64,000 nt of DNA from Bacteroidales bacterium. GTDB lineage: Bacteria > Bacteroidota > Bacteroidia > Bacteroidales > F082. The translations under genes and the position numbers were made by a program. The notes under the pieces were generated by a model that had not been told where the DNA came from, made no database searches, and saw only the letters and a program-made list of their open reading frames with translations. Positions 1 through 64,000 of this stretch are shown here, one piece after another (position 1 is the first letter of the stretch; each line of letters opens with the position of its first letter). The stretch is taken from contig JAFTXI010000041.1 of the NCBI GenBank assembly GCA_017461665.1, positions 40,797 through 104,796 of the forward strand. Reading direction: 5' to 3'.

Positions 1-1182
1 CCTCATCTTAACAAGATTTACTGCGACAACACATTGATTACCAAAGAAGAGGCAAACATATATAAATCAAATAATCCTAATGTATTGGTGATAAATGAAA
101 GTAATGCATTGGCAACTTGGTGGAATGAACTGCCATCATTTTGGAAAACTCTTCTTATGGACCAGACAATGACCAACATAAATCCAACAAAAGAAGAATT
201 GCATGCTATCATAAATATAAAGAGCTTGAAAGTCAGTCATTTTATTCAAGATGCAGAGCCATTAAGCCGTTTAACAAATATAGAATCACTCGATTTGTCC
301 GGATCCAAAATCGATGATTTGTCTCCTCTATATGGGTTGCATAATCTTAAATCATTAAATATCAGCAATACAACCATCTCAGATTTAAGTCCTTTGGCTA
401 ACAACAATAATCTGAGAGAACTCAATATTGAAAATACCAATATAAGTTCTCTCGTTCCATTGCATGAACTGAAGAATATCAATAAGATATATGCCGACGG
501 AACAAACATTTCTACAGAGGAAGTTCTTGAGTTGAAGAAAATTCAAAGACAAGTAAGTGTTATATATCAAACTGAAGATCTTAGAATTTGGTGGGGCAAC
601 CTCAACGACTCGTGGCGCGACATCTTTAACTCCCACATCCTATGCAATTCAAATCCAACATCAGAACAGTTGCAATCGATTATAGATTTGGAGGAAATTA
701 CTATTGAACCGGAAAATATAGTATATACCCTTGAGCCAATCACCCAGATGGCTTTCCTTAAAAAACTGATTGTCAACAATAATCAAATTCAAGACTTGAG
801 TCCGTTAAACGATAAGTATTTCCTTGAAGTTCTTTCTGTAAGCGGAAATCCAATCGATAATATTTTGCCGCTTTCACTTCTAACATCATTGAAAGATCTG
901 AATATTGAGAATACTCCTGTAAGCGAACTAACGCCAATAGAATCGTTGGAAAACATTAAGGTTCTTAATATTAGCGGCACTTCTATCAGGAACCTAAGAC
1001 CAATTGCCAAGTTCAACGCATTGGAAGACTTATCGATAGTTAATACAGGAATAAAAAATATTGAAGTCTTGGAAAATCTTACTTCTTTAAAACACCTAAA
1101 GGCTTATAAGACAAAGATTAAAGGTAAAAATATCGAACTTCTAAAAGTTAAGCAACCCGACTTGAACGTGATATATTACTAA
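1..1182 (+). CDS. Leucine-rich repeat protein, 5' end outside window
   Basis: The frame is open from base 1, so the gene starts upstream; the TTG at 34 is not a credible start because the codons before it (HLNKIYCDNT) match a repeat seen later (NINKIYADGT). The visible 393 residues hold internalin-like LRRs of about 22 residues (L..L..L.+..T.I.DLSPL). There are two copies of a larger module. Each begins with a WW..L...W...F segment (about codons 40-53 and 195-210), continues with N.NPT.E.L..I, then LRRs, and closes with a KI.A..T.I..E...L segment. LRRs of this kind usually bind proteins, and in this phylum they are often surface or secreted. No sorting domain is visible: the protein ends in the LRR cap (LNVIYY). 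Substrate or partner unknown. Confidence 0.85.
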   Translation, partial: PHLNKIYCDNTLITKEEANIYKSNNPNVLVINESNALATWWNELPSFWKTLLMDQTMTNINPTKEELHAIINIKSLKVSHFIQDAEPLSRLTNIESLDLSGSKIDDLSPLYGLHNLKSLNISNTTISDLSPLANNNNLRELNIENTNISSLVPLHELKNINKIYADGTNISTEEVLELKKIQRQVSVIYQTEDLRIWWGNLNDSWRDIFNSHILCNSNPTSEQLQSIIDLEEITIEPENIVYTLEPITQMAFLKKLIVNNNQIQDLSPLNDKYFLEVLSVSGNPIDNILPLSLLTSLKDLNIENTPVSELTPIESLENIKVLNISGTSIRNLRPIAKFNALEDLSIVNTGIKNIEVLENLTSLKHLKAYKTKIKGKNIELLKVKQPDLNVIYY

Positions 1183-1201
1183 TAGTCACGTAATCTAAAA
1201 A

Positions 1202-1250
1202 AATCGGCTCCATAGATCGTCGTCATGACAATATGGAGCCGAATTGTTTT
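1202..1250. terminator. Bidirectional intrinsic terminator
   Basis: A 10-bp inverted repeat (cggctccata at 1205-1214, tatggagccg at 1232-1241) is flanked by A-rich sequence on the left and a T run on the right. It lies between the convergent LRR and PepSY-like genes and can serve both. Confidence 0.75.
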
Positions 1251-1270
1251 TGCTTAATACTTAAATAAAA

Positions 1271-1705
1271 TCAATCGTCGTAGGAAATAAGTTTTCCTTT
1301 GCTGTTGAATTCAATTTCTAAGCTATCGTTAAGTTCAATCTTGATGCGATTAAATTCTCTCTCAACATCGGTAATGCACATTCCATTGTGATTCATTTCA
1401 ACATAATTTGTAATGTCTTTCAAGATGAAACCTGTTGGAATACAATTGTTTTTACTGCTGACATCTGTCCATTCGCCTTTTGCGTTGAAGTCGATTTCTG
1501 TTCCATTTTCAAAACGAATCTTGTATTCGGTGTCAGCAAATTCTTTGTCAGCAAAAACATACGAAACTTTGTAATCGCTGAAATAGGTTTTAACAAATTC
1601 CTGTGCCTTAGCCGGAAGTTGTTCAAGTTTTGTCATTCCATTCTGAGCAAAAACGTTTGCTCCAAACAATAAGATAATTGCTAATGTTAAAATGTTTTTT
1701 TTCAT
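1271..1705 (-). CDS. Secreted PepSY-like (BLIP-like) protein
   Basis: 144-residue protein with an N-terminal signal peptide (cut near VFAQ, residues 18-21). The mature part has two related halves, each with a Y/R-I-+-.-.-.-G/D-.-EI-F-..-KG signature (YKIRFENGTEIDFNAKG and IKIELNDSLEIEFNSKG). This is typical of the PepSY-like family once named putative beta-lactamase-inhibitor-like, small periplasmic proteins of the Bacteroidetes with no settled function. It is transcribed convergently with the LRR gene. The family call is from pattern memory; the biochemical role is unknown. Confidence 0.7.
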   Translation of the reverse strand: MKKNILTLAIILLFGANVFAQNGMTKLEQLPAKAQEFVKTYFSDYKVSYVFADKEFADTEYKIRFENGTEIDFNAKGEWTDVSSKNNCIPTGFILKDITNYVEMNHNGMCITDVEREFNRIKIELNDSLEIEFNSKGKLISYDD

Positions 1706-1784
1706 TTTTTTCAGATTTTAATTATTAATACAATCATATAACGTATAAAGTTCAAAAAGATTATTTCAAACAAAAAAAATATAA

Positions 1785-2705
1785 TTATTTTATCCAGATA
1801 ATCTTATAATTAGTTTTTCCCCAATAAATATTGGTATTTTCGACATTATTGGTAAATCCAAGAAGGAATCCTCCGCCTCCGGCTCCACATAATTTCACCT
1901 GAAAATGAGAGTCATTTAAAGATTTCCCGAAGAAGATTTTAAGTTCATCAGGAATAGTGTGCGAGAGTAATTCCATCTGCATCTTTGAAAGTAAAGATAA
2001 ATTAACAAAAAATTCATCGTCATTCTTTTCGACAAGACAATTAATGCAATTATTAACTAAAGGTACATACATATTGTCAAACCTCTCATGATATTTATTG
2101 TCTTCTCTCAATTCCTTAAATCTCTCTACCAATGGTGACGTCGGACTTTTTATCTTAGTATCAATCAAGAAGATATGAATATTATCGGAGATAAAATCGG
2201 TATCTAAAACCGTGAAATAAGACTGTTGTCTGTTATCCATTGTCCGTTGACTTAAAACAAAAGGCTTTCCAAGATAACATTGCAGAGGATCTATACCCGA
2301 GCTACTTCCGTGAAAATAAGACTCCATCGAAGCGAGGAAATCTTTGAGTTTCAATACATCTTGAATTTCGATTAATTTATAGCGATCATAAATAGCAGCT
2401 ACCACAGCACCAGAGCTTCCCACGCCATAACCGAGAGGAATGTTTGAATCTAAGAAAATCCCGGCATTAAGTTCCATCTCGAACCTTCTTAAATCCAAAA
2501 TCCTAAACTTCTCATTCGCAGAGAGATAATTATAAAAATCGAAAAGATTCTTGTTCGACTCTATAGCTTTTTCCGATGGACGATGCATTATCGTGTTCCA
2601 CTCGGCACTGCTGTTATAATAAGGTATCAGCAAGGCATCAGCGCCGAATATCATCGAATATTCGCCAAAAAGAATCACCTTGCCATTATATTTTCTCTTA
2701 TCCAT
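1785..2705 (-). CDS. mvk: Mevalonate kinase (GHMP family)
   Basis: Phosphorylates mevalonate to 5-phosphomevalonate in the mevalonate route to isoprenoids. The 306-residue protein has the GHMP fold signatures: GKVILFGEY at 8-16, the ATP loop PLGYGVGSSGA at 90-100, a GSSSGIDP stretch at 133-140 that carries the likely catalytic Asp, and the glycine-rich motif CGAGGGG near 273-279. It is the last gene of a leftward operon, and its start overlaps the end of the decarboxylase gene by 8 bp, implying translational coupling. Residues about 152-163 (SQRTMDNRQQSY) are encoded by a 7-bp-period array (2221-2252), an in-frame repeat in an otherwise ordinary enzyme. The operon context makes mevalonate kinase more likely than another GHMP kinase. 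Confidence 0.88.
   Translation of the reverse strand: MDKRKYNGKVILFGEYSMIFGADALLIPYYNSSAEWNTIMHRPSEKAIESNKNLFDFYNYLSANEKFRILDLRRFEMELNAGIFLDSNIPLGYGVGSSGAVVAAIYDRYKLIEIQDVLKLKDFLASMESYFHGSSSGIDPLQCYLGKPFVLSQRTMDNRQQSYFTVLDTDFISDNIHIFLIDTKIKSPTSPLVERFKELREDNKYHERFDNMYVPLVNNCINCLVEKNDDEFFVNLSLLSKMQMELLSHTIPDELKIFFGKSLNDSHFQVKLCGAGGGGFLLGFTNNVENTNIYWGKTNYKIIWIK
2221..2252 (-). repeat. Heptad array inside mevalonate kinase gene
   Basis: Degenerate 7-bp units (gactgtt, gtctgtt, atccatt, gtccgtt) lie within the coding sequence. On the coding strand they read as TMDNRQQS. The same unit family occurs in the GHMP kinase and RNase H genes of this window. Confidence 0.75.
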
Positions 2706-3699
2706 TATTTACTTTGTCGTCTATATATTTATTATTGAAACAATAATTTTTCAATACTTCTTCAATAAAAACATGCACCTTATCAGAGCATGAATCCGGG
2801 TAGAGAAGATGAACATTAGGACCTGCGTCTAATGTGTAACATATTGGGAGACAAGTTTCTTTTCTAAATTTAATTATTTCATTAATAATATTTATCGTAT
2901 TCGGTTCTTTAAGAGTGTAAGAAGGTGTCGAACTTGCCATCAAGTCGTGAAGTTGATTTGCCTCGTCTTCTGTAATTTTTATAAAACCTTCTAAATCACC
3001 TTGTTTTAGAATTATCAGTAAATCTTCGGTATTTTTTCTTGCAGAGGTATAACGTTTTTCAGCCATCGGATGATTATTCATCAAGGAATGTCCAGCCCTA
3101 CTCGAGACGCTTTTCTCCTTAGAACTCACAATTAAAATAGTATCATGATATGACTTAAAGACAGGATTAATCATCTCGCCGATTGGAATAGCATAATCGT
3201 TGGAACTATTTGACAATGATGGCGTTTCTCCCCACAAAGTCATTATTGGATAAACTGAACGCGCTGCGCTTCCCGAAGCCAAACGCGAGAGATACGAAGC
3301 TTCCTGTAGATCTATCTCTCCTCCTTTATATTTAATCTCCAATAAACAGAGAATCAAGGCACTCATGGAAGAAGCACTCGACGCTATGCCGGAAGAATGC
3401 GGGAAAGAATTGTAACTCTCTATATCTAAATGAAGTCCTTTAAGAAAAGAAAAATGCTCATCATTGGCTTGAATATATTTTTGTATCTTCTCTTTAAACG
3501 CTTGATTCTCTTTTCCTTCAAAATAAAAATTCATACCTTGCTCATCAGATTCATTGTAACTTACCTTAGTCTCGGTAAAACAATTCGTCAATGTAAAACT
3601 AATTGATGGATTGTTAGGAAGCTGATTTCCGTGCTTTCCCCAATATTTTACTATTGCAATATTAGATGGACTTCTTTTTATTATTAGTTTAGAGTTCAT
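2698..3699 (-). CDS. mvaD: Diphosphomevalonate decarboxylase
   Basis: ATP-dependent decarboxylation of mevalonate diphosphate to isopentenyl diphosphate. The 333 residues carry the diagnostic motifs: PSNIAIVKYWGK at 11-22, the phosphate-binding SSGIASSASSMSAL at 102-115, and DAGPNVHLLYP at 291-301 with the catalytic Asp. The length is slightly short for the bacterial family but all motifs are present. It lies between the GYDIA kinase (upstream, 80 bp of repeats between) and mevalonate kinase (8-bp overlap). The repeat-filled gap upstream suggests one transcript rather than a separate promoter, though none can be excluded. Confidence 0.95.
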   Translation of the reverse strand: MNSKLIIKRSPSNIAIVKYWGKHGNQLPNNPSISFTLTNCFTETKVSYNESDEQGMNFYFEGKENQAFKEKIQKYIQANDEHFSFLKGLHLDIESYNSFPHSSGIASSASSMSALILCLLEIKYKGGEIDLQEASYLSRLASGSAARSVYPIMTLWGETPSLSNSSNDYAIPIGEMINPVFKSYHDTILIVSSKEKSVSSRAGHSLMNNHPMAEKRYTSARKNTEDLLIILKQGDLEGFIKITEDEANQLHDLMASSTPSYTLKEPNTINIINEIIKFRKETCLPICYTLDAGPNVHLLYPDSCSDKVHVFIEEVLKNYCFNNKYIDDKVNNG

Positions 3700-3783
3700 A
3701 GTTTAAAGTTTAGAGTAGTTTAAAAGTTTAATGTTTTTAAGTTAATTATTAAGTTCTGAAATTTTGAGGTTTTGAAGTTTTAA
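3698..3783. repeat. Octad array filling the gap between two mevalonate genes
   Basis: Nearly the whole intergenic space is made of degenerate 8-bp units such as aagtttaa, aagttctg and aggttttg. It supplies the stop codon of the upstream GHMP kinase gene (complement of 3780-3782) and reaches the start codon of mvaD. No promoter motif is evident. Confidence 0.75.
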
Positions 3784-4730
3784 AGTACTATGTCTGAATA
3801 ATTAAAAATCACATTAAGACCTTTACTTTCAAAATAATTTTTAACTTTTGTTTTGTCCCAAGATGTCGCTGCCATGAAAAAGTCGCCGCCCCAAGCTCCC
3901 AAAGATTTCATTTCACCCTCAAAATCGGAGAAATATTTTTTTATTCTATTCTGTTCCAAGCAAGCCGCCATTATCTCTTCATGTACCTTCAAGAAATAAC
4001 AGAAGTCGCTGAGGTTCTGCACTTCCGGTAGTATTTTGCTTATCTCAGAAATTGCATTTATCTCAGTAGCGAAACTCTTCTCTTTTGCAAGAAAAGCCTT
4101 CACCTCGTTAGATGAACTCTGCTTATGTCCTTGATAAACAAAATAAAGATTGTCTTTAAACTCAGGATTGAAATTATCAATACTCACAAAAGGGCTGTTG
4201 ATTGTTGACTGTTGTCTGTTGACTTGATAAAATATTGGTGTTTCGGCTTTTGCGCAGGCTATGTCGTAGCCCGATCCTTTGAAAGTAGAAACCAACAACA
4301 GATAAGGATTTATTCCTGCCCATTCCGACACATTATTAATTAATGTAGAGCTACTCCCGAGTCCCCATTGCGGATCGAAATCTAAACAAGTAGTGAATTT
4401 ATAGTCGTGGGAGTCGGTGAAGATATTATCGTTTAATGATTTGACTTTAGATAAGATAATGGAAAGACGTTCTGCTTTTTCTTTATCGTCGGTTTTTAAG
4501 ACAGAGAAGTCATCTCTATTTAAAATTACTGAAAACCAAGGCTCTGAACTACGAACTATGTCTGTTGACTTTCTGAAAGCGTCCCAATAAATAAGGTTCT
4601 CGTTTGAATCTAAAGACTCCACCTCTAAGCTCTGACCTAATTTCAGAGGAAGAGCCAATGCCGTCGCTCCTTTCAAGACGAGATATTCGCCTGTCAACAA
4701 AAACTTACCGTTAGACTTGTAATAATTCAT
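3780..4730 (-). CDS. GYDIA-family GHMP kinase, candidate phosphomevalonate kinase
   Basis: 316-residue GHMP kinase with GKFLLTGEYLVL at 8-19, ATP loop WGLGSSSTL at 122-130, the family-naming GYDIA at 154-158, and a C-terminal GAWGGDFF motif. Proteins of this family are known in Bacteroidetes genomes next to mevalonate genes. Here it sits between HMG-CoA reductase and the decarboxylase, and no classical phosphomevalonate kinase is visible. I infer that it phosphorylates 5-phosphomevalonate, the step otherwise missing from this operon. Residues 171-178 (NRQQSTIN) come from a 7-bp-period repeat array. The GHMP fold is certain; the substrate is inference. Confidence 0.8.
   Translation of the reverse strand: MNYYKSNGKFLLTGEYLVLKGATALALPLKLGQSLEVESLDSNENLIYWDAFRKSTDIVRSSEPWFSVILNRDDFSVLKTDDKEKAERLSIILSKVKSLNDNIFTDSHDYKFTTCLDFDPQWGLGSSSTLINNVSEWAGINPYLLLVSTFKGSGYDIACAKAETPIFYQVNRQQSTINSPFVSIDNFNPEFKDNLYFVYQGHKQSSSNEVKAFLAKEKSFATEINAISEISKILPEVQNLSDFCYFLKVHEEIMAACLEQNRIKKYFSDFEGEMKSLGAWGGDFFMAATSWDKTKVKNYFESKGLNVIFNYSDIVL
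4194..4227 (-). repeat. Heptad array inside GYDIA kinase gene
   Basis: Units gctgttg, attgttg, actgttg, tctgttg and acttgat lie in tandem. On the coding strand they read VNRQQSTINS in frame. Only this strand is stop-free, since the other contains TGA. Confidence 0.8.
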
Positions 4731-4750
4731 AATTCATAATTTTGATGATA

Positions 4751-4805
4751 AGACGCATCAATTACATATTGTTTATTTTTAAAGGTGTAATTGGTACGTC
4801 TCTAC
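4751..4805 (-). repeat. GTAG-foot hairpin element (family B) encoding the end of HMG-CoA reductase
   Basis: On the minus strand the element begins gtagagacgtaccaattaca and ends with the complementary taattgatgcgtct, a long imperfect hairpin of about 55 bp. It is nearly identical to 20628-20681 and related to 41302-41358. Its first 40 bases encode the last 13 residues and the stop codon of HMG-CoA reductase. Confidence 0.8.
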
Positions 4806-6150
4806 AATCATTCCTAATTGTATTAATAAATTTTTCAACTTCGGAATAAGAAACCACCTTATCTTTAAAATAGTCTGCGGCTTTTGTTTTTTCCTCTTCT
4901 GTAGCGCCAAGCTGATTCAATATATTTGCGAGGTGCATTTTCATGTGACCTTGCTGTATTCCTTTTGTCGTCAACGACTTAACGGCGGCGTAGTTATTAG
5001 CGAGTCCCATTGTTGCAGCAATCATCATCAGTTCTTGGGCTGAAGGATTTCCGAGAAGTTCCAAGGATTTCTTTGCCAAAGGATGTAATGACGTCAAGCC
5101 GCCCACTGTACCGAGAGCGAGAGGCACTTCGAGAGTGAATCGGAAGATACCGTTTTGAATATCAACGTATGAGAGACTTTGGTAAGAGCCGTTTCTTGAA
5201 GCATAAGCGTGACCTGCTGCTTCGGTAGCTCTGAAGTCGTTGCCTGTTGCGATGACGACTGCGTCTATTCCATTGTAGATACCTTTGTTGTGAGTCGTTG
5301 CACGATACACATCGATATGAGCAATATCGACGGCTTTCTTGAATTTCTCTGCAAAAGCCTTTCCGTCAAGACATTCGTCAACGCCATTGAGTTCATCAAC
5401 AGGACATTCCACCCAGACTTTCACCTTACATTCAGGAGTATAGTTCGACAAGATGCACATCACTATTTCAACATGACGTTCATTTTCGTTTAAGTTAATT
5501 TGTTTTAAGAAAAATTCCTGAAGCGTCCGACCGAAGGATTCCAATATAGAGTTAATGAAGTTAGCTCCCATGGAGTCGCAGGTGTTGAAGGTGACGAGGA
5601 ACTGATAATAATCGTGGATTTTATCTGTCATGTCAACGAGTTGAATATCCAATATTCCTCCGCCGCGTTGTCTCATCTTCTCTGTTATCGACGATGTTTT
5701 CTTAATAAATTCGTCTTTAATTTCCGGGAGTAAGTCGTTGAGAATCTTCTTATCGCCTTTCCAACAGAAATGCACCTGACCTACTTTCTTAACATCGATA
5801 ACTTCTGCGTGAAAGCCGCCTCTTTCGCCCCAGAATTTCGCTGCTGCCGAAGCCGCTGCCACAACAGAGCTTTCTTCAATAACCATAGGAACGACGTACG
5901 ACTTGTCGTTGATAATCACGTTGGGAGAAACTCCGTAAGGAATATGGAAATTGGAAATGGTATTTTCGCTAAACTCGTCAAATTGTTTTTGTTTCTCATG
6001 ATCCTGATACCAGAAACTTTTCAACAAAGAAATAAACTCACTCGGATTATCGATATATTCTGACACGACCTTCAGCTTGTCTTCTTTCAACAGCTTTGAA
6101 AAGCCTTTCTTTATCAGGTCTCTTTTTCTTATGCGCCTAACTTCTTCCAT
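4762..6150 (-). CDS. mvaA: Hydroxymethylglutaryl-CoA reductase (class II type)
   Basis: Reduces HMG-CoA to mevalonate with NAD(P)H, the committed step of the mevalonate route. In the 462 residues the catalytic set is visible: Glu in VIEESSVVAAAS (92-93), Lys289 in THNKGIYNGIDA, Asp305 in GNDFRA, and His402 in GHMKMH. There is no membrane domain, consistent with the soluble bacterial enzyme. It is the first gene of the leftward operon and has a promoter motif 26 bp upstream. The last 13 residues (RDVPITPLKINNM) are encoded by a hairpin repeat, so the natural C-terminus appears to have been replaced or extended. HMG-CoA synthase and IPP isomerase are not in the window. Confidence 0.95.
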   Translation of the reverse strand: MEEVRRIRKRDLIKKGFSKLLKEDKLKVVSEYIDNPSEFISLLKSFWYQDHEKQKQFDEFSENTISNFHIPYGVSPNVIINDKSYVVPMVIEESSVVAAASAAAKFWGERGGFHAEVIDVKKVGQVHFCWKGDKKILNDLLPEIKDEFIKKTSSITEKMRQRGGGILDIQLVDMTDKIHDYYQFLVTFNTCDSMGANFINSILESFGRTLQEFFLKQINLNENERHVEIVMCILSNYTPECKVKVWVECPVDELNGVDECLDGKAFAEKFKKAVDIAHIDVYRATTHNKGIYNGIDAVVIATGNDFRATEAAGHAYASRNGSYQSLSYVDIQNGIFRFTLEVPLALGTVGGLTSLHPLAKKSLELLGNPSAQELMMIAATMGLANNYAAVKSLTTKGIQQGHMKMHLANILNQLGATEEEKTKAADYFKDKVVSYSEVEKFINTIRNDCRDVPITPLKINNM

Positions 6151-6175
6151 AATCTTGCATAAACATTTTACCTCG

Positions 6176-6183
6176 CAAAGGTA
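6176..6183 (-). promoter_or_regulatory. -7 element for the mevalonate operon
   Basis: The minus strand reads TACCTTTG, matching the Bacteroidetes TAnnTTTG element, 26 bp before the reductase ATG. It is divergent from the promoter at 6230. Confidence 0.65.
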
Positions 6184-6229
6184 ATAAAATAATTAAGGTG
6201 TTTTCTATTTAATTTACCGAAATATTTTT

Positions 6230-6237
6230 TACTTTTG
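6230..6237 (+). promoter_or_regulatory. -7 element for the first T9SS cargo operon
   Basis: TACTTTTG matches TAnnTTTG and is followed by GCA as at other promoters here. It implies a leader of about 105 nt before the ATG at 6348. The leader contains a GC-rich patch with a 6-bp inverted repeat (aggtcc 6299-6304, ggacct 6329-6334) and an upstream ATG at 6281. Confidence 0.65.
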
Positions 6238-6347
6238 CACACGAATTAATAACATATAGATTAAATTAAAATTTATAATAATGGCGGATGCATTAAAGAG
6301 GTCCCTGCGTTCGCTCCCCCGTAATTTTGGACCTCATTTGTTATTTT

Positions 6348-9300
6348 ATGAAAAAGATCTCTACACTATTGATTGTGTTGCTGTCAACATTATTTGCGAC
6401 AGCTCAAAACTCAGATTTCGTATTCTCTTACGATTTTACAACAACTAACGAATTAAACGAATGGACCGTCATCGACAACAACAACGATGGAGTCAATTGG
6501 GAATTCATGGACGGAATGAAAGGTATCGTTTACAATGGCAACACCACTGAGGTGGCAGCCGACGATTGGTTAATCTCACCTTCATTTGCAGTAGAAAGCG
6601 GAAAGTATTATATTATAGAATATACTGTAGCTCAGAGAGGCTCGTTCGGTACAGATATTATCAACGTTCACTACGGCTCAAGAATAACAACTACTTCCTC
6701 AACATTATTAACAGAAGAAAGATATGATCATCACGCTGGAATGGTAACTCGCAAATGCCATATCACAGTACAAGAAGGCGATGATGTTCAATTAGGTTTC
6801 AACATCACCTCTGCTGCATCCAACGGACTTGTCACTCTGAAGTCAGTGTCGGTACAAGAAAGCACAAACCAAAGACCAGCTCAAGCACCAGCTATGCTCG
6901 TCAGTTCCGATTTCAATGCAAAGACTGTCACTGTTAAATGGATAAACCCTGAACGCGACGTCAACGACATCATCATCAATCAGCCTATGACAGCCAAGAT
7001 TTATGAAAACGATATTGTCGTAGCAACTCTCGAAAACATGACTGCTGGAGAACAAGTAGAATACGTTCAGAGTCCAGAGAATTTCGTGGGAATGGTAACA
7101 TACGGCGTTACATTATCTATCGACGATTTAGAATCTGAGGTCATAGAACATGAGATAAATCTTGATGACTACCAAGGTACAATGACCACACTTATCGAGT
7201 TACCTATCAACAACTCTTCAGATTTTTCTACCAATTGGACAGTTCAAAATCTTGACGGCGGCGCTACATGGGAATATTACGCTAAAGGTGCCTCAATAGC
7301 TAAAGGCAGTTCAACATCAGCCAACGACTGGTTATTCTCACCGGCTGTAGAACTTGAAGCCAACAAACGTTATGTTCTTTGTTACAAATTAAAGTCATCA
7401 ATGACATATTGTACCAACATAGATATGACTGTTGGAACAGCTGCTACTTCATCGGCACATACTCAAGTTGTCGATAGTTATGTCAACTTATATCAAAATG
7501 GCTTTGCTGAATATCAATCACCACAATTTACTGTAGAAGAAACAGGAACCTACCACCTCGGATTCCATGTTACATATACAGAAAACTACTTCGACATGAA
7601 AGACATATCTGTAGGATACGTTGAGCAAGCAGGCGGCGGTGATGAAGAAGTCGGCGACTTGGAAGTTGAAGAATATGTAGAGACCGTTCTTCCTGACAAC
7701 GACAATGGCGACTTGACATACACAACAGAATATTTCACTCCTATGACTATGGAAGGCGTTGATTTCTTCGGCGCATTCTCACATGCACAAGTAGATGCCT
7801 ACACTTTGGCAGACAACGGCGTTTATGCAATGCCTTTAGAGACAGGCTTCACACCTAACTTAAATTCTCCATTAATCACAGCTGAGGTAGCAGGCGGTGT
7901 AACATATCACGACGGCAAAATTTATTGCAACACCTACGATGACAATACCAACACTCAAGAAGTTAAACCTGTATGGAAAATATACGATGCCAACACATAC
8001 GAGTTAATCGCTGAAAAAGAACTCAACGACAACTGCGAAAATACGACAATCTGTTTATCTTACGATATGACAACCGACAATATCTATGGATTGGTAAAAG
8101 ATTATACAGATACATGGTTGGTTCAAATAAATCCTGAGACAGGTGAGATGACAAGAATCGCTGACCGTCTTGACTACACAAAACGCTTCCTCACATTAGG
8201 TTGCAACGCCAAAGGTGAACTCTACTGCGTTTATATGACTGAAGACAATGTCACCGGCGACCAGACTCACTATCTCGGCAGAATCAACAAAGCCGATGGC
8301 GCTATTGTAGAAGTCGGAAAGATACAAGAAACAAACTTCATGAATGAAGACTTCCTTTATAACATGAAATATCGTCAAGTTCTTTTCTTCGACAACTCTT
8401 CCGACACAATGTATTGGATGTTCTGCAGTTCAAGCTTAGCCTTAGGTTCACAATATGCAGCCATTGTTGAAGTCAACAGATATAATGCTGTCGCTACCTT
8501 GCGTGCATATCAGTTAGACTTATACGCAATAGCCGGAGCTTATTTCAACGAGCCATCGATGTTGGCACCTTCAATCATCACCGACTTCAACTTCACTGAC
8601 GATGCCGACGGAGCCAACAGCGGAACAATAACATTCAAACTCCCTTCAACATCATACAACGGCGACAACTTATCAGGCACTGTCAACTATAGAGTCTATG
8701 CCGATGAGTTAGATGAATTTACAGGCAGCGGCGCTCCAGGACAAGAAATAGCAATTCCTATTCAAGCCTATAACGACATCATCACTCTCAATCTCTTAGC
8801 TTCAAATGCTTCAGGCGAAGGACCAACAATCCAACGCGAGATCTTAGTCGGTTATGACCTCCCAGAAGCTCCTAAAAATATTGTCCTTACAAAAGAAGGA
8901 AACGGATTAGAGACGACACTCACATGGGACGCTCCTGAGATAGGTGTAAACGGCGGCGACTTCGACGTCGAGAATCTCAACTATACCGTCATCAGATACC
9001 CTGGCGAGGAAGTCGTGGTAGAAGGTACTACAGAAAGAGTATTGGTGGAAACTCATAGCGGCGACATGACGCGTTATGTTTATGAGGTATATTCATGCAT
9101 CGGTGACGTACGTTCCGAGGGAGCTTTCTCTAACAACCTCATCGTCGGTGACCCTCTCAACACTCCTTACGGCGGCGTGTTCGGTTCTGTATATGACATG
9201 TATAACTACTACACAATCGTCGATGCAAACAACGACGGTTACCCTTGGCTATACGACGAAATGACTGGTGCAGCAGTATATCATTACAATTGGGCAGAAG

Positions 9301-9854
9301 CTGCTAACGACTGGATGATTTCTCCTGCCATCAACTTCAGAAGCGATGCTGTCTATACCTTGTCGTTCGGAGCTTTCTCTTCACAAGAAAACTACTTGGA
9401 ATCTTTGTTGGTAACATTCGGAGACGGTTACACTCCAGAGTCTCAAAATGAAGTTCTCATCGACATTCCTGAATTGCCAGCTATAGACGATGATGGAAAC
9501 TACGACGTCTATAACATCGAGATAACAGTTCCTGTTGATGGAGTTTATCACTACGGATTCAAAGCATATTCAAAACCTTATCAAGATTACTTATATCTTT
9601 ATGACATAAAACTTACATCCGACAAAGACGACGAAGGAATAAACGATATCGCAACAGATGAGAGTAAAGTCCTTGCATTCTCCGACAATAGCATGCTTAA
9701 GGTCTTCAATCCTGAAAATGAGAACATCTCTATTTACAATGTCTTGGGCATTTTGTTACATAAATCTAACGACAACTACATCGAGACAAATCTTACATCA
9801 GGTTTATATATCGTAAAATATAACAATGGATGTAAAAAAGTGATTGTTAAATAA
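6348..9854 (+). CDS. T9SS-exported adhesin-like protein, three choice-of-anchor-J domains
   Basis: Large secreted protein (1168 residues from the ATG at 6348; the in-frame TTG at 6327 would spoil the signal peptide MKKISTLLIVLLSTLFATAQ). Three cleaved-adhesin/choice-of-anchor-J type domains are marked by W-x-x-x-D...NDW(L/M)(I/F)SP motifs near residues 20-170, 280-430 and 950-1090. Between the first two and the third lie a repetitive beta region (about 460-760) and fibronectin-III-like segments (about 780-940). The final 70 residues form a type A CTD ending in GLYIVKYNNGCKKVIVK. Such domains occur in gingipains and related adhesins and probably bind carbohydrate or protein. The protein leaves the cell by the T9SS encoded at 52-58 kb. 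It is followed after 14 bp by a second cargo gene. Confidence 0.85.
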   Translation: MKKISTLLIVLLSTLFATAQNSDFVFSYDFTTTNELNEWTVIDNNNDGVNWEFMDGMKGIVYNGNTTEVAADDWLISPSFAVESGKYYIIEYTVAQRGSFGTDIINVHYGSRITTTSSTLLTEERYDHHAGMVTRKCHITVQEGDDVQLGFNITSAASNGLVTLKSVSVQESTNQRPAQAPAMLVSSDFNAKTVTVKWINPERDVNDIIINQPMTAKIYENDIVVATLENMTAGEQVEYVQSPENFVGMVTYGVTLSIDDLESEVIEHEINLDDYQGTMTTLIELPINNSSDFSTNWTVQNLDGGATWEYYAKGASIAKGSSTSANDWLFSPAVELEANKRYVLCYKLKSSMTYCTNIDMTVGTAATSSAHTQVVDSYVNLYQNGFAEYQSPQFTVEETGTYHLGFHVTYTENYFDMKDISVGYVEQAGGGDEEVGDLEVEEYVETVLPDNDNGDLTYTTEYFTPMTMEGVDFFGAFSHAQVDAYTLADNGVYAMPLETGFTPNLNSPLITAEVAGGVTYHDGKIYCNTYDDNTNTQEVKPVWKIYDANTYELIAEKELNDNCENTTICLSYDMTTDNIYGLVKDYTDTWLVQINPETGEMTRIADRLDYTKRFLTLGCNAKGELYCVYMTEDNVTGDQTHYLGRINKADGAIVEVGKIQETNFMNEDFLYNMKYRQVLFFDNSSDTMYWMFCSSSLALGSQYAAIVEVNRYNAVATLRAYQLDLYAIAGAYFNEPSMLAPSIITDFNFTDDADGANSGTITFKLPSTSYNGDNLSGTVNYRVYADELDEFTGSGAPGQEIAIPIQAYNDIITLNLLASNASGEGPTIQREILVGYDLPEAPKNIVLTKEGNGLETTLTWDAPEIGVNGGDFDVENLNYTVIRYPGEEVVVEGTTERVLVETHSGDMTRYVYEVYSCIGDVRSEGAFSNNLIVGDPLNTPYGGVFGSVYDMYNYYTIVDANNDGYPWLYDEMTGAAVYHYNWAEAANDWMISPAINFRSDAVYTLSFGAFSSQENYLESLLVTFGDGYTPESQNEVLIDIPELPAIDDDGNYDVYNIEITVPVDGVYHYGFKAYSKPYQDYLYLYDIKLTSDKDDEGINDIATDESKVLAFSDNSMLKVFNPENENISIYNVLGILLHKSNDNYIETNLTSGLYIVKYNNGCKKVIVK

Positions 9855-9868
9855 TAAAATCTTTAGTC

Positions 9869-12577
9869 ATGAAATACTTTGTGAAAATATTATCGTTAAT
9901 ATTTTTTAGCGTATTATTCAGCGCGAGAGTAGCAGTATCAGGAGAACCTGTCGAATTTGAGATATTTGAAAACTTTGATGACGACTCTCATTTCACAGCA
10001 GATGCTATCGTCCCTGACGGATGGGTTTCTATAGGTTCGACACCGGCAGCACGTTCAGAAGCTGGTGAGTATGTGATAGGATACAATTCATATAGCGGAT
10101 CATACGTGTTACATTCAAGCGATCTTATGGGCGTAGAACGCGACGAAGTTATATTCACTCCTATGATGGAACTTGCTGGAGGCAAAGATGCTCTCTTGTC
10201 GTTCTATATTTATGCCCCAGGCGGAAGTCCTTCTGCAACATTCTATTCATACGTTGATGTGAAAGTCGGCACAAATCAATCGATAGAAACTCATACAATA
10301 TCTTTAGGCTCTACAAATACAGCATTCGCTTCATGGACACAGTTGTCATTCTTGTACACTCCAGTGACCGACGGAGAATATTGTTTCTCTATCTCACTCA
10401 AACAGTCGACAGACCTTGTACGCGACCATGGAGTTGTTGGAATTGACGACTTAAGAATCAGTGGCTTTGAACCTGGAGAGGCTGAACCTGAAGACGTAGA
10501 ATTGACAATAATACCTGCCGAAACGGGAATACCAACAATCACTATTGGTGAGACATATTCAACATCTTTCAATATTAAGGCTACAAATCTTGTCGACGAC
10601 ATAATGATACAAAACATCTCGACAGAAGAGATAAATGTTGAAGATGAAATTATTCCTATGACACAAGCAATGAGTGAATCAGGTTATGATTTAGAAGTGA
10701 ATATTACTCCATCTTCTGAAAACAGCACAGGCGGTTATTTTGAACTTGCAACAGAAAATCTCGACAATCCTTTGAAGGTTTACCTCACATGGACAACTAT
10801 CGATGGTATGGATGAACTCATCCCTAACCCAAGCAATTACGTGACCGCTAAAGAAGTTCCTTATTCAAATACTTTCGATAACTACGACGATGATTATGAT
10901 GGCGTATCTTATTTGCCAATGGGATGGACTTCGGAAGGTGCAGACCCTTTCATCACTGCAAACATTGAAGGATTGCCGGCAGTGACAGGAAATTATTACT
11001 TGGTAGCTATTGAATCTATGTTAGACCATCGCGAAGACCGTCTCTATACTCCTTTCTTCCGTCTTAGCACCGACTTTGAGTATGTCATCTCCTATTATTT
11101 ATATATGCCAGGAAATTCAGGAGGTGGCGTGTTAAGATCAACAGACCTTACTGTCACAGTAGGAAGTGAACAAGACATCAACTATCATCCTGTCATAAAA
11201 CAAAACATTAAAGACCAATCTTTAAGCAATTGGACTTACCAAGAGTTTACATTCAAGCCTTTAATTAGTGGCGCTTATTGTTTTGCCTTCTCATTAAGTA
11301 CAGATGTCAACTATTCTGGAATGGTCGCTATAGAAGACTTCAACATCACTGCTCCGGGAATCGAGGTCCTTCCTACAGCCGACTTCGCCGTCGGAGGCAA
11401 CTTCAACGTGATTGACAGCAGAATGGTAGTTTACAAAAATCAGAATGTTCATCTCACCAACCTTTCTACTAATGGCGAAGAATATTCATGGACAGTGACA
11501 TCGCCTTCCGGCTTGACACAATTCTCGACTGAAGAAAATCCCTCTTTCTTACTCAACGAATCGGGTGATTTCAATATCGAGCTTACTACCACAAACAGCA
11601 GCGGTTCACGCACAAACAATCGTACATTGGCAGTCGAATACATCGATTACGATACACAAGATTATACCATCATGACATTCAATCCAAATCAAGACAAATT
11701 GTTGGAACGCGGTTCTATACCTGCATTCTCTGCCAATGGCATAGAAGACTACGACTACGATTACGTGACAGGCTACAACCGCTACTACAATAAATACGCT
11801 GAACGTTATGAGATACCTGATGGTGTTAAACTAAAGTTATATACTATCAGTACATGGTTGGCTCATTACCGCAATCGCCCGTTCACTTCAGGCTACGACT
11901 GCGAGAAACCATTTGAAATTGTTGTCTATGGAGAGACCAACGGTCAATTAGATGAGACAAAGGTCTTTGGTCGTATTACCACAACATTAGAAGTCGCATT
12001 CGGTTCTACAGGCATTGGTTCAGGAACAGGAGAACCACGCACAATAAACATCGTTGATTTCCTTGGCGATTCCATCGAGGTGGAAGGTACATTCTACTTA
12101 GCATTTGAATTTTCAGATGAGATGACAATAGCAACCGACGACCCTAACGTCGGACGTTCTTATTTCGCCATAAACACAATATTACATGCTACTGAAAAAG
12201 CAACGCTCTTCGTTAAACCTACAGCAGTACCATCAAATTCTTCCGTTGAAGCCGATGGTAACTGGTATCCAGTCGATTTGTTAGACAACAGAATGAATAG
12301 CGTGGGAGCTTATTTAATCCTCTGGGTCAGCAATGAAATAACAGATGTAGCTATTAATAATTTCGGAGAGATAGTCTTCGCGTTGTACGTAAACAACGAT
12401 AACCTTATTATTAGCGGAACAGAAGCCAACGAGAAAGTCGTGATTTACGACATCAATGGTCGCATCGTTGCCTCTGAAGTCGGAGAACAAAATAGCACAT
12501 CAGTAAATATAAGTAGTTTGAACAACGGTGTTTATATTGTTAAGACTAATGCCGGAGCTGCAAAATTTGTTAAATAA
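9869..12577 (+). CDS. T9SS-exported adhesin-like protein with choice-of-anchor-J and PKD domains
   Basis: 902 residues with a signal peptide (cut near VAVSG). There are two choice-of-anchor-J type domains: about 30-200, with FDDDSHFTADAIVPDGW, and about 335-500, with YDDDYDGVSYLPMGW; each has a later TP(M/F) strand. A PKD-like domain lies at about 505-590 (EYSWTVTSPSG, DFNIELTTTNSSG). A further beta-rich segment is followed by a type A CTD (IYDINGRIV ... LNNGVYIVKTNAGAAKFVK). It starts 14 bp after the preceding cargo gene and ends at a clear terminator, so the two are probably one transcription unit. The role is likely surface binding; the ligand is unknown. Confidence 0.85.
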   Translation: MKYFVKILSLIFFSVLFSARVAVSGEPVEFEIFENFDDDSHFTADAIVPDGWVSIGSTPAARSEAGEYVIGYNSYSGSYVLHSSDLMGVERDEVIFTPMMELAGGKDALLSFYIYAPGGSPSATFYSYVDVKVGTNQSIETHTISLGSTNTAFASWTQLSFLYTPVTDGEYCFSISLKQSTDLVRDHGVVGIDDLRISGFEPGEAEPEDVELTIIPAETGIPTITIGETYSTSFNIKATNLVDDIMIQNISTEEINVEDEIIPMTQAMSESGYDLEVNITPSSENSTGGYFELATENLDNPLKVYLTWTTIDGMDELIPNPSNYVTAKEVPYSNTFDNYDDDYDGVSYLPMGWTSEGADPFITANIEGLPAVTGNYYLVAIESMLDHREDRLYTPFFRLSTDFEYVISYYLYMPGNSGGGVLRSTDLTVTVGSEQDINYHPVIKQNIKDQSLSNWTYQEFTFKPLISGAYCFAFSLSTDVNYSGMVAIEDFNITAPGIEVLPTADFAVGGNFNVIDSRMVVYKNQNVHLTNLSTNGEEYSWTVTSPSGLTQFSTEENPSFLLNESGDFNIELTTTNSSGSRTNNRTLAVEYIDYDTQDYTIMTFNPNQDKLLERGSIPAFSANGIEDYDYDYVTGYNRYYNKYAERYEIPDGVKLKLYTISTWLAHYRNRPFTSGYDCEKPFEIVVYGETNGQLDETKVFGRITTTLEVAFGSTGIGSGTGEPRTINIVDFLGDSIEVEGTFYLAFEFSDEMTIATDDPNVGRSYFAINTILHATEKATLFVKPTAVPSNSSVEADGNWYPVDLLDNRMNSVGAYLILWVSNEITDVAINNFGEIVFALYVNNDNLIISGTEANEKVVIYDINGRIVASEVGEQNSTSVNISSLNNGVYIVKTNAGAAKFVK

Positions 12578-12596
12578 TTTTAACTTTATCTGAAAT

Positions 12597-12650
12597 AAAA
12601 GACGTATCAACGCTTAAAATAGCATGTTCGGTACGTCTTTTAATTTTTTT
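12597..12650 (+). terminator. Intrinsic terminator of the adhesin operon
   Basis: Ten-base arms aaaagacgta (12597-12606) and tacgtctttt (12632-12641) are followed by a T-rich tract. The arms resemble the feet of the GAGACG hairpin family. Confidence 0.75.
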
Positions 12651-12684
12651 TTGTTTATTTATGCCAAACTTAAATATAAAAGAC

Positions 12685-12692
12685 TATCTTTG
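12685..12692 (+). promoter_or_regulatory. -7 element for the thioredoxin-like cargo genes
   Basis: TATCTTTG followed by CA, 26 bp before the ATG at 12718. Confidence 0.7.
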
Positions 12693-12717
12693 CAGCCTAA
12701 AAATCGGGGAAATCTAA

Positions 12718-14115
12718 ATGAAAAAAATTTTTACTTTTATCGTTGCTATTTTGTTTTGTTTAAACATTAAAGCACAAACACCATTAACAGAAGCCGTTGA
12801 TTTTTTTGCGACTGATTATGACGGCAACGAAATCCATCTCTTTGAAATATTAGACCGTGGTCAATATGTCGTGATAGATTTTTTCTTCGCTTCGTGCGGT
12901 CCTTGTCAAGAAGCAGCGCCTAAGGTACAAGAGGCTTACAGAGCTTTCGGATGCAACCAGCATGACGTCTTTTTTATGGAAGTCACAAATACCGATGGTC
13001 CTGGTTGGTGCGAATGGTGGATCTATGAATACGGCATCGAATATCCAACAATACACAAATATGGAGGAGCCGAAGAGATAGACGTTGCTTATGGTATAAA
13101 TTCCTATCCTACCTTCGTTCTTATAGCTCCAGACCGTCAGATTCTTCTACAAGACTTATATCCTATAGAAAGCGCCCAAACAATAATCGATGCCTTGACA
13201 GCATTTGGTATTGAGACTCACAGCTGCGACGATGAAGTTGAAGAAGATCCTTCCGTAGAAATAACTCTCGGAGAAATTACCCCAACTACAGTAGAAGCGA
13301 CTTTCACTCCCAATGAAACATGCGACTCTTACCATATCTTGATGAGCACAGCTACAGAAATGGAACAATGGTCTAATATGTATGGAATGCCATTGGAACA
13401 ATTGGTTCAGATGTGGGGGATTAAATACACCTCAGAAACGACATACACATGGACAGAGATGGCTCCTGAAACGGAATATACGGTGTATGCTGTGCCTGTC
13501 GATGCCGAAGGAAACTTGTATGAAGCAATCACCATTTTGGCTACGACCGGACAGAATGGTGGAACCGGAACTTCAGTTATTTCTTTAGAAGTAGAACTGA
13601 CCTCAAATACTTCCGTCAAGACAACAGCGATTCCAAATGAAGAGACAGCGGTATATCATTACGGACTTATCACATTGGAATATTTCAACGAAATAGGTAT
13701 TAGTGAAGCAATACAAGTTATCAGAGAAAATCAATATCCTTTGTATGAAACCGATGTCTGCGAATGGATAGAACTTGTTCCAAATACAGATTATTATGCG
13801 ATAGCATCTGGGCAAAACGCCGATGGAGTGTGGGGAGAAACTACAATAATCCCTTTTAGAACTGAGTTTGAAGGATGTGAAGAGTTGACAACAAGCAATT
13901 TCAATATCTTCCCTAATCCTGCTATATCATCATTTAAAATAGTTTCTGAGGATAGGAGAGATGCCGAATTGAAAATTTTCGATATGACAGGCCGCTGCGT
14001 GAAAAATATTTACGTATCGGACTTAAACAACTCCACGATTAATATTGAAGATCTGAATAGAGGTGTTTATATTTTAAACATCGAAGGTAACATTAGAAAA
14101 TTAGTTGTAGAATAA
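12718..14115 (+). CDS. T9SS-exported thioredoxin-like protein
   Basis: 465 residues: signal peptide to about 19 (IKAQ), then a TlpA/AhpC-like thioredoxin domain with an intact C60-G-P-C63 active site (ASCGPCQ) and a cis-Pro loop (SYPTF, near residue 133). Two fibronectin-III-like beta domains follow (about 180-280 and 285-385), then a type A CTD ending GVYILNIEGNIRKLVVE. The combination suggests a thiol-disulfide protein tethered to or released from the surface by the T9SS. It has its own promoter motif and lies 37 bp before a paralogue of the same architecture. The redox role is inferred from the active site; partners are unknown. Confidence 0.85.
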   Translation: MKKIFTFIVAILFCLNIKAQTPLTEAVDFFATDYDGNEIHLFEILDRGQYVVIDFFFASCGPCQEAAPKVQEAYRAFGCNQHDVFFMEVTNTDGPGWCEWWIYEYGIEYPTIHKYGGAEEIDVAYGINSYPTFVLIAPDRQILLQDLYPIESAQTIIDALTAFGIETHSCDDEVEEDPSVEITLGEITPTTVEATFTPNETCDSYHILMSTATEMEQWSNMYGMPLEQLVQMWGIKYTSETTYTWTEMAPETEYTVYAVPVDAEGNLYEAITILATTGQNGGTGTSVISLEVELTSNTSVKTTAIPNEETAVYHYGLITLEYFNEIGISEAIQVIRENQYPLYETDVCEWIELVPNTDYYAIASGQNADGVWGETTIIPFRTEFEGCEELTTSNFNIFPNPAISSFKIVSEDRRDAELKIFDMTGRCVKNIYVSDLNNSTINIEDLNRGVYILNIEGNIRKLVVE

Positions 14116-14152
14116 TAATTCTAATTTTTTTAAACATTTAAATAACAAAAAA

Positions 14153-15853
14153 ATGAAAAAAGTACTTGCATTTTTCCTTGCTCTTTCATTGAGCATTGGT
14201 GCTTTTGCACAAACACCTTTAACAGAAGCTGTAGATTTCTCAACAACAGATCATCATGGTAATGAGATTCATTTGTTCGAAATACTTGATGGCGGACAAT
14301 ATGTTCTCATTGATTTCTTCTACACCTCATGCGGTCCTTGCCAAGGCACAATCCCTCATGTTGTCGATGCTTATTACGCATTAGGTTGTAACCAACACGA
14401 TGTTTTCTTTATGGAAGTTTCTCCTACAGACCACAACGACGAACCATTTTACTTCATAGATACCTGGATTGAAACCTACGGCATTGAATATCCAACTATT
14501 TATTTAAGCGGTACTCCTGATAATGGCTCAGCTATCTGCGACATGTACCAAATCCCAGCTTACCCAACAATGATTCTTATATCACCAGATCGTGAAATCA
14601 TTCTTCAAGACATTTGGCCTATCAACTCAGCACAAACAATCATCGACGCTCTCGCTCCATTCGGCATTGAAGAACATTCTTGCGACGAAGCACAAACACC
14701 TGCTATTGTTTTTGATATTGAAAGAGAAGCTTCTTACGCTATAGATGCTAAATTCACTCCAAATGCCGTAAGTGCTTCATACTACGTTTTAGCAAGCACA
14801 AACGCTGAACTCGATGCAGAAACAGTTAAAGCTGAAGGTCAAGAATTAACAGAAGGCGGCTTACATACATTCACAGAATTGACAGCCTCAACAGAATATT
14901 ATATCTACGGTCTTCCTGTAGGTGCTGATGGCGAATTCGGCGAACTCAGAAGCGAACCTGCAAAGACAAAATGCGAAGCTACAGCTGGTGAAGCTGCATT
15001 AGAACTTAACGTAGCTGTCGTTCCTGGTTTTGTTATTGCTGATGCTCTTCCAAACTCAGCAACTTCAGAATATCACTACGCTTTCCTTAAAGTTGAAAAA
15101 TTTGAAGAATATGGTGAAGAATATGCTATCTTCCAATTGTTAAGAGATGGACACCCAATATGCGGCGACGACTTCTGGCAATTACAAACAGAATATTTTG
15201 AACCTGGTTATGACTACTACTGCTTCGGTATCGGTTATAATGCTGACGCAGAATTAGGTCAACCAACTTACGTGAGATTCAACCTCGAAGAAGGTGTTAT
15301 AGATGATAATGAAGCTAAGGTTAATATTGAAGTAGAAGTCCTTACTGAAACATCTGTACGTACTATAGCTACACCTAACATGCACGCTGTAGAATATCAC
15401 TATAACTTATTCACAATAGCAGAATATGAAGAATTAGGTGAAGAAGCTATAACAGAATTACTTCTCAATGACGGTCTCCCATTGAACGAGGTTGATGATT
15501 GGACATGGGAAGAACTTGCTCCTAAAACAGATTACTATGCTATAGGCGTAGCTGTTAACGCCGACGGTGAAGTCGGTAGCCTTAAGAAAGTTCCTTTCAG
15601 AACAGAGGTGGAATCAATATCAGAAATGCCAACATGCACATTTACAGTTAGTCCAAATCCAGCATCTTCATACGTCAACATCAAATCAGACTCTGACATT
15701 GAAGCAGAAGTCAACATCTACGATATGACAGGTCGCTGCGTTAAGAGTGTCGTCGTTTCAGGTATGAACGCAACAATCAGTGTTGAAGACTTGAACCAAG
15801 GTGTTTATTTCATGAACGTCAACGGCGTTGTTGAGAAATTAGTTATTGAATAA
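14153..15853 (+). CDS. T9SS-exported thioredoxin-like protein, paralogue
   Basis: 566 residues, clearly paralogous to the preceding gene: the first 50 residues after the signal peptide are almost the same (TPLTEAVDF, GNEIHLFEILD) and the CxxC is again C60-G-P-C63 (TSCGPCQ). It differs in having three repeated beta domains instead of two; the last two share the pattern Y-H-Y...E-.-.-.-G-E-E-A-I...L. The CTD ends GVYFMNVNGVVEKLVIE. The pair looks like a tandem duplication with later gain or loss of one beta domain. A terminator hairpin follows at 15901. Likely extracellular thiol-disulfide chemistry or binding; not proven by sequence. Confidence 0.85.
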   Translation: MKKVLAFFLALSLSIGAFAQTPLTEAVDFSTTDHHGNEIHLFEILDGGQYVLIDFFYTSCGPCQGTIPHVVDAYYALGCNQHDVFFMEVSPTDHNDEPFYFIDTWIETYGIEYPTIYLSGTPDNGSAICDMYQIPAYPTMILISPDREIILQDIWPINSAQTIIDALAPFGIEEHSCDEAQTPAIVFDIEREASYAIDAKFTPNAVSASYYVLASTNAELDAETVKAEGQELTEGGLHTFTELTASTEYYIYGLPVGADGEFGELRSEPAKTKCEATAGEAALELNVAVVPGFVIADALPNSATSEYHYAFLKVEKFEEYGEEYAIFQLLRDGHPICGDDFWQLQTEYFEPGYDYYCFGIGYNADAELGQPTYVRFNLEEGVIDDNEAKVNIEVEVLTETSVRTIATPNMHAVEYHYNLFTIAEYEELGEEAITELLLNDGLPLNEVDDWTWEELAPKTDYYAIGVAVNADGEVGSLKKVPFRTEVESISEMPTCTFTVSPNPASSYVNIKSDSDIEAEVNIYDMTGRCVKSVVVSGMNATISVEDLNQGVYFMNVNGVVEKLVIE

Positions 15854-15866
15854 TTCCGATAGAATC

Positions 15867-15900
15867 TTAGAACCTCAGAAATTGAGAATTTGAGAAATTG
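15867..15900. repeat. Octad array
   Basis: Units cttagaac, ctcagaaa, ttgagaat and ttgagaaa in tandem, directly before a terminator hairpin. No coding function is visible here. Confidence 0.65.
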
Positions 15901-15942
15901 AACGCGTCAAGTGCATCGTTTTTGTGCTTGACGCGTTTTCCT
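15901..15942 (+). terminator. Intrinsic terminator, hairpin family C copy 1
   Basis: Arms aacgcgtcaag (15901-15911) and cttgacgcgtt (15927-15937) pair perfectly and are followed by T-rich sequence. The loop region (tgcatcgttttt) is shared with the hairpin at 57951, where the arm differs by a paired C-to-T and G-to-A change. Confidence 0.8.
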
Positions 15943-15943
15943 T

Positions 15944-15988
15944 TTAAACCTCAAAAATCAGAATCTCAAAATCTCATAGACTTCTAAA
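15944..15988. repeat. Octad array between terminator and promoter
   Basis: Units aacctcaa, aaatcaga, atctcaaa, atctcata and gacttcta separate the terminator at 15901 from the promoter at 15995. The same arrangement occurs at 57951-58046. Confidence 0.7.
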
Positions 15989-15994
15989 ATATCG

Positions 15995-16002
15995 TATATT
16001 TG
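15995..16002 (+). promoter_or_regulatory. -7 element for the serine hydrolase gene
   Basis: TATATTTG followed by CA, 23 bp before the ATG at 16025. Confidence 0.65.
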
Positions 16003-16024
16003 CAACTCATTTAAAAGAAGTCTG

Positions 16025-17290
16025 ATGTCGAAGAATTTATATATCTTATCAATTACATTAATAACATTGTTTTTCTTTTCTTGTTCAAAGAAGGAAGAGC
16101 AGTTTATAGAGCCTGAAGTAGTTAAGGAATTACCTGTTGTCAATGTTGATAGTATCTTCATCGATCTTGATGCAGATATTATTGAGAAGAAAGCAGCGAG
16201 TGTCGATAAAGTTTTCAGTAATTTAAGAAGGAAGACCGGTTTCAACGGTACGGTGCTTTATGCTGAGCAAGGACGCATCGTTTATAACAAGGCGTGGGGC
16301 TTCCGTAACTTAAGAAAGAGGAGCGACAGTCTTCGCGTGGAAGATGTCTTCCAGCTTAGTTCGGTGTCGAAGATGTTTACTGCCGAGGCTGTTATGATTT
16401 TGAAGAACGAAGGTAAGATAGATTATGACGTCGATATCAGAGAATATATTCCGGAGTGGCCTTACGAAGGTATCACCACGCGACTTCTGCTGCATCATCG
16501 CTCGGGACTCTCGCGTTATGAGAGTTTGGCAGACGCCAAGTGGCCCGACAGGAAGATACCTTTCCTCAACGAAGACATGATAGCTTTTTACGTAGAGCAT
16601 CAGCCTGATCCTTATTTCAAACCTGATAATGGATTTAATTATAGCAATGTCAATTACGCGCTTTTGGCATCGATAGTGGAGCGCGTGTCGGGTATGTCGT
16701 TTGCCGATTATATGAGGACGAAGATCTTCGAGCCACTCTGCATGGACAATTCCTATATCTACGAGATGCGTCCCGACACCGCAGTATCTTTATATATTGA
16801 AGATGTGGTGCAAGGTTATTATATGGACCGTCGTCGTCCGATGCAGGCTCCCAACGAATATCTCAACGGCGTCAAAGGCGATAAGATGATGATGTCTAAC
16901 ACCGAAGATATGTTTAAGTTCTTGACAGCCGTCGATTATGGCTTGTTGTTGCCCGACTCTATACAAGACGAGGCTTTTGTGCCGGGCAGTCCTAAGAGCA
17001 GGAAACGCAAAGACAACTACGGCTTTGGCTGGAGGATACCAGGTAAATATTCAGGATGTTATTTCCATTACGGATGGTGGAAAGCCTATCGTTCTTTTGT
17101 CATAAGAGACGATGTGAATGACAAGACTATCATCATCTTGACGAATACCAACAAAGGACCGAGTTCGGATCATTTCTGGAATATCATCAAAGATGCGACT
17201 AACTCTTTGCCGCCGTCATCAGTGAATATCTCCTATTGGGAGACGAAGAACGGCAAACCGTTCCAGTATCGTTCTTATGTGAGTCGATGA
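16025..17290 (+). CDS. Serine hydrolase lipoprotein, beta-lactamase/AmpC-like fold
   Basis: 421-residue lipoprotein (lipobox FFFSC, Cys20) of the class C beta-lactamase/penicillin-binding-like esterase family. The catalytic residues are visible: S113-V-S-K116 (SxxK), Y206-S-N208 (YxN), and a third motif HYG near residue 353 in place of KTG. The family includes D-Ala-D-Ala peptidases and esterases as well as true lactamases, so resistance should not be assumed. It sits alone between a promoter motif and a convergent pseudogene. The last codons and stop fall in an 8-bp-period repeat. Confidence 0.9.
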   Translation: MSKNLYILSITLITLFFFSCSKKEEQFIEPEVVKELPVVNVDSIFIDLDADIIEKKAASVDKVFSNLRRKTGFNGTVLYAEQGRIVYNKAWGFRNLRKRSDSLRVEDVFQLSSVSKMFTAEAVMILKNEGKIDYDVDIREYIPEWPYEGITTRLLLHHRSGLSRYESLADAKWPDRKIPFLNEDMIAFYVEHQPDPYFKPDNGFNYSNVNYALLASIVERVSGMSFADYMRTKIFEPLCMDNSYIYEMRPDTAVSLYIEDVVQGYYMDRRRPMQAPNEYLNGVKGDKMMMSNTEDMFKFLTAVDYGLLLPDSIQDEAFVPGSPKSRKRKDNYGFGWRIPGKYSGCYFHYGWWKAYRSFVIRDDVNDKTIIILTNTNKGPSSDHFWNIIKDATNSLPPSSVNISYWETKNGKPFQYRSYVSR

Positions 17291-17373
17291 GTCAATGAGT
17301 CTATAAGTTTAGAAGTTCTTAAGTTTTAAAGTTCTTAAGTTCCCCAGAGTTCCAGAAATCCAGAGTTCCCCAA
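17281..17373. repeat. Octad array between convergent genes
   Basis: Units gagtcgat, gagtcaat, gagtctat, aagtttag, aagttctt and later cagagttc run in tandem. The array contains the serine hydrolase stop codon (17288-17290) and reaches into the 3' extension of the opposite pseudogene. Confidence 0.7.
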
Positions 17374-18789
17374 AAAGCAAGAGACGCCACAAAAGTGAAG
17401 TGACGTCCCCACATTTTTAATTGTTAATTGTAAATTCTTAATCACTTTAACAACTTCTCCATTGACGTTAAAGAAATAGACACCAGGATTATAATCTGAA
17501 ACGTTGATTTCTATTTCTTTAGAAGACATCTCGATTTCTTCAACCAACATTCCGAGACAGTTATAAACCTTAACCACCGAATGCTGACTGCCGATAGCAG
17601 AAAGTTTGACAATGTTCTGGGCCGGATTTGGATAGATGGAGAGATTGTCTGAAGATGAAGTATATTCTGTGGTAGATGTGCCGTCTCTTTTTATTATGTA
17701 GCATATAGTAATATTATCACTAACATCAGGATTGTAGCCCGCTAAAACAAGGCTGCCATCGTCTAACGTATGAGCACTTAAAAAAGTTGGATATGAGGTA
17801 TATGCTATTTCGAGTTCCCATTGAATATTGAGGTCTTTATCAAGATGGATGATATAAATGTCTTTGCCTTTTTTATCTCTATAAAAAGCATACAAACTAC
17901 CGTCATAACATTCTATAATTGATTTACCTTCAATTGAATAATTTTGAGGACTTACATCATTAAATATGGGACTGACAGTCTTGCTTCCAATTACGTTAAG
18001 GTCCTTATCATATTTGTCCACATCCAGTGATTATATCTTGTTGTTTCATCATAAAACAACAAGGTATCATAATGCACAAGCTGCAGATGCTCGTCCAAAA
18101 CAGCATAAAATGCAGTACATCAGATTCTAACCAATCATTAGGCAATTCTATCTCCCTAAAGAAAGTACAACCGTATTGTATTGGATTGCTATTGTGTATA
18201 TTAAAATGAAACATTGTCCTTCTCCAATCTGATGGTAACTCTATATAATTGATGTCTTTAATATTTCCATAAACATCCATCTTTACATATAATTGTTTTG
18301 CTCATCTGTCTCGCACGTTATTATGATATCATTATTGATGTCTGTTGATAAACTATAATTTAGATTGAAACCTTCAATATCGAAAGGAACATCTACGGTA
18401 TTTATTATATTTAAGTCATTATCAAAGAAAACAGCCTCGTAATGATACATAACATCCGTCCAATTGACATAAAATCCAGACATTATATTACAATTTTCTT
18501 TAAAAGGATTTCTTATGAATGGATTAAAAAACTGTATTGATTTAAAATCGGTATAGACAGATTTTATCAGATTTCCTTGTCTGTCCGATTTTAGCAAATA
18601 AGACCCCACTTTATTATCACCCTCATAACAAGCTTCCAACATAATTATATTGCCATCGGATGCAATCAAAGAGTGATTACAGTTGTGAAGTTGATAGGAG
18701 TCGATAGAGAGGTTTTCAAATTTATAGTACTCCTGTCCATAAATTGTTATTGAAAACATCATGAGCGACACGAATATTATTCTTTTCAT
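17335..18789 (-). pseudogene. Frameshifted T9SS cargo gene (beta-propeller-like protein with CTD)
   Basis: Read from 18789 leftward there is a signal peptide (MKRIIFVSLMMFSITIYGQ) and strands of the DGNIIML...L.K.D.QGN type. A stop follows near 18283, and the sense continues in another frame (MDVYGNIKDINYIEL). A second shift occurs in a T run near 18105 (into VLDEHLQLVHYDTLLF), and a third near 18020 (into DKYDKDLNVIGSK). The C-terminal part is a recognisable type A CTD (IYPNPAQN ... NPGVYFFNVNGEVVKVIKN). About 32 extra residues follow, encoded by 7- and 8-bp repeats because the original stop is lost. With three shifts in under 300 bp this is a decaying gene rather than one sequencing slip. 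The layout resembles the cargo gene at 61784. Confidence 0.8.
17413..17442. repeat. Heptad array at the end of the CTD of the pseudogene
   Basis: taattgt, taattgt, aaattct and taatcac in tandem. Read leftward it encodes IKNLQLTIKN, extending the sorting domain beyond its normal end. Confidence 0.6.
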
Positions 18790-18806
18790 GATGATTTGGA
18801 TTTAAA

Positions 18807-19664
18807 TTAATTTACTGGTAATTGTGGCGTGATTGATGAATAATGAATTTTACCGTATGTAACATGCAAAACATGCTGATAATAAGTACAATCCTTATTG
18901 CCTAAATTAGGATAATATCCACCTTGATATGGCTCTAACAGGGATGATATATAATTCAAACCTAATATATAATTGTCGCTAACAAATCCCATCTCTATAA
19001 TCAGTCCAAGATAAGAATCCAAATAATATGCCATATCCTCTCTATTTAAATAATCATCTGCAGAAAAATTATTTGAATATATTCTTGACGGATAATCAGC
19101 ATGATAAAGCGACATAGTCATTAGATCAGTAAAATACATTCTTCCTGGAATTTCCTCTTTAATTGGCATAAACATGTTCATATAATAGCTTAAAGTATCA
19201 ACCGCCTCTGTTTCCCAATAATAAGTAGAACCTTTTGGGAACAATGACAATGGAATACTATCATTATCAAAATAGTGATATCCAAAGTCAGAATCTCTTC
19301 CTGAAGTAGCTATAACAGTTCTGACTGTATTTCCACTGCGGGTTGATGTTTCATCTTGAATTTCAGGTTTGATAAATAAAACGTTTTTGTTCTCCAAATC
19401 ACTTGAATTGTAAAATGCGAGCACTTCGGTAGAGATTTCCTGCAATGAAGCATTGATGTCGTTCAATGAAACGTATCCGTCGTTTACATTTATAGTAGTA
19501 TAAATAGTGTCGTAAACAACTTGTGTTTTTTCTACGTTTGCGTTACAGAATTGGAAATTAAGACAAGCAGATAAATGCCATTGTGCGTCTTCCAACAGCA
19601 TCGGTTCGCTGTCTCTTGTGGCAGTTTTTAAATCTTTCATAAATCCCAACAGATATTCATCCAT
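18807..19664 (-). CDS. Bacteroidales lipoprotein-like protein, N-terminus apparently lost
   Basis: I do not recognise a named family. The 285 residues from the ATG at 19664 begin directly in a mature domain (LLEDAQWHLSACLNF, DTIYTTINVNDGYVSLNDINASL). The frame is open further upstream and contains a lipobox-like FNSCKKDE, but there is no start codon with a hydrophobic stretch before it. The region runs into the promoter of the divergent pseudogene at 19782. The protein was therefore probably a lipoprotein that lost its signal peptide. The pattern E/D-A-.-W...L-.-F...DT-.-Y...G-.-V...D-.-.-A looks distantly related to the intact lipoprotein at 60717. The gene is flanked by two pseudogenes, so it may itself be non-functional. 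Confidence 0.6.
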   Translation of the reverse strand: MDEYLLGFMKDLKTATRDSEPMLLEDAQWHLSACLNFQFCNANVEKTQVVYDTIYTTINVNDGYVSLNDINASLQEISTEVLAFYNSSDLENKNVLFIKPEIQDETSTRSGNTVRTVIATSGRDSDFGYHYFDNDSIPLSLFPKGSTYYWETEAVDTLSYYMNMFMPIKEEIPGRMYFTDLMTMSLYHADYPSRIYSNNFSADDYLNREDMAYYLDSYLGLIIEMGFVSDNYILGLNYISSLLEPYQGGYYPNLGNKDCTYYQHVLHVTYGKIHYSSITPQLPVN

Positions 19665-19781
19665 ATTCTCTATCTCATTAGGATTGAATGTAGAGGTTAA
19701 TGCTTTGGTTTCATTGTTGTTAGTTAATTCGTCTTTTTTACATGAATTGAATGCATGACTTCCGAAATATAAATTAATACT

Positions 19782-19789
19782 TATTTTTG
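19782..19789 (+). promoter_or_regulatory. -7 element for the broken TPR-HTH regulator
   Basis: TATTTTTG lies 16 bp before the ATG at 19805. The TTG at 19787 lies inside the element and so cannot be the start. Confidence 0.55.
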
Positions 19790-19804
19790 GAAAAAAATAA
19801 CCAA

Positions 19805-20627
19805 ATGAGAAAATGTTTTAAAATAGTATTGGTATCCTTGCTGCTTGTCTCCTGTTCAAAACAAGACACTGCGTCACGTATGTTGTCGATGGCACAGTCG
19901 TGCGTGGAGACTTCTCCCGACACCGCATTAATATATTTGGATTCTATCCTTATACCTGAGAAGTTTCTAAAAGAAGAGAAATACATGGAATATCATGTTA
20001 CAAAAGTGCAAGCCAAATACAAGAATTACGACAATATAAAAGGTGATACCAATATTTTTGAAGTAAAACATTACTTCAACAAAAAAGCACAACGTCCAAT
20101 ATTCAATGCTCAAGGTTCAGAATACCGCATGTATGCCAACCTCTATGGTTGTGTTTATGAGGAGATGAAAGAATACGAAAAAGCCTTAAACGATTATAAA
20201 ACAGCTTTCACAATAGCCGAAGCAACAAAAGACTCTCTCTACATGTGGAGAATCAATAATTATATAGGAAATATATTTAACAAAAAAAACATACTGGGAA
20301 GAAGCATTGGAGACATATAAGAAATCACTTGTCTTAGCTAAGACTGAATTTGAAAAGGCGAGAAGCTACATACAGCAAGATTAGTTTGTTTGTCAAGAAG
20401 ACAATCCTCAGTTAAATCAGACGGAGTATAAGGTTTGTCTATTGTCGCTCATGCAGATAGGCATTGGAGAGACAGCGAAGATTGTAGGATTGGGAATAGA
20501 CTCTGTGAAGAAGGCACGATCCAACATCAGGAGGAAATTGGAAATCGACAAGCGACTTCGTATTTCTGAGTTTATCCTCAGGGAGTACTATGCTAAGAAG
20601 AAAGTCACCGAATCAATGAGTCAATAA
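19805..20627 (+). pseudogene. Broken TPR-HTH regulator
   Basis: The 5' part encodes a lipoprotein signal (VSLLLVSC) and TPR helices (SPDTALIYLDSI, YEEMKEYEKALNDYKTAF). A shift occurs in the A8 run near 20283; after it, TYWEEALETYKKSLVLAKTEFEKA continues the TPR in a new frame. A TAG follows near 20382. The same frame then resumes as LNQTEYKVCLLSLMQIGIGETAKIVGLGIDSVKKARSNIRRKL, the LuxR-like helix-turn-helix of this family. The transmembrane and coiled-coil parts expected between are missing. The gene thus shows a frameshift, an in-frame stop and an internal deletion. Intact relatives are membrane-anchored regulators with periplasmic TPRs. The last codons are octad repeats. Confidence 0.85.
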
Positions 20628-20681
20628 GTAGAGACGCGCCAATTACACCTTAAAAATAAACAATATGTAATTGACACGTCT
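20628..20681 (+). repeat. GTAG-foot hairpin element (family B), copy 2
   Basis: Begins gtagagacgcgccaattaca and ends taattgacacgtctt. It matches the element at 4751-4805 almost base for base, including the inner segment aaaaataaacaatatg. It lies directly after the broken regulator, between convergent genes. Confidence 0.8.
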
Positions 20682-20684
20682 TCG

Positions 20685-20757
20685 AGTCACCAAGTCTATG
20701 AGTTCTGAAGTTCTGAAGTTTTGAAGTTCTGGAGTTTTGAAGTTTTGAAGTTCCATT
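20685..20757. repeat. Octad array between convergent genes
   Basis: agttctga, agttctga, agttttga, agttctgg, agttttga, agttttga in tandem, up to the 3' end of recO. Confidence 0.75.
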
Positions 20758-20758
20758 T

Positions 20759-21541
20759 TCAATTCTCAAACACCGTCTTAAGTATCTCATATGATCCCAA
20801 TTCTCTCATGTCTTCGACGTGTAGCTTGTAATATGTAGCGATGTGTTCCAATAGTTTGCGCCTTTCCTTTAAAGAGAGTCTATGAGTCTCTAAGTCTGTG
20901 AGTCTATGAGAACTTGAGAACTTGAGAGAATCTCCTATAGAGTCACACGGACGTGTGACTTCTAAGATTTCATAAAAAGTTCTACTCAACTCGGGTTCCA
21001 TCTGATAGATGTCGTTTTGGTTTTTCTTGAAGTTACCGTCGAGGAGGTCGAAGCAGGAGCCTTCGGAATAGGTGTCGATGTTAGGGAAGAATCCTAAGTA
21101 GGCACTTAATCTTATTGCGAATAAGATAGGGAAGTTGACGTAGTCGTTTTCAGCTTCGTCTAACCATATCATGGCGTTGAAGATGAAGTCGAAGAGAGCG
21201 GTGTCGGTCTCGCTTTCGGTGATGGTTTTAGAGAGCAACTCGCTGATGAAAAAGATGATTGTCGATTTTTTTATGTTTGTCGTGATGTCCTTATAATAAT
21301 GAGCGAGCGACAGTTCTTTGATGAAAGAGAGGCTTCCGTTTCCCGATTCAGATACTATGTCTAAAAGCGTCATGTTTTGGAAGAGCGCTGCTTTCATCTT
21401 CGACTTCTTGCCAAAGACGTTTTTCACCATGAACGACAGCAATCCAGATTCTTCAGTCAGCATCTTCACGATGAGACTGTTGTCGCCGTATTTTATGGAA
21501 TGAAGCACTATGGCTCTCGTCTTGACTGTTGTCTTATTCAT
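20759..21541 (-). CDS. recO: DNA repair protein RecO
   Basis: RecO loads RecA onto SSB-coated DNA with RecR in the RecF pathway. The 260 residues begin with the typical OB-fold start (TKTRAIVLHSIKYGDNSLIVKMLTEESG). A helical C-terminal domain contains YLGFFPNIDTYSEGSCFDLLDG and ends with HVEDMRELGSYEILKTVF. A zinc-Cys cluster is not evident, as in many Bacteroidetes RecO proteins. Its ATG shares one base with the porZ stop (TAATG), so the two are coupled; recO next to porZ is a usual Bacteroidetes arrangement. Residues about 203-222 (LKFSSSHRLTDLETHRLSLK) are encoded by an octad repeat, making the protein a little longer than usual. Confidence 0.92.
   Translation of the reverse strand: MNKTTVKTRAIVLHSIKYGDNSLIVKMLTEESGLLSFMVKNVFGKKSKMKAALFQNMTLLDIVSESGNGSLSFIKELSLAHYYKDITTNIKKSTIIFFISELLSKTITESETDTALFDFIFNAMIWLDEAENDYVNFPILFAIRLSAYLGFFPNIDTYSEGSCFDLLDGNFKKNQNDIYQMEPELSRTFYEILEVTRPCDSIGDSLKFSSSHRLTDLETHRLSLKERRKLLEHIATYYKLHVEDMRELGSYEILKTVFEN
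20875..20934 (-). repeat. Octad array inside recO
   Basis: gagtctat, gagtctct, aagtctgt, gagtctat, gagaactt, gagaactt. It is read in frame as a Ser/Leu/Arg-rich insert in the C-terminal domain of RecO. Confidence 0.75.
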
Positions 21542-23835
21542 TATTTGACAAGTATTTTTGCTGCGAACGTCTCTTTTCCTGTTGTGTCGCTGACGAAGAT
21601 GAGATAGACTCCCGGAGCCACCTTGTCGCCTTCTATGGTGGTGCAGTCCCAGACTGCCTGTCCGCCTTCCGAATAGAGATGTGTCACGAAGGATCCATCG
21701 ACGGTAGTTATCTTGATTAGAGAGTTAGCCATCAGGTTTTTGATTCCTACCACGCCCGAATAATCTCTCTCGACGGGATTAGGGTATACTGTCACGTTGG
21801 AGTTGGTTTTCTTGGCTTCGGTGGCTCTTCCCTTGAAAGAGATGATGCCTTTGTCGGTGGCGAAATAAACGTTGCCTTCAGCGTCGATAGCGATGCTCTG
21901 AACGTTGTTCGACAGCAGTGGGCTGTTGTCTTGCGTGAAATGATAATATTCTGTCAGTCCGTTGTTTGAGATGTAGAAGACGCCGTTTTTCGTTCCAACC
22001 CATAAGTTGTTGGCGTCGTCGATGGCGATGGAGAGAACCGACTGTCCAGAGAGAAGATAGTCGGCTTGACCTGATCCGTCGTTACGAGGGACTAATATTC
22101 TTGAAGCGTCGTAGTTGACTCCTTGCTGGAAAATCTTTGATGTGGAATAGAATAAGGCGAGACCGTCGTTGGTGCCAACCCACATCGTGCCGTTTCTATC
22201 GACAGCCATACAGTTGACAGCGGCAGGAAGTCCGCCCTGACCCGCTGTAGTCTTTAACACTTTGAATCTATCGTCGGCAGAGTTGGAGATGGTGTTGTTG
22301 TCGTTGTAAACGACGATGTTACCATCTCTGTTTAAGACCCATTTGTAGTTGTTGCGGTCGATGGCGAGGTGACTGATATAATGATTTCCGATATTGAAAG
22401 AATACCATTTGTTGTCGGTAGTTTTCACAGAAAGCATCTTGTCGGTTCCGTGATTGGCGACCCAGAGGTTGTTCCGACTGTCGAAAGCGAGACCTGTGAC
22501 ATAAATATAGTTATAACCTGTCAAGAAGTCCAAGCTGCTATTGGTGTTGTTGTATATTTCTTTTAATTCAAAATCTTCAAAATAAAGCAGACCTTTATGA
22601 TAGGAGCCAACATAGACCTTAGAGTTGTTGGTAGGGTCTATGGCGACAGTGACCATATCGGAGATGGTGTCGAAGGCTTCGTTATTGGTTTTGTTGATGT
22701 TAATCCATTCGTTGTTGTGATAGTAATAGACTCCGTCGTTCATCCAGCTTTTTGCCCAGGTGGAAGAATAACCTCCCGAAGCTACCCACAGCTGATTTCC
22801 TTCTGCTGTAATTTCAAAGCTGCTAACGCTGTAAGGTCCGTTGAAATTGATATATTCGTAGGTGTTATCTTGATATGCTTTGATGAGACTATTTTTTCTA
22901 TCGCCGATCCAATATGTTTTGTTTTCTTTGTCGTAGATGGCGGCGAAAGGTTCCACCGACTGATAGAAATCGAATATAAATTTATGGTTTTTGTCTAAGG
23001 CTTTGACGGAATAATTTTCGGCAAGGACGAGACGGTCGTCGTAAGCTCTCAGCTCTCTTTTGATGGAATGACTTGCTTTCTCCATATAGTCCCAGTTGCC
23101 GTTTTCGTAGACGAATAAGGTGTCTTTGTTATATTTGTTTTCTGAGTAGTTGGCATAAAGTCTTCCGTTGAAAGTCTCTATCTCGGAATAGTTTAAGTCG
23201 TCGTGAATCATGGAGTTGTCTCGTGTCCATTGAGAGAAGTCGGCGAGATTGTTGTTGTCGTAATCGGCGTAATAGACTCCCGAACTTGTCGCTGCATAAA
23301 ACTTGCCGTCATACAAAGCAATATCGTTGACGTTAAGATATGAGCTGTTTTCTCCAATGATATAAGTGTCTTTGACTTCCATCTTATCTAAATTAATCAC
23401 GACAATTCCAAAGCCGCAGCAAACGTATGCCAGGTCGTTGATGAAACATACATCGTTGATAGTCTTGTCGGCTAAGATGTTTTTGTTTTTAATGTCGTTG
23501 ATATTTATCACATTTCCATCATTGTCGATGATGTCGATGTTAGCGTTGGAATAAGCCAAAAAAATTATATCGCGTGTCTTATCGTAACGCATCACATTGA
23601 TACCGAAATCGGATAAGGCGTTAACCTTTGTTAACTTATTGATTGAGTTGTCGCTTGTGTTATAATAAAACAACTCGTAAGGCGTGGCTGCATAAATCTT
23701 TTCGTGAACTTTCTCCACATTGATGACTTTCATTCCTGGAGCGTGCGTCCTCCATTCATAAATAGAAGTTTGTCCAAAAGATATTATGTTAAAAAATATT
23801 AAGCACGATAAAAGTAAGTTCTTAAGCATATTCAT
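21541..23835 (-). CDS. porZ: PorZ-like T9SS component (two-propeller protein with CTD)
   Basis: 764 residues: signal peptide (cut near FGQ), an N-terminal propeller beginning YEWRTHAPGMKVINVEKVHEKIYAAT, and a second propeller with two-component-regulator-type blades (AVDRNGTMWVGTNDGLALF, AIDDANNLWVGTKNGVFYI, AIDAEGNVYFATDKGIISF). A CTD-like C-terminus ends APGVYLIFVSDTTGKETFAAKILVK. Length, order and recO linkage fit PorZ, a surface component of the T9SS attachment complex that in Porphyromonas gingivalis delivers anionic LPS to the sortase PorU. It probably belongs to one leftward unit with the upstream nuclease gene (45-bp gap) and recO downstream. Confidence 0.85.
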   Translation of the reverse strand: MNMLKNLLLSCLIFFNIISFGQTSIYEWRTHAPGMKVINVEKVHEKIYAATPYELFYYNTSDNSINKLTKVNALSDFGINVMRYDKTRDIIFLAYSNANIDIIDNDGNVININDIKNKNILADKTINDVCFINDLAYVCCGFGIVVINLDKMEVKDTYIIGENSSYLNVNDIALYDGKFYAATSSGVYYADYDNNNLADFSQWTRDNSMIHDDLNYSEIETFNGRLYANYSENKYNKDTLFVYENGNWDYMEKASHSIKRELRAYDDRLVLAENYSVKALDKNHKFIFDFYQSVEPFAAIYDKENKTYWIGDRKNSLIKAYQDNTYEYINFNGPYSVSSFEITAEGNQLWVASGGYSSTWAKSWMNDGVYYYHNNEWININKTNNEAFDTISDMVTVAIDPTNNSKVYVGSYHKGLLYFEDFELKEIYNNTNSSLDFLTGYNYIYVTGLAFDSRNNLWVANHGTDKMLSVKTTDNKWYSFNIGNHYISHLAIDRNNYKWVLNRDGNIVVYNDNNTISNSADDRFKVLKTTAGQGGLPAAVNCMAVDRNGTMWVGTNDGLALFYSTSKIFQQGVNYDASRILVPRNDGSGQADYLLSGQSVLSIAIDDANNLWVGTKNGVFYISNNGLTEYYHFTQDNSPLLSNNVQSIAIDAEGNVYFATDKGIISFKGRATEAKKTNSNVTVYPNPVERDYSGVVGIKNLMANSLIKITTVDGSFVTHLYSEGGQAVWDCTTIEGDKVAPGVYLIFVSDTTGKETFAAKILVK

Positions 23836-23880
23836 AATTTTAAATGTATAAAAGTATAACTGATTTAATGATATTTTATT

Positions 23881-24645
23881 TTAATGAATTGTCCATTTTG
23901 AGAAATCTACTTCTGCCTCGACTTTCTTTTCTATCTTGTTCGGTAATGAAGGAAAGAAATCGATGTTTGTCATTTCCTCCACCTCATCGACTGTCATTGC
24001 GTATGTTGACATCGGTTTTCTTCCGCTTTGGTTTTCATACAAGAAGCCTATGGTGTGAATCTCGTCATTTTCTTCTTGTAGTAACACTTTGAAAAAAGCC
24101 TGTGGCACAACGACTTTATTTTCTCCTATTGTTGTTGTTGTTGTGTCGTTCACGATAGGGCCGCAAACCACGAAGATTTTTCCTTTTTGAGAAGCGAGGT
24201 CGCGGACTTGTTCTTCCAAGTCTTTCCAGACGCCGCCGTTGAGGTTTGGATTTTGGGGACAGATGTTTGAAAGATAGAACGATTCTTTCATTGCTTGTTC
24301 GTCCCATTTCATGTCGGCAGCCGGCGCGAGATGACCACGGTCATAACCTGAATATTTGTAGTCGTTTGTTGTGGCAGTAGCGTTTTGCGGTACCATAGGA
24401 TCGGGTTTAAACTTGTCGTAGCGTGGCACTTCTCCTTCAACTTCCCAATCCGTAAGCTCGTAAGCAACCCAATTGGGAATCTTCCAGTCGTAGTTGTACG
24501 ACAGCGTGAAGCCTTTATGGGTTATGATTCTGTCGCTCCGCTCGTCGAGAACTGTCGGAATCTCAATGTTGTTCAAATCAATATTCTGACAAAACAATGT
24601 CGAGAAACATGATATTAATACGAGAAATAGGAACGTCTTTTTCAT
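23881..24645 (-). CDS. Secreted DNA/RNA non-specific endonuclease (NUC1 family)
   Basis: 254 residues with a signal peptide (cut near LFCQ, residue 20). The catalytic DRGH motif is at 102-105 with His105 as general base, preceded by YKYSGY. The Mg-binding Asn lies in LSNICPQNPNLNGGVW (about 128-142). The C-terminal half keeps IFVVCGPI and VPQAFFKVLL, typical of the beta-beta-alpha-metal nuclease family. It probably degrades extracellular nucleic acid in the periplasm or outside the cell. It has its own promoter motif 18 bp upstream of the ATG and stands first in the unit with porZ and recO. Confidence 0.93.
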   Translation of the reverse strand: MKKTFLFLVLISCFSTLFCQNIDLNNIEIPTVLDERSDRIITHKGFTLSYNYDWKIPNWVAYELTDWEVEGEVPRYDKFKPDPMVPQNATATTNDYKYSGYDRGHLAPAADMKWDEQAMKESFYLSNICPQNPNLNGGVWKDLEEQVRDLASQKGKIFVVCGPIVNDTTTTTIGENKVVVPQAFFKVLLQEENDEIHTIGFLYENQSGRKPMSTYAMTVDEVEEMTNIDFFPSLPNKIEKKVEAEVDFSKWTIH

Positions 24646-24662
24646 TTCTTAATAAATTTTTA

Positions 24663-24670
24663 CAAAGTTA
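24663..24670 (-). promoter_or_regulatory. -7 element for the nuclease gene
   Basis: The minus strand reads TAACTTTG, 18 bp before the nuclease ATG. It is divergent from an identical octamer at 24737 on the plus strand. Confidence 0.65.
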
Positions 24671-24736
24671 AAAAAGAAAATGATTGTTACTTAATTTTTT
24701 TTATGTTGTTTCCTAATAAAATCTATAGTTTTTTAC

Positions 24737-24744
24737 TAACTTTG
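24737..24744 (+). promoter_or_regulatory. -7 element for gpmA
   Basis: TAACTTTG followed by CA, 33 bp before the ATG at 24777. Confidence 0.7.
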
Positions 24745-24776
24745 CAGATGGAAAATAATTAACAAAATATACTGAA

Positions 24777-25523
24777 ATGAAAAAACTTATTTTAATCAGA
24801 CACGGAGAAAGTGAATGGAACAAATTGAATCTCTTCACAGGATGGACAGATGTTGATTTAAGTCCTAAAGGTATAGAAGAAGCTTTTGAGGCAGGTAAAC
24901 TTTTAAAACAAGAAAACTATAAACCAGAGTTGTGTTTCACTTCATATTTGAAAAGAGCTGTCAAGACTTTGAACAACGTCCTCGACGCTATGAACATGGA
25001 CTGGCTTCCTGTACAAAAAAGTTGGCGTCTCAATGAGAAGAGCTACGGTGCAATTCAAGGCCTGAACAAAGCCGACACCGCTGCTAAATACGGCGACGAA
25101 CAAGTGTTGGTATGGCGTCGTTCCTTCGACGTTCAACCTCCAGCATTGGAAATGAACGATCCTAAGAGCCCAAGAATGGATCCTCGTTACGCAGAACTTA
25201 CCGACGAACAAATCCCATTGACAGAGTCGTTGAAAGATACTATCGAACGTCTTATGCCTTACTATAACGACGTTATCCTCAAAGCTTTCGAAAACCACGA
25301 CCAAGTGATGGTGGTTGCTCACGGTAACTCATTGAGAGGTATTGTGAAAGAACTTCGCGGCATGACAAACGAAGAGATTATTAAGTTCAATATTCCTACA
25401 GCCGTGCCTTACGTATTTGAATTCGACGATGATATGAAACTCCAAAATCATTTCTTCCTCGGCGACCAAGAAGAGATTAAACGTAAGATGGAAAGCGTAG
25501 CTAACCAAGGAAAAGCTAAGTAA
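24777..25523 (+). CDS. gpmA: 2,3-bisphosphoglycerate-dependent phosphoglycerate mutase
   Basis: Interconverts 3- and 2-phosphoglycerate in glycolysis and gluconeogenesis in the cytoplasm. The 248 residues match the usual length. The phospho-histidine motif is LIRHGESEWN (His9), followed by NLFTGWTDVDLSPKG; the second catalytic His is in VVAHGNSLRG. The large insert with SYGAIQGLNKA is the dPGM signature, distinguishing it from other histidine phosphatases. A short heptad repeat separates it from the phosphatase gene downstream. Confidence 0.97.
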   Translation: MKKLILIRHGESEWNKLNLFTGWTDVDLSPKGIEEAFEAGKLLKQENYKPELCFTSYLKRAVKTLNNVLDAMNMDWLPVQKSWRLNEKSYGAIQGLNKADTAAKYGDEQVLVWRRSFDVQPPALEMNDPKSPRMDPRYAELTDEQIPLTESLKDTIERLMPYYNDVILKAFENHDQVMVVAHGNSLRGIVKELRGMTNEEIIKFNIPTAVPYVFEFDDDMKLQNHFFLGDQEEIKRKMESVANQGKAK

Positions 25524-25548
25524 ATTGACAATTGACAGTTGACAATAA
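25524..25548 (+). repeat. Heptad array between gpmA and the phosphatase gene
   Basis: attgaca, attgaca, gttgaca, ata. It contains an in-frame TTG that mimics a start for the next gene. Confidence 0.75.
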
Positions 25549-25553
25549 CTTAT

Positions 25554-26258
25554 ATGAGTAATAATCGTTGGGTGATTCCTGATGTACATGGATGCATCAA
25601 GACGTTGAAATACTTGATAGAAGATCGCATCGACTTGCAGAAAGATGATACGATTTTCTTTCTCGGCGATTATATCGACAGAGGTCCCGATAGTAAAGGT
25701 ATTTTAGATTATATCATGAGTCTTCAAAATTCGGGATACAATATTCGTTGCATCAGAGGTAATCATGAAGATTATTGTGTAAGAGCTTGGGAAGCCGACC
25801 AGAAAAAAATATTGTTCCATAGTTCTATAGAGAAAGAATGGAGAAAAAACGGCGGCACCAAAACTTTGGAGAGCTTCGGCGCAAAACGCCCTCGCGATAT
25901 ATCAAAATCTTATATCGACTGGATGAGAAAGACAGAATATTATATCGAGTTGGATGATTATTTGTTAGTACATGCCGGATTTAACTTTAACTCTCACAAT
26001 CCTTTTGAAGACACAAGAAGTATGATGTGGATTAGAGATTTTAAAGTAGATAAATCGAAAACCGGCGGTAAAAAAGTAATACATGGTCACGTTCCAGTTG
26101 AGATGTCGCTGATAGACTTGTTTAAAAATAACAACTACGATTTTCTGTCTTTAGACAACGGCATCTATTATGCCAATAAGGAAGGATTCGGTAACTTGCT
26201 CGCTTTCAATATCGATACCAAGGAAATATTAATTCAACCTAATATCGATTTGGAATAA
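25554..26258 (+). CDS. PPP-type metallophosphatase (serine/threonine phosphatase or ApaH-like)
   Basis: 234 residues from the ATG at 25554; the upstream TTG at 25539 lies in a heptad repeat. The metallophosphoesterase motifs appear in order: D10-V-H12-G, GDYIDRGPDS near 45-54, IRGNHEDY near 72-79, and a later His in LLVHAGFNF and in VIHGHVP. These fit the bacterial PPP family that removes phosphate from Ser/Thr or His residues or hydrolyses dinucleotide polyphosphates; the exact substrate cannot be told. The stop is immediately followed by the ATG of the TatD-like gene, so the two are in one operon. Confidence 0.9.
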   Translation: MSNNRWVIPDVHGCIKTLKYLIEDRIDLQKDDTIFFLGDYIDRGPDSKGILDYIMSLQNSGYNIRCIRGNHEDYCVRAWEADQKKILFHSSIEKEWRKNGGTKTLESFGAKRPRDISKSYIDWMRKTEYYIELDDYLLVHAGFNFNSHNPFEDTRSMMWIRDFKVDKSKTGGKKVIHGHVPVEMSLIDLFKNNNYDFLSLDNGIYYANKEGFGNLLAFNIDTKEILIQPNIDLE

Positions 26259-26963
26259 ATGAAGCCTTTTGTCGATATTCATACTCATCATAAAATCGAT
26301 AGAAACATAATCGCAATAAGAAACATTGATGTTGATAATCTCACCGACATCGATGTTTCTTCTTTTTATAGTATCGGAATACATCCCTGGAAATTAGGAA
26401 TTCAGGAGTTCTGGACTTCAGGACTTCAGGGAAATCAGAACCTTTTAGAATTCCTGGGATCCAGAATTTCTGGGATCCAGAAATCCAGAGATCCAAACTT
26501 CCTCGCATTAGGCGAATGTGGCTTAGACAGAGCGTGTTGTCACGATTTTGAAGCGCAGAAAAGACTATTCATAAAACATATCGAACTCTCGGAACAATAT
26601 GTGAAACCTCTTATAATTCACTGCGTAAGATCTTATCCAGACATTATTTCAATAAGGAAAGAGACAAAGGCAAAGCAAACTTGGATAATACACGGGTTTC
26701 AAGGCAACGAACAAACGACAGAGCAGCTGCTGAGACATGAAGAAATCTATCTTTCTATAGGCGAGGTCTTGTTTAAGAATGAAGATAAGGCGCGACGACT
26801 TTTTGAGATAATTCCTTCTGACAGATTGTTTTTCGAGACAGATGACTCTGAGAGGGAAATTTCCGACGTCTATGAGAAAGCAGCCTTGCTGAGTGGAAAA
26901 GACGTCGCTGTGTTTTGTAGAGATATTTTTAATAACTTTGAAAAAAATTTCGGAAAGATATGA
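26259..26963 (+). CDS. tatD: TatD-family metal-dependent hydrolase
   Basis: TIM-barrel DNase/hydrolase with H8-x-H10 (DIHTHH), the metal-bridging Glu in ALGECGLD, His in LIIHCVRSY and IIHGFQGN, and the final Asp in FFETDDSERE. All ligands are present, so it is probably active. Between SIGIHPWKLG and FLALGECGLD there is an unusual stretch rich in G/S/Q/L, encoded by an octad repeat of about 100 bp (26397-26497). Here a TatD protein would normally have only a short loop. The reading frame survives the insert. It sits between the phosphatase (no gap) and tcdA (4-bp overlap). Confidence 0.92.
   Translation: MKPFVDIHTHHKIDRNIIAIRNIDVDNLTDIDVSSFYSIGIHPWKLGIQEFWTSGLQGNQNLLEFLGSRISGIQKSRDPNFLALGECGLDRACCHDFEAQKRLFIKHIELSEQYVKPLIIHCVRSYPDIISIRKETKAKQTWIIHGFQGNEQTTEQLLRHEEIYLSIGEVLFKNEDKARRLFEIIPSDRLFFETDDSEREISDVYEKAALLSGKDVAVFCRDIFNNFEKNFGKI
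26397..26497 (+). repeat. Octad array inside tatD
   Basis: Units include ggacttca, ggacttca, gggatcca, gaatttct, gggatcca, gaaatcca, gagatcca. The array is translated in frame (for example FWTSGLQGNQ and SGIQKSRDP) and resembles the arrays at 58385 and 58633. Confidence 0.85.
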
Positions 26964-27673
26964 ATTGGTATTCAAGGACAGAATTATTAGTTGGAGAAGA
27001 AGGCTTTAAGAAATTAGCGTCGAGTCATGTCCTCGTCGTTGGACTTGGAGGCGTTGGAGCTTACGCTGCTGAGCAGTTGGCGCGTGCCGGGATAGGAAAG
27101 ATGACGATAGTGGATTGCGACACCGTCAACATCACGAATAAGAACAGACAGCTTCTCGCTTTGGACAGTACGCTCGGTCGCCCGAAGGTTGAGGTGATGG
27201 CAGAACGCATATGCGACATCAACCCCGACGTCGAGGTGATTCCGATAAACCAATATCTCAAAGACCAGACTATCATCGACTTGATGGAGCAGAAGTTCGA
27301 CTTCGTGGTAGATGCCATCGACACACTCGCGCCAAAGGTGTTCCTTTTATATTATGCCGTTCAAAACAAACAAAGAATCGTGAGTTGCATGGGAGCCGGC
27401 GGTAAGTTCGACCCGACAAAGATAGAGATTGCCGACATCTCGAAGTCGTGGAACTGTCGTCTCGCGTTTTATATTAGAAAACGACTTCATCGTCTCGGAA
27501 TACGCGAAGGAATTACGGTAGTTTTCTCGCCCGAGAAAGTTGCCGACAGCGCAGTGTCGATAGAAGAACAGACCGAGAATAAGATAGCGACAGTAGGAAC
27601 AATATCATACATGCCAGCCATCTTCGGATGTTTCTGCGCATCGCACGTGATAAGAGAAATTTTAGAAGTTTAG
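26960..27673 (+). CDS. tcdA: tRNA threonylcarbamoyladenosine dehydratase (ThiF/E1-like)
   Basis: 237-residue adenylyltransferase that cyclises t6A37 of tRNAs to ct6A. The nucleotide loop is GLGGVGAYAAEQLARAG (GxGGxG at 28-33), followed by VDCDTVNITNKNRQ, with Asp and Arg contacts for ATP. The later segment MGAGGKFDPTKIEIADISK...LAFYIRKRL is characteristic of TcdA/YgdL as against ThiF, MoeB or E1. It overlaps tatD by 4 bp (ATGA). The last codons and stop fall in an octad repeat. Confidence 0.92.
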   Translation: MNWYSRTELLVGEEGFKKLASSHVLVVGLGGVGAYAAEQLARAGIGKMTIVDCDTVNITNKNRQLLALDSTLGRPKVEVMAERICDINPDVEVIPINQYLKDQTIIDLMEQKFDFVVDAIDTLAPKVFLLYYAVQNKQRIVSCMGAGGKFDPTKIEIADISKSWNCRLAFYIRKRLHRLGIREGITVVFSPEKVADSAVSIEEQTENKIATVGTISYMPAIFGCFCASHVIREILEV

Positions 27674-27693
27674 AACTTTAGAATTTTAGAAAA
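27658..27693 (+). repeat. Octad array at the end of tcdA
   Basis: gtttagaa, ctttagaa, ttttagaa in tandem. The array contains the TAG stop codon of tcdA (27671-27673). Confidence 0.65.
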
Positions 27694-27736
27694 ATAACAG
27701 ACAAAAACTAATTTATAAACCTTTAAAATTTAAATT

Positions 27737-28141
27737 ATGGAAAATACATTTTCATCATCATTAAATGATGGTAGGGAGTATAGAGTGAAGATTGATGACT
27801 TAGCATTTGAATTTGCTAAAAAAGTCGTGTTTCTAAGGAAACGACTAATAGTATCAGAGGATAAAGAATATATTATCTCAAAACAACTTGTAAGATCGGG
27901 GACTAGTATAGCTGCAAATATAGCAGAGGCTGGGTTCCCTCAGTCTGATGCGGATTATGTTAGTAAAATGAGTATTGCTTTAAAAGAAGCAAATGAATCA
28001 AAATTATGGATACGTTTGTTAAGAGAATGTAACTACATCGCGGATGAGGAATATGAATCATTGTTACGAGATTGTGAAAAGATAATAAGAATTTTATTTA
28101 CAATAACCCAAAAGGTTAGGAAACGCCTTAATAATAAATAA
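27737..28141 (+). CDS. Four-helix bundle protein (S23/IVS family)
   Basis: 134 residues of the four-helix bundle family first seen as the protein encoded by intervening sequences in 23S rRNA genes. The signature is visible: LAFEFAKKVVFLRKRL, then SKQLVRSGTSIAANIAEA, then KMSIALKEANESKLWIRLL. Free-standing copies are common in Bacteroidetes and often scattered; the function is unknown, with RNA binding or a role in retrohoming suggested for relatives. No rRNA sequence surrounds it here. Flanked on both sides by octad repeats. Confidence 0.9.
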   Translation: MENTFSSSLNDGREYRVKIDDLAFEFAKKVVFLRKRLIVSEDKEYIISKQLVRSGTSIAANIAEAGFPQSDADYVSKMSIALKEANESKLWIRLLRECNYIADEEYESLLRDCEKIIRILFTITQKVRKRLNNK

Positions 28142-28204
28142 CTACTATTTCTAAAGTTCTAAAATTCTAAAGTTCTAAAATTCTAAAGTTCTTGAATTCT
28201 AAAA
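28142..28204. repeat. Octad array between convergent genes
   Basis: One of the cleanest arrays: ttctaaag and ttctaaaa alternate with exact 8-bp spacing, ending at the stop codon of the opposite gene. Confidence 0.85.
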
Positions 28205-28963
28205 TCATCCCGTCACTAAAAAAACCATATCGTCTTTTTCTTTGACTTTCTCTTCTATTCTTGAGATGAAATACGTGCGGCGAGAAGTCTGATTCAGTAG
28301 TTCTTGTGCCTTGTCGAACTCGCCGAGCTGACGATACATCTCGATGATATCCAAATTTGTCGATTCATATTCTTCGTCGTCGGGAGTATATCTGTCTTCT
28401 AAAAGATGAATCAAGATGCTGAGGTTATCTAAATAATCTTCATGATGTTGTTTGAACAACTCTAAACCTTGCAGCAGCTTCTTTCTGTTTCTGTACCAGA
28501 CTCTGAAACTCATCTCTTTAGAAGTATAACGCTCAATGTTTATCTGATATTTGTTGCGAATCAAGTCGTTGTAAGCCCACCAAAGAAGTCGGCGGAAATA
28601 AATCTCCTGATCTAAATTGTGTTCGGCTTTCTCTATGAAATGTTTGTAATGGTCAACGAGAGCCAATCTTCCCTTGTTGCTCTCGAAATGAATTCCGTAG
28701 AAGCGCCAGCTGTTCCAGGTGTAGTAGTTGGCGTCGGGTTTACTCTTCTTGATGTAAGGTTCTTCTGTCTTATCGATCCACGACCAATGGTTACAAGCAG
28801 GGCATACTATCATCTTCTGATTCTCTGTGAGATAGCCGTCGTTGAGGATTTTTCCATCGGAATATAAGATAGACTGGTTCACCATCGACGCTACCAAGAG
28901 ATGACCTTCCATCCACGATTTGCATCTCGGACATTGAATATAAAATGTTTCAAACTTTATCAT
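28205..28963 (-). CDS. Uncharacterised zinc-ribbon protein
   Basis: Family not recognised. The 252 residues open with a likely zinc ribbon: CPRC near residue 11 and CPAC near residue 55, separated by a small domain. A W/Y-rich helical part follows (NSWRFYGIHFE, FRRLLWWAYNDLIR, FRVWYRNRKKLLQGLELF), then a TPR-like C-terminal end (NLDIIEMYRQLGEFDKAQELLNQ). No signal peptide, so cytoplasmic. It starts 25 bp after the end of the RNase H gene on the same strand and is probably cotranscribed with it, which hints at a nucleic-acid-related role; that is inference only. Confidence 0.75.
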   Translation of the reverse strand: MIKFETFYIQCPRCKSWMEGHLLVASMVNQSILYSDGKILNDGYLTENQKMIVCPACNHWSWIDKTEEPYIKKSKPDANYYTWNSWRFYGIHFESNKGRLALVDHYKHFIEKAEHNLDQEIYFRRLLWWAYNDLIRNKYQINIERYTSKEMSFRVWYRNRKKLLQGLELFKQHHEDYLDNLSILIHLLEDRYTPDDEEYESTNLDIIEMYRQLGEFDKAQELLNQTSRRTYFISRIEEKVKEKDDMVFLVTG

Positions 28964-28988
28964 GATCGATATTTATTTAGACATAAGT

Positions 28989-29630
28989 TTATTTTCTTCC
29001 GAAGTCGGCAGGAATCTCGCCCCATACCTCCGTCTTCCATTTATAAATTGGCACTCTGAAACTATTCGTTTGCAGCCACTTCTCAGCCCATCGTATCACA
29101 TCGAAGAGAGCTTTGTTTTTATCGTTCTCAACAATCTTCGTCTTACATATTCCTTCTCTCACCCATTTCTGTGCATTGACAGAGTCGGAGTAAATGGGGT
29201 AGCTGAGTTTGTTTTTCTTCTGCCAAGCGAGACAATAAACTATCGCGAGAAACTCACCTATGTTGTTGGTGCCTTGTTCATAAACAGGACTCTTGAAGAG
29301 ATTGGTGTTTGTCTCCACAAAGACACCTTGAAACTCCATCTTACCTGGATTGCCCGAACAAGCCGCATCAACGGCGATGCTCTGACCAATAGGTCGCTGG
29401 TTTTCAGGAAGACTTTCATACGACTTGAACGAAGACTGTTGTCCGTTGTCTGTTGTCTTCTGACATGTAGCATAACCTGCGGTGAAAGCAGCCTCAGCAC
29501 TTTGCCGGTCGGGAAACGATTTATACTGAGCACCTTTGAAACCTTCAATCTGCATCTTGCATGAGTCCCATGTGCTGAAAACGCCGACCTGTCTGCCATT
29601 CCAAACTACGTAAAACTTGTTTTTTGCCAT
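28989..29630 (-). CDS. rnhA: Ribonuclease H with N-terminal viroplasmin domain
   Basis: Cleaves RNA in RNA-DNA hybrids. From the start MAKNKFYVVW (29630) there are 213 residues. A longer frame to 29654 would place the start upstream of the promoter motif. Residues 1-50 form the viroplasmin-like domain that binds hybrid (FYVVWNGRQVGVF...YKSFPDRQSAEAAF). The RNase H domain has Asp88 (VDAACSGNPG), Glu126 (NIGEFLAI) and Asp149 (SDSVNA), with a final Asp near the C-terminus (IPADFGRK). The linker (about 57-70, QKTTDNGQQSSFKS) is encoded by a heptad repeat. The architecture is that of eukaryote-like RNase H1, frequent in Bacteroidetes. Confidence 0.92.
   Translation of the reverse strand: MAKNKFYVVWNGRQVGVFSTWDSCKMQIEGFKGAQYKSFPDRQSAEAAFTAGYATCQKTTDNGQQSSFKSYESLPENQRPIGQSIAVDAACSGNPGKMEFQGVFVETNTNLFKSPVYEQGTNNIGEFLAIVYCLAWQKKNKLSYPIYSDSVNAQKWVREGICKTKIVENDKNKALFDVIRWAEKWLQTNSFRVPIYKWKTEVWGEIPADFGRK
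29434..29466 (-). repeat. Heptad array in the interdomain linker of rnhA
   Basis: gactgtt, gtccgtt, gtctgtt, gtcttct. On the coding strand it gives TTDNGQQSS, similar to the inserts in the two GHMP kinase genes. Confidence 0.8.
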
Positions 29631-29634
29631 AACG

Positions 29635-29642
29635 CAAAGGTA
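29635..29642 (-). promoter_or_regulatory. -7 element for rnhA, nearly leaderless
   Basis: The minus strand reads TACCTTTG only 4 bp before the chosen ATG at 29630. The transcript should have almost no 5' leader. Confidence 0.6.
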
Positions 29643-29758
29643 ACAAACTTTCAATAATCATTATGGATTTTTTTGAAAAAATATTAAAACTATATTTACA
29701 ATCATATCGTTTTTTTTTGTAAAATTGTAAACAAAATAATTAGAAGATTATCATCTCG

Positions 29759-30913
29759 ATGAAATACGATTTTATTCTGAAAAACAATATAAGACGTTTT
29801 ACTTTAACGCTTTCTTTTTTAATATGTTCACTTTGTTTTCTGCCGACTTTGTTTTCTGCCGAAAACAATAGTCAGTCGGAGAGATTGAAAGAAGCGGAGG
29901 TGAAGTTAGAGGAAGTTGAAGAGAAGTTTGACGCGGGCGAATTAATCTTCGATCACATCTTGGATTCTTACGATTGGCATATCTGTACTTGGAAAGGAAA
30001 ACATATATCCGTCAATCTTCCGATAATAGTTTATAGTGAAGGGGAGTTGTTTTGTTTCTCCTCGAAGCATCTCCATCATGGACATCAATATGTTGTGAAA
30101 GATAAGAACGGCGATGATGCTGTTTTCGAGATTCCTTCTGAAGGAAAATATGAAGGTAAAGTAGTCAGGATTATGAGCGACGGTTCGCAAATAAGACCCT
30201 TCGACATCTCAATCACGAAGACCGTATGCGGCTTGTTGATTTCTTGTACGTTATTAATAATAGTCTTCCTGATAGTAGCAAAATCTTACAGCAAGAATGA
30301 AGAACGCGCTCCGAAAGGATTGCAGGCTCTGATAGAACCTTTAGTGATTTACGTACGCGACGAGATAGCACGTCCAAACATCGGTAAAGATTATGAGAAA
30401 TATTTCCCATATCTTCTGACGGTGTTTTTCTTTATCTTCTTCAATAACTTCTTGGGTCTGATACCATTCTTCCCCTTCGGCGCCAACATCACGGGTAACA
30501 TCTCCGTGACAGCCGTCCTCGCTCTGTTTACGTTCTGTCTCACTACATTCACTGGAAAGAAACATTATTATCAAGATATTTTCAATACTCCGGGTGTTCC
30601 GTGGTGGCTGAAGTTTCCGCTTCCACTGATGCCTGTCATCGAAGTCGTTGGCTGTCTGATAAAACCAGTCGTCTTGGCGATACGTCTTTTTGCCAATATC
30701 ACAGCCGGTCATATCGTGATTCTCGGATTCGTCAGCATGATATTTATCCTCGGCGAGATGAGCGTAGTCGCAGGCGGAGCGATGTCGGTGCTCTCAGTGA
30801 TACTCGCAGTGTTCGTCGATTTCTTGGAACTGTTGGTGGCTTACGTGCAGGCTTACGTCTTCACACTCTTGTCGGCGATTTATTTCGGAATGGCGGCGAA
30901 GGTGGAACATTGA
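29759..30913 (+). CDS. atpB: ATP synthase F0 subunit a
   Basis: Proton-channel subunit of the F1F0 ATP synthase in the inner membrane. The 384 residues start with a signal-peptide-like helix (LSFLICSLCFLPTLFSA) and an extra-membrane domain of about 130 residues typical of Bacteroidetes AtpB. The conserved membrane core follows: RPNIGKDYEKYFPYLLTVFFFIFFNNFLGLIP, the essential Arg in LAIRLFANITAGHIV, and the last helices LLVAYVQAYVFTLLSAIYFGM. It is the first gene of a rightward atpBEFHAG operon. The beta and epsilon genes are not upstream, where rnhA reads the other way. Confidence 0.97.
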   Translation: MKYDFILKNNIRRFTLTLSFLICSLCFLPTLFSAENNSQSERLKEAEVKLEEVEEKFDAGELIFDHILDSYDWHICTWKGKHISVNLPIIVYSEGELFCFSSKHLHHGHQYVVKDKNGDDAVFEIPSEGKYEGKVVRIMSDGSQIRPFDISITKTVCGLLISCTLLIIVFLIVAKSYSKNEERAPKGLQALIEPLVIYVRDEIARPNIGKDYEKYFPYLLTVFFFIFFNNFLGLIPFFPFGANITGNISVTAVLALFTFCLTTFTGKKHYYQDIFNTPGVPWWLKFPLPLMPVIEVVGCLIKPVVLAIRLFANITAGHIVILGFVSMIFILGEMSVVAGGAMSVLSVILAVFVDFLELLVAYVQAYVFTLLSAIYFGMAAKVEH

Positions 30914-30921
30914 CAATTTAC

Positions 30922-30940
30922 GGACACATTGAATATGTCC
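30922..30940 (+). repeat. Short GGAC hairpin (family A) between atpB and atpE
   Basis: ggacacattgaatatgtcc, with one C-A mismatch in the stem. It is preceded by tac, as at 41275 and 57908. Confidence 0.7.
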
Positions 30941-30980
30941 TAAAAAATAAAAAATTATAAACTTTATAAATTTATAAGTT

Positions 30981-31247
30981 ATGACATTATTAATTTTATT
31001 ACAAGAAGTAGCTCAGGCAGTTCTCGATTTAGCACCTTTGGCACAGTTAGGTGCAGCATTGGGAGCAGGTATCGTCACTCTCAGTGCCGCTTTCGGTATC
31101 AGTAAGATCGGTGCTTCAGCAATGGAATCGACAGCACGTCAGCCCGAAATCGCGGGTAAAGCTCAAACTAGCATGATTATCTCCGCAGCTTTCGTGGAAG
31201 GTGTTTCATTCTTCGCTTTGGTTGTCTGCTTGCTGATTGCTATCTAA
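30981..31247 (+). CDS. atpE: ATP synthase F0 subunit c
   Basis: 88-residue proteolipid forming the rotor ring. Helix 1 is AQLGAALGAGIVTLSAAFGIS, the polar loop is STARQPEIAGK, and helix 2 carries the ion-binding carboxylate Glu73 in SAAFVEGVSFFALV. The residue after Glu73 is Gly rather than the Ser/Thr of sodium-binding rings, so proton coupling is more likely. It is followed by a strong hairpin with a T run that separates it from atpF. Confidence 0.97.
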   Translation: MTLLILLQEVAQAVLDLAPLAQLGAALGAGIVTLSAAFGISKIGASAMESTARQPEIAGKAQTSMIISAAFVEGVSFFALVVCLLIAI

Positions 31248-31259
31248 TCAGTAAAACAC

Positions 31260-31296
31260 ACGTCGTTGCAGCGGTTGGCTGTAACGACGTTTTTTA
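31260..31296 (+). terminator. Intra-operon terminator or attenuator after atpE
   Basis: Arms acgtcgttgcagc (31260-31272) and gctgtaacgacgt (31278-31290) pair with one mismatch around a 5-nt loop and lead into TTTTTT. This is a textbook intrinsic terminator placed 13 bp after the atpE stop and 68 bp before atpF. Confidence 0.8.
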
Positions 31297-31324
31297 TGAC
31301 AAAAGATCAATGGCAAAAGTTTTT

Positions 31325-31350
31325 AAATAATTGTAAATTGTACATTGTAA
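31325..31350 (+). repeat. Heptad array before atpF
   Basis: aattgta, aattgta, cattgta, aatta, ending about 14 bp before the atpF start codon. Confidence 0.6.
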
Positions 31351-31363
31351 ATTATAAATAATT

Positions 31364-31870
31364 ATGGAACTCATCACTCCCGATTTTGGATTGTTGTTTT
31401 GGATGACATTGGCATTCGGAATAGTGTTTTTCGTATTGGCAAAGTTCGCTTTCCCTGTAATCAACGGTATGTTGAAGAAACGCGAGGAAGAAATAAATGC
31501 TTCCCTCGAAAATGCAAAACGCATCAAAGATGAAATGGATACAGTGCAGGAAAAGGCTCAACAGATTATCACTCAAACTCGCGAAGAGTGTGATAAGATG
31601 ATAGCGGAGACTCGCCATATAAACGACACATATTCCGAAGAATCAAAGAGAAAAGCCAACGAAGAGAAAAATCGTATCATAGAAAGTGCTAAAGAGACGA
31701 TAGAACACGAGAAGATGGCTGCCGTGACAGAAATGAAGAATCAGATAGCCGACATCTCTATCAAGGTGGCTGAGAAGATATTGGGAAAACATCTCGACTC
31801 CGACCAAGAACAGTTGGATTATATCAATAGACTCTTGCAAGAAATTGAAGACAAAAACAAAAATGCTTAA
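31364..31870 (+). CDS. atpF: ATP synthase F0 subunit b
   Basis: Peripheral stalk subunit of 168 residues. One N-terminal membrane helix (LLFWMTLAFGIVFFVLAKFAFPVI) precedes a long charged coiled coil (REEEINASLENAKRIKDEMDTV ... KRKANEEKNRIIES). The C-terminus EKILGKHLDSDQEQLDYINRLLQEI contacts delta. Length and layout are normal. It is separated from atpE by a terminator-like hairpin but only 3 bp from atpH. Confidence 0.96.
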   Translation: MELITPDFGLLFWMTLAFGIVFFVLAKFAFPVINGMLKKREEEINASLENAKRIKDEMDTVQEKAQQIITQTREECDKMIAETRHINDTYSEESKRKANEEKNRIIESAKETIEHEKMAAVTEMKNQIADISIKVAEKILGKHLDSDQEQLDYINRLLQEIEDKNKNA

Positions 31871-31873
31871 GCC

Positions 31874-32437
31874 ATGAAATCGAGTCTCTTAGTTTATCGT
31901 TATGCTAAAGCATTCTTGGATTTGGCTATCCAAAGAGAACTCGTCGATGAGTCGCTCAACGACCTTCTTCTTGTCAAAACGACGATAGAAGGAGATAACG
32001 AACTGCTGACTTTGATACATCAGCCTTTAGTGTCGAAAGAACGTAAGATAAGTATATTGTCAAAAATTTTTGAAAATAAAGTAGAAAGCATAACTATCGA
32101 CTTCCTCCGTCTCATCATAGAGAAAAACCGCGACGCCATCATCACAGAGGTCTATGATAAATATTATGAACTTTATCACGATTATAAGAAGATAGCTCTC
32201 GTCACTATCATCACCGCTGTTAATTTAGACGAGACGACAACAGACAGAATCGTCAATATCTTGAAACATAAGATAGTGAAGATGGATAGCATCAAAGTCA
32301 CAAATGTCATAGATAAAAATATCATCGGAGGTTTCATTGTGAAATACAAGGATTATGTCTATGATGCGAGTGTTACCAACACCATGAAGAGGTTACATTC
32401 CATCTTTGAAGAGAATTTATATATTAAGGAGTATTAA
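31874..32437 (+). CDS. atpH: ATP synthase F1 subunit delta
   Basis: 187 residues linking F1 to the b stalk. The N-terminus has the usual [10 protein letters not shown] motif; the C-terminal part has [21 protein letters not shown] and ends with helices typical of OSCP/delta proteins. It lies 3 bp after atpF and 17 bp before atpA. No unusual feature. Confidence 0.95.
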
Positions 32438-32454
32438 TAACAAAAGCATATAAA

Positions 32455-34041
32455 ATGGAAAATATCAATCCTGCTGAGATATCAGCTATATTACTTCAAG
32501 AGTTAACAAGTTTCGACACCAAGAGCGAGTTGGACACCAAAGGCTCTGTGCTTCAGATTGGCGACGGCGTTGCCCGAGTCTATGGCATGAAGGAAGCCGA
32601 GTCGGGTGAGTTGGTTGAGTTTGAGAAGACCGGCGCTATGGGTATCGTCTTGAATTTGGAACACGACAATGTGGGTGTTGTTCTTTTGAACGACTCGTCG
32701 GATATTAAAGAAGGCGACGTGGTACGATGTACTCGTCGTATCGCTTCCATTCAAGTGGGCGAGTGTATGTTGGGTCGTGTCGTCAACACTCTTGGCGTTC
32801 CTATCGACGGCAAGGGAGCCTTGAATGGTGAGACTTTTGAGATGCCGTTGGAACGTAAGGCTCCGGGTGTTATCTTCCGTCAGCCGGTGAGCGAGCCGAT
32901 GCAGACAGGTATCAAAGCTATTGACGCGATGATTCCGATAGGACGCGGACAACGCGAGCTTATCATCGGCGACCGTCAGACAGGAAAGACGGCTATTGCC
33001 ATCGACACCATCTTAAACCAAAAAGAATTTTACGACAGAGGAGAACCTGTCTATTGTATATATGTCGCTGTGGGACAGAAAGGATCGACGATAGCCAATA
33101 TCGTTCAGACACTTGAAGACAATGGAGCGATGCCTTATACCGTCGTCGTTGCTGCTACGGCATCCGACACTGCCGCGATGCAGTATTATGCTCCTTTTGC
33201 GGGCGCGGCGATAGGTGAGTATTTCCGCGACAGTGGACGCCCGGCATTGGTAGTTTACGACGACTTGTCGAAACAGGCTGTTGCTTACCGCGAGGTGTCG
33301 TTGTTGTTGAGACGTCCACCAGGACGCGAGGCTTATCCGGGCGACGTTTTCTATCTCCACTCGAGACTGTTGGAACGCGCAGCTAAGATAGTCAATAACG
33401 ACGATATAGCTAAAAACATGAACGACCTCCCCGAGAGCCTTAAAGATAAGGTGAGAGGCGGCGGATCGTTGACAGCTCTTCCTATCATAGAGACACAAGC
33501 CGGTGACGTGTCGGCATACATCCCGACCAACGTGATTTCTATCACCGACGGACAGATATTCCTTGAGACTAACCTCTTCAACTCGGGCGTGCGTCCTGCT
33601 ATCAATGTGGGTATCTCGGTGTCGCGTGTGGGTGGTAAGGCTCAGATAAAATCGATGAAGAAAGTGGCAGGAACATTGAAGATTGACCAAGCACAGTTCC
33701 GCGAGTTGGAAGCGTTCTCCAAGTTCGGTTCCGACTTAGACGCTGCTACACAGGCAGTGTTAGACAAAGGAAAACGTAACGTGCAGATGCTCATACAGCC
33801 TCAGTCGTCACCAATGAAAGTGGAGGAAGAAGTAGCGATGGTGTTCTGCGGCGTCAATAACCTCATGAGAAACCTACCACTCAATGGCGTGGCTGAGTTC
33901 GAGAAGAGATATATTGCTGAACTGAACAGCAGACATTCCGACATCATGGCGCAGATAAAACAAGGACAGTTTGACGATGAAATAACAAACGTCTTGAAAC
34001 AAGTAGCCGCTCAAGTGGTTGATACTATGATTAAGAAATAA
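32455..34041 (+). CDS. atpA: ATP synthase F1 subunit alpha
   Basis: 528 residues, non-catalytic nucleotide-binding subunit of the F1 hexamer. The P-loop [13 protein letters not shown] is near residue 170, and the signature [14 protein letters not shown] (alpha/beta family) near 382; the N-terminal beta barrel and C-terminal helical domain are complete. The partner beta subunit (atpD) is not in the window. It is followed by atpG after 8 bp. Confidence 0.98.
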
Positions 34042-34049
34042 CGAACCTT

Positions 34050-34946
34050 ATGGCAAACCTCAAAGAAGTCAGGACAAGAATAGAGTCTGTCAACTCGACG
34101 AAACAGATTACAAGTGCCATGAAGATGGTGGCGGCATCGAAGCTGCGTAAGTCGCAGAACACCATCTTGGCATTGCGTCCTTACGCCGAGAAATTCAGTG
34201 AGATAATGAGAAATATCTCCAACGGCACCGACGAGAATATCACAAGCGTCTATGCCGAGGAGCGTCCTTTGGAAAGAGTCCTCATCGTGCCGCTCTCTTC
34301 AAACAAAGGTCTGTGTGGCGTGTTCAACGCCAACGTCATACGTTCGACGGTAAATCTTATCAACGAGGAGTATAAAGAATTTTTAGATAATAAGAAATTG
34401 GATATTCTGTGCGTTGGCTCAAAAGTAGAAGAATCGCTGAAGTTTAAGAAGATGCCTGTCATCGGGAATGAGAATGTCTTGTTAGATGATTTGACATACG
34501 AGAACGCAGCGCATTTTGCAGAGCTTCTGATGAATATGTTCTTAGAGAGAAAATACGACAGGATAATATTCGTATATAATCAGTTTAAAAATGCCGCGAC
34601 GCAGATATTGATGACGGAACAGTTTCTTCCTATAAGTATGGGATCTGAAGATAGTACTGGAGCGGGGACGGGGACGAGTGCAGGTGTTGAATATATATTT
34701 CAGCCTAATAAAGAAGATATTTTCAATAATATGCTTCCTAAGTCGTTGAAGATGCAGGTTTATAAAATGTTGTTGGACAGCTTCGCTTCTGAGCAAGGAG
34801 CGAGGATGCTCTCGATGACACAAGCCACCGACAACGCGACAGAACTTCTTAAAGAACTGAACCTTACTTATAACAAGGCACGTCAGTCGGCAATCACCAA
34901 CGAACTCGTCGAGATAGTAAGCGGTGCTGAAGCATTGAAAAATTAA
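34050..34946 (+). CDS. atpG: ATP synthase F1 subunit gamma
   Basis: Central rotor shaft of 298 residues. The N-terminal coiled coil starts KEVRTRIESVNSTKQITSAMKMVAASKLRK; the C-terminal partner is LNLTYNKARQSAITNELVEIVSGAEAL. The peripheral domain contains a small low-complexity segment (STGAGTGTSAG, about residue 204-214) encoded by a GC-rich hexad repeat (gggacg) that stands out from the AT-rich surroundings and shares 13 bases with the dnaX linker. It closes the atp operon; no terminator is obvious before pgi. Confidence 0.97.
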   Translation: MANLKEVRTRIESVNSTKQITSAMKMVAASKLRKSQNTILALRPYAEKFSEIMRNISNGTDENITSVYAEERPLERVLIVPLSSNKGLCGVFNANVIRSTVNLINEEYKEFLDNKKLDILCVGSKVEESLKFKKMPVIGNENVLLDDLTYENAAHFAELLMNMFLERKYDRIIFVYNQFKNAATQILMTEQFLPISMGSEDSTGAGTGTSAGVEYIFQPNKEDIFNNMLPKSLKMQVYKMLLDSFASEQGARMLSMTQATDNATELLKELNLTYNKARQSAITNELVEIVSGAEALKN

Positions 34947-34992
34947 TAAAGATAGAAATCATTAATATATACAAACGTTAAAATATATCGAT

Positions 34993-36336
34993 ATGATACA
35001 GACAAAGACAAACCTTAAGCACATCAGAAGTTTCGTTACAGATGAACAACTTCTTGAATATGAAAATAAAATCGAAAATACTTTTAAGACAATATACGAC
35101 AAGTTGGGCGCAGGCAACGACTTCTTAGGCTGGGTGACTCTTCCTTCAGAGATGACCAAGGATTTCATTAAAGATATTAAGAATCAAGCCGAGTTGCTAC
35201 GTAAGAAATCGGAAGTGTTTGTCGTTGTCGGTATCGGCGGTTCATATCTCGGTGCGAGAGCTGTCATCGAGTCACTTACTCATCAGTTTTCTTCGTTAAT
35301 TAATAAAGGTGACGAGACACAGATTGTTTATGCAGGTCACAATATGAGCGAGGATTATCTCGTTGAGCTACTCGAACTCTTAGACAATAAAGATTATTCT
35401 ATGGCAGTCATCTCCAAATCGGGAACCACCACTGAGCCAGCTGTCGCCTTCCGTATCTTGAAGAATCATTTGGAAAACAAATACGGAAAAGAAGAAGCTA
35501 AGACGCGTATCGTGGCAATCACCGACAAGGAAAGAGGCGCTCTTAAAACTCTCGCTAATACAGAATGTTACAAGACTTATATCGTTTCTGACAATGTTGG
35601 TGGACGTTATTCTGTTCTCACTCCGGTCGGTTTGCTTCCTATCGCAGTGGCAGGCATCGACATCGAAGAACTCGTGAACGGCGCCCTGGCAATGGAAAAT
35701 TATTGTAAGGAAAATAGAAACAGCGACAATGTCGTGGCTAAATATGCAGTGGCACGTCAGGCTTTATATCACGACGGAAAGACAAACGAAATCTTGGTGA
35801 GTTACGAACCGCGTCTGAGTTATATTGCAGAATGGTGGAAACAGCTTTACGGAGAGAGCGAAGGCAAGGAAGGAAAAGGTATCTTCCCAGCATCCGACAT
35901 CTTCACCACCGACCTTCATTCTATGGGACAATATATCCAAGAAGGCTTGCGTAACTTATTCGAAACCATCATATCCGTAGAGAAACCTTCAAGAGAGATT
36001 AGAATACCTCTCGCCGACAACGACTTAGATCAGCTTAATTATATCGCTGGAAAACGACTCTCGGAAGTCAATCGCACTGCTGAGACAGCGACAATTTTGG
36101 CTCATGTCGATGGTGGTGTCCCAAATATCATCATTCAGATTCCAGAGATTTCGGCAAGAACGATAGGCGAGTTGATTTATTTCTTCGAGATGGGCTGTGC
36201 CTTGAGTGGATATATGTTGGAAGTCAATCCTTTCGACCAGCCAGGCGTTGAGGCTTATAAGAAAAACATGTTCGCTCTTCTCGGCAAGAAAGGTTTTGAA
36301 GAAAGAGCAGCTGCTCTTAGAGAAAGAATAAAATAA
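34993..36336 (+). CDS. pgi: Glucose-6-phosphate isomerase
   Basis: Interconverts glucose 6-phosphate and fructose 6-phosphate. The 447 residues correspond to the short bacterial type. VVVGIGGSYLGARA binds the phosphate region, SKSGTTTEPA is the conserved sugar-phosphate loop, and a catalytic Glu lies in GQYIQEGLRNLFET. It ends with the usual helical tail (FDQPGVEAYKKNMFALLGK). It lies 46 bp after atpG and 23 bp before the U32 gene, so it could belong to a longer transcript. Confidence 0.97.
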   Translation: MIQTKTNLKHIRSFVTDEQLLEYENKIENTFKTIYDKLGAGNDFLGWVTLPSEMTKDFIKDIKNQAELLRKKSEVFVVVGIGGSYLGARAVIESLTHQFSSLINKGDETQIVYAGHNMSEDYLVELLELLDNKDYSMAVISKSGTTTEPAVAFRILKNHLENKYGKEEAKTRIVAITDKERGALKTLANTECYKTYIVSDNVGGRYSVLTPVGLLPIAVAGIDIEELVNGALAMENYCKENRNSDNVVAKYAVARQALYHDGKTNEILVSYEPRLSYIAEWWKQLYGESEGKEGKGIFPASDIFTTDLHSMGQYIQEGLRNLFETIISVEKPSREIRIPLADNDLDQLNYIAGKRLSEVNRTAETATILAHVDGGVPNIIIQIPEISARTIGELIYFFEMGCALSGYMLEVNPFDQPGVEAYKKNMFALLGKKGFEERAAALRERIK

Positions 36337-36359
36337 TTTTTGATTTTAATTTTATAGAG

Positions 36360-37610
36360 TTGGAAAGAAATTATAACGACATAGAAATCATGGCGCCTGT
36401 GGGTTCTTACGAGGCCCTCTCGGCTGCCATTCAAGCAGGTGCTGGCTCGGTTTATTTCGGCATCGGAAAACTGAATATGCGCTCCAAGTCAACCAAAAAC
36501 TTTACCTTAGACGACCTTCATAACATAGCGACAATCTGCAATGAACATAATGTAAAAAGTTATGTCACGATAAATACTGTTGTCTTCGATGAAGAACTTG
36601 AAGAGATGCGTCAGTTGCTTGATGCTGTGAAGGCTAACGAAATATCAGCAGTGATTGCCTCCGACCAAAGCGTCATTCAATATGCTCGACAGATAGGTGT
36701 CGAGGTTCACATGTCAACGCAATGTAACATCACAAACATAGAAGCGATAAGATATTATTCACAGTTTGCCGATGTCATGGTGACGGCTCGCGAGGTGTCG
36801 GTGAATCAGGTGAAAGCTATCACAAGAAAGATTGAAGAACAGAACATCAGAGGACCGAAAGGCGAGTTGGTTCGTATCGAGACTTTCTGTCACGGCGCTC
36901 TATGTATGGCAGTGTCGGGAAAATGTTATCTCAGTTTAGACAACTTCAACACTTCAGCCAACAGAGGCGCTTGCGTACAGCCGTGTCGTCGTGGCTATAC
37001 GGTACAAGATCGCGACCAAGAGATAACGCTCGCTATCGAGAACGAATATATCATGTCGCCGAAAGACTTATGTACGCTGCCATTTTTAGATAAACTTCTT
37101 GATGCCGGCGTGAAAGTCTTGAAGATTGAAGGACGTGGTCGCTCACCAGAATATACAAAGGTGACAGTGGGCGTCTATAGCGAAGCCGTCGAAGCGATTA
37201 GGAATGGAGAGTTTACGGAAGAGAAGATAGAGAAATGGACAGAACGTCTGCGTAGCGTCTATAACCGCGACTTCTGGGACGGTTATTATCTTGGAAGAAA
37301 AATGGGCGAATGGACACAACGCTACGGTTCTCAGGCAACAAAGACGAAAGTGTTCGTAGGAACAGTGACTAACTTTTTCGGAAAAATCAATGTCGCTGAG
37401 ATTAAGATGGAGACTCAAGACCTGAAAGTTGGTGACGACATAATGATAATAGGTCCTACGACAGGCGTTTATGAAGATAAGATTTCGGAGATACGCGTCG
37501 ATCTTAAACCTGTCGATTCTACAGAGAAAGGCGAGCTATGTTCGATACCTACAAAGGATATTATTAGAAGAGGTGACAAAGTTTATAAGGTAATAGATGC
37601 AGAGATTTAA
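36360..37610 (+). CDS. U32 family peptidase/hydroxylation-type protein
   Basis: 416 residues of the U32 collagenase-like family, now known to include RNA hydroxylases and other tRNA/rRNA or prenyl-ring enzymes. Visible are the TIM-barrel start IEIMAPVGSYEAL, AGAGSVYFGIGKLNMR, VEVHMSTQCNITN, the family motif ETFCHGALCMAVSGKC, and a Cys-rich stretch NRGACVQPCRRGY that can hold an iron-sulfur cluster. The TTG start at 36360 keeps the first beta strand; an ATG at 36390 would cut it. The 3' end overlaps the PHP phosphatase gene by 14 bp. Substrate unknown. Confidence 0.88.
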   Translation: MERNYNDIEIMAPVGSYEALSAAIQAGAGSVYFGIGKLNMRSKSTKNFTLDDLHNIATICNEHNVKSYVTINTVVFDEELEEMRQLLDAVKANEISAVIASDQSVIQYARQIGVEVHMSTQCNITNIEAIRYYSQFADVMVTAREVSVNQVKAITRKIEEQNIRGPKGELVRIETFCHGALCMAVSGKCYLSLDNFNTSANRGACVQPCRRGYTVQDRDQEITLAIENEYIMSPKDLCTLPFLDKLLDAGVKVLKIEGRGRSPEYTKVTVGVYSEAVEAIRNGEFTEEKIEKWTERLRSVYNRDFWDGYYLGRKMGEWTQRYGSQATKTKVFVGTVTNFFGKINVAEIKMETQDLKVGDDIMIIGPTTGVYEDKISEIRVDLKPVDSTEKGELCSIPTKDIIRRGDKVYKVIDAEI

Positions 37611-38439
37611 CTTACACACTCACAGTGTTTTCTCCGACGGAAAATCGACTCCGGAGGAAGTGGTGACAGAAGCCTTACGTCAGGGAATGACGACACTCGG
37701 TTTCTCCGACCATTCGCCGGTGCCATTTGAAAACACCTTCGCGATAAAAGATAATGAAGTGCGAAATTATGTTGAGACGATACATTCTTTGAAGGAAAAA
37801 TATAAAGACCAAATAGATATTTATTGTTCGATGGAGATGGACTTCATCCCGGGTATCGTCAAGGACTTTAAGAAAACGAAAGAAACTTTTTCTTTGGATT
37901 ATATGATTGGCTCGGTTCATCTCGTAGGAAACGATGTCGAGAGATTGTGGTTCATCGACGGTTCAAAATGGGTGACATACGACGAAGGTCTTTTTAATTA
38001 TTACGATGGTGACATCAAGAAAGGCGTGAGAGCGTTTTTCCATCAATATAACGAAATGATTGAAACGGAAGCGTTTGATATTGTAGGTCACTTTGATAAG
38101 ATAAAGATGCACAACAGAGGTAGATATTTTAGTGAAGATGACAAATGGTATCGCGACTATCTGATGGAGACGCTGACTTTGATAAAGGAGAAGTCGCTGA
38201 TTGTGGAGGTCAATACGAGAGGTATTTATAAGAAACGTAGCGATGACTTCTACCCATCGACTTGGATACTTCCAATCATGAATCAGATGGGTGTTCCTAT
38301 CGTGATAAGTTCCGATTCACATAAGTCTGAAGAACTGAGTTTATGTTTTAAGGAAGCCGAAGAAGCGTTGAAGTCGGCAGGTTATAAATCGACGATTTGT
38401 TATGACTCAGGAAGATGGATTGAGGTGCCATTCAATTAA
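37597..38439 (+). CDS. hisK: PHP-domain histidinol-phosphatase
   Basis: 280-residue PHP metal-dependent phosphatase resembling HisK-type histidinol-phosphate phosphatases. Metal ligands are visible in LHTHSVFSDG (His7, His9), GFSDHSPVPF, SMEMDFIPG, MIGSVHLV, DIVGHFDKIK and ISSDSHKSEEL. It could hydrolyse L-histidinol phosphate in histidine biosynthesis, but no his operon is nearby, so a related phosphatase role is possible. It overlaps the U32 gene by 14 bp and is followed by two tandem terminators. Confidence 0.85.
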   Translation: MQRFNLHTHSVFSDGKSTPEEVVTEALRQGMTTLGFSDHSPVPFENTFAIKDNEVRNYVETIHSLKEKYKDQIDIYCSMEMDFIPGIVKDFKKTKETFSLDYMIGSVHLVGNDVERLWFIDGSKWVTYDEGLFNYYDGDIKKGVRAFFHQYNEMIETEAFDIVGHFDKIKMHNRGRYFSEDDKWYRDYLMETLTLIKEKSLIVEVNTRGIYKKRSDDFYPSTWILPIMNQMGVPIVISSDSHKSEELSLCFKEAEEALKSAGYKSTICYDSGRWIEVPFN

Positions 38440-38514
38440 TATATAAATTATTTAACTAAAACCTCAGATTTATACCAACGAAAAAAAGACTAAAAATATA
38501 ATAACAAAAAGAAA

Positions 38515-38554
38515 TCGACGTTTTGATAGTGTTCTCAGAACGTCGAAATTTTTT
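38515..38554 (+). terminator. Intrinsic terminator 1 after the PHP phosphatase gene
   Basis: Arms tcgacgtt (38515-38522) and aacgtcga (38539-38546) followed by a T run. Confidence 0.75.
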
Positions 38555-38576
38555 TCATAATCTTTATATTGTTTTT

Positions 38577-38608
38577 CCCCGTTTCTCGTGTAGTAACGGG
38601 GTTTTTTA
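38577..38608 (+). terminator. Intrinsic terminator 2, tandem
   Basis: Arms ccccgtt (38577-38583) and aacgggg (38595-38601) followed by TTTTTT. Together with terminator 1 it isolates the convergent transcription units. Confidence 0.75.
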
Positions 38609-38715
38609 TTTGACGCGTTTAAATAAATGTTAATAAAAAAGAAAAATTTGTCTCATCGGATGACGAAACAAATTTATTCTTATACAAAACTCGTTTAATG
38701 TAATGCTAAATCGGA

Positions 38716-38904
38716 TTATTTTTTAGCACCTTCCATGACTAATTTACCTTTGTAGTATAAGTCACCATCAACGTAGTAAGCTCTGTGATAAACATGGATT
38801 GTACCTGTTTCTTTGCATACTGCTAATGTTGGAGCTTCTGCTTTGTAATGTGTTCTTCTTTTTGCGCCTCTTGTATGAGACTGTCTTCTCTTAGGATGTG
38901 CCAT
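38716..38904 (-). CDS. rpmF: 50S ribosomal protein L32
   Basis: 62 residues with the family start MAHPKRRQSHTRGAKRRTHY and the motif CKETGTIHVYHRAY. Only one of the four zinc-binding cysteines is kept, so this is a zinc-free form, common in Bacteroidetes. It lies 23 bp after the yceD gene on the same strand, the classical yceD-rpmF pair. Confidence 0.98.
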   Translation of the reverse strand: MAHPKRRQSHTRGAKRRTHYKAEAPTLAVCKETGTIHVYHRAYYVDGDLYYKGKLVMEGAKK

Positions 38905-38927
38905 TTTACACTATTTTTTGTTGTTAA

Positions 38928-39458
38928 TTAATTATCTTTTTTATCTTTCAATTCTTCCAAACATTTCCATCTTGGGTCTATTTCATCAGTGTCTTCTTCG
39001 ACTTGACTGTTCGCATTTTCGAGATAGTCAATCACTTCTTGGTTGCAGTCGTTAATGTTCTGATGGACTCTATGAATTGGCAGCGACAAGATTATATATT
39101 CATAAATCAAGGAAGTGATGTCGAACTCGCCTTCTTCGGAAGGAATGACTATCATGTCGTCGGATTCCTCTTCATATCCATGACCATATTTCAGATAAAT
39201 GACGACTTCATTGTCTATCGGTTGTTCGTATTCGTCATTGCATCTGTCGCAAGCGATGAACACACTGCCTTCGAACTTAAATGTTAAAATGAACTCTCTT
39301 TCGTGTTTTTCTACGTTAAGATTCACTTTTACATTAGCTTTTTGTACCTCAGAGAACTCGAAATTACCAAAGAAATTATCATCAATAATATACTCAAAAT
39401 CGTGATAACCTAATGATAATCCTGCAATTGGCAATATGTAATCGTTACCTGCTTTCAT
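38928..39458 (-). CDS. yceD: YceD/DUF177 family protein
   Basis: 176 residues of the DUF177 family, linked to 23S rRNA accumulation in plants and bacteria. The core motif is visible as FIACDRCNDEYEQPIDNEV with the Cys pair, then SLIYEYIILSLPIHRVH, and the tail DPRWKCLEELKDK. Its position immediately upstream of rpmF supports the assignment. A TATCTTTG promoter motif lies 21 bp before its ATG. Confidence 0.9.
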   Translation of the reverse strand: MKAGNDYILPIAGLSLGYHDFEYIIDDNFFGNFEFSEVQKANVKVNLNVEKHEREFILTFKFEGSVFIACDRCNDEYEQPIDNEVVIYLKYGHGYEEESDDMIVIPSEEGEFDITSLIYEYIILSLPIHRVHQNINDCNQEVIDYLENANSQVEEDTDEIDPRWKCLEELKDKKDN

Positions 39459-39478
39459 AATATACCCAAAACGGGCTG

Positions 39479-39486
39479 CAAAGATA
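39479..39486 (-). promoter_or_regulatory. -7 element for yceD-rpmF
   Basis: The minus strand reads TATCTTTG followed by CA, 21 bp before the yceD ATG. Confidence 0.7.
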
Positions 39487-39553
39487 ACAAAATTATTTCA
39501 TTTTTTAAACGTTTTGTTTTTATTTTTTTATGAGGCAACCTATTATCGTTTTT

Positions 39554-39602
39554 GAGACATGTCAACCTGTGTTTATTGAATATCACGTTGACACGTCTCT
39601 AC
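39554..39602 (-). repeat. GTAG-foot hairpin element (family B), divergent copy
   Basis: On the minus strand it starts gtagagacgtgtcaacgtg and ends with a matching gttgacatgtctc. It keeps the foot and stem of the family but has a different inner part. It lies just past the S41 protease stop. Confidence 0.65.
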
Positions 39603-39626
39603 AATTATAAATTGTTAATTGTTAAC
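39603..39626 (-). repeat. Heptad array containing the stop codon of the S41 protease gene
   Basis: aaattgt, taattgt, taacctt in tandem. The protein end KVNN and its stop are read from it. Confidence 0.6.
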
Positions 39627-41213
39627 CTTCAATTCTTTAATTGCTTCTTGCAGTATCTCATCCATTGGCTCGTAGATAGGGTAGAAGGCTTCATCTCCGA
39701 AGATATTTCTTGCAACGTATGCCTTGAACAATGGCTCCGAGAGTTCTCTTGCTTTAGCTATCTCTTCTTTATTACCTTTGATTTTCTTTTCTTCACTGCG
39801 TCGCATCAGTTCGTCGAACATAGTATTGGTAAAAACAAACTTCTCGTTGAAAGTCTTGGCATCGCCGTAATTTAACAATTCCTTACGATGTGTGTCGGAA
39901 TAGTCGAAGGCATATTGGAACAAGACACCTGCATTTGCCATCTTGTTGAAGAAATAACGTGTGCTGTCGTTATGAAGTGGAACGTAGATGTCTGGCATGA
40001 TACCGCCACCGCCATAAACCGTCTTGCCTCCCGGAGTGATATATTTCAGAGAGTCGGCGAAGTGAATGCTGTCGATGCTGAACATCTCGCCTGTCTCGTA
40101 ACGCGTCAGTTCTTCGAGCATATATTCTTCCTTAGTTCCGGAGAACGGCTTTTGTATGCAGCGTCCTGTTGGGGTGTAATAACGTGCTATGGTAAGTCGT
40201 AGCGCTCCATTCTCTCCGAGGTCGAACTGTTCTTGGACGAGACCTTTCCCGAATGAACGTCGTCCGATGATGGTGCCTCTGTCATTGTCTTGAAGAGCAC
40301 CTGCCACAATCTCACTCGCGCTGGCTGAGCCTTCGTCAATGAGCACGACAACGTCTTTGTCTTCCCATAATCCTCTGTGACGTGCAAAGATATAGGAACG
40401 ATCACGATGTTCTCCTTCAGTATAGACGATGAGGTTGTTGTCTCTCAGCATCTCATCGGCAATGCCGACAGCCTCTCCGAGATAACCTCCTGTGTTACCT
40501 CTTAAATCGAGAATCAATTGTGTCATGCCTTCTTTCTGAAGTTTCTTGATGGCGTTGACAAACTCTTTGTGTGTGGTCTGAGAGAACTTGCTTAGTTTGA
40601 TGAATCCAATATTGTCGTCAATCATATAAGCCACGTCTAAACTATATGTAGGAATCACGTCTCTTGTGATGGTGAAATCTAATAAGTCGCTGACGCCATG
40701 TCTTTTAATCTTGACATTGACTTTAGTCTTTCTCGGACCTTTGAGAAGACTCATCGCAGTTTTATTAGTAACCTTTGTTCCTGCTACGAGACTGTCACCT
40801 ACATAGACTATTCTGTCTCCGGCGAGGATACCGACTTTCTCAGAAGGACCGCCTTTGATGGTTTCTATGATTGTGATGGTGTCTTTCTCTATCCTAAACG
40901 AAACGCCGATGCCATCGAAGCTTCCGTATAGATTCTCGTTCACTTCGTTAAGAATCGAAGGCTCGATATATTCGCTGTGTGGATCCATCGATTCTAAGAC
41001 ATGAGTGACAGCTTTCTTCTGTAAATCGTCTATATTGATGGTATCGACATATTCTTTATCTATCAAAGAAAAAACGTCGTTAACCAATGAGATATTAGCA
41101 TTACCTTTTGGTGTGGCGACGATACCGTTAGAACTTGCTATATAAATGCCGAGATAAACTCCTACTATAAGGATGGCGGCGTATATCACAGGTTTCAGAA
41201 ATTTGTTTTTCAT
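39615..41213 (-). CDS. ctpA: S41 family C-terminal processing peptidase
   Basis: 532-residue periplasmic serine protease. An N-terminal membrane anchor (VIYAAILIVGVYLGIYIA) is followed by a helical domain with DPHSEYI, a PDZ domain (about 95-175, GIGVSF ... GDRIVYVGD), and the catalytic domain with Ser in DEGSASASEIVAGAL and Lys in SFGKGLVQ, the Ser-Lys dyad. The C-terminal extension is typical of Bacteroidetes Ctp proteins. It probably trims periplasmic or outer-membrane proteins. Downstream of fabD, with a repeat-filled gap of about 180 bp between them. Confidence 0.94.
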   Translation of the reverse strand: MKNKFLKPVIYAAILIVGVYLGIYIASSNGIVATPKGNANISLVNDVFSLIDKEYVDTINIDDLQKKAVTHVLESMDPHSEYIEPSILNEVNENLYGSFDGIGVSFRIEKDTITIIETIKGGPSEKVGILAGDRIVYVGDSLVAGTKVTNKTAMSLLKGPRKTKVNVKIKRHGVSDLLDFTITRDVIPTYSLDVAYMIDDNIGFIKLSKFSQTTHKEFVNAIKKLQKEGMTQLILDLRGNTGGYLGEAVGIADEMLRDNNLIVYTEGEHRDRSYIFARHRGLWEDKDVVVLIDEGSASASEIVAGALQDNDRGTIIGRRSFGKGLVQEQFDLGENGALRLTIARYYTPTGRCIQKPFSGTKEEYMLEELTRYETGEMFSIDSIHFADSLKYITPGGKTVYGGGGIMPDIYVPLHNDSTRYFFNKMANAGVLFQYAFDYSDTHRKELLNYGDAKTFNEKFVFTNTMFDELMRRSEEKKIKGNKEEIAKARELSEPLFKAYVARNIFGDEAFYPIYEPMDEILQEAIKELKVNN

Positions 41214-41233
41214 ATAAATATCTCTTTTAAACT

Positions 41234-41250
41234 GACGTAGTCAATACGTC
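41234..41250 (-). repeat. Degenerate family A hairpin
   Basis: gacgtagtcaatacgtc, a decayed member with an altered loop, close to the copy at 41275. Confidence 0.5.
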
Positions 41251-41274
41251 CTTACAGATTTTTTGCTTTTGTAC

Positions 41275-41293
41275 GGACACATCGAATGTGTCC
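41275..41293. repeat. Short GGAC hairpin (family A)
   Basis: ggacacatcgaatgtgtcc; nearly perfect palindrome preceded by gtac. Confidence 0.75.
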
Positions 41294-41301
41294 TATTAAT
41301 A

Positions 41302-41358
41302 AGAGACGCAGCAATTACATCTTGTTAATCTTCATTGGTGTAATTGATACGTCTCTAC
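41302..41358 (-). repeat. GTAG-foot hairpin element (family B), copy 3
   Basis: On the minus strand it begins gtagagacgtatcaattaca and ends taattgctgcgtctct. The outer stem matches the copies at 4751 and 20628, while the inner 20 bases differ. Confidence 0.75.
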
Positions 41359-41366
41359 ATAATTAT

Positions 41367-41396
41367 CAATTGTTAATTGTCAATTGTATATTGTCT
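41367..41396. repeat. Heptad array next to the fabD stop
   Basis: caattgt, taattgt, caattgt, atattgt in tandem between the S41 protease and fabD genes. Confidence 0.65.
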
Positions 41397-42277
41397 CACA
41401 CTGTTGCGCTTGAGAGTACGAGTTCTGTTCCAGCTTTCTTGAATAAGCCTTGTAATATAGTTCCTGGTCCTACTTCGACCACTTCAGTGAGACCGTTAGC
41501 TATCATGTTACCCATTGTCTGAGTCCAGCGTACTGGAGCTGTCAGTTGTGATATGAGGTTAGCCTTGATGATGTCAGGAGAAGTGACGGCTTGACCTGTA
41601 ACGTTTTGATATATTGGGCAGATGCCTTCGTTGAATTTAGTGTTTTCTATTGCTTGAGCGAGTTCTACGCGAGCCGGCTCCATGAGAGGGCTGTGGAAGG
41701 CGCCTCCTACCTGAAGAGGGAGAGCGCGTTTAGCGCCGGCTTCTTTAAGGAGCTGACATGCAATCTCAACGCCTTTCAAGCTGCCTGAAACGACGACTTG
41801 TCCGTTGCAGTTGTAGTTGGCTGCTATCACGACTTCGTCTTTTATTGAAGCGCAGACTTCTTCTATCTTGGCGTTATCTAAGCCGAGGACGGCTGCCATT
41901 GTACCTGGATTCTTTTCGCAGGCCGCCTGCATGGCGTTGGCGCGTGCTGCTACGAGACGCAATCCGTCTTCAAACTGAAGTGTGTTGTTGGCTACCAATG
42001 CTGAGAACTCTCCTAAAGAATGACCTGCTACCATGTCAGGCTTGAAATCGTCGAGCATCTTAGCCAATATGACTGAATGAAGGAATATGGCTGGCTGAGT
42101 GACCTTAGTCTGTTTTAAGTCTTCGGCAGTACCTTCAAACATAATGTCTGTTATTGAAAATCCGAGGATGTCGTTAGCTTTTTTAAACATATCCTTCGCC
42201 TTTGGGAACTTGTCGTATAAGTCTTTTCCCATTCCAACAAATTGGGCACCCTGTCCCGGAAATACGTATGCTTTCAT
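41396..42277 (-). CDS. fabD: Malonyl-CoA:ACP transacylase
   Basis: Loads malonyl groups onto acyl carrier protein for fatty acid synthesis. The 293 residues include the start YVFPGQGAQFVGMGKDL, the active-site Ser87 in GHSLGEFSAL, the substrate Arg in ARANAMQ, and His in GGAFHSPLM. Full length and normal. A family A hairpin lies just upstream, and the gene follows the Bax-inhibitor-like gene on the same strand. Confidence 0.97.
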   Translation of the reverse strand: MKAYVFPGQGAQFVGMGKDLYDKFPKAKDMFKKANDILGFSITDIMFEGTAEDLKQTKVTQPAIFLHSVILAKMLDDFKPDMVAGHSLGEFSALVANNTLQFEDGLRLVAARANAMQAACEKNPGTMAAVLGLDNAKIEEVCASIKDEVVIAANYNCNGQVVVSGSLKGVEIACQLLKEAGAKRALPLQVGGAFHSPLMEPARVELAQAIENTKFNEGICPIYQNVTGQAVTSPDIIKANLISQLTAPVRWTQTMGNMIANGLTEVVEVGPGTILQGLFKKAGTELVLSSATV

Positions 42278-42295
42278 ATTTTATAATTTATGTAT

Positions 42296-42314
42296 GGACG
42301 TATCGAATACGTCC
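42296..42314. repeat. Short GGAC hairpin (family A) with paired base changes
   Basis: ggacgtatcgaatacgtcc. Compared with ggacacat...atgtgtcc the stem differs on both arms in a matching way, so pairing is kept. Confidence 0.75.
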
Positions 42315-42324
42315 TTGTTATTAT

Positions 42325-43056
42325 TTAATCTCTTGAATTACCAAAGAATCTGAGCAGATAAAGGAACAGATTCAAGAAGTCTAAGTATAATGTCAAGGCT
42401 GCGTGTACAGTAATCTTAGCCATTATCTCGCCGTCGCTGATACCGGCATTGCCTATTTGTTTAATCTTTTGTACGTCGAAGGCGGTGAGACCGGTGAAGA
42501 TAAGTACGCCGAAGATGCTGATGATATAATCTAATCTTGCGCTGTGCATGAAGAAGTTAACCGCAGTAGCGATGATGATTCCTATCAAAGCCATGAAGAG
42601 GAAGGAACCGAATTTGGTGAGGTCGGTGTTGGTGGTGTAACCTACGACAGCCATTGCTCCGAACATACCGGCTGTTATGATGAATGTCTTGAATATTGAT
42701 GCAGAGGTATAAGCCCAGAAGATGAAACTGAGGCTGACTCCCATGAGGATGGAATATACTACATACCAAAGAACTGTTTGCTGAACCGACATCTTGTTGA
42801 TCCTTGCCGACATGACAAGTACTATGATAAATGGAGCGAAGGTGACAATCCAGCCGAAGGCGCTTATCTTGGCTCCTCCTTGTGGCGTGACTTGCAATAA
42901 CAAACTCATCAGTGATTCGTTGGTTCCGAATAAGAAAGCGGTGGCTGCTGTTATGCCAAGCGCTGCAAACATCCACATAAATACGTTCGATACAAAGGTG
43001 TTGGTCATTGCCTTGCTCATTGTCTGTGGTGTGTGATTTTCATTAAATGGATTCAT
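42325..43056 (-). CDS. Bax inhibitor-1/YccA family membrane protein
   Basis: 243 residues with seven predicted membrane helices (for example FMWMFAALGITAATAFLF, IILVMSARIN, GMFGAMAVVGYTT, ALTLYLDFLNLFLYLLRFF). The family pattern includes GLTAFDVQKIKQ and the C-terminal LYLDFLNLFLYLLR. Members include YccA and YetJ, the latter a pH-gated calcium leak channel, and YccA modulates FtsH. The exact role here is not known. It reads leftward between folE and fabD. Confidence 0.92.
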   Translation of the reverse strand: MNPFNENHTPQTMSKAMTNTFVSNVFMWMFAALGITAATAFLFGTNESLMSLLLQVTPQGGAKISAFGWIVTFAPFIIVLVMSARINKMSVQQTVLWYVVYSILMGVSLSFIFWAYTSASIFKTFIITAGMFGAMAVVGYTTNTDLTKFGSFLFMALIGIIIATAVNFFMHSARLDYIISIFGVLIFTGLTAFDVQKIKQIGNAGISDGEIMAKITVHAALTLYLDFLNLFLYLLRFFGNSRD

Positions 43057-43090
43057 AGTTTTATTTTTTAATTTGATTATCTATCATTAA

Positions 43091-43705
43091 TTAATGTAGG
43101 TCAGAACCTATCAGTTGTAAGAACTCTGCTCTTGTCTCGCTGCGCTCGAAAGCACCGACGAAATCGGATGTCGTTGTGACACTGCTTTGCTTCTGAACAC
43201 CGCGCATGCTCATACACAAATGTCGTGCCTCTATGACGACTGCCACGCCTAATGGATGAAGTGCCTCGTTGATGGCTTCCTTAATCTGTGTAGTCAATCT
43301 TTCTTGCACCTGTAATCGTCTTGAATAAGCCTCTACAACGCGGGCAATCTTACTCAACCCAGTGATGTAACCGTTTGGTATATAAGCCACATGAGCCTTG
43401 CCGATGAACGGTATCATGTGATGCTCACACAAAGAGAACAACTCGATATCTTTCACCACGACCATCTGACGATAGTCTTCCTTGAAACGCGCCGACAAAA
43501 GAATCTCTTTCGGATCCATGGTGTAGCCCTGTGTGAGAAACTGCATCGACTTGGCAACGCGTAAAGGCGTCTTCTCCAATCCTTCGCGAGTGACATCTTC
43601 ACCCAACAACTCCAAAATCGCTGCGTAATGTTCTTGTAACTTCTCTAACTTCTCTGGATTAAATTTGTCAATCCTTTCGTAACCTATAATTTCGTTTTTC
43701 ATCAT
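43091..43705 (-). CDS. folE: GTP cyclohydrolase I
   Basis: Converts GTP to dihydroneopterin triphosphate, first step of folate and pterin synthesis. The 204 residues carry the zinc and active-site motifs [20 protein letters not shown] and the second Cys in [11 protein letters not shown], plus [23 protein letters not shown]. The start shares a base with the stop of the upstream small membrane protein gene (TAATG), implying coupling. A second Met follows immediately. Confidence 0.97.
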
Positions 43706-44085
43706 TAATCTTTGTTTAGTTTTGTTAATGAGTATGTCTCAAAAGTGGTATAGCAAAGATAATATGCCAAAAAAGTCATGATAAACGACTTAGCATCATC
43801 TTTGGAAATCAAGGCATACGTTACTATAATCGCAAGATAAAGCATCAGTTTGGCTATGGTGGTTCCCATATAGAAAAGCGTAAACTTGGAGTTGTCGCCT
43901 TTACCTCTCATCTTCACCGTCAGAAAATAAATCACTACGCTGACTATTGTGAAGAACGTTATTAGAATAATCCAATGAGGCGTAACATATTGAGGTATCG
44001 CATTTTTAACTATGATAGTCAGAAATGTCAATGCCACAATAAGACAAACCAAGCCGATGATAAATCTTGTATGATTAGGTTTCAT
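43705..44085 (-). CDS. Small four-helix membrane protein, possibly AtpI-like
   Basis: 126 residues with four hydrophobic segments (about 8-28, 37-57, 73-93, 100-116) and charged loops. No diagnostic motif is recognised. Genes for similar small membrane proteins lie near bactofilin and porW/sprE, and sometimes next to ATP synthase genes, in other Bacteroidetes, so an AtpI-like assembly role is a guess from position. It overlaps both neighbours by one base through TAATG junctions, so it is tightly coupled to the bactofilin and folE genes. Confidence 0.65.
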
Positions 44086-44465
44086 TATTTTTTAGCTTCA
44101 ACTTTTGGAGTCTCACCTTTGCCCATTTCACATTTTCCTGTGAAGATAGCACCTATCTCTATATATAACTGTTTGGTGGTAAGTTCGCCTTCCACTCGCG
44201 ATGTCGATTTCAAAGAAGTAAGTTCATCGACAACAATCTTTCCGTGAACCTTACCCGACAAGTCTGCTTGTTTGCAGAAAATGTCGCCTTCAATACTTCC
44301 ATTTTGTCCTAAGACGATTTTCCCATTCGACTTCAAAATGCCTTCAACTCTTCCGTCAATACGGATATCGCCATTAGATTCTATCTCGCCTCTTATTATA
44401 GTGCCGTTGCCTATAATGTTTCTTGCAGGACTTTCGTTGTTGCTCATATTATTGTTTTTTAACAT
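44085..44465 (-). CDS. Bactofilin (polymer-forming cytoskeletal protein)
   Basis: 126 residues with the beta-helix repeat of bactofilins: IIGNGTIIRGEIESNGDIRIDGRVEGILKSNGK in register, then KIVLGQNGSIEGDIF and LSGKVHGKIVVDEL. Bactofilins self-assemble without nucleotide and organise envelope proteins. The start at 44465 lies 2 bp after the porW stop; an alternative ATG at 44447 would give a slightly shorter disordered tail. The linkage to porW suggests a shared envelope role, which is inference. Confidence 0.92.
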   Translation of the reverse strand: MLKNNNMSNNESPARNIIGNGTIIRGEIESNGDIRIDGRVEGILKSNGKIVLGQNGSIEGDIFCKQADLSGKVHGKIVVDELTSLKSTSRVEGELTTKQLYIEIGAIFTGKCEMGKGETPKVEAKK

Positions 44466-44467
44466 TG

Positions 44468-47194
44468 TTATTTCGTGTTTTTATTCCAAAATTCTAAATA
44501 TTCATCTACGTTTTTATTTTCGTAGAAGATAGGATAATTTACCTTCGAGATAAGCATGACTTTATATTGGTCTTCTCTTATTCCTCCGAAGAGATAGTCG
44601 TTCAAGAACATAGCAGTTTTATAGTCGGCAGCTTTAGCTTCGTTCTCGAATTCCTGTATAGTAACTATCGTCTCTTGTTTGTTGAGCATCACGTTTTTAA
44701 CTTCAAGTTGTAACATCCTGAAGTTCTCCTTGTTGAAGTCGCTGAGACGCACTTTCAAAGGATTTACTCTAACGTTCTTGGAGTTACAGACTATCATCAC
44801 GTAATAAGTCTCGTTTGGATTGTATTGATAAGGATACTCTTTTTCGGCTTCTTTTTCTTTCTGACGTGCGCTTTCTACAGGAAGTCCTAAGTTGTACATC
44901 TCGTTAGCTTTGAGAAGCACTTCCATGGCGTGAGGCTTGATGCTGCTTTCCGGATAATTCTGCACCAATCTGTAAAGTGCGTATGCCATCGAGTCGATTA
45001 CTTCAAGCTGACCTATAGACACTGCGTCTAAGAATTCAAAACGCGGCATTAAAGCAGTATCGTTCTTACATATCTCGCGAGCTTTCTCGACATTCATCCT
45101 AACACGTTGATACTGACCTTTCTTGTATGCTTCAAAAGTTTTGCTGTATAAGACTGATGCCTCTTGTCCTTTTTCACGTTCCTTGATGAAATGCTCAGGA
45201 TCGAGGATGATTTTAGCCTGTGGCGAATCGGGATATTTGTTAAGTATCAAGTTCTTGTAATGTTCGGCTTTGTCGTTTTCTTCTCTTTCGAAATACATCT
45301 TGTAGAGATAATACCAAGAAGTCAACTCGTGTTCGTTTTCAGGATAACGCTCGTTCAGTTCTGTATAAGCGTCGATGGAGTTGTTGTAATCTTCTAAATT
45401 ATCGTAATAGATGTAACCGATATTATTTAAAGCTTGCAGAATCTGCTCGTTAGCTTCTTTCTTCTGTTCATCGCTGAAAGGAAGTTGTTGCAGATAATAT
45501 CCGATGTCGGTCGGTTTGTATCGAGCAGTGTCTTCTACTATGGTTCCGTTTTTGCGTTCTTCCAACTGACTCAATATCTCTTCTTTAGAAAGTGATGCCA
45601 ATTCTTCTTCGGTGAAGAGTTCATTTATCAGTTCTTCTTCCGATTTCTCTTCTTCTCCCAACATACTTTGTTTGTTGCTGATGAACCAATAGTCTTCTAA
45701 TTTACGATTTCCCCATTTGTTTCTAAAGTCGGTGGCTCCGCGTGTTAGCGACTGTTGATTATAAAAATACCATGATGCTGTAGCGCCTCCCATTGGACTT
45801 GAGCCTGTCATGTCGGGTTTTGCCACATCGTTGCCTTGGTCAAGAAGTGCAAGCTGTTCTTGAAGCTCTTTCTCTTTTTGTATCCGTTCTTGTTCAGCTA
45901 TATAATCTTCAATGACTTTTTCTATCATCTTGTTTCTTGATACGGAATCCATCTCGACGAGACGTAAGAGACTGTCTTGCAACTGATAGGTGGTTAGGTT
46001 TGCTACCAAGTCACTGAGCATTACGGAGAGGTTGAGCAGACTGTCGTACTCTGGATATGTCCTATCCATCGTCATAACGACGGTGTCGTAATATGCTTGT
46101 GAGAGAACGTAGTCCTTATTGTCGAACAACATCGATGCTACTTTGAGCGACGATTTCACTTTTTGGCGGTCGTTGGTCTTGCTTGTAGCGACGGAGTTTC
46201 TGAGATATTTTATTCCGAGGTCTTCGTTATGTTCTCGTATTGCCACGTCCGACATGGCGTAGTAGATGCGGTCTTTAAATTCTGTGTTCTTGGTGTCTTT
46301 GAGCATCTTCCAGAACATCTTCATGATACTTGCTGTGTCGCCGGCGTCGTGACATTTTGCAAGATTCATCTGTGCTTCAAAGGTCATCTCATAATCTGGA
46401 TGTTTCTTTATGACTGCTTCAAATTGTTCTGTAGCTCTTTTGTTATCGTTTTGATATTCATAAATCTGACCTAAGATAAACATCGCCCTGACTCGAGTAT
46501 CTTTGTCTAAGTTTTTCAACAACGCGCTCTTGAGATATTTCACTGCGTTGTCGTATTGTTTTTGTTTGATATATAAGTCGGCGAGCACCAAGTCTAAGTT
46601 GTTTCTCACATACTTAGGCATCTTATCTGTTTGAGAGACTGTCACTATCAGCGATTGTAAGATGGCTTCTGCCTTTGCATATTGTTCAGTCTCGATATAT
46701 GTCTTGGCTAACCAGAGATTTGCGGTATGAGTTACGTCGTAATATTTGTATGAATTTGTGACGTAGTCGAAGGTACGACGTGCTGGGATATATTCTTGTT
46801 TGTAAAAATTGGCTTTTGCCATGAGGAGATATGAGTCGTCAATCCACTTGACGTATTCTTTTCCACCGAAACGCATCGAGTGACGCTGGATGCTGATGGC
46901 TGCTTTCTCTATAGCTCTGTCCATCTGTGAGTTGAGCGATAAGGCATTCTCTTTGGTTCCGTAATTGAAGACAGGAAGAATCACCGTGTAATCGTCTTTG
47001 ACAGCTTCCTTCAGGGCTTTCTCTCCTTCCTTAATGCTTTGATCGCCATTCCACCAAACATTGTAATGACTCGTCAAATTATGATAAACTCTTCTGTTCC
47101 ATTTGTTTTTTTTCGTAGAACATGAAGCTAACAATAAGAGAGATAATAATCCCAATAAAATATTTCTGAATTTACTTCTTTTGATATTCAACAC
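44468..47194 (-). CDS. porW: T9SS lipoprotein PorW/SprE
   Basis: 908-residue TPR lipoprotein needed for type IX secretion and, in gliding species, motility; it links the PorK/N ring to the translocon. The lipobox is LLASC (Cys25), followed by the typical RVYHNLTSHYNVWWNG. Many TPRs run through 100-350 (for example AKANFYKQEYIPARRTFDYV) and 560-760 (NNIGYIYYDNLEDYNNSIDAYTEL). A Glu-rich low-complexity stretch lies near 500-535, and the C-terminal domain contains NPNETYYVMIVCNS. A promoter motif lies about 80 bp upstream. It heads a unit with bactofilin, the small membrane protein and folE. Confidence 0.9.
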   Translation of the reverse strand: MLNIKRSKFRNILLGLLSLLLLASCSTKKNKWNRRVYHNLTSHYNVWWNGDQSIKEGEKALKEAVKDDYTVILPVFNYGTKENALSLNSQMDRAIEKAAISIQRHSMRFGGKEYVKWIDDSYLLMAKANFYKQEYIPARRTFDYVTNSYKYYDVTHTANLWLAKTYIETEQYAKAEAILQSLIVTVSQTDKMPKYVRNNLDLVLADLYIKQKQYDNAVKYLKSALLKNLDKDTRVRAMFILGQIYEYQNDNKRATEQFEAVIKKHPDYEMTFEAQMNLAKCHDAGDTASIMKMFWKMLKDTKNTEFKDRIYYAMSDVAIREHNEDLGIKYLRNSVATSKTNDRQKVKSSLKVASMLFDNKDYVLSQAYYDTVVMTMDRTYPEYDSLLNLSVMLSDLVANLTTYQLQDSLLRLVEMDSVSRNKMIEKVIEDYIAEQERIQKEKELQEQLALLDQGNDVAKPDMTGSSPMGGATASWYFYNQQSLTRGATDFRNKWGNRKLEDYWFISNKQSMLGEEEKSEEELINELFTEEELASLSKEEILSQLEERKNGTIVEDTARYKPTDIGYYLQQLPFSDEQKKEANEQILQALNNIGYIYYDNLEDYNNSIDAYTELNERYPENEHELTSWYYLYKMYFEREENDKAEHYKNLILNKYPDSPQAKIILDPEHFIKEREKGQEASVLYSKTFEAYKKGQYQRVRMNVEKAREICKNDTALMPRFEFLDAVSIGQLEVIDSMAYALYRLVQNYPESSIKPHAMEVLLKANEMYNLGLPVESARQKEKEAEKEYPYQYNPNETYYVMIVCNSKNVRVNPLKVRLSDFNKENFRMLQLEVKNVMLNKQETIVTIQEFENEAKAADYKTAMFLNDYLFGGIREDQYKVMLISKVNYPIFYENKNVDEYLEFWNKNTK

Positions 47195-47271
47195 TTTACA
47201 ATTTTTAAAAAAATAACCAAGAAATATAACTCCGTTTTTCGTGTTTTATTTCAATCTTTTTTCCGAATATG

Positions 47272-47279
47272 CAAAAATA
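47272..47279 (-). promoter_or_regulatory. -7 element for porW
   Basis: The minus strand reads TATTTTTG, 78 bp before the porW ATG. The region is AT-rich, so chance matches are possible. Confidence 0.45.
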
Positions 47280-47342
47280 AATAAATAGGCGTTATAAAAT
47301 TATTTTTTTGAAAAAAATATATAATAGCTCGAATAAAACTTG

Positions 47343-47350
47343 TAATTTTA
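47343..47350 (+). promoter_or_regulatory. Possible -7 element for dnaX
   Basis: TAATTTTA, one mismatch from TAnnTTTG, 22 bp before the dnaX ATG. Confidence 0.4.
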
Positions 47351-47371
47351 CGGCTCAATTAAAAAAGTATC

Positions 47372-49147
47372 ATGGATAATTTTGTTGTATCAGCGAGGAA
47401 ATACAGACCAGTGACATTCGACAGTGTGGTTGGACAGAAAGCTATCACTTCGACATTACGCAATGCTATAAGAACTAACACATTGGCGCAAGCCTTCTTC
47501 TTTTGTGGACCGAGAGGCGTGGGAAAGACGACATGTGCCAGAATCATGGCGAAGACCATCAACTGCCTGAATCCTACTCCCGATATGGAAGCCTGCGACG
47601 AATGTGAATCATGTAAAGCTTTTAATAACTCTAGCTCGTTCAATATCTATGAACTCGATGCTGCTTCAAACAATTCCGTCGAAGACATCAGAAATCTGGT
47701 CGATCAGGTGCGAATCCCTCCTCAAGTCGGTAAATATAAGGTCTATATCATCGACGAGGTTCACATGCTCTCACAAGCTGCTTTCAACGCTTTCTTGAAG
47801 ACTTTGGAAGAACCGCCGGCGTATGCCAAGTTTATCATGGCGACAACAGAAAAACACAAGATACTCGCAACGATTTTGTCAAGATGTCAGATATTTGATT
47901 TTAAACGTATCACGGTTGAAGACATCAGCAAACACTTGGAATCGATTGCCGAAAAGGAAAATGTAGTCGCCGAAAAAGACGCACTCAATATCATTGCTCA
48001 AAAAGCCGACGGCGCTCTCCGCGACGCGCTCTCAATCTTCGACCAAATGGTGAGCTTCTCGGGAAACACGATTACATATAAAGACGTTATAGAAAACCTC
48101 AATGTCCTCGACTACGAATATTATTTTCAGATGTTGGATCATATCTTGGCTAAAGATGTCAACTCTATCTTGCTCTTACTTAATGAAGTAGTCGATAAAG
48201 GTTTCGATATACAACATTTTATTCAAGGATTGGCAAGTCATCTTCGCAATCTGTTGCTCGGAAGAAATCAGGCTGTCATCGATCTTATGGAAGTGAGTCA
48301 ACAACTGAAGATGAGATATGCGCAACAGGCTCAAAGATGTTCGCAGTATTTTATTCTCAAGGCTTTGGATTTCGCTAATCAATGCGACCTTAACTTTAAG
48401 AATAGCAGCAACAAACGACTTCATCTCGAGATTTGCCTGATGAAAATGTGCTATATCGAACAAACTGGAGTTCAGCAACAAACACAAGTACAACAACAGG
48501 TTGTGAGACCTCAACAAACGCCGGTGCAGACTCAAACACAGACTCAGACACAGACTCAGACTCAAACGCAGATACCAACGCCAACACCGACAATGACTCA
48601 GACTCGGACTCCAATCCCGTCCCCGTCCCCAACTTCCACTCCCCAATCCTCAACTCCCCAATCCTCAACTCCCCAATCTTCAACTCCCACTCCCCAAAGA
48701 ATGGGACGTCTTAACAGAGCAGCGACAATATCTATAACTGCCGATGAACCAAAGGCAGAGAAAGAGGAGGAAGAGAGGTTGGACAACGACTTTACCCAAG
48801 AGCAACTGACTAAGGCGTGGAATGATTTTGTTCAGATATGTCAGTCGAAGTCGCCTGCTTTCACTGCCGGGATAAAAAACGCCGAGCCGAAGAAGGTAAG
48901 CAAGTCGGAAGTGAAATTTAAGATAGATAACATATTGGTAGTGAAGAATCAGGATAATATGCAGACTCTTCACGAATATCTTAAGAAAGAACTTCGCAAC
49001 AATCAGTTCCTTTTGAAAGAAGAAGTTGTCGAACGCGTTCATGAGACGGTTTTATATACCGACAGACAGAAATTTGAGAAGATGATTAACGATAATCCTA
49101 ATGTTTTGGAAATTAAAAATGCACTTGGATTGCAAATAGGAGTTTGA
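47372..49147 (+). CDS. dnaX: DNA polymerase III subunit gamma/tau
   Basis: Clamp-loader ATPase, 591 residues. The ATPase start is SARKYRPVTFDSVVGQ, the P-loop GPRGVGKTT is at 46-54, a four-Cys zinc module follows (CLNPTPDMEACDECESC), then IIDEVHMLSQAAFNA and the SRC motif. Domain III ends near 365. A low-complexity linker at about 370-450 is made of QT, PT and STPQS repeats encoded by tandem DNA repeats of 6 and 15 bp (48525-48700). The C-terminal tau-like domain follows (LTKAWNDFVQICQSK). The linker differs strongly from the rest in composition, and its length probably varies between strains. Confidence 0.96.
   Translation: MDNFVVSARKYRPVTFDSVVGQKAITSTLRNAIRTNTLAQAFFFCGPRGVGKTTCARIMAKTINCLNPTPDMEACDECESCKAFNNSSSFNIYELDAASNNSVEDIRNLVDQVRIPPQVGKYKVYIIDEVHMLSQAAFNAFLKTLEEPPAYAKFIMATTEKHKILATILSRCQIFDFKRITVEDISKHLESIAEKENVVAEKDALNIIAQKADGALRDALSIFDQMVSFSGNTITYKDVIENLNVLDYEYYFQMLDHILAKDVNSILLLLNEVVDKGFDIQHFIQGLASHLRNLLLGRNQAVIDLMEVSQQLKMRYAQQAQRCSQYFILKALDFANQCDLNFKNSSNKRLHLEICLMKMCYIEQTGVQQQTQVQQQVVRPQQTPVQTQTQTQTQTQTQTQIPTPTPTMTQTRTPIPSPSPTSTPQSSTPQSSTPQSSTPTPQRMGRLNRAATISITADEPKAEKEEEERLDNDFTQEQLTKAWNDFVQICQSKSPAFTAGIKNAEPKKVSKSEVKFKIDNILVVKNQDNMQTLHEYLKKELRNNQFLLKEEVVERVHETVLYTDRQKFEKMINDNPNVLEIKNALGLQIGV
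48525..48700 (+). repeat. Tandem repeats coding the dnaX linker
   Basis: The first part repeats cagact/caaaca-like hexamers (QTQTQT). The second repeats a 15-bp unit tcaactccccaatcc (STPQS) three to four times. The stretch cgtccccgtcccc at 48618-48630 is shared, on the other strand, with atpG at 34664-34676. Confidence 0.85.
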
Positions 49148-49148
49148 T

Positions 49149-49709
49149 ATGGGAATGTGGAGATGGATAGGAGAGAAGACCCTTAAATTGTTGGGTTGGA
49201 AATTAGTTGGCAACATTCCTGCCGATGTGAAGAAGTGCGTCATCGCAGTCGCGCCTCATACCTGCATAGCAGATTTTATCTTGGGACGATTAGCGTATTG
49301 TTCCATCGATGTACCGGTTAAGTTCCTCATCAAGAAAGAGTTTTTCGATAATCCAATATTGAAACCTTTACTGCTGAAGTTGGGTGGTATTCCCGTTGAC
49401 AGAAGCAAGAGCAACAATACGGTAAACGAGACAGCCGCCTTGTTTAAACAATATGATACATTAAACCTCGTTCTTACTCCTGAAGGAACAAGAAAACTCG
49501 TCCATCGATGGAAGAGAGGTTTTTATTATATCGCCGAGAAAGCCAACGTACCTATTGTGCTCGGCTTCCTCGACTTTAAAACCAAAGAGTTAGGCTTCGG
49601 TCCGACCTTCTATCCTTCCGGCGATTTTGACGAAGACTGGAAGATGATGGAAGAGTTTTATAGAGGAAAACATGCGAAACATCCTGAGAGATATAATCTT
49701 TCAAACTGA
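49149..49709 (+). CDS. Glycerophospholipid acyltransferase family protein
   Basis: 186 residues of the lysophospholipid acyltransferase-like family. The catalytic HxxxxD is in APHTCIADF, the phosphate-binding motif in LTPEGTRK, and a third block in PIVLGFLDF; GGIPVDRSKSN is the usual second block. It is short and without membrane helices, like the 1-acylglycerol-3-phosphate acyltransferase relatives common in Bacteroidetes. It starts 1 bp after dnaX and is probably cotranscribed with dnaX and the M23 gene. Confidence 0.88.
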   Translation: MGMWRWIGEKTLKLLGWKLVGNIPADVKKCVIAVAPHTCIADFILGRLAYCSIDVPVKFLIKKEFFDNPILKPLLLKLGGIPVDRSKSNNTVNETAALFKQYDTLNLVLTPEGTRKLVHRWKRGFYYIAEKANVPIVLGFLDFKTKELGFGPTFYPSGDFDEDWKMMEEFYRGKHAKHPERYNLSN

Positions 49710-49714
49710 TTTTT

Positions 49715-50599
49715 ATGGGAAAAGAAAAAAAGAAATTTATCGATAGACTGAAGAAAAAATATCGTGTAGTAGTTTATAACAATGAGACTTACGAAGAGAA
49801 GGCGCATTTCAAGTTCACATTGCTGAATATGTTTAATGTGATAATTTTTTCGTCGGTGCTTCTCATCGCCTTGGTGACATACCTTATTGCTTTCACTCCA
49901 TTACGTGAGTATATTCCAGGTTATACCGATGTCAGTCTTAACAGACGCGTCTATGAAATGGAACGTCGCGCTGATTCTTTAGAACTCGTCTTTAAACAAA
50001 AAGACCAATATATCAATAACATGAAAAGAATCATCATGGGCGACGACTTTGAAAGCGACAGCGTAAACTCGCTCCTGACAAAATCGACTAACACCAATTT
50101 CAACAATATCGTAGATAAGAAATCGGAGAAAGACAGTCTCTTCAGATTGGAATATGAGATGGAGACACGTAATAATCTGTTTAAGAATGAAATGATTATC
50201 GATGTTTCCTCAGAATATAAAATGGTTTCTTTCTTCACGCCTATGCGTGGAATCGTTACAAATCGTTTCGATAGGGAGGCAAAACATTATGGCATAGACA
50301 TCGTTGCCGACAACAATTCTGTGATAAAAGCAACAGCCGATGGCACAGTAATCTATTCCGATTGGACAGTAGAAAATGGTTATAGTATTGGCATACAACA
50401 TAATGGGAACTTGTTCTCGATGTATAAGCATAACGCAGTGTTGTTGAAAGAAGAAGGCGACTTCGTCAGTGCCGGCGACCCTATAGCGATATACGGAAAC
50501 AGCGGCAGCCTATCGACAGGACCTCACCTTCATTTTGAATTGTGGTACAACGGAACACCATTGAATCCGGAAGATTATATTTCTTTCGAGAGTAATTAA
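49715..50599 (+). CDS. M23 family metallopeptidase (LytM domain)
   Basis: 294-residue inner-membrane protein with one helix (FNVIIFSSVLLIALVTYLIAF, about 35-55), a coiled coil (about 80-160) and a C-terminal LytM domain. Zinc ligands fit HYGIDIVA (His and Asp) and GPHLHFEL (HxH), so it is likely active. Such proteins cut peptidoglycan cross-links or act as activators and shape factors. It lies 5 bp after the acyltransferase gene; rseP downstream has its own promoter motif. Confidence 0.92.
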   Translation: MGKEKKKFIDRLKKKYRVVVYNNETYEEKAHFKFTLLNMFNVIIFSSVLLIALVTYLIAFTPLREYIPGYTDVSLNRRVYEMERRADSLELVFKQKDQYINNMKRIIMGDDFESDSVNSLLTKSTNTNFNNIVDKKSEKDSLFRLEYEMETRNNLFKNEMIIDVSSEYKMVSFFTPMRGIVTNRFDREAKHYGIDIVADNNSVIKATADGTVIYSDWTVENGYSIGIQHNGNLFSMYKHNAVLLKEEGDFVSAGDPIAIYGNSGSLSTGPHLHFELWYNGTPLNPEDYISFESN

Positions 50600-50619
50600 A
50601 AAATAAAAATATTTTTGCT

Positions 50620-50627
50620 TATCTTTG
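50620..50627 (+). promoter_or_regulatory. -7 element for rseP
   Basis: TATCTTTG followed by CAG, 23 bp before the ATG at 50651. Confidence 0.65.
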
Positions 50628-50650
50628 CAGGTTTAAAATTAGTATCGTAG

Positions 50651-52120
50651 ATGGAAGTATTGATAAAAGTTATACAACTCATTTTAGCATTGACTATCTT
50701 AGTGATAGTGCATGAATTCGGTCATTTTATTACAGCAAGAATTTTTAAGACGAGGGTTGAGCAATTTTATATCTTTTTCAATCCCCGTTTTTCTATTTTC
50801 AGATGTAAGAAAGTCCATGGTGTGTGGCGTTTCGCTTTCTTCAGCAAAAACGTTCCTGACAAATATATCACGCATGAACATATCGACCCTGTCACGAACA
50901 AGAAAGAATACACATACGAAGCCATTGATTTAAGTACACTTCCAGAAGATGACTGGCGTACTGACGAAGACCATACAGAGTTTGGTATCGGCTGGATTCC
51001 ACTCGGTGGATTCTGTAAGATAGCTGGTATGATAGACGAGTCGATGGACGTGGCACAGATGCAGAACGAGCCTCAACCTTGGGAGTTCAGAAGCAAGCCG
51101 GCATGGCAGCGTCTCATCGTGATGGTAGGCGGCGTGGTGATGAATGTGGTACTCGCTTATTTCATTTATACGGGTCTGCTCATCTCACAAGGCGAACAAT
51201 ATCTTCCAACCTCAGAAGTGAACAAATATGGTATTGCGACAGACAGCCTCGCTCGTGAATTGGGATTCCGTGATGGAGATAAGATTTTGTCGATAGATGG
51301 AAACTATGTGGAGAAGTTCAACGACATACCTATGCAGATGATTCTCGCAGAACCAGAGTTTGTCATGGTTGAGAGAAACGGCGAAGTTATAAATCTACAG
51401 ATGCCGGAAGATGCTACAGCGAAACTCATCAATCATCAGAATATGTTTATCTCATATCGCTTTCCTTTCGCGGTAAAAGATTTCGCACCAGGATCTAAAG
51501 CCAAAGATGCCGGAATGCAAAAAGGCGATATACTAATTAAGGTGGGAGACGTTTATACACCTTATTATAATGACTTCACAGAAGAGATTGCAAAATATGC
51601 AAACAAAGAAATTGTAGTCAGTGTGATTCGCGACAATGATACTTTACCTATTACAATACAACTTTCCGATGATGCAAAATTGGGAATCTATGCAGCTAAT
51701 GTCTTAGAACTCAAAACCCAGGAATATTCATTTATTGAAGCCATACCCCAAGGATTTAGCAAGACAGGAAAAGAACTCGGCGACTACTGGAAACAGTTGA
51801 AACTTGTTGTAAATCCAAGCAATAAAGCATACGAAAATCTAGGAGGATTTATTACCATCGGAAGTATCTTCCCAGACCAATTCAATTGGATAGTGTTCTG
51901 GAGAATGACAGCTTTCTTGTCGATAATATTGGCAGTGATGAATATCTTACCGATACCTGCATTAGACGGCGGCCATGTACTTTTCTTATTATATGAGATA
52001 ATAACGAGAAGAAAGCCAAGCGACAAGTTTATGACGGTGGCTCAGACGGTAGGTCTTTTCATTCTGTTGTTCCTTTTAATCTATGCAAATGGTAACGACA
52101 TCATCAGATTGTTTAGGTAG
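50651..52120 (+). CDS. rseP: RIP metalloprotease RseP
   Basis: Site-2 type intramembrane protease that cuts anti-sigma factors and remnant signal peptides. The 489 residues have the zinc motif HEFGH at 21-25 in the first helix, two PDZ-like domains (about 190-260 and 270-345, DGDKILSIDGNYV and MQKGDILIKVGDVY), and the second active-site helix NILPIPALDGGHVLF. The insert RCKKVHGVWRFAFFSKN...EEDDWRTDEDHTEF is typical of Bacteroidetes homologues. It directly precedes the T9SS operon but is probably regulated separately. Confidence 0.95.
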   Translation: MEVLIKVIQLILALTILVIVHEFGHFITARIFKTRVEQFYIFFNPRFSIFRCKKVHGVWRFAFFSKNVPDKYITHEHIDPVTNKKEYTYEAIDLSTLPEDDWRTDEDHTEFGIGWIPLGGFCKIAGMIDESMDVAQMQNEPQPWEFRSKPAWQRLIVMVGGVVMNVVLAYFIYTGLLISQGEQYLPTSEVNKYGIATDSLARELGFRDGDKILSIDGNYVEKFNDIPMQMILAEPEFVMVERNGEVINLQMPEDATAKLINHQNMFISYRFPFAVKDFAPGSKAKDAGMQKGDILIKVGDVYTPYYNDFTEEIAKYANKEIVVSVIRDNDTLPITIQLSDDAKLGIYAANVLELKTQEYSFIEAIPQGFSKTGKELGDYWKQLKLVVNPSNKAYENLGGFITIGSIFPDQFNWIVFWRMTAFLSIILAVMNILPIPALDGGHVLFLLYEIITRRKPSDKFMTVAQTVGLFILLFLLIYANGNDIIRLFR

Positions 52121-52186
52121 ATTAATAATGAGGTAACACAATAAACAAATAAAATTAAAGTTAAAATACAATAATAACGAAAAATA

Positions 52187-53140
52187 GTGCATAAGCTAAG
52201 ATACATATTAATGATGATTTTTGTTGTGACATCAACTGTTGTGATGGCGCAGCAGGCTCCGATGTTTACCAACTACAGTAACTCTTATGCCACTATAAAT
52301 CCAGGTTATGGAGGACTCAGCGAAGGTATAAACATCATGGGTATCTACAGAGACCAATGGACGGGTTTTAAAGATATTGACGGTAATGCAGTGGCACCAA
52401 ACACAATGTTGTTTTCTGGAGATATGCCTGTGAAGTTCTTACGCGGTGGAGCTTCTCTGTCGGTAATGAAAGACCAGATAGGTTTTGAAGATAATATCAA
52501 CGTCAACTTAGGTTATTCATATCATCTGGACTTAGGTCCAGGTGTGCTCGGAATGGGATTGGCATTTAACATGATAAACCGCACTGTCGATTTCAGCAAG
52601 TTCAAACCGACAGTAGGAAACGACCCAATTCTGCCTTCGGGAGAACAGAGTGCCATGCTCTTAGATGCAAGCGTCGGTCTGTTTTGGCAGATACCAGAAA
52701 CCTTTTATATTGGATTGTCAGCAACAAATTTATTCGAGTCGAAAGGTAAGGAATTGTTAGAAAATTCTACATCGAGCGCGAGTTTCATGGGCGACAGAAC
52801 ATTCTATCTTACTGCAGGTTACGAATATCAGTTCAACAATCCGGTTTACGTATTAGTGCCATCGATATGTTTGATGAGCGACATCGCTTCGACACAAATT
52901 AATGCCGGTGCAAAACTTTTCTACAATAATAAGTTCTGGTTCGGCGTTAACTATAGATACCAAGAGTCGGTAGCAGCGATGGCTGGATTTAAAATCAACG
53001 ACATACAGATTTCATATTCATACGACATCAACACAATGGGTCTCGCGGTACAAGGTTCTCACGAAGTATGTGTTAGTTACTTGTTGAAGTTGGATTTGGA
53101 GAAATCGCCGAGAATATATCGTAGCATTAGATACTTATAA
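52187..53140 (+). CDS. porP: T9SS outer-membrane protein PorP/SprF family
   Basis: 317-residue outer-membrane beta-barrel of the PorP/SprF family. It has a signal peptide (MMIFVVTSTVVMAQ) and the family start QQAPMFTNYSNSYATINPGYGG, then the barrel strands (GIYRDQWTGF, ASLSVMKDQIGFEDNINVNLGYSYHL, MLLDASVGLFW). Start GTG at 52187; an ATG at 52211 would also leave a signal peptide. It is the first gene of the porPKLMN operon, as in Porphyromonas and gliding species. Confidence 0.93.
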   Translation: MHKLRYILMMIFVVTSTVVMAQQAPMFTNYSNSYATINPGYGGLSEGINIMGIYRDQWTGFKDIDGNAVAPNTMLFSGDMPVKFLRGGASLSVMKDQIGFEDNINVNLGYSYHLDLGPGVLGMGLAFNMINRTVDFSKFKPTVGNDPILPSGEQSAMLLDASVGLFWQIPETFYIGLSATNLFESKGKELLENSTSSASFMGDRTFYLTAGYEYQFNNPVYVLVPSICLMSDIASTQINAGAKLFYNNKFWFGVNYRYQESVAAMAGFKINDIQISYSYDINTMGLAVQGSHEVCVSYLLKLDLEKSPRIYRSIRYL

Positions 53141-53170
53141 AATTAGAAACAAATAGTAACAAATAAAAAA

Positions 53171-54541
53171 ATGAAAAGATTATTGGTATTGAGTTTAATC
53201 GCATTTACTCTCGTTGGATGTACAAGTACAAACAATGGAGAGTTAGTCGGTGTAAGAAAAAAATCCAAACAATTCTATCAACCAGATCCATACGGAATGG
53301 TATTCGTTCCAATGGGAAGTTATACGATGGGTGTTGGTGGACAAGATGTTGCATCAGGACAGCTGACACAACCTAAGACAATCTCAGTGTCGTCGTTCTT
53401 TATGGATGAGACAGAAATTACAAATAACGAATATCGTGAGTTTGTATATTGGGTCAGAGACTCCATCGCAAGAACAATTTTAGGTGAAGTGCAACCTGAT
53501 GTTTACCTCATCAGTGAGAACCCAAGAACAGGTGAAGTCTATGATCCTCCTTACTTAAATTGGGATGAACAGATAGAGTGGAACAGCGAAGACCAAGATA
53601 TTAGAGAAGCCTTGGAAGATATGTACCTCCCGGTTCATGAACGCTTCTTCAACAGAAAAGAAATAGACACAAGAAAATTGTTCTACGAATATTTCTGGGT
53701 CGATCTTCAAGCAGCTGCTAAGAAAGAGTTCAGAAGCGATGCCGACTATCGTAACGCCGGTCTCGCCAACCGTCCTCAAGGTATGACAGATCGTTCTACA
53801 TACATAAAGAGAGAAAGAATAAATGTATATCCAGATACATTGGCATGGTTGCACGACTATGCATATTCATTCAATGACCCATTGACAGAGAAATATTTCT
53901 GGCATCCTGCCTACGATAACTATCCTGTTGTCGGTGTCAACTGGTCACAAGCTAAAGCCTTCTGTATCTGGCGTACAGAGAAATTAAATAACTTCTTGAA
54001 ATCACAAAAAGGTGAGATCGTTGTGTCGGAGTTCCGTCTCCCAACAGAAGCTGAATGGGAATGGGCTGCGCGCGGCGGTAACCATCTCAACCCTTATCCA
54101 TGGGGCGGTCCTTACACACGCAACGAGAGAGGCTGCTTCTTGGCTAACTTCAAACCATTACGCGGTAACTATATCGCCGACGGTGGCTTGACAACATTGG
54201 TGGTAGGTCACTATCCTCCAAACGACTGGGGCTTGTACGATATGGCAGGTAACGTGGCTGAATGGACTAACAGCGCTTTCGACCCAAGTTCATATAACCT
54301 CTCTTGGGATATGAATCCTAACTATACCTACAATGCTGCCGAAAACGACCCTCCAATCATGAAGAGAAAAGTAGTACGTGGCGGTTCATGGAAAGACATT
54401 GCTTATTATCTTGAAGTGACAACACGTTCATACGAATATCAAGACACAGCAAAATGCTACATCGGATTCCGTTGCGTCCAACCTTATCTCGGCGTCAACA
54501 AAGGCGACAATCCGGCAAAAGCTTCAAGAGTTTATAATTAA
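53171..54541 (+). CDS. porK: T9SS lipoprotein PorK/GldK
   Basis: 456-residue lipoprotein (LVGC, Cys17) with a formylglycine-generating-enzyme-like fold (MVFVPMGSYTMG ... FRLPTEAEWEWAARGG ... NVAEWTNSAF ... VVRGGSWKD). With PorN it forms the large periplasmic ring attached to the outer membrane. The enzyme-active residues of true FGEs are not expected here; the fold is structural. Lies 30 bp after porP and 48 bp before porL. Confidence 0.96.
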   Translation: MKRLLVLSLIAFTLVGCTSTNNGELVGVRKKSKQFYQPDPYGMVFVPMGSYTMGVGGQDVASGQLTQPKTISVSSFFMDETEITNNEYREFVYWVRDSIARTILGEVQPDVYLISENPRTGEVYDPPYLNWDEQIEWNSEDQDIREALEDMYLPVHERFFNRKEIDTRKLFYEYFWVDLQAAAKKEFRSDADYRNAGLANRPQGMTDRSTYIKRERINVYPDTLAWLHDYAYSFNDPLTEKYFWHPAYDNYPVVGVNWSQAKAFCIWRTEKLNNFLKSQKGEIVVSEFRLPTEAEWEWAARGGNHLNPYPWGGPYTRNERGCFLANFKPLRGNYIADGGLTTLVVGHYPPNDWGLYDMAGNVAEWTNSAFDPSSYNLSWDMNPNYTYNAAENDPPIMKRKVVRGGSWKDIAYYLEVTTRSYEYQDTAKCYIGFRCVQPYLGVNKGDNPAKASRVYN

Positions 54542-54588
54542 TTACAAGGAATAAAACAATAAAAGTATAATATTTAAAAAAAAATAAA

Positions 54589-55287
54589 ATGGGTAATTTC
54601 AGTAATTTTTTAGCAAGTAGAAAATTTAAAAAGGTAATGGGTGTGGTTTATGGTATTGGTGCATCTGTCGTTCTCGTTGGTGCGTTGTTCAAACTTACAC
54701 ACTGGCCAGGTGCAAACCTTATGCTTACAATAGGTCTTCTCACCGAAGCTGTCATCTTCTTCTTGTCAGCCTTCGAACCACCTCACGTAGAACCTGACTG
54801 GAGTCTCGTTTATCCCGAATTCAAATATGTCTATCATGGCGTAGAAAGCACAGAGAAATCAGCACCAAGAGGCGCTGCTACAAACAACAGCTCTGCTTCT
54901 CAACAATTTGACGAGATGTTAAGCAAAGCTAACATTAGCGAACAAGCCTTGGAAAGGTTAGGCACAGGTATTAATAAACTCAGCGAGAACGCTGCTCAAA
55001 TGGCAGACATCAGCAACGCAGTAGCTGCAACAAACGAATACGCAAAAGTTATGCGTAAAGCCGCTGAGTCGGCAAGCGCTTTAGAAGTTCAACTTCAAAG
55101 TTCTTTGATAGTGGCAGAGACCAACAAACAATTGAACAAGTCGATGTCGGAATATATTGAGAAAGTTACAATGTCGGCTAACTCAACAGAGGCTCTCAAC
55201 CACCAAATCGCTGATTTGTCAAAACGTATGTCAGCCCTCAATAATGTTTACGGCAATATGCTCTCAGCAATGAATGTCAAATCATAA
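54589..55287 (+). CDS. porL: T9SS inner-membrane motor protein PorL/GldL
   Basis: 232 residues: two membrane helices (VVYGIGASVVLVGALF and MLTIGLLTEAVIFFLSAF, with the conserved Glu of the second helix) and a cytoplasmic coiled-coil tail. PorL with PorM forms the proton-driven rotary motor that energises T9SS; the Glu in the second helix and a Lys/His in the first (KLTHWPG) are the conserved ionisable residues. Sequence GNFSNFLASRKFKKVMG is the usual start. Confidence 0.96.
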   Translation: MGNFSNFLASRKFKKVMGVVYGIGASVVLVGALFKLTHWPGANLMLTIGLLTEAVIFFLSAFEPPHVEPDWSLVYPEFKYVYHGVESTEKSAPRGAATNNSSASQQFDEMLSKANISEQALERLGTGINKLSENAAQMADISNAVAATNEYAKVMRKAAESASALEVQLQSSLIVAETNKQLNKSMSEYIEKVTMSANSTEALNHQIADLSKRMSALNNVYGNMLSAMNVKS

Positions 55288-55327
55288 GTCTTATTAAGTA
55301 TTAACTAACTCAATAAAACAATAAGAG

Positions 55328-57010
55328 ATGGCAGGTGCAAAAGAAACCCCAAGGCAGAAGATGATATCGATGATGTATCTCGTCCTGACTGCCTTGTTAG
55401 CTCTCAACGTTTCCGTTGACATCCTCGACGCCTTCGCTATAGTCAACGACGGCTTGGAGACTTCTAACGCAAGCGTGGAAAACAAGATAAAAGATTATTA
55501 CATCACATTTGAACAACAATATGAGAAGCAACCTGAAAAGGCTGCCAACTATTGGAATAAAGCTCAACAGATACGTACAAAAACCGACGAGATGATTAAT
55601 TATATCGAATCGGAGATAAAACTGCCTTTGGTGATGGCAACAGAAGAAATCTCTAAAGAAGAAGTCTTCAACCCTAAAGATGAGAAGAAAGCTCTTATCC
55701 GTAACCATGACAAAGCAGATCCTTCTAAGAACAGACGTATCTTCCACGAGTTCAACCTCAAAAATATAAGCGCGAAAGATAAATACGACGCTCCTACCAA
55801 CTTCATGATTAATGAAGGTAAGGCAACAGAATTACGCAACAAGATAGAAGAATATCGTTTGTTTGTCATCAACACCTTACAAACAGCGGGTATCAGCGAC
55901 TATAGCAATAAGGTAGGTTTGAGAACCGATGGCGATTATTATGATGCCAATAACAACAAACTCAGCTGGGAACAAAAGAACTTCTATCACGTTATCTTAG
56001 CTGCCGACATCGCTATCTTGAATAAGATTATCGGTGAGATTCAGACAACAGAATTCGATGCTATCTCAGAACTCTTCAAGAGAATCGGTGCAACAGACTA
56101 TAAGTTCAATGCCTTGGAAGCAAAGGTGTTTCCTAAGACAACATACGTGTTGCAAGGTCAAGATTTTGAAGCTGACATCTTCATCGCAGCTTCTGATACC
56201 ACAAGAAAATTCGACGCCAAATATGCAAGAGGTATCAAAGATTTCTCTAAGGCTAATGCCAATGCAGTTCAAAAAATATCGAGTAAGAATGGTGTCGTTT
56301 CTATCAAGATTCCTACAAGCACTGAAGGCGAGCAATATTTAGCAGGTGTAGTGGAACTCGCTGATCCTGAGACTGGCGAAATCGTTCCTTATCCATTCCA
56401 ATCGTCATATACCGTGGCTCCACCTTCAGCAACAGTGGCTCCAACACAGATGATGATTCTCTATCAAGGATTGAAAAACCCTATCTCTGTCTCTGCTCCT
56501 GGAATCTCCAACGACAAGATTGATGTCGCTATCAGCAAAGGAAAGATAGAAAAAGGAAATCAACCGGGTTTATATATGGTAGAAGTCCCTTCGGGTGAGA
56601 AAAACGCTACTATCACAGCATCGACGATGATTAACGGCAAGAGAGTCGTTCTTGGAACTCACGAGTTCCGCGTCAAACGCGTGCCAAGCCCTGAAGCTAA
56701 GATCGGCGGAATATCAAGCGGTAAGATTGCTAAAGACGAGTTGCAGGCTGCCGGCGGTATCATCCCTGACATGGGCGACTTTGAATTCGGCGACTTCCAA
56801 TATAATGTCGTTTCCTATACACTCGGTACTTTGGTCGGAGGCGACTATAAATCGACAGGTACAATCAGAGGCGGTGTCTTCAACCAAGAAGTCAACGATA
56901 TGATTAAGTCAGCCAAGAAAGGACAGAAACTTTTCTTCGAGAACATCCAAGCAAAAGGTCCTGACGGATTGATTCGTACATTGAATCCTATTAACATTGA
57001 AATTAAATAA
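55328..57010 (+). CDS. porM: T9SS motor shaft PorM/GldM
   Basis: 560 residues. The N-terminal segment MAGAKETPRQKMISMMYLVLTALLALNVS is the characteristic membrane helix; four periplasmic domains follow (D1-D4), with family motifs VAPTQMMILYQGLKNPISVSAPG and VKRVPSPEAKIGG. PorM dimers span the periplasm and couple PorL to the PorK/N ring. Lies 40 bp after porL and 18 bp before porN. Confidence 0.97.
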   Translation: MAGAKETPRQKMISMMYLVLTALLALNVSVDILDAFAIVNDGLETSNASVENKIKDYYITFEQQYEKQPEKAANYWNKAQQIRTKTDEMINYIESEIKLPLVMATEEISKEEVFNPKDEKKALIRNHDKADPSKNRRIFHEFNLKNISAKDKYDAPTNFMINEGKATELRNKIEEYRLFVINTLQTAGISDYSNKVGLRTDGDYYDANNNKLSWEQKNFYHVILAADIAILNKIIGEIQTTEFDAISELFKRIGATDYKFNALEAKVFPKTTYVLQGQDFEADIFIAASDTTRKFDAKYARGIKDFSKANANAVQKISSKNGVVSIKIPTSTEGEQYLAGVVELADPETGEIVPYPFQSSYTVAPPSATVAPTQMMILYQGLKNPISVSAPGISNDKIDVAISKGKIEKGNQPGLYMVEVPSGEKNATITASTMINGKRVVLGTHEFRVKRVPSPEAKIGGISSGKIAKDELQAAGGIIPDMGDFEFGDFQYNVVSYTLGTLVGGDYKSTGTIRGGVFNQEVNDMIKSAKKGQKLFFENIQAKGPDGLIRTLNPINIEIK

Positions 57011-57028
57011 TAGAAAGGAACATAATAA

Positions 57029-57883
57029 ATGAAAAAGTTATTTCTAATAATCGGTATCTTCGGAATGTCGTTGTTCTTTGCACCTAAGACATCGGCTCAG
57101 ATAATTGTCGATCAGACTTATACCGACGGCATCTATGTCGAAAACGCTACAGGTACAAAAACGCCAATGCCACTCCCAACAGTGAGAGAAGCCGACGTGA
57201 TGTGGAAAAAAACAGTGTGGCGCGAGATAGACTTCCGTCAGAAGATGAACCAAGGATTCTACTATCCAACAGTGTCGCATCAAAACTGGAAAAACTTCAT
57301 CACCGTTATCACCGACGCTATGAAAGAAGGTCGTTTGACAGCCTACAACGACGAGCCAACAGGTGAGCTGCTTAACCCTGTCTCATACAGCCAGATAATG
57401 AATAAACAGACAGATACCTTATACAGAACATTCAGAAGACCTTATCCTCCTTACGATGAATACGACACCATCATCATCTCGCAGTTCGACCCTTCACAGG
57501 TGAAACGCTGCCGTATCAAGGAAGAATGGTACTTCGACAAACAAAGATCACAGTTGATGGTTAAGATCATCGCCTTATGTCCTGTCAAGATGATTGAACT
57601 TGAAGGCGGCGAGAGCGTGCCACAACCAATGTTCTGGATTCCTTACGAATCGGCAAGAGAAGTGTTCGCACAGGCTCCTTTCTATAACCGCAGCAACTCG
57701 GCAGCACGTCTCAGCTACGACGAGGTATTCCTCAAGAGATTATTCGATAGTTATATCTATAAGGAAGACAACATCTTCGACCGTAACATCAAGGAATACG
57801 CCCAAGGCGTCAACGCACTCTTAGAGTCGGAACGTATCAAACAATCGATAATCGATTTTGAACAAAGCCTTTGGGAATATTGA
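57029..57883 (+). CDS. porN: T9SS ring protein PorN/GldN
   Basis: 284-residue periplasmic protein with a signal peptide (FAPKTSAQ). The family motifs RTFRRPYPPYDEYDTIIISQFDPSQVKRCRIKEEWYFD and LCPVKMI are present, as is WIPYESAREVF. PorN binds PorK in the periplasmic ring. Last gene of the operon; a family A hairpin and a terminator follow. Confidence 0.96.
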   Translation: MKKLFLIIGIFGMSLFFAPKTSAQIIVDQTYTDGIYVENATGTKTPMPLPTVREADVMWKKTVWREIDFRQKMNQGFYYPTVSHQNWKNFITVITDAMKEGRLTAYNDEPTGELLNPVSYSQIMNKQTDTLYRTFRRPYPPYDEYDTIIISQFDPSQVKRCRIKEEWYFDKQRSQLMVKIIALCPVKMIELEGGESVPQPMFWIPYESAREVFAQAPFYNRSNSAARLSYDEVFLKRLFDSYIYKEDNIFDRNIKEYAQGVNALLESERIKQSIIDFEQSLWEY

Positions 57884-57907
57884 TTCAATTGACAATTGAA
57901 ATTGTAC

Positions 57908-57926
57908 GGACACATTGAATGTGTCC
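57908..57926. repeat. Short GGAC hairpin (family A)
   Basis: ggacacattgaatgtgtcc, a perfect 7-bp stem preceded by gtac, 25 bp after porN. Confidence 0.8.
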
Positions 57927-57950
57927 TAATTCTCAATCTAAAAATATTTT

Positions 57951-57992
57951 ACGCGTTAAGTGCATCGTTTTTTGTACTTAACGCGTTTTTCT
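57951..57992 (+). terminator. Intrinsic terminator of the T9SS operon, hairpin family C copy 2
   Basis: Arms acgcgttaag (57951-57960) and cttaacgcgt (57977-57986) followed by a T-rich tract. The loop matches the hairpin at 15901 and the stem differs by one compensated pair. Confidence 0.8.
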
Positions 57993-58004
57993 TTTAAACT
58001 TCAG

Positions 58005-58036
58005 AACCTCAGAATCTCAAAACCTCAGAACTTTTT
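58005..58036. repeat. Octad array between terminator and promoter
   Basis: cagaacct, cagaatct, caaaacct, cagaactt; same position relative to terminator and promoter as the array at 15944. Confidence 0.65.
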
Positions 58037-58038
58037 GC

Positions 58039-58046
58039 TATCTTTG
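58039..58046 (+). promoter_or_regulatory. -7 element for the TPR-HTH regulator, nearly leaderless
   Basis: TATCTTTG followed by GC, only 7 bp before the ATG at 58054. Confidence 0.6.
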
Positions 58047-58053
58047 CGAAGCA

Positions 58054-60048
58054 ATGAAAATACTCCTGTTTTACATATTATTCTTAGCCTTCGGCGGTCA
58101 ACAGACAATAACTTCGACTCTGACTTCGACTCTGACTTCGGTCGCTGAGCCTGTCGAAGCGCCGGGCGATGTTGACGTGCCTTCGACAAGCTCAGGCACC
58201 TGTACGAACACATTGAATGTGTCCACGTATATAATATGCAATAAGGACGTATGCGATACGTCCCTACGTAGTGACTCGGTGACTTACTACAAATCCCAAC
58301 TCCTCATTGCCGACTCCTTATATAAAAACTATCTCCCTCAATATAACTTTGACGAAGTTAAAGCTGCCGTAACGTTCTTTGAAAGGACTTCTGGACTTCT
58401 GGACTTCTGGACTTCAGGAACTCAGGAACTCAGGACTTCTGGACATCAGGGTCCCAGAAATCCAGAGATCCAGAACTCCGGAGATCCAGAACTCCAGAAC
58501 TCCGGAGATCCAGAGTTCCTAAGCGCTTGTGCTAAAGCGCACTACTACCACGCCGTAGGTCTCACTGAACGCGATGATGTCGTTGGCGCCTGCGAACATT
58601 ATCTGAGAGCTTTGGAGATTATGGAAGAATATTGGAATTCTGGAATTCAGGACTTCAGGACTTCAGGATCCCAGAAATCCAGAGATCCAGAAATCCAAAA
58701 CCCAGAAATTCGTTTCCTCGCCTTAATTTACAATCGTCTCGGAAGATTGTTCTACAACGAAAACTATTGCGAGCTCGCAATTACAAAATACATGAAAGCA
58801 TTGAAATATGTTGAGGTGATTGGGGAAAAATCCTTTAAGGCTAATGTGCTTAAAGAGTTAGGCAACTCATATCAGCTTGCCAATAGACCCGATAGTGCTT
58901 TGTATTATTATAATGAATCGTTAAAGTACAATTCGAGTTTACCGAATAAGTTGGATGTTGAGAAAAGCATTGCACAAATTTTGTTTTATAAAGGAGATAA
59001 GGATACGGCGTACTCTTTAATTAGGAATAATCTGAATATGATAGATAATGAAAATGTCAGATATTCATATTATGCGACTTTAGGTAAAATGTATCAAGAA
59101 GATGAAGTATATGATTCGGCAATATATTATTTAGAAAAAAGTATTGAGAGTACTATCTATTACACAAGAGTGACATCAGCTATGCAATTGTCGGCAATTT
59201 TTGACTCTTTGGGTAATTATGAAAAACAAGCTTATTATGACATATTTGTTTCAAAGATGTCAGTCGTCAATTTTAATAAAGGTGTAGAGAACACTCAACT
59301 TCATACATTGTACATTGATTATTGTAACAAAAAAACTGAAAGAGAAAGATTAAAATCACGAAACAACAATATTATAATTATACTTTCGGTTATTCTATTA
59401 ATCTTTATGCTAATTGTATTCATATTTGCCATATTCCAAAATAGACATAATAAAATATCTTCTATATTAAAAGACAAAGAGTTATTGATTGCTCAAATTG
59501 ATAATGAAATAAAGATCAAAGAAAAACATATTAGCGATTTGGAATTTAAACAAAAGCTAAATGATGGAAAAATAAGAAAAAAGAATAATGAAATAAAAGA
59601 GAAAGATGAGCTATTAATAAAATACCGTCGTGAATTAACTGAACTGAAGAACAAATTGGAAAGGTTACTGTCCGAGTGTTCAGATCTAAATAAGTTTCTT
59701 CAATCGGAGATATGTTCAAGTATTTTAAATAACATAGATGATTTGAATAAAAAGAATATCGATTCTTCAGAACTTGGAAAATTGAAACAGGAACAGTTTA
59801 TTTTGCTGTTAAGATCTGCAAACATTTATCTGAACAATTTGATAGATGACATCTCGAACCAATATCAAAAATTAAAAAATGACGACTTATACTATCTATG
59901 TTTGATAATTTTAGGTCTTAACGACAAGCAAATTTCTTCTTTGTTTGGGGTTACTTATAATACGATAAAGATAAGAAAAAGAAAAATATGTTCTATATTG
60001 GGCATTAATAATGACGATTTATATAGTTTTTTGATGGGTAAGATTTAG
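58054..60048 (+). CDS. Membrane-anchored TPR-HTH transcriptional regulator with repeat-derived inserts
   Basis: 664 residues. A short hydrophobic N-terminus (ILLFYILFLAF) is followed by a long repeat-derived segment (about 15-70) and TPRs between about 75 and 420 (AHYYHAVGLTERDDVVGACEHYLRALEIMEEYW, DSALYYYNESLKYNSS). One membrane helix (about 438-458, IIIILSVILLIFMLIVFIFAIF), a coiled coil (about 468-560) and a C-terminal LuxR-like helix-turn-helix (about 612-664, GLNDKQISSLFGVTYNTIKIRKRKI) complete it. The architecture is that of Bacteroidetes regulators that sense in the periplasm and bind DNA inside. Residues about 111-155 and 194-218 are read from octad arrays, and two family A hairpins lie near codons 51-70. 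Target genes are likely the three genes downstream. Confidence 0.8.
   Translation: MKILLFYILFLAFGGQQTITSTLTSTLTSVAEPVEAPGDVDVPSTSSGTCTNTLNVSTYIICNKDVCDTSLRSDSVTYYKSQLLIADSLYKNYLPQYNFDEVKAAVTFFERTSGLLDFWTSGTQELRTSGHQGPRNPEIQNSGDPELQNSGDPEFLSACAKAHYYHAVGLTERDDVVGACEHYLRALEIMEEYWNSGIQDFRTSGSQKSRDPEIQNPEIRFLALIYNRLGRLFYNENYCELAITKYMKALKYVEVIGEKSFKANVLKELGNSYQLANRPDSALYYYNESLKYNSSLPNKLDVEKSIAQILFYKGDKDTAYSLIRNNLNMIDNENVRYSYYATLGKMYQEDEVYDSAIYYLEKSIESTIYYTRVTSAMQLSAIFDSLGNYEKQAYYDIFVSKMSVVNFNKGVENTQLHTLYIDYCNKKTERERLKSRNNNIIIILSVILLIFMLIVFIFAIFQNRHNKISSILKDKELLIAQIDNEIKIKEKHISDLEFKQKLNDGKIRKKNNEIKEKDELLIKYRRELTELKNKLERLLSECSDLNKFLQSEICSSILNNIDDLNKKNIDSSELGKLKQEQFILLLRSANIYLNNLIDDISNQYQKLKNDDLYYLCLIILGLNDKQISSLFGVTYNTIKIRKRKICSILGINNDDLYSFLMGKI
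58097..58159 (+). repeat. Long repeat, copy 1 (heptads plus 12-mers plus GAGCCTGTCGAAG)
   Basis: Starts gtcaacagacaataa, continues with 12-bp units (cttcgactctga) and ends gagcctgtcgaag. The 55 bases from 58105 recur exactly at 60559-60613. Here the repeat is coding (TSTLTSTLTSVAEPVE). Confidence 0.85.
58139..58201 (+). repeat. Imperfect hairpin with TTCGACA/TGTCGAA arms
   Basis: gagcctgtcgaag (58147-58159) faces cttcgacaagctc (near 58182-58194), with one G-T type mismatch, around a spacer of about 22 bp. Only the left arm is present in the copy at 60601. Confidence 0.65.
58206..58224 (+). repeat. Family A hairpin inside the regulator gene
   Basis: gaacacattgaatgtgtcc, read in frame as NTLNVST. 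Confidence 0.7.
58245..58263 (+). repeat. Family A hairpin inside the regulator gene, variant
   Basis: ggacgtatgcgatacgtcc, with paired changes relative to the main form. It is read in frame as KDVCDTS. Confidence 0.7.
58385..58519 (+). repeat. Octad array inside the regulator gene, large
   Basis: About 17 units, first ggacttct-like, then agatccag/aactccgg-like. Translated as GLLDFWTSGTQELRTSG and on to SGDPELQNSGDPEF. Confidence 0.9.
58633..58709 (+). repeat. Octad array inside the regulator gene, second
   Basis: About nine units of the same family, translated as NSGIQDFRTSGSQKSRDPEI. Very similar in sense and order to the tatD insert at 26397. Confidence 0.85.
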
Positions 60049-60123
60049 TTAATAAATAGAATATCAAAATCTTAACTTATTTTATATTACTTTTTTTCTC
60101 TTGACAAGAAACGATAGTCTGCA

Positions 60124-60131
60124 TACATTTG
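60124..60131 (+). promoter_or_regulatory. Promoter of the DUF3244 gene
   Basis: TACATTTG followed by CG, 16 bp before the ATG; TTG at 60101-60103 gives a -33 element about 20 bp upstream, the usual Bacteroidetes spacing. Confidence 0.7.
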
Positions 60132-60147
60132 CGTAAAAATTAAATGT

Positions 60148-60519
60148 ATGAAAAGAGTATTTTTAGCAATCGTGCTTTTTCAGATTAGCATCTTAATGGT
60201 AGAAGCAAAGCAGACTATAATTAACGACAAGGTGGATGTTTGTGCAACGCACTCTAACACCTACAATGGTACCGAATCACGTTCCGAAACCATCTCAGCT
60301 GACATTACCGGTCACACTCTAACAATTACCTTCAACGATAATGTGGGAATAGCACATATCGTTATTAAGGATTCTAACGGTGTTTATATAGACAGAGAAA
60401 ATGTCTTTTCGACACCTGATTATGCCACCTTCATTATAGATGATGCCGGCTACTACAGAATGGACATCACTCTAAGCAACGGTGAGCAGTATTATGGATA
60501 TTTTAGAGTTGAAAATTGA
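60148..60519 (+). CDS. DUF3244 domain protein
   Basis: 123 residues: signal peptide (cut near VEAK) and a single small beta-sandwich of the DUF3244 type (SADITGHTLTITFNDNVGIAHIVIKDSNGVYIDREN ... GYYRMDITLSNGEQYYGYFRVEN). The family is restricted mostly to Bacteroidetes and has no proven function. It has its own promoter, 99 bp after the regulator gene, and is followed by a repeat-rich gap. Confidence 0.85.
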   Translation: MKRVFLAIVLFQISILMVEAKQTIINDKVDVCATHSNTYNGTESRSETISADITGHTLTITFNDNVGIAHIVIKDSNGVYIDRENVFSTPDYATFIIDDAGYYRMDITLSNGEQYYGYFRVEN

Positions 60520-60543
60520 AAACTGAAAATGGAAAGTTGTAGA

Positions 60544-60620
60544 GTCAACAGACAACGGACAATAACTTCGACTCTGACTTCGACTCTGACTTCGGTCGCT
60601 GAGCCTGTCGAAGTGCCGAG
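60544..60620 (+). repeat. Long repeat, copy 2, intergenic
   Basis: gtcaaca, gacaacg, gacaata heptads, then 12-mers and gagcctgtcgaag as in copy 1. Bases 60559-60613 are identical to 58105-58159. An open frame across it is repeat-derived and not considered a gene. Confidence 0.85.
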
Positions 60621-60716
60621 AGATAGCGTAGAACCTTGTCCGACAGAGATGTTTGTTGCGTCTCGAAAATTAAGAATCAATTTAAAAAATTATAAATCAA
60701 ATAAAATTAAATCACA

Positions 60717-61775
60717 ATGAAAAAAAGAATTTTTACCATTGCAACATTATTTGTTGCAGCAGCTATTTCGGTAGCAGTTGTTTCATGCCAAAAGGACAAT
60801 GAAACAACAGAAGAAAATGTTGTGGCAAAATCAGCCAACAACGAATCAAAAGAATTGTTAAATCGCATTTACGCTTTCCAGGAACTCCGCGACAATATTA
60901 ATGCGGGAGAGAAATCCAATGGCAGCATGAGTTTACAGGAAATGCGCGACAACATCGACCTTACGTTCAATTACGAACACAGCCAACATGCAACGCCATT
61001 CGCAAACGCCACTTTAGACACTTTCTATGTTGCCATGCCAGCACTTGACGCAAACGGCAATGTAACAGAAGCAGATGCTATTGCAACCTACAACGCTTTT
61101 GAAACAAATTTGGAAAAACTCTTGGCATCTGTTGATGGCGACATGAACTTAGCCAAGAACTTCAGTATCAAACTTCCGGAAGCAGGTGCAAAAAGTGGAA
61201 ATGACATTGAAGTGGTGTTTACATTGGGAATAAGAGATGGGGTTCATTCATCAATGGGCCCATTTGTAGAAGGTGATGATTATTATTGGGGTAAGATGCT
61301 TGGGCGCTGTGATCATGACTCAACTGTACGCATTACAGATGCAGCAGCTGAACTAACAAATAAATTTAGATTTACTCCTGATGCAGAACATGAAGGAATG
61401 AATTACTTGGTACATAGTGTTGAATATGGTAAATATACGCCATATTACAAAGAATGGGAAGGATATACCTATTACGCTGATACTACTGTTACATGTGCAG
61501 ATTATTGGTTGTTCCTTGATTTTGGAGGTTCAAATGAAGAACCATGTATTTCACACAAAGAATTGAATTGCTATTGGCATAATATAAGAAATAATGTTGC
61601 TTTACCAAATGCTCCACTACACTATAGTCCCCTGAATAGAATTCCATATTATGAATGTATGGTAAAGGATGAAGATTATTGGGCTTATTATGAAGAGTCA
61701 CTGCAAAAGGGTGCTGTAATAAGAATGCATAATTTAGATGTTGTTTATGCCATAGTTGTGTACTATCAAAAATAA
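60717..61775 (+). CDS. Uncharacterised Bacteroidales lipoprotein
   Basis: 352-residue lipoprotein (VVSC, Cys24). Not a named family to me. The N-terminal half has a helical segment (SLQEMRDNIDLTFNYEHS) followed by DTFYVAMPALDANGNVTEADAIATYNAF, a layout shared with the truncated lipoprotein at 18807. The C-terminal half is Cys/Trp/Tyr-rich (GRCDHDSTVRI, TCADYWLFLDF, CISHKELNCYWHNIRNNV), perhaps with disulfides or metal sites. It stops 8 bp before the next cargo gene, so the two are one operon. Probably exposed on the outer membrane or in the periplasm. Confidence 0.75.
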   Translation: MKKRIFTIATLFVAAAISVAVVSCQKDNETTEENVVAKSANNESKELLNRIYAFQELRDNINAGEKSNGSMSLQEMRDNIDLTFNYEHSQHATPFANATLDTFYVAMPALDANGNVTEADAIATYNAFETNLEKLLASVDGDMNLAKNFSIKLPEAGAKSGNDIEVVFTLGIRDGVHSSMGPFVEGDDYYWGKMLGRCDHDSTVRITDAAAELTNKFRFTPDAEHEGMNYLVHSVEYGKYTPYYKEWEGYTYYADTTVTCADYWLFLDFGGSNEEPCISHKELNCYWHNIRNNVALPNAPLHYSPLNRIPYYECMVKDEDYWAYYEESLQKGAVIRMHNLDVVYAIVVYYQK

Positions 61776-61783
61776 AGTTTTTT

Positions 61784-63451
61784 ATGCGCATCAGATTAAT
61801 ACTTGTAGTCATACTGTCCATTGTTTTGGTGGACAGTATGATGTCTCAAGAATGGGAGTTCAAAACTGATAGTGGTCTCGATCATCCTTATTACAGGAAC
61901 TTCACCGATGCTATAGAGTTGCAGGACGGTAATATAGTGGTGAATACGCCTTTAAACTTTAACATACCAGGCCACGCAAGTGTACCTCATCCTGGTTTGA
62001 TGAAAATCTCTACCGATGGTACTGAGTTGGCAAGAAACAATTATTTCCGTCCATCATATTGTTCCATATCCTACAATCAGATTCTTGAAAACGAAGAAGG
62101 AGAGTTGTTTGCATTGATGACGTACAGTCCTGACCATGAAAGATCGTCGGAAAATTATTTTATGAATTTCGATAATCCTCCATCTGAGGCTGTTTTAGGC
62201 TTATACAAATTAGACGAAGAACTTAATATTGTTGAAAGCTACGAACATTACATTCCTATTGACACCACAGAAAATTTCGGTTTCGATCCGTCGTGGGATT
62301 ATATGCCGAACGAAAATTGTGGACGCTTATATCTGTTTACATCTTTTATCGATAATGTTGGAGATATTGTAGGTGCTTTCTTCAAATGTCCAACTTTTCA
62401 TAGTCCTAATCAAGCAGAACATGATTCCTTATTTTTTTTTAAGATGAATTTTGAAGGTGAAATACTGCAAATGAAAGGTTTTGAATATCCTAAAGCCGGC
62501 ATAAACACTTTTACTTACAGAAGAAATTGCATGAGCGAAACAGATTTACATTATATCTTATATCAGGTAGATGGCGTAAATGGTTATGATACAGGTGGTG
62601 AAGCAATGTATATGGATAAGGAATTTAATCTTGTTAATATAAAACCAATGCGCCATCATAGTACAGAGCATCCGGATTATGGAGGTGCTGTTGATTATAT
62701 TTCAGTAGTTAGAAGTAGTAGTGATATGCTTTATTTAGCTGCAAGATATCACGAGGGTAGCAACGGTGGTAAGTATGATTGCGTATTATACGAAATGGAT
62801 GACAACCTGAATGATTCTGCGGAGATATTACCTATAATCAAACATATACGAAGAGGTGAGCAAAAACAGTATGATTATCATGCTTTTAACAATGCAATCG
62901 TTCTAAAAGAATGCGGTTCATTGATTTTTGTTTATAATATGGATGTTGATGGCTTATATCATAACACTGACTCGTGGGTTGTGATAGAACATTTGAATTC
63001 TAATCTTGAAACTATATCAAGTGTGTATTACACTTCAGATAATGATGAAATACATACGGTTGTAAATTCCATATTATCAACAAAAGAAGAAGATTTGTTG
63101 CTTGTTGGGACTAGTCATGGTTTAGAAGGAGATAAATCATGGTGTTTCGTTACCAAATTCCCAGCATCAGCTTTTCTCAACATCGAAGAAGCTCACGCTC
63201 ACAACTTAAAACTCGCTGTGGCTTATCCAAATCCTGGCGGAGATGTTATGAATATCAGAACCGGCTTGCGTAATGCAACATTATCTGTTTATGATATGCA
63301 AGGAAGAAAGATTCATGAACAGGAAATCACAGATGAGATTACAAGCGTAGATGCTTCAAGATGGGAGAATGGAACGTATGTTTGGAAATTAGGAATTAGG
63401 AATGAGGAATTAGGAATGAAGTGTGTTGAGAGTGGGAAGTGGGTGAAGTAG
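61784..63451 (+). CDS. T9SS-exported propeller-like protein with CTD
   Basis: 555 residues: signal peptide (LILVVILSIVLVDSMMSQ) and a repeated beta region about 25-465 with blades of the type DGNIVVNTPL, LMKISTDGTELARNNYF and EGELFALMTYS. A type A CTD follows (YPNPGGDVMNIRTG, LSVYDMQGRKIHEQEI, NGTYVWKLGI). The end is unusual: after WKLG it continues IRNEELGMKCVESGKWVK, encoded partly by heptads aattagg, so the sorting signal is extended. A perfect 11-bp inverted repeat (61810-61840) lies within the signal-peptide codons. The layout resembles the frameshifted gene at 17335-18789. Confidence 0.82.
   Translation: MRIRLILVVILSIVLVDSMMSQEWEFKTDSGLDHPYYRNFTDAIELQDGNIVVNTPLNFNIPGHASVPHPGLMKISTDGTELARNNYFRPSYCSISYNQILENEEGELFALMTYSPDHERSSENYFMNFDNPPSEAVLGLYKLDEELNIVESYEHYIPIDTTENFGFDPSWDYMPNENCGRLYLFTSFIDNVGDIVGAFFKCPTFHSPNQAEHDSLFFFKMNFEGEILQMKGFEYPKAGINTFTYRRNCMSETDLHYILYQVDGVNGYDTGGEAMYMDKEFNLVNIKPMRHHSTEHPDYGGAVDYISVVRSSSDMLYLAARYHEGSNGGKYDCVLYEMDDNLNDSAEILPIIKHIRRGEQKQYDYHAFNNAIVLKECGSLIFVYNMDVDGLYHNTDSWVVIEHLNSNLETISSVYYTSDNDEIHTVVNSILSTKEEDLLLVGTSHGLEGDKSWCFVTKFPASAFLNIEEAHAHNLKLAVAYPNPGGDVMNIRTGLRNATLSVYDMQGRKIHEQEITDEITSVDASRWENGTYVWKLGIRNEELGMKCVESGKWVK
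61809..61841 (+). promoter_or_regulatory. Hairpin in the signal-peptide codons of the cargo gene
   Basis: catactgtcca (61810-61820) and tggacagtatg (61830-61840) pair perfectly around a 9-nt loop, and one more base pair is possible outside. The hairpin starts 26 bp after the start codon and could slow or gate translation; the role is inference. Confidence 0.55.
63395..63426 (+). repeat. Heptad array in the CTD of the cargo gene
   Basis: aattagg, aattagg, aatgagg, aattagg, aatgaag, translated as LGIRNEELGMK. Confidence 0.8.
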
Positions 63452-63505
63452 AACTTTAGAACTTTAGAATTTTAGAACTTTAGAATCTGAGAAACTGAGA
63501 AATCA
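63452..63505. repeat. Octad array after the last cargo gene
   Basis: agaacttt, agaacttt, agaatttt, agaacttt, agaatctg, agaaactg, agaaatc. Confidence 0.75.
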
Positions 63506-63510
63506 TGTAT

Positions 63511-63529
63511 GGACACATTGAATGTGTCC
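63511..63529. repeat. Short GGAC hairpin (family A)
   Basis: ggacacattgaatgtgtcc, identical to the copy at 57908. Confidence 0.8.
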
Positions 63530-63550
63530 TAAAAATCTAAAAATTATAGA

Positions 63551-63604
63551 GGCGTTTCAGTGTTTCCAACAAAAATGGATAAACATTGAAACGTCTTTTT
63601 TTTT
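63551..63604 (+). terminator. Intrinsic terminator of the module
   Basis: ggcgtttcagtgttt (63551-63565) pairs with aaacattgaaacgtc (63581-63595) with two G-T wobbles, followed by nine T residues. Confidence 0.75.
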
Positions 63605-64000
63605 AGAATCTTAGAACTTTAGAATCTCAGAACTTCAAAATCTCGGTGACTTGGTATCTCTCGCAAAGTCGCAGAGTATCGCAAAGATGACTTGTCAAGA
63701 CTCTGCGCTGCTTTGCGACTCTGCGAGTTGTTAGAACTTGTAATTTTGGAAGTTGTAGAGATTCAATTATTTACCCCCCCCGATTTTCTTAAAAAACATT
63801 AAAAAATGTTTGGAAAATTGAAATAAAAATATAAACTTTGCGGAACATAATAGAGAAGTAAAAAAAGATATGGAGAATAAGAAAAACGACATACGAATTT
63901 TAGGCAAGAACAAGTTCATAGAACGTATATCTCGATGAATATAGCATTTATCGAGAGTTATTTTTAAAGAAATAAATCAAACTACTGATGTGGAAAAATG
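63602..64000. other. Repeat-rich region without a convincing gene
   Basis: It starts with an octad array (63602-63650). An imperfect inverted repeat of about 29 bp per arm follows, built from cgcaaagt/cgcagagt units (63660-63688 and 63698-63726). There is then a run of eight C residues (63774-63781) in AT-rich DNA. From 63870 there is a 22-codon frame (MENKKNDIRILGKNKFIERI...) ending at 63938; the next frame continues LDEYSIYRELFLKK, so a small or frameshifted gene running off the window is possible. A weak promoter-like AAACTTTG lies at 63833. Confidence 0.4.

Follow-up and report, generated by a model that had tools for sequence, protein, structure and literature searches.

Degenerate 8-bp repeats (octads) lie at gene ends and inside coding regions of this Bacteroidales locus, which raises the question of whether they form an element class of their own and what produces them.

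Octad and heptad arrays in the window

A lag-8 scan of the whole 64,000-nt stretch analyzed here (the window) gave signal at 14 places, and TRF reported period-8 arrays at the same places. Under a stricter 24-base test, 14 lag-8 and 8 lag-7 regions were found, compared with none of either in one shuffled copy, and lags 5, 9, 10, 11, and 13 gave no region in the window. The preliminary description had placed degenerate octads at gene ends and within recO, tatD, and a regulator gene, and these arrays, together with their coordinates, are confirmed far above chance. The following octad arrays, with no strand assigned, came from the lag scan.

3744..3793, octad array where ORF 3780-4730 (minus strand) ends
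15859..15903, octad array directly 3' of ORF 14153-15853
17275..17347, octad array between convergent ORFs, with both stop codons within it
20692..20757, octad array in the convergent gap downstream of recO
57990..58035, octad array ahead of the regulator gene
63442..63505, octad array with a stop at 63451
63600..63637, octad array

Stop codons lay inside arrays for the ORFs ending at 17290 (+), 27673 (+), 63451 (+), 3780 (-), and 17335 (-), and those at 28205 (-), 28141 (+), and 20759 (-) overlapped an array edge or fell within 3 bases of one. The arrays had been credited with supplying the stops of a serine hydrolase, tcdA, and a "GYDIA kinase" gene. This was borne out for the first two: the gene ending at 17290 belongs to the Pfam family Beta-lactamase, which fits a serine hydrolase, and TcdA was the best NCBIfam match of ORF 26960-27673, below that model's cut-off. 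The third stop lies at an array edge or within 3 bases of it, and the kinase identity was not supported, as neither Pfam nor NCBIfam matched 28205-28963 at E 0.001. Outside genes, most arrays of the window folded no better than shuffles, which speaks against intergenic octads being hairpin terminators, and Rfam gave no window match at gathering scores.

Arrays of 7-bp units (heptads), again with no strand assigned, were present in the same window. The preliminary description had overlooked them, and had likewise missed that the tatD and regulator arrays are laid out as inverted arms (hairpins) and that an S23 gene lies between two of the arrays.

4190..4229, heptad array (CTGTTGA; TRF and lag scan)
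29427..29469, heptad array (GTTGTCT; lag scan)
31323..31368, heptad array (AATTGTA; TRF and lag scan)
41356..41399, heptad array (AATTGTC; TRF and lag scan)
60497..60542, heptad array (TTGAAAA; TRF and lag scan)
63378..63428, heptad array (AATTAGG; TRF and lag scan), whose word family also flanks the S23 gene of locus L114

The arrays inside coding genes were as follows.

20873..20931, minus strand, octad array lying in frame within a variable stretch of recO (lag scan, relatives compared)
26387..26506, plus strand, octad hairpin in frame in tatD, in a loop variable across the genus (dG -52.5, shuffled mean -30.8)
58378..58523, plus strand, in-frame octad hairpin within the TPR regulator (dG -78.0, shuffled mean -43.5)
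58621..58709, plus strand, second in-frame octad hairpin of the regulator (dG -33.5, shuffled mean -23.1)

The peptides SQKSRDP and IQKSRDP, reported earlier for the tatD and regulator inserts, are both present in the translations. The proposal that the frame can survive because 24 bases restore it was half right: the arrays are in frame, and the translations show that the frame stays open because the words within these genes contain no stop codon, but a 24-base period gives no protection by itself: 8 is not divisible by 3, and any stop within the unit recurs in all frames as the unit is repeated. When orthologous sites were compared between species, the arrays differed, the corresponding loops and gene ends of relatives being either empty or furnished with other arrays; the recO gene of relative G089, for example, has a longer insert at the same stretch, with both heptads and octads. 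A search for the regulator in viral contigs gave no match.

In the source genome (G000), the octad pattern had 303 matches, compared with 7 for the reversed pattern, and 464 kb of it held 61 lag-8 arrays (4 after block shuffling) and 87 lag-7 arrays (5 after block shuffling), so that heptads were the commoner kind in this sample. The lag-8 autocorrelation signal thus recurs genome-wide. Absence of such signal elsewhere and invariance of the arrays across strains had been named as findings that would speak against a new element; neither was found, the comparison being one between species. The arrays are accordingly real, genome-wide, and species-variable. The octads are not a class of their own, because 7-bp arrays behave alike in G000 and its relatives and arrays of both periods form matched inverted arms around S23/IVP genes.

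An S23 gene between matched inverted arms

The window contains one such unit.

27654..27701, plus strand, left octad arm of TTTAGAAC words, in which the TcdA-like gene has its stop (27673; lag scan)
27737..28141, plus strand, S23/23S rRNA IVP gene for a four helix bundle protein of 134 aa, lying between inverted octad arrays
28143..28206, minus strand, right octad arm, inverted relative to the left one, reaching the convergent gene end at 28205 (lag scan)

The product of 27737-28141 matched PF05635 (E 5.2e-25), TIGR02436 (E 7.2e-28), and PDB 2rld (E 1.1e-26). The arms of this element (L119) had an inverted local score of 30 and give it complementary termini. Its neighbors are the TcdA-like protein gene and ORF 28205-28963, and it is not inside a 23S rRNA gene. 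Among 7 near relatives, only G089 has an S23 gene at this site, while G138 carries a gene-less inverted octad array of another word; empty orthologous sites occur among relatives, and array growth blurs the junctions.

The typical layout of an S23 locus comprised an upstream array of 7- or 8-bp words, a short leader, the ORF, and, immediately past its stop codon, words of the same kind in inverted orientation. Both sides carried an array of one period at 30 of 48 genus loci (period 7, 20; period 8, 10; L108 and L127 dropped at contig ends), compared with 5 of 620 non-S23 ORFs and 0 of the 63 among them of 100-150 aa. An array on a single flank was frequent at other genes too (125/623 control ORFs). 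The loci were the best-scoring matches, a choice biased toward typical S23 proteins, and several are orthologous to one another. Across the 48 loci, the median inverted arm match was 24 within a locus and 9 between loci, and 42 loci exceeded the between-loci 95% point in inverted orientation, compared with 16 in direct orientation. At orthologous sites, the arms changed together (within, 21; cross-species, 17; 38/55 higher, p 5e-6), so that words vary by site and species yet stay matched across each S23 gene. The 12-mers of the G000 S23 arms recurred elsewhere in the 464 kb 2.15 times each, compared with 1.59 for arm 12-mers of G089 and 0.11-0.32 for those of three other species.

S23 genes were present in 157 of 198 Bacteroidota genomes, and flanks of this type were seen across Bacteroidota and on plasmids of Cyanobacteriota, one spirochaete, and one chloroflexote. 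In a phylum-wide Bacteroidota set without a control, the best lag (4-13) was 7/7 or 8/8 at 20 of 30 S23 loci. Plasmid loci had a best lag of 7 on both flanks in 12 of 13 cases, although their arm scores exceeded the between-loci 95% point in 7 of 12 only, and four of the 13 (L217, L220, L224, and L228) matched better in direct than in inverted orientation. Alignment identified 9 S23 loci in viral contigs, with inverted heptads in L234 and L237 among 4 inspected. Other best periods were also seen (near 6 in L100, near 9 in L130). Differences at the S23 codon positions (0.16/0.095/0.42; 11 pairs) make the ORFs look constrained, and the finding that same-site S23 proteins were nearest neighbors in 47 of 55 cases is more in keeping with slow vertical descent than with frequent jumps.

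Origin of the arrays

S23 genes and arrays are associated; their mechanism and mobility we infer. Our preferred reading, to which we give slightly better than even chances, is that octads are one dialect of the repeat system of S23/IVP genes, and that S23 elements act at the DNA level to generate or preserve the arrays. The S23 protein would engage arrays as DNA and would promote array growth as well as copying from arm to arm and from site to site, with the spacing set by the protein and the sequence left free. Solved S23 relatives comprise two structures, with five chains per entry. Solo and hairpin arrays, including those in tatD, recO, and the regulator, would be gene-less products or relics, and arrays would remain in frame since tolerant loops would retain only words that lack stops. 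Merging both periods gave 147 arrays in the 464 kb of G000; a strong inverted partner above the cut-off was found for 16 of these, compared with 1 of 147 in the control, and most solo arrays are not hairpins. Solo arrays also far outnumber the 7 PF05635 matches of the whole G000 genome, which counts against an S23-driven reading.

Period followed the S23 protein. On a tree of 88 S23 proteins (76 labelled and 12 rows without a clear period; L108, L129, L133, L134, and L221 left out), 4 period changes were counted, compared with about 20 after shuffling (0/500 as low). The corresponding numbers were 4 and 11.6 in Bacteroidota with one locus per site, and 2 and 8.7 in five genus genomes (0/300 as low in both). 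Periods 7 and 8 both occur within single genomes. This agreement may reflect joint inheritance of array and gene. S23-free genomes held 2 arrays in 360 kb (2/18 genomes), whereas S23-rich genomes held 37 in 352 kb (11/18 genomes; 15 of the 37 from one genome), the two sets being unequal in GC and unmatched by phylogeny, with 2 of 20 genomes dropped on each side for an absent or too short contig.

An independent process could instead make inverted short-period arrays first, with S23 elements landing in them. The excess of 147 merged arrays in 464 kb over 7 PF05635 matches genome-wide suits this order of events, as does the differently worded array of G138 at the exact window S23 site. We nevertheless consider it unlikely, as S23-free genomes are nearly without arrays and period still tracks the S23 clade in the five genomes that carry both periods. 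It seems similarly improbable that polymerase slippage, combined with template switching in the palindrome, homogenizes the arms while S23 is a passive passenger. Physical linkage alone could then make period follow the protein tree, and arm mismatches without RNA-level bias suit DNA-level copying, but slippage leaves unexplained the scarcity of arrays in the sampled S23-free genomes, their position around S23 and not around other small genes (the 0/63 above), and a period fixed at 7 or 8 despite word turnover. Least probable is that RNase III cuts the arms as RNA stems, trimming the S23 unit from operon mRNAs, for although RNase III excision has a Coxiella 23S IVS precedent (in the accessible portion of PMC4990558) and S23 units occur between co-directional genes (HsdS/HsdR in L221, helicase/methylase in L223), 57 stems (69 loci after near-copies and L108, L127, L129, and L134 were removed, 12 below the stem-score cut) had 103 G-U and 90 A-C mismatches (p 0.39), with G-U not significantly above A-C and thus nothing to indicate that the coding strand is selected to form an RNA stem.

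Other machinery was considered. An insertion sequence or MITE with a fixed terminal inverted repeat does not fit arms that match far better within than between copies. A RAYT/REP origin is rejected: the Y1 transposase PF01797 had no match in G000 (draft, 94% complete), G097, G129, or G119, and 1-2 matches in G089, G094, G134, and G138. Reverse transcriptase matches were found in G000 (4), G129 (2), and G089, G094, and G097 (1 each), thus in all four octad-rich genomes, where reverse transcriptase may play a part in the arrays. No such match was found in G138, G134, or G119, whose PF05635 matches number 11, 4, and 6 and which include two drafts less than 85% complete. Those of G000 are on contigs C58, C31, C26, and C44 and none is on the window contig C34, and PF05635 matches adjoin them on C58 and C31. 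PF05635 members in that position are presumably Avd, the accessory protein of diversity-generating retroelements (DGRs), and the window S23 protein belongs to the same Pfam family. The window element is not itself a DGR, as no reverse transcriptase match lies beside the four-helix gene or on its contig. We know of no established role for S23/four-helix-bundle genes outside DGRs.

Relation to known repeats and significance

Cyanobacterial heptad repeats go by the name STRR. Dispersed degenerate 7-bp units of this type are present here (the 87 lag-7 arrays), and the octads differ from them in unit length. Rickettsia palindromic elements also place palindromic repeats in frame in coding genes, with a fixed consensus, whereas only period and inversion are constant here. 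The accessible portions of PMC4692102 and PMC4679880 describe cyanobacterial, Xanthomonas, and Beggiatoaceae heptads that resemble ours in being 7-bp tandem units, degenerate or exact, mostly intergenic, and in some cases inverted; octads form no part of these portions. PMC4679880 there reports heptads in five Bacteroidetes, sees no evident mechanism of horizontal spread, and suggests regulatory roles, and PMC4692102 finds no detailed literature available on heptad repeats and cites a polymerase-footprint idea. The terms "S23" and "four helix" do not occur in the main text of either paper.

A close precedent is the Coxiella 23S rRNA IVS, which, in the accessible portion of PMC4990558, likewise combines an S23-family ORF with terminal inverted repeats (there a 28-bp stem) and has tandem heptamers of strain-variable number just upstream of the ORF. 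Unlike that IVS, the units here lie between protein genes, their arms are themselves tandem arrays with copy-specific words, and the genome holds many gene-less arrays. The P6b stem-loop of the Nostoc trnL intron, as far as the accessible portion of PMC4476775 goes, has arms of 7-nt words in two classes, with 7-nt indels and class shifts that recall the word turnover on both S23 arms; unlike the S23 arrays, it lies in a group I intron, with no S23 gene mentioned there, and is not dispersed.

A broader reading, which we offer tentatively and hold at somewhat under even chances, is that S23-family proteins act as molecular rulers. Such a protein, which is small, oligomeric, and built of four helices, would write arrays of protein-specific period (7 or 8 bp) and free sequence, as matched inverted arms flanking the S23 gene and as solos elsewhere in the genome, and would be the common cause of heptads in cyanobacteria, in Bacteroidota, and in the rRNA IVS. 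Both halves were known before, and a search of open-licence literature found no paper linking S23 genes to such arrays outside rRNA; what we call new is their link as one system, with the period tied to the protein and the sequence free. Heptad repeats occur in several phyla without a settled cause, and the S23 link offers a testable one. Joining S23 genes and short arrays turns two puzzles into one testable system, which may explain some of the intergenic DNA and some of the protein loops that vary in such genomes.

Octad and heptad arrays in the source genome

The degenerate 8-bp arrays that the preliminary description placed at the ends of genes and within recO, tatD and a regulator gene were recovered at 14 places by a lag-8 scan of the window, and both the coordinates and the peptides reported there (word sense common to two genes) were correct. 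A stricter scan yielded 14 lag-8 and 8 lag-7 regions, compared with none in a shuffled copy. The source genome (G000) is a 2.49-Mb draft, 94% complete, of which the window represents 64 kb. Across this draft, the octad pattern matched 303 times and the reversed control pattern 7 times. Among the 26 sampled genus members, the corresponding counts were 228 and 5 in G089, 120 and 58 in G094 (the octad count hence being less clean), and 29 and 12 in G097; the remaining 22 had 0 to 4 octad matches each. The reversed pattern also gave 35 matches in G096, and both G096 and G094 may have arrays of other words. In 464 kb of G000, 87 lag-7 and 61 lag-8 arrays were detected versus 5 and 4 in block-shuffled sequence, with the remaining lags from 5 to 12 giving 1 to 18 arrays versus 2 to 6. 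After merging, the 147 arrays were located between co-directional ORFs (77), within ORFs of 100 codons or more, some of which may be spurious (45), in convergent (16) or divergent (5) gaps, and at edges (4). Other repeats also occur in the window:

48527-48572: hexamer (CAGACT) tandem array
48626-48688: 15-bp (TCCCCAATCCTCAAC) tandem array
57909, 58144, 58208, 60598 and 63512: further dispersed repeats, REP-like GCTGAGCCTGTCGAAG and palindrome ACACATTGAATGTGT, part of them within the N-terminal coding region of the regulator

S23 genes between inverted arrays

27737-28141: S23 gene (23S rRNA IVP, four helix bundle protein family, PF05635), between two inverted octad arrays

Among 48 S23 loci of the genus, arrays bordered one or both ends of the gene in 42, and in 30 the two flanks carried arrays of equal period (period 7 in 20, period 8 in 10). 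The 623 control ORFs included 125 with an array on one or both sides, 8 of them being flanked on both; S23 genes made up three of the eight (all three in the sample), leaving 5 of 620 non-S23 ORFs, and none of the 63 control ORFs in the S23 size range was flanked on both sides. The upstream flank matched the inverted downstream flank with a median of 24 within a locus, compared with 9 between loci and 11 in direct orientation. G000 has seven PF05635 matches, one of them beside a reverse transcriptase (RT) on contig C31; of the other six, whose flanks were read, four were array-flanked (L109, L114, L119, L124). The copy adjoining an RT on contig C58 (L133) was flanked on a single side, and a divergent, possibly domesticated copy at one site common to G000 and G097 (L129, L134) had none. 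The PF05635-RT pairs (C58, 49824-51520; C31, 4539-6227) are likely diversity-generating retroelements.

Elsewhere in 464 kb of G000, the 12-mers of its own S23 arms recurred 2.15 times each; for G089 arms, from a different species that uses the same words, the figure was 1.59, and for arms of three further species 0.11 to 0.32. Only 2 lag-7/8 arrays in 360 kb were found in 18 S23-free Bacteroidota genomes (in 2 of 18), versus 37 in 352 kb of 18 genomes with 11 to 16 PF05635 matches (in 11 of 18), 15 of the 37 coming from one genome. Lag-9 arrays were common in the S23-free set (68 in 360 kb; L165-L183), and the method therefore detects other repeats.

PF05635 was present in 157 of 198 Bacteroidota genomes. 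In their 30 best loci (one per genome; a set without control), the best of ten lags was 7/7 or 8/8 in 20, and the inverted score reached at least 15 in 19; at L152 and L154, the direct flank match exceeded the inverted one. Our plasmid sample comprised 13 of 34 matched records (Cyanobacteriota, nine; Spirochaetota, Chloroflexota, Bacillota and Bacteroidota, one each), and 12 of them had a best lag of 7 on both flanks, the sole exception being the record from Bacillota, in which the ORF is broken. Inverted match lay above the between-loci 95% point at 7 of 12 plasmid loci, and direct match was better at L217, L220, L224 and L228. Assembly error is an unlikely cause of these arrays because all 13 records are titled complete sequences. 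The S23 gene lies between cas2 and cas1 in an Anabaena plasmid (L217, 524-2315), just upstream of cas1 in a Pseudanabaena plasmid (L224, 971-2318), and within restriction or methylase operons in L221, L223 and L225.

Species differences and the array period

Seven relatives share the gene order between 24777 and 34946, and in five of them it is conserved as far as recO, so these sites can be compared between species. Of the seven, only G089 has S23 at the position it occupies in the window; G138 carries there an inverted octad array of another word but no gene, octads in G094 precede a sequence resembling the start of the S23 gene, G134 has a short array, and no array was found there in G097, G129 or G119. 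Octads occur in the tatD loop of both the window and G138; the loops of G089 and G097 combine heptads with octads, that of G134 has heptads, several GC-richer species carry an unlike repeat, and in others the loop is short. In GC-richer species (L048, L050-L054), another palindromic repeat occupies this loop in frame (HFDWSEAEWRN...); the tatD relative L041, at 62% identity, belongs to a Bacteroidales MAG from cattle colon. Across six species, the recO stretch was longer in G089 and contained heptads and octads. The variable segments of the regulator family are filled, for the most part, by repeats that differ among species and paralogues; the window regulator (58054-60048) matched 31 times in G000, with some of the matches falling on its own arrays and several at contig ends. 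Against 100 single-base shuffles, the inverted octad arms of tatD and the regulator folded strongly, and folding of the recO array and of arrays outside genes was weak or absent.

A quick tree was built from 88 S23 proteins, of which 76 had a clear period, and left many forks unresolved; on it, the period changed 4 times versus about 20 times for shuffled periods (0 of 500 as low). The values were 4 versus 11.6 with one Bacteroidota locus per site, 2 versus 8.7 in five genomes of the genus, and 2 versus 6.3 in these five with one locus per site (each 0 of 300 as low). The array period goes with the S23 protein. It is not a host trait, because both periods are found in one genome. Common descent might equally transmit the period along with the linked gene, but the words are replaced while the period remains 7 or 8. 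In 20 orthologous site groups (55 loci), the median arm match was 21 within a locus and 17 across species, being higher within the locus in 38 of 55 (p = 5e-6, with loci sharing a site not independent); some groups, such as L092/L095/L096/L098, had no difference.

Mechanism and relation to known families

We lean slightly towards the explanation that the S23 system makes or maintains the arrays, with its protein presumably acting on them as DNA. Our confidence is slightly lowered because all four octad-rich genomes contain an RT, which may have a role; none was found in G138, G134 or G119. No Y1 transposase match was found in G000 or G097. Selection for an RNA stem lacked support, as G-U mismatches in the arms were not significantly in excess of A-C (103 versus 90, p = 0.39), which suits DNA-level copying of arms. 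Median arm length was about 5.7 units, and both solved S23 relatives have five chains per entry; our guess is that one array serves one pentamer. The S23 ORFs look constrained and the nearest neighbour was the same-site protein in 47 of 55, so the units persist while the arrays turn over.

The preliminary description named no known class, and both halves of this system were known separately. The Coxiella IVS combines S23, terminal inverted repeats and tandem heptamers upstream of the ORF (PMC4990558), and heptads are described from Beggiatoaceae, cyanobacteria, Xanthomonas and five Bacteroidetes, S23 being unmentioned in the main text of these papers (PMC4679880, PMC4692102). Both arms of the Nostoc trnL P6b stem carry 7-nt words (PMC4476775), and satellites derived from 6-8 nt repeats are mentioned in PMC6749651. 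Our literature search, of incomplete coverage, returned no paper linking S23 to arrays outside rRNA. We regard the joined S23 and array system as new because, for every closely related family, it lacks one of the features that define that family. Collectively, the arrays are real, and a general rule seems to follow from them.
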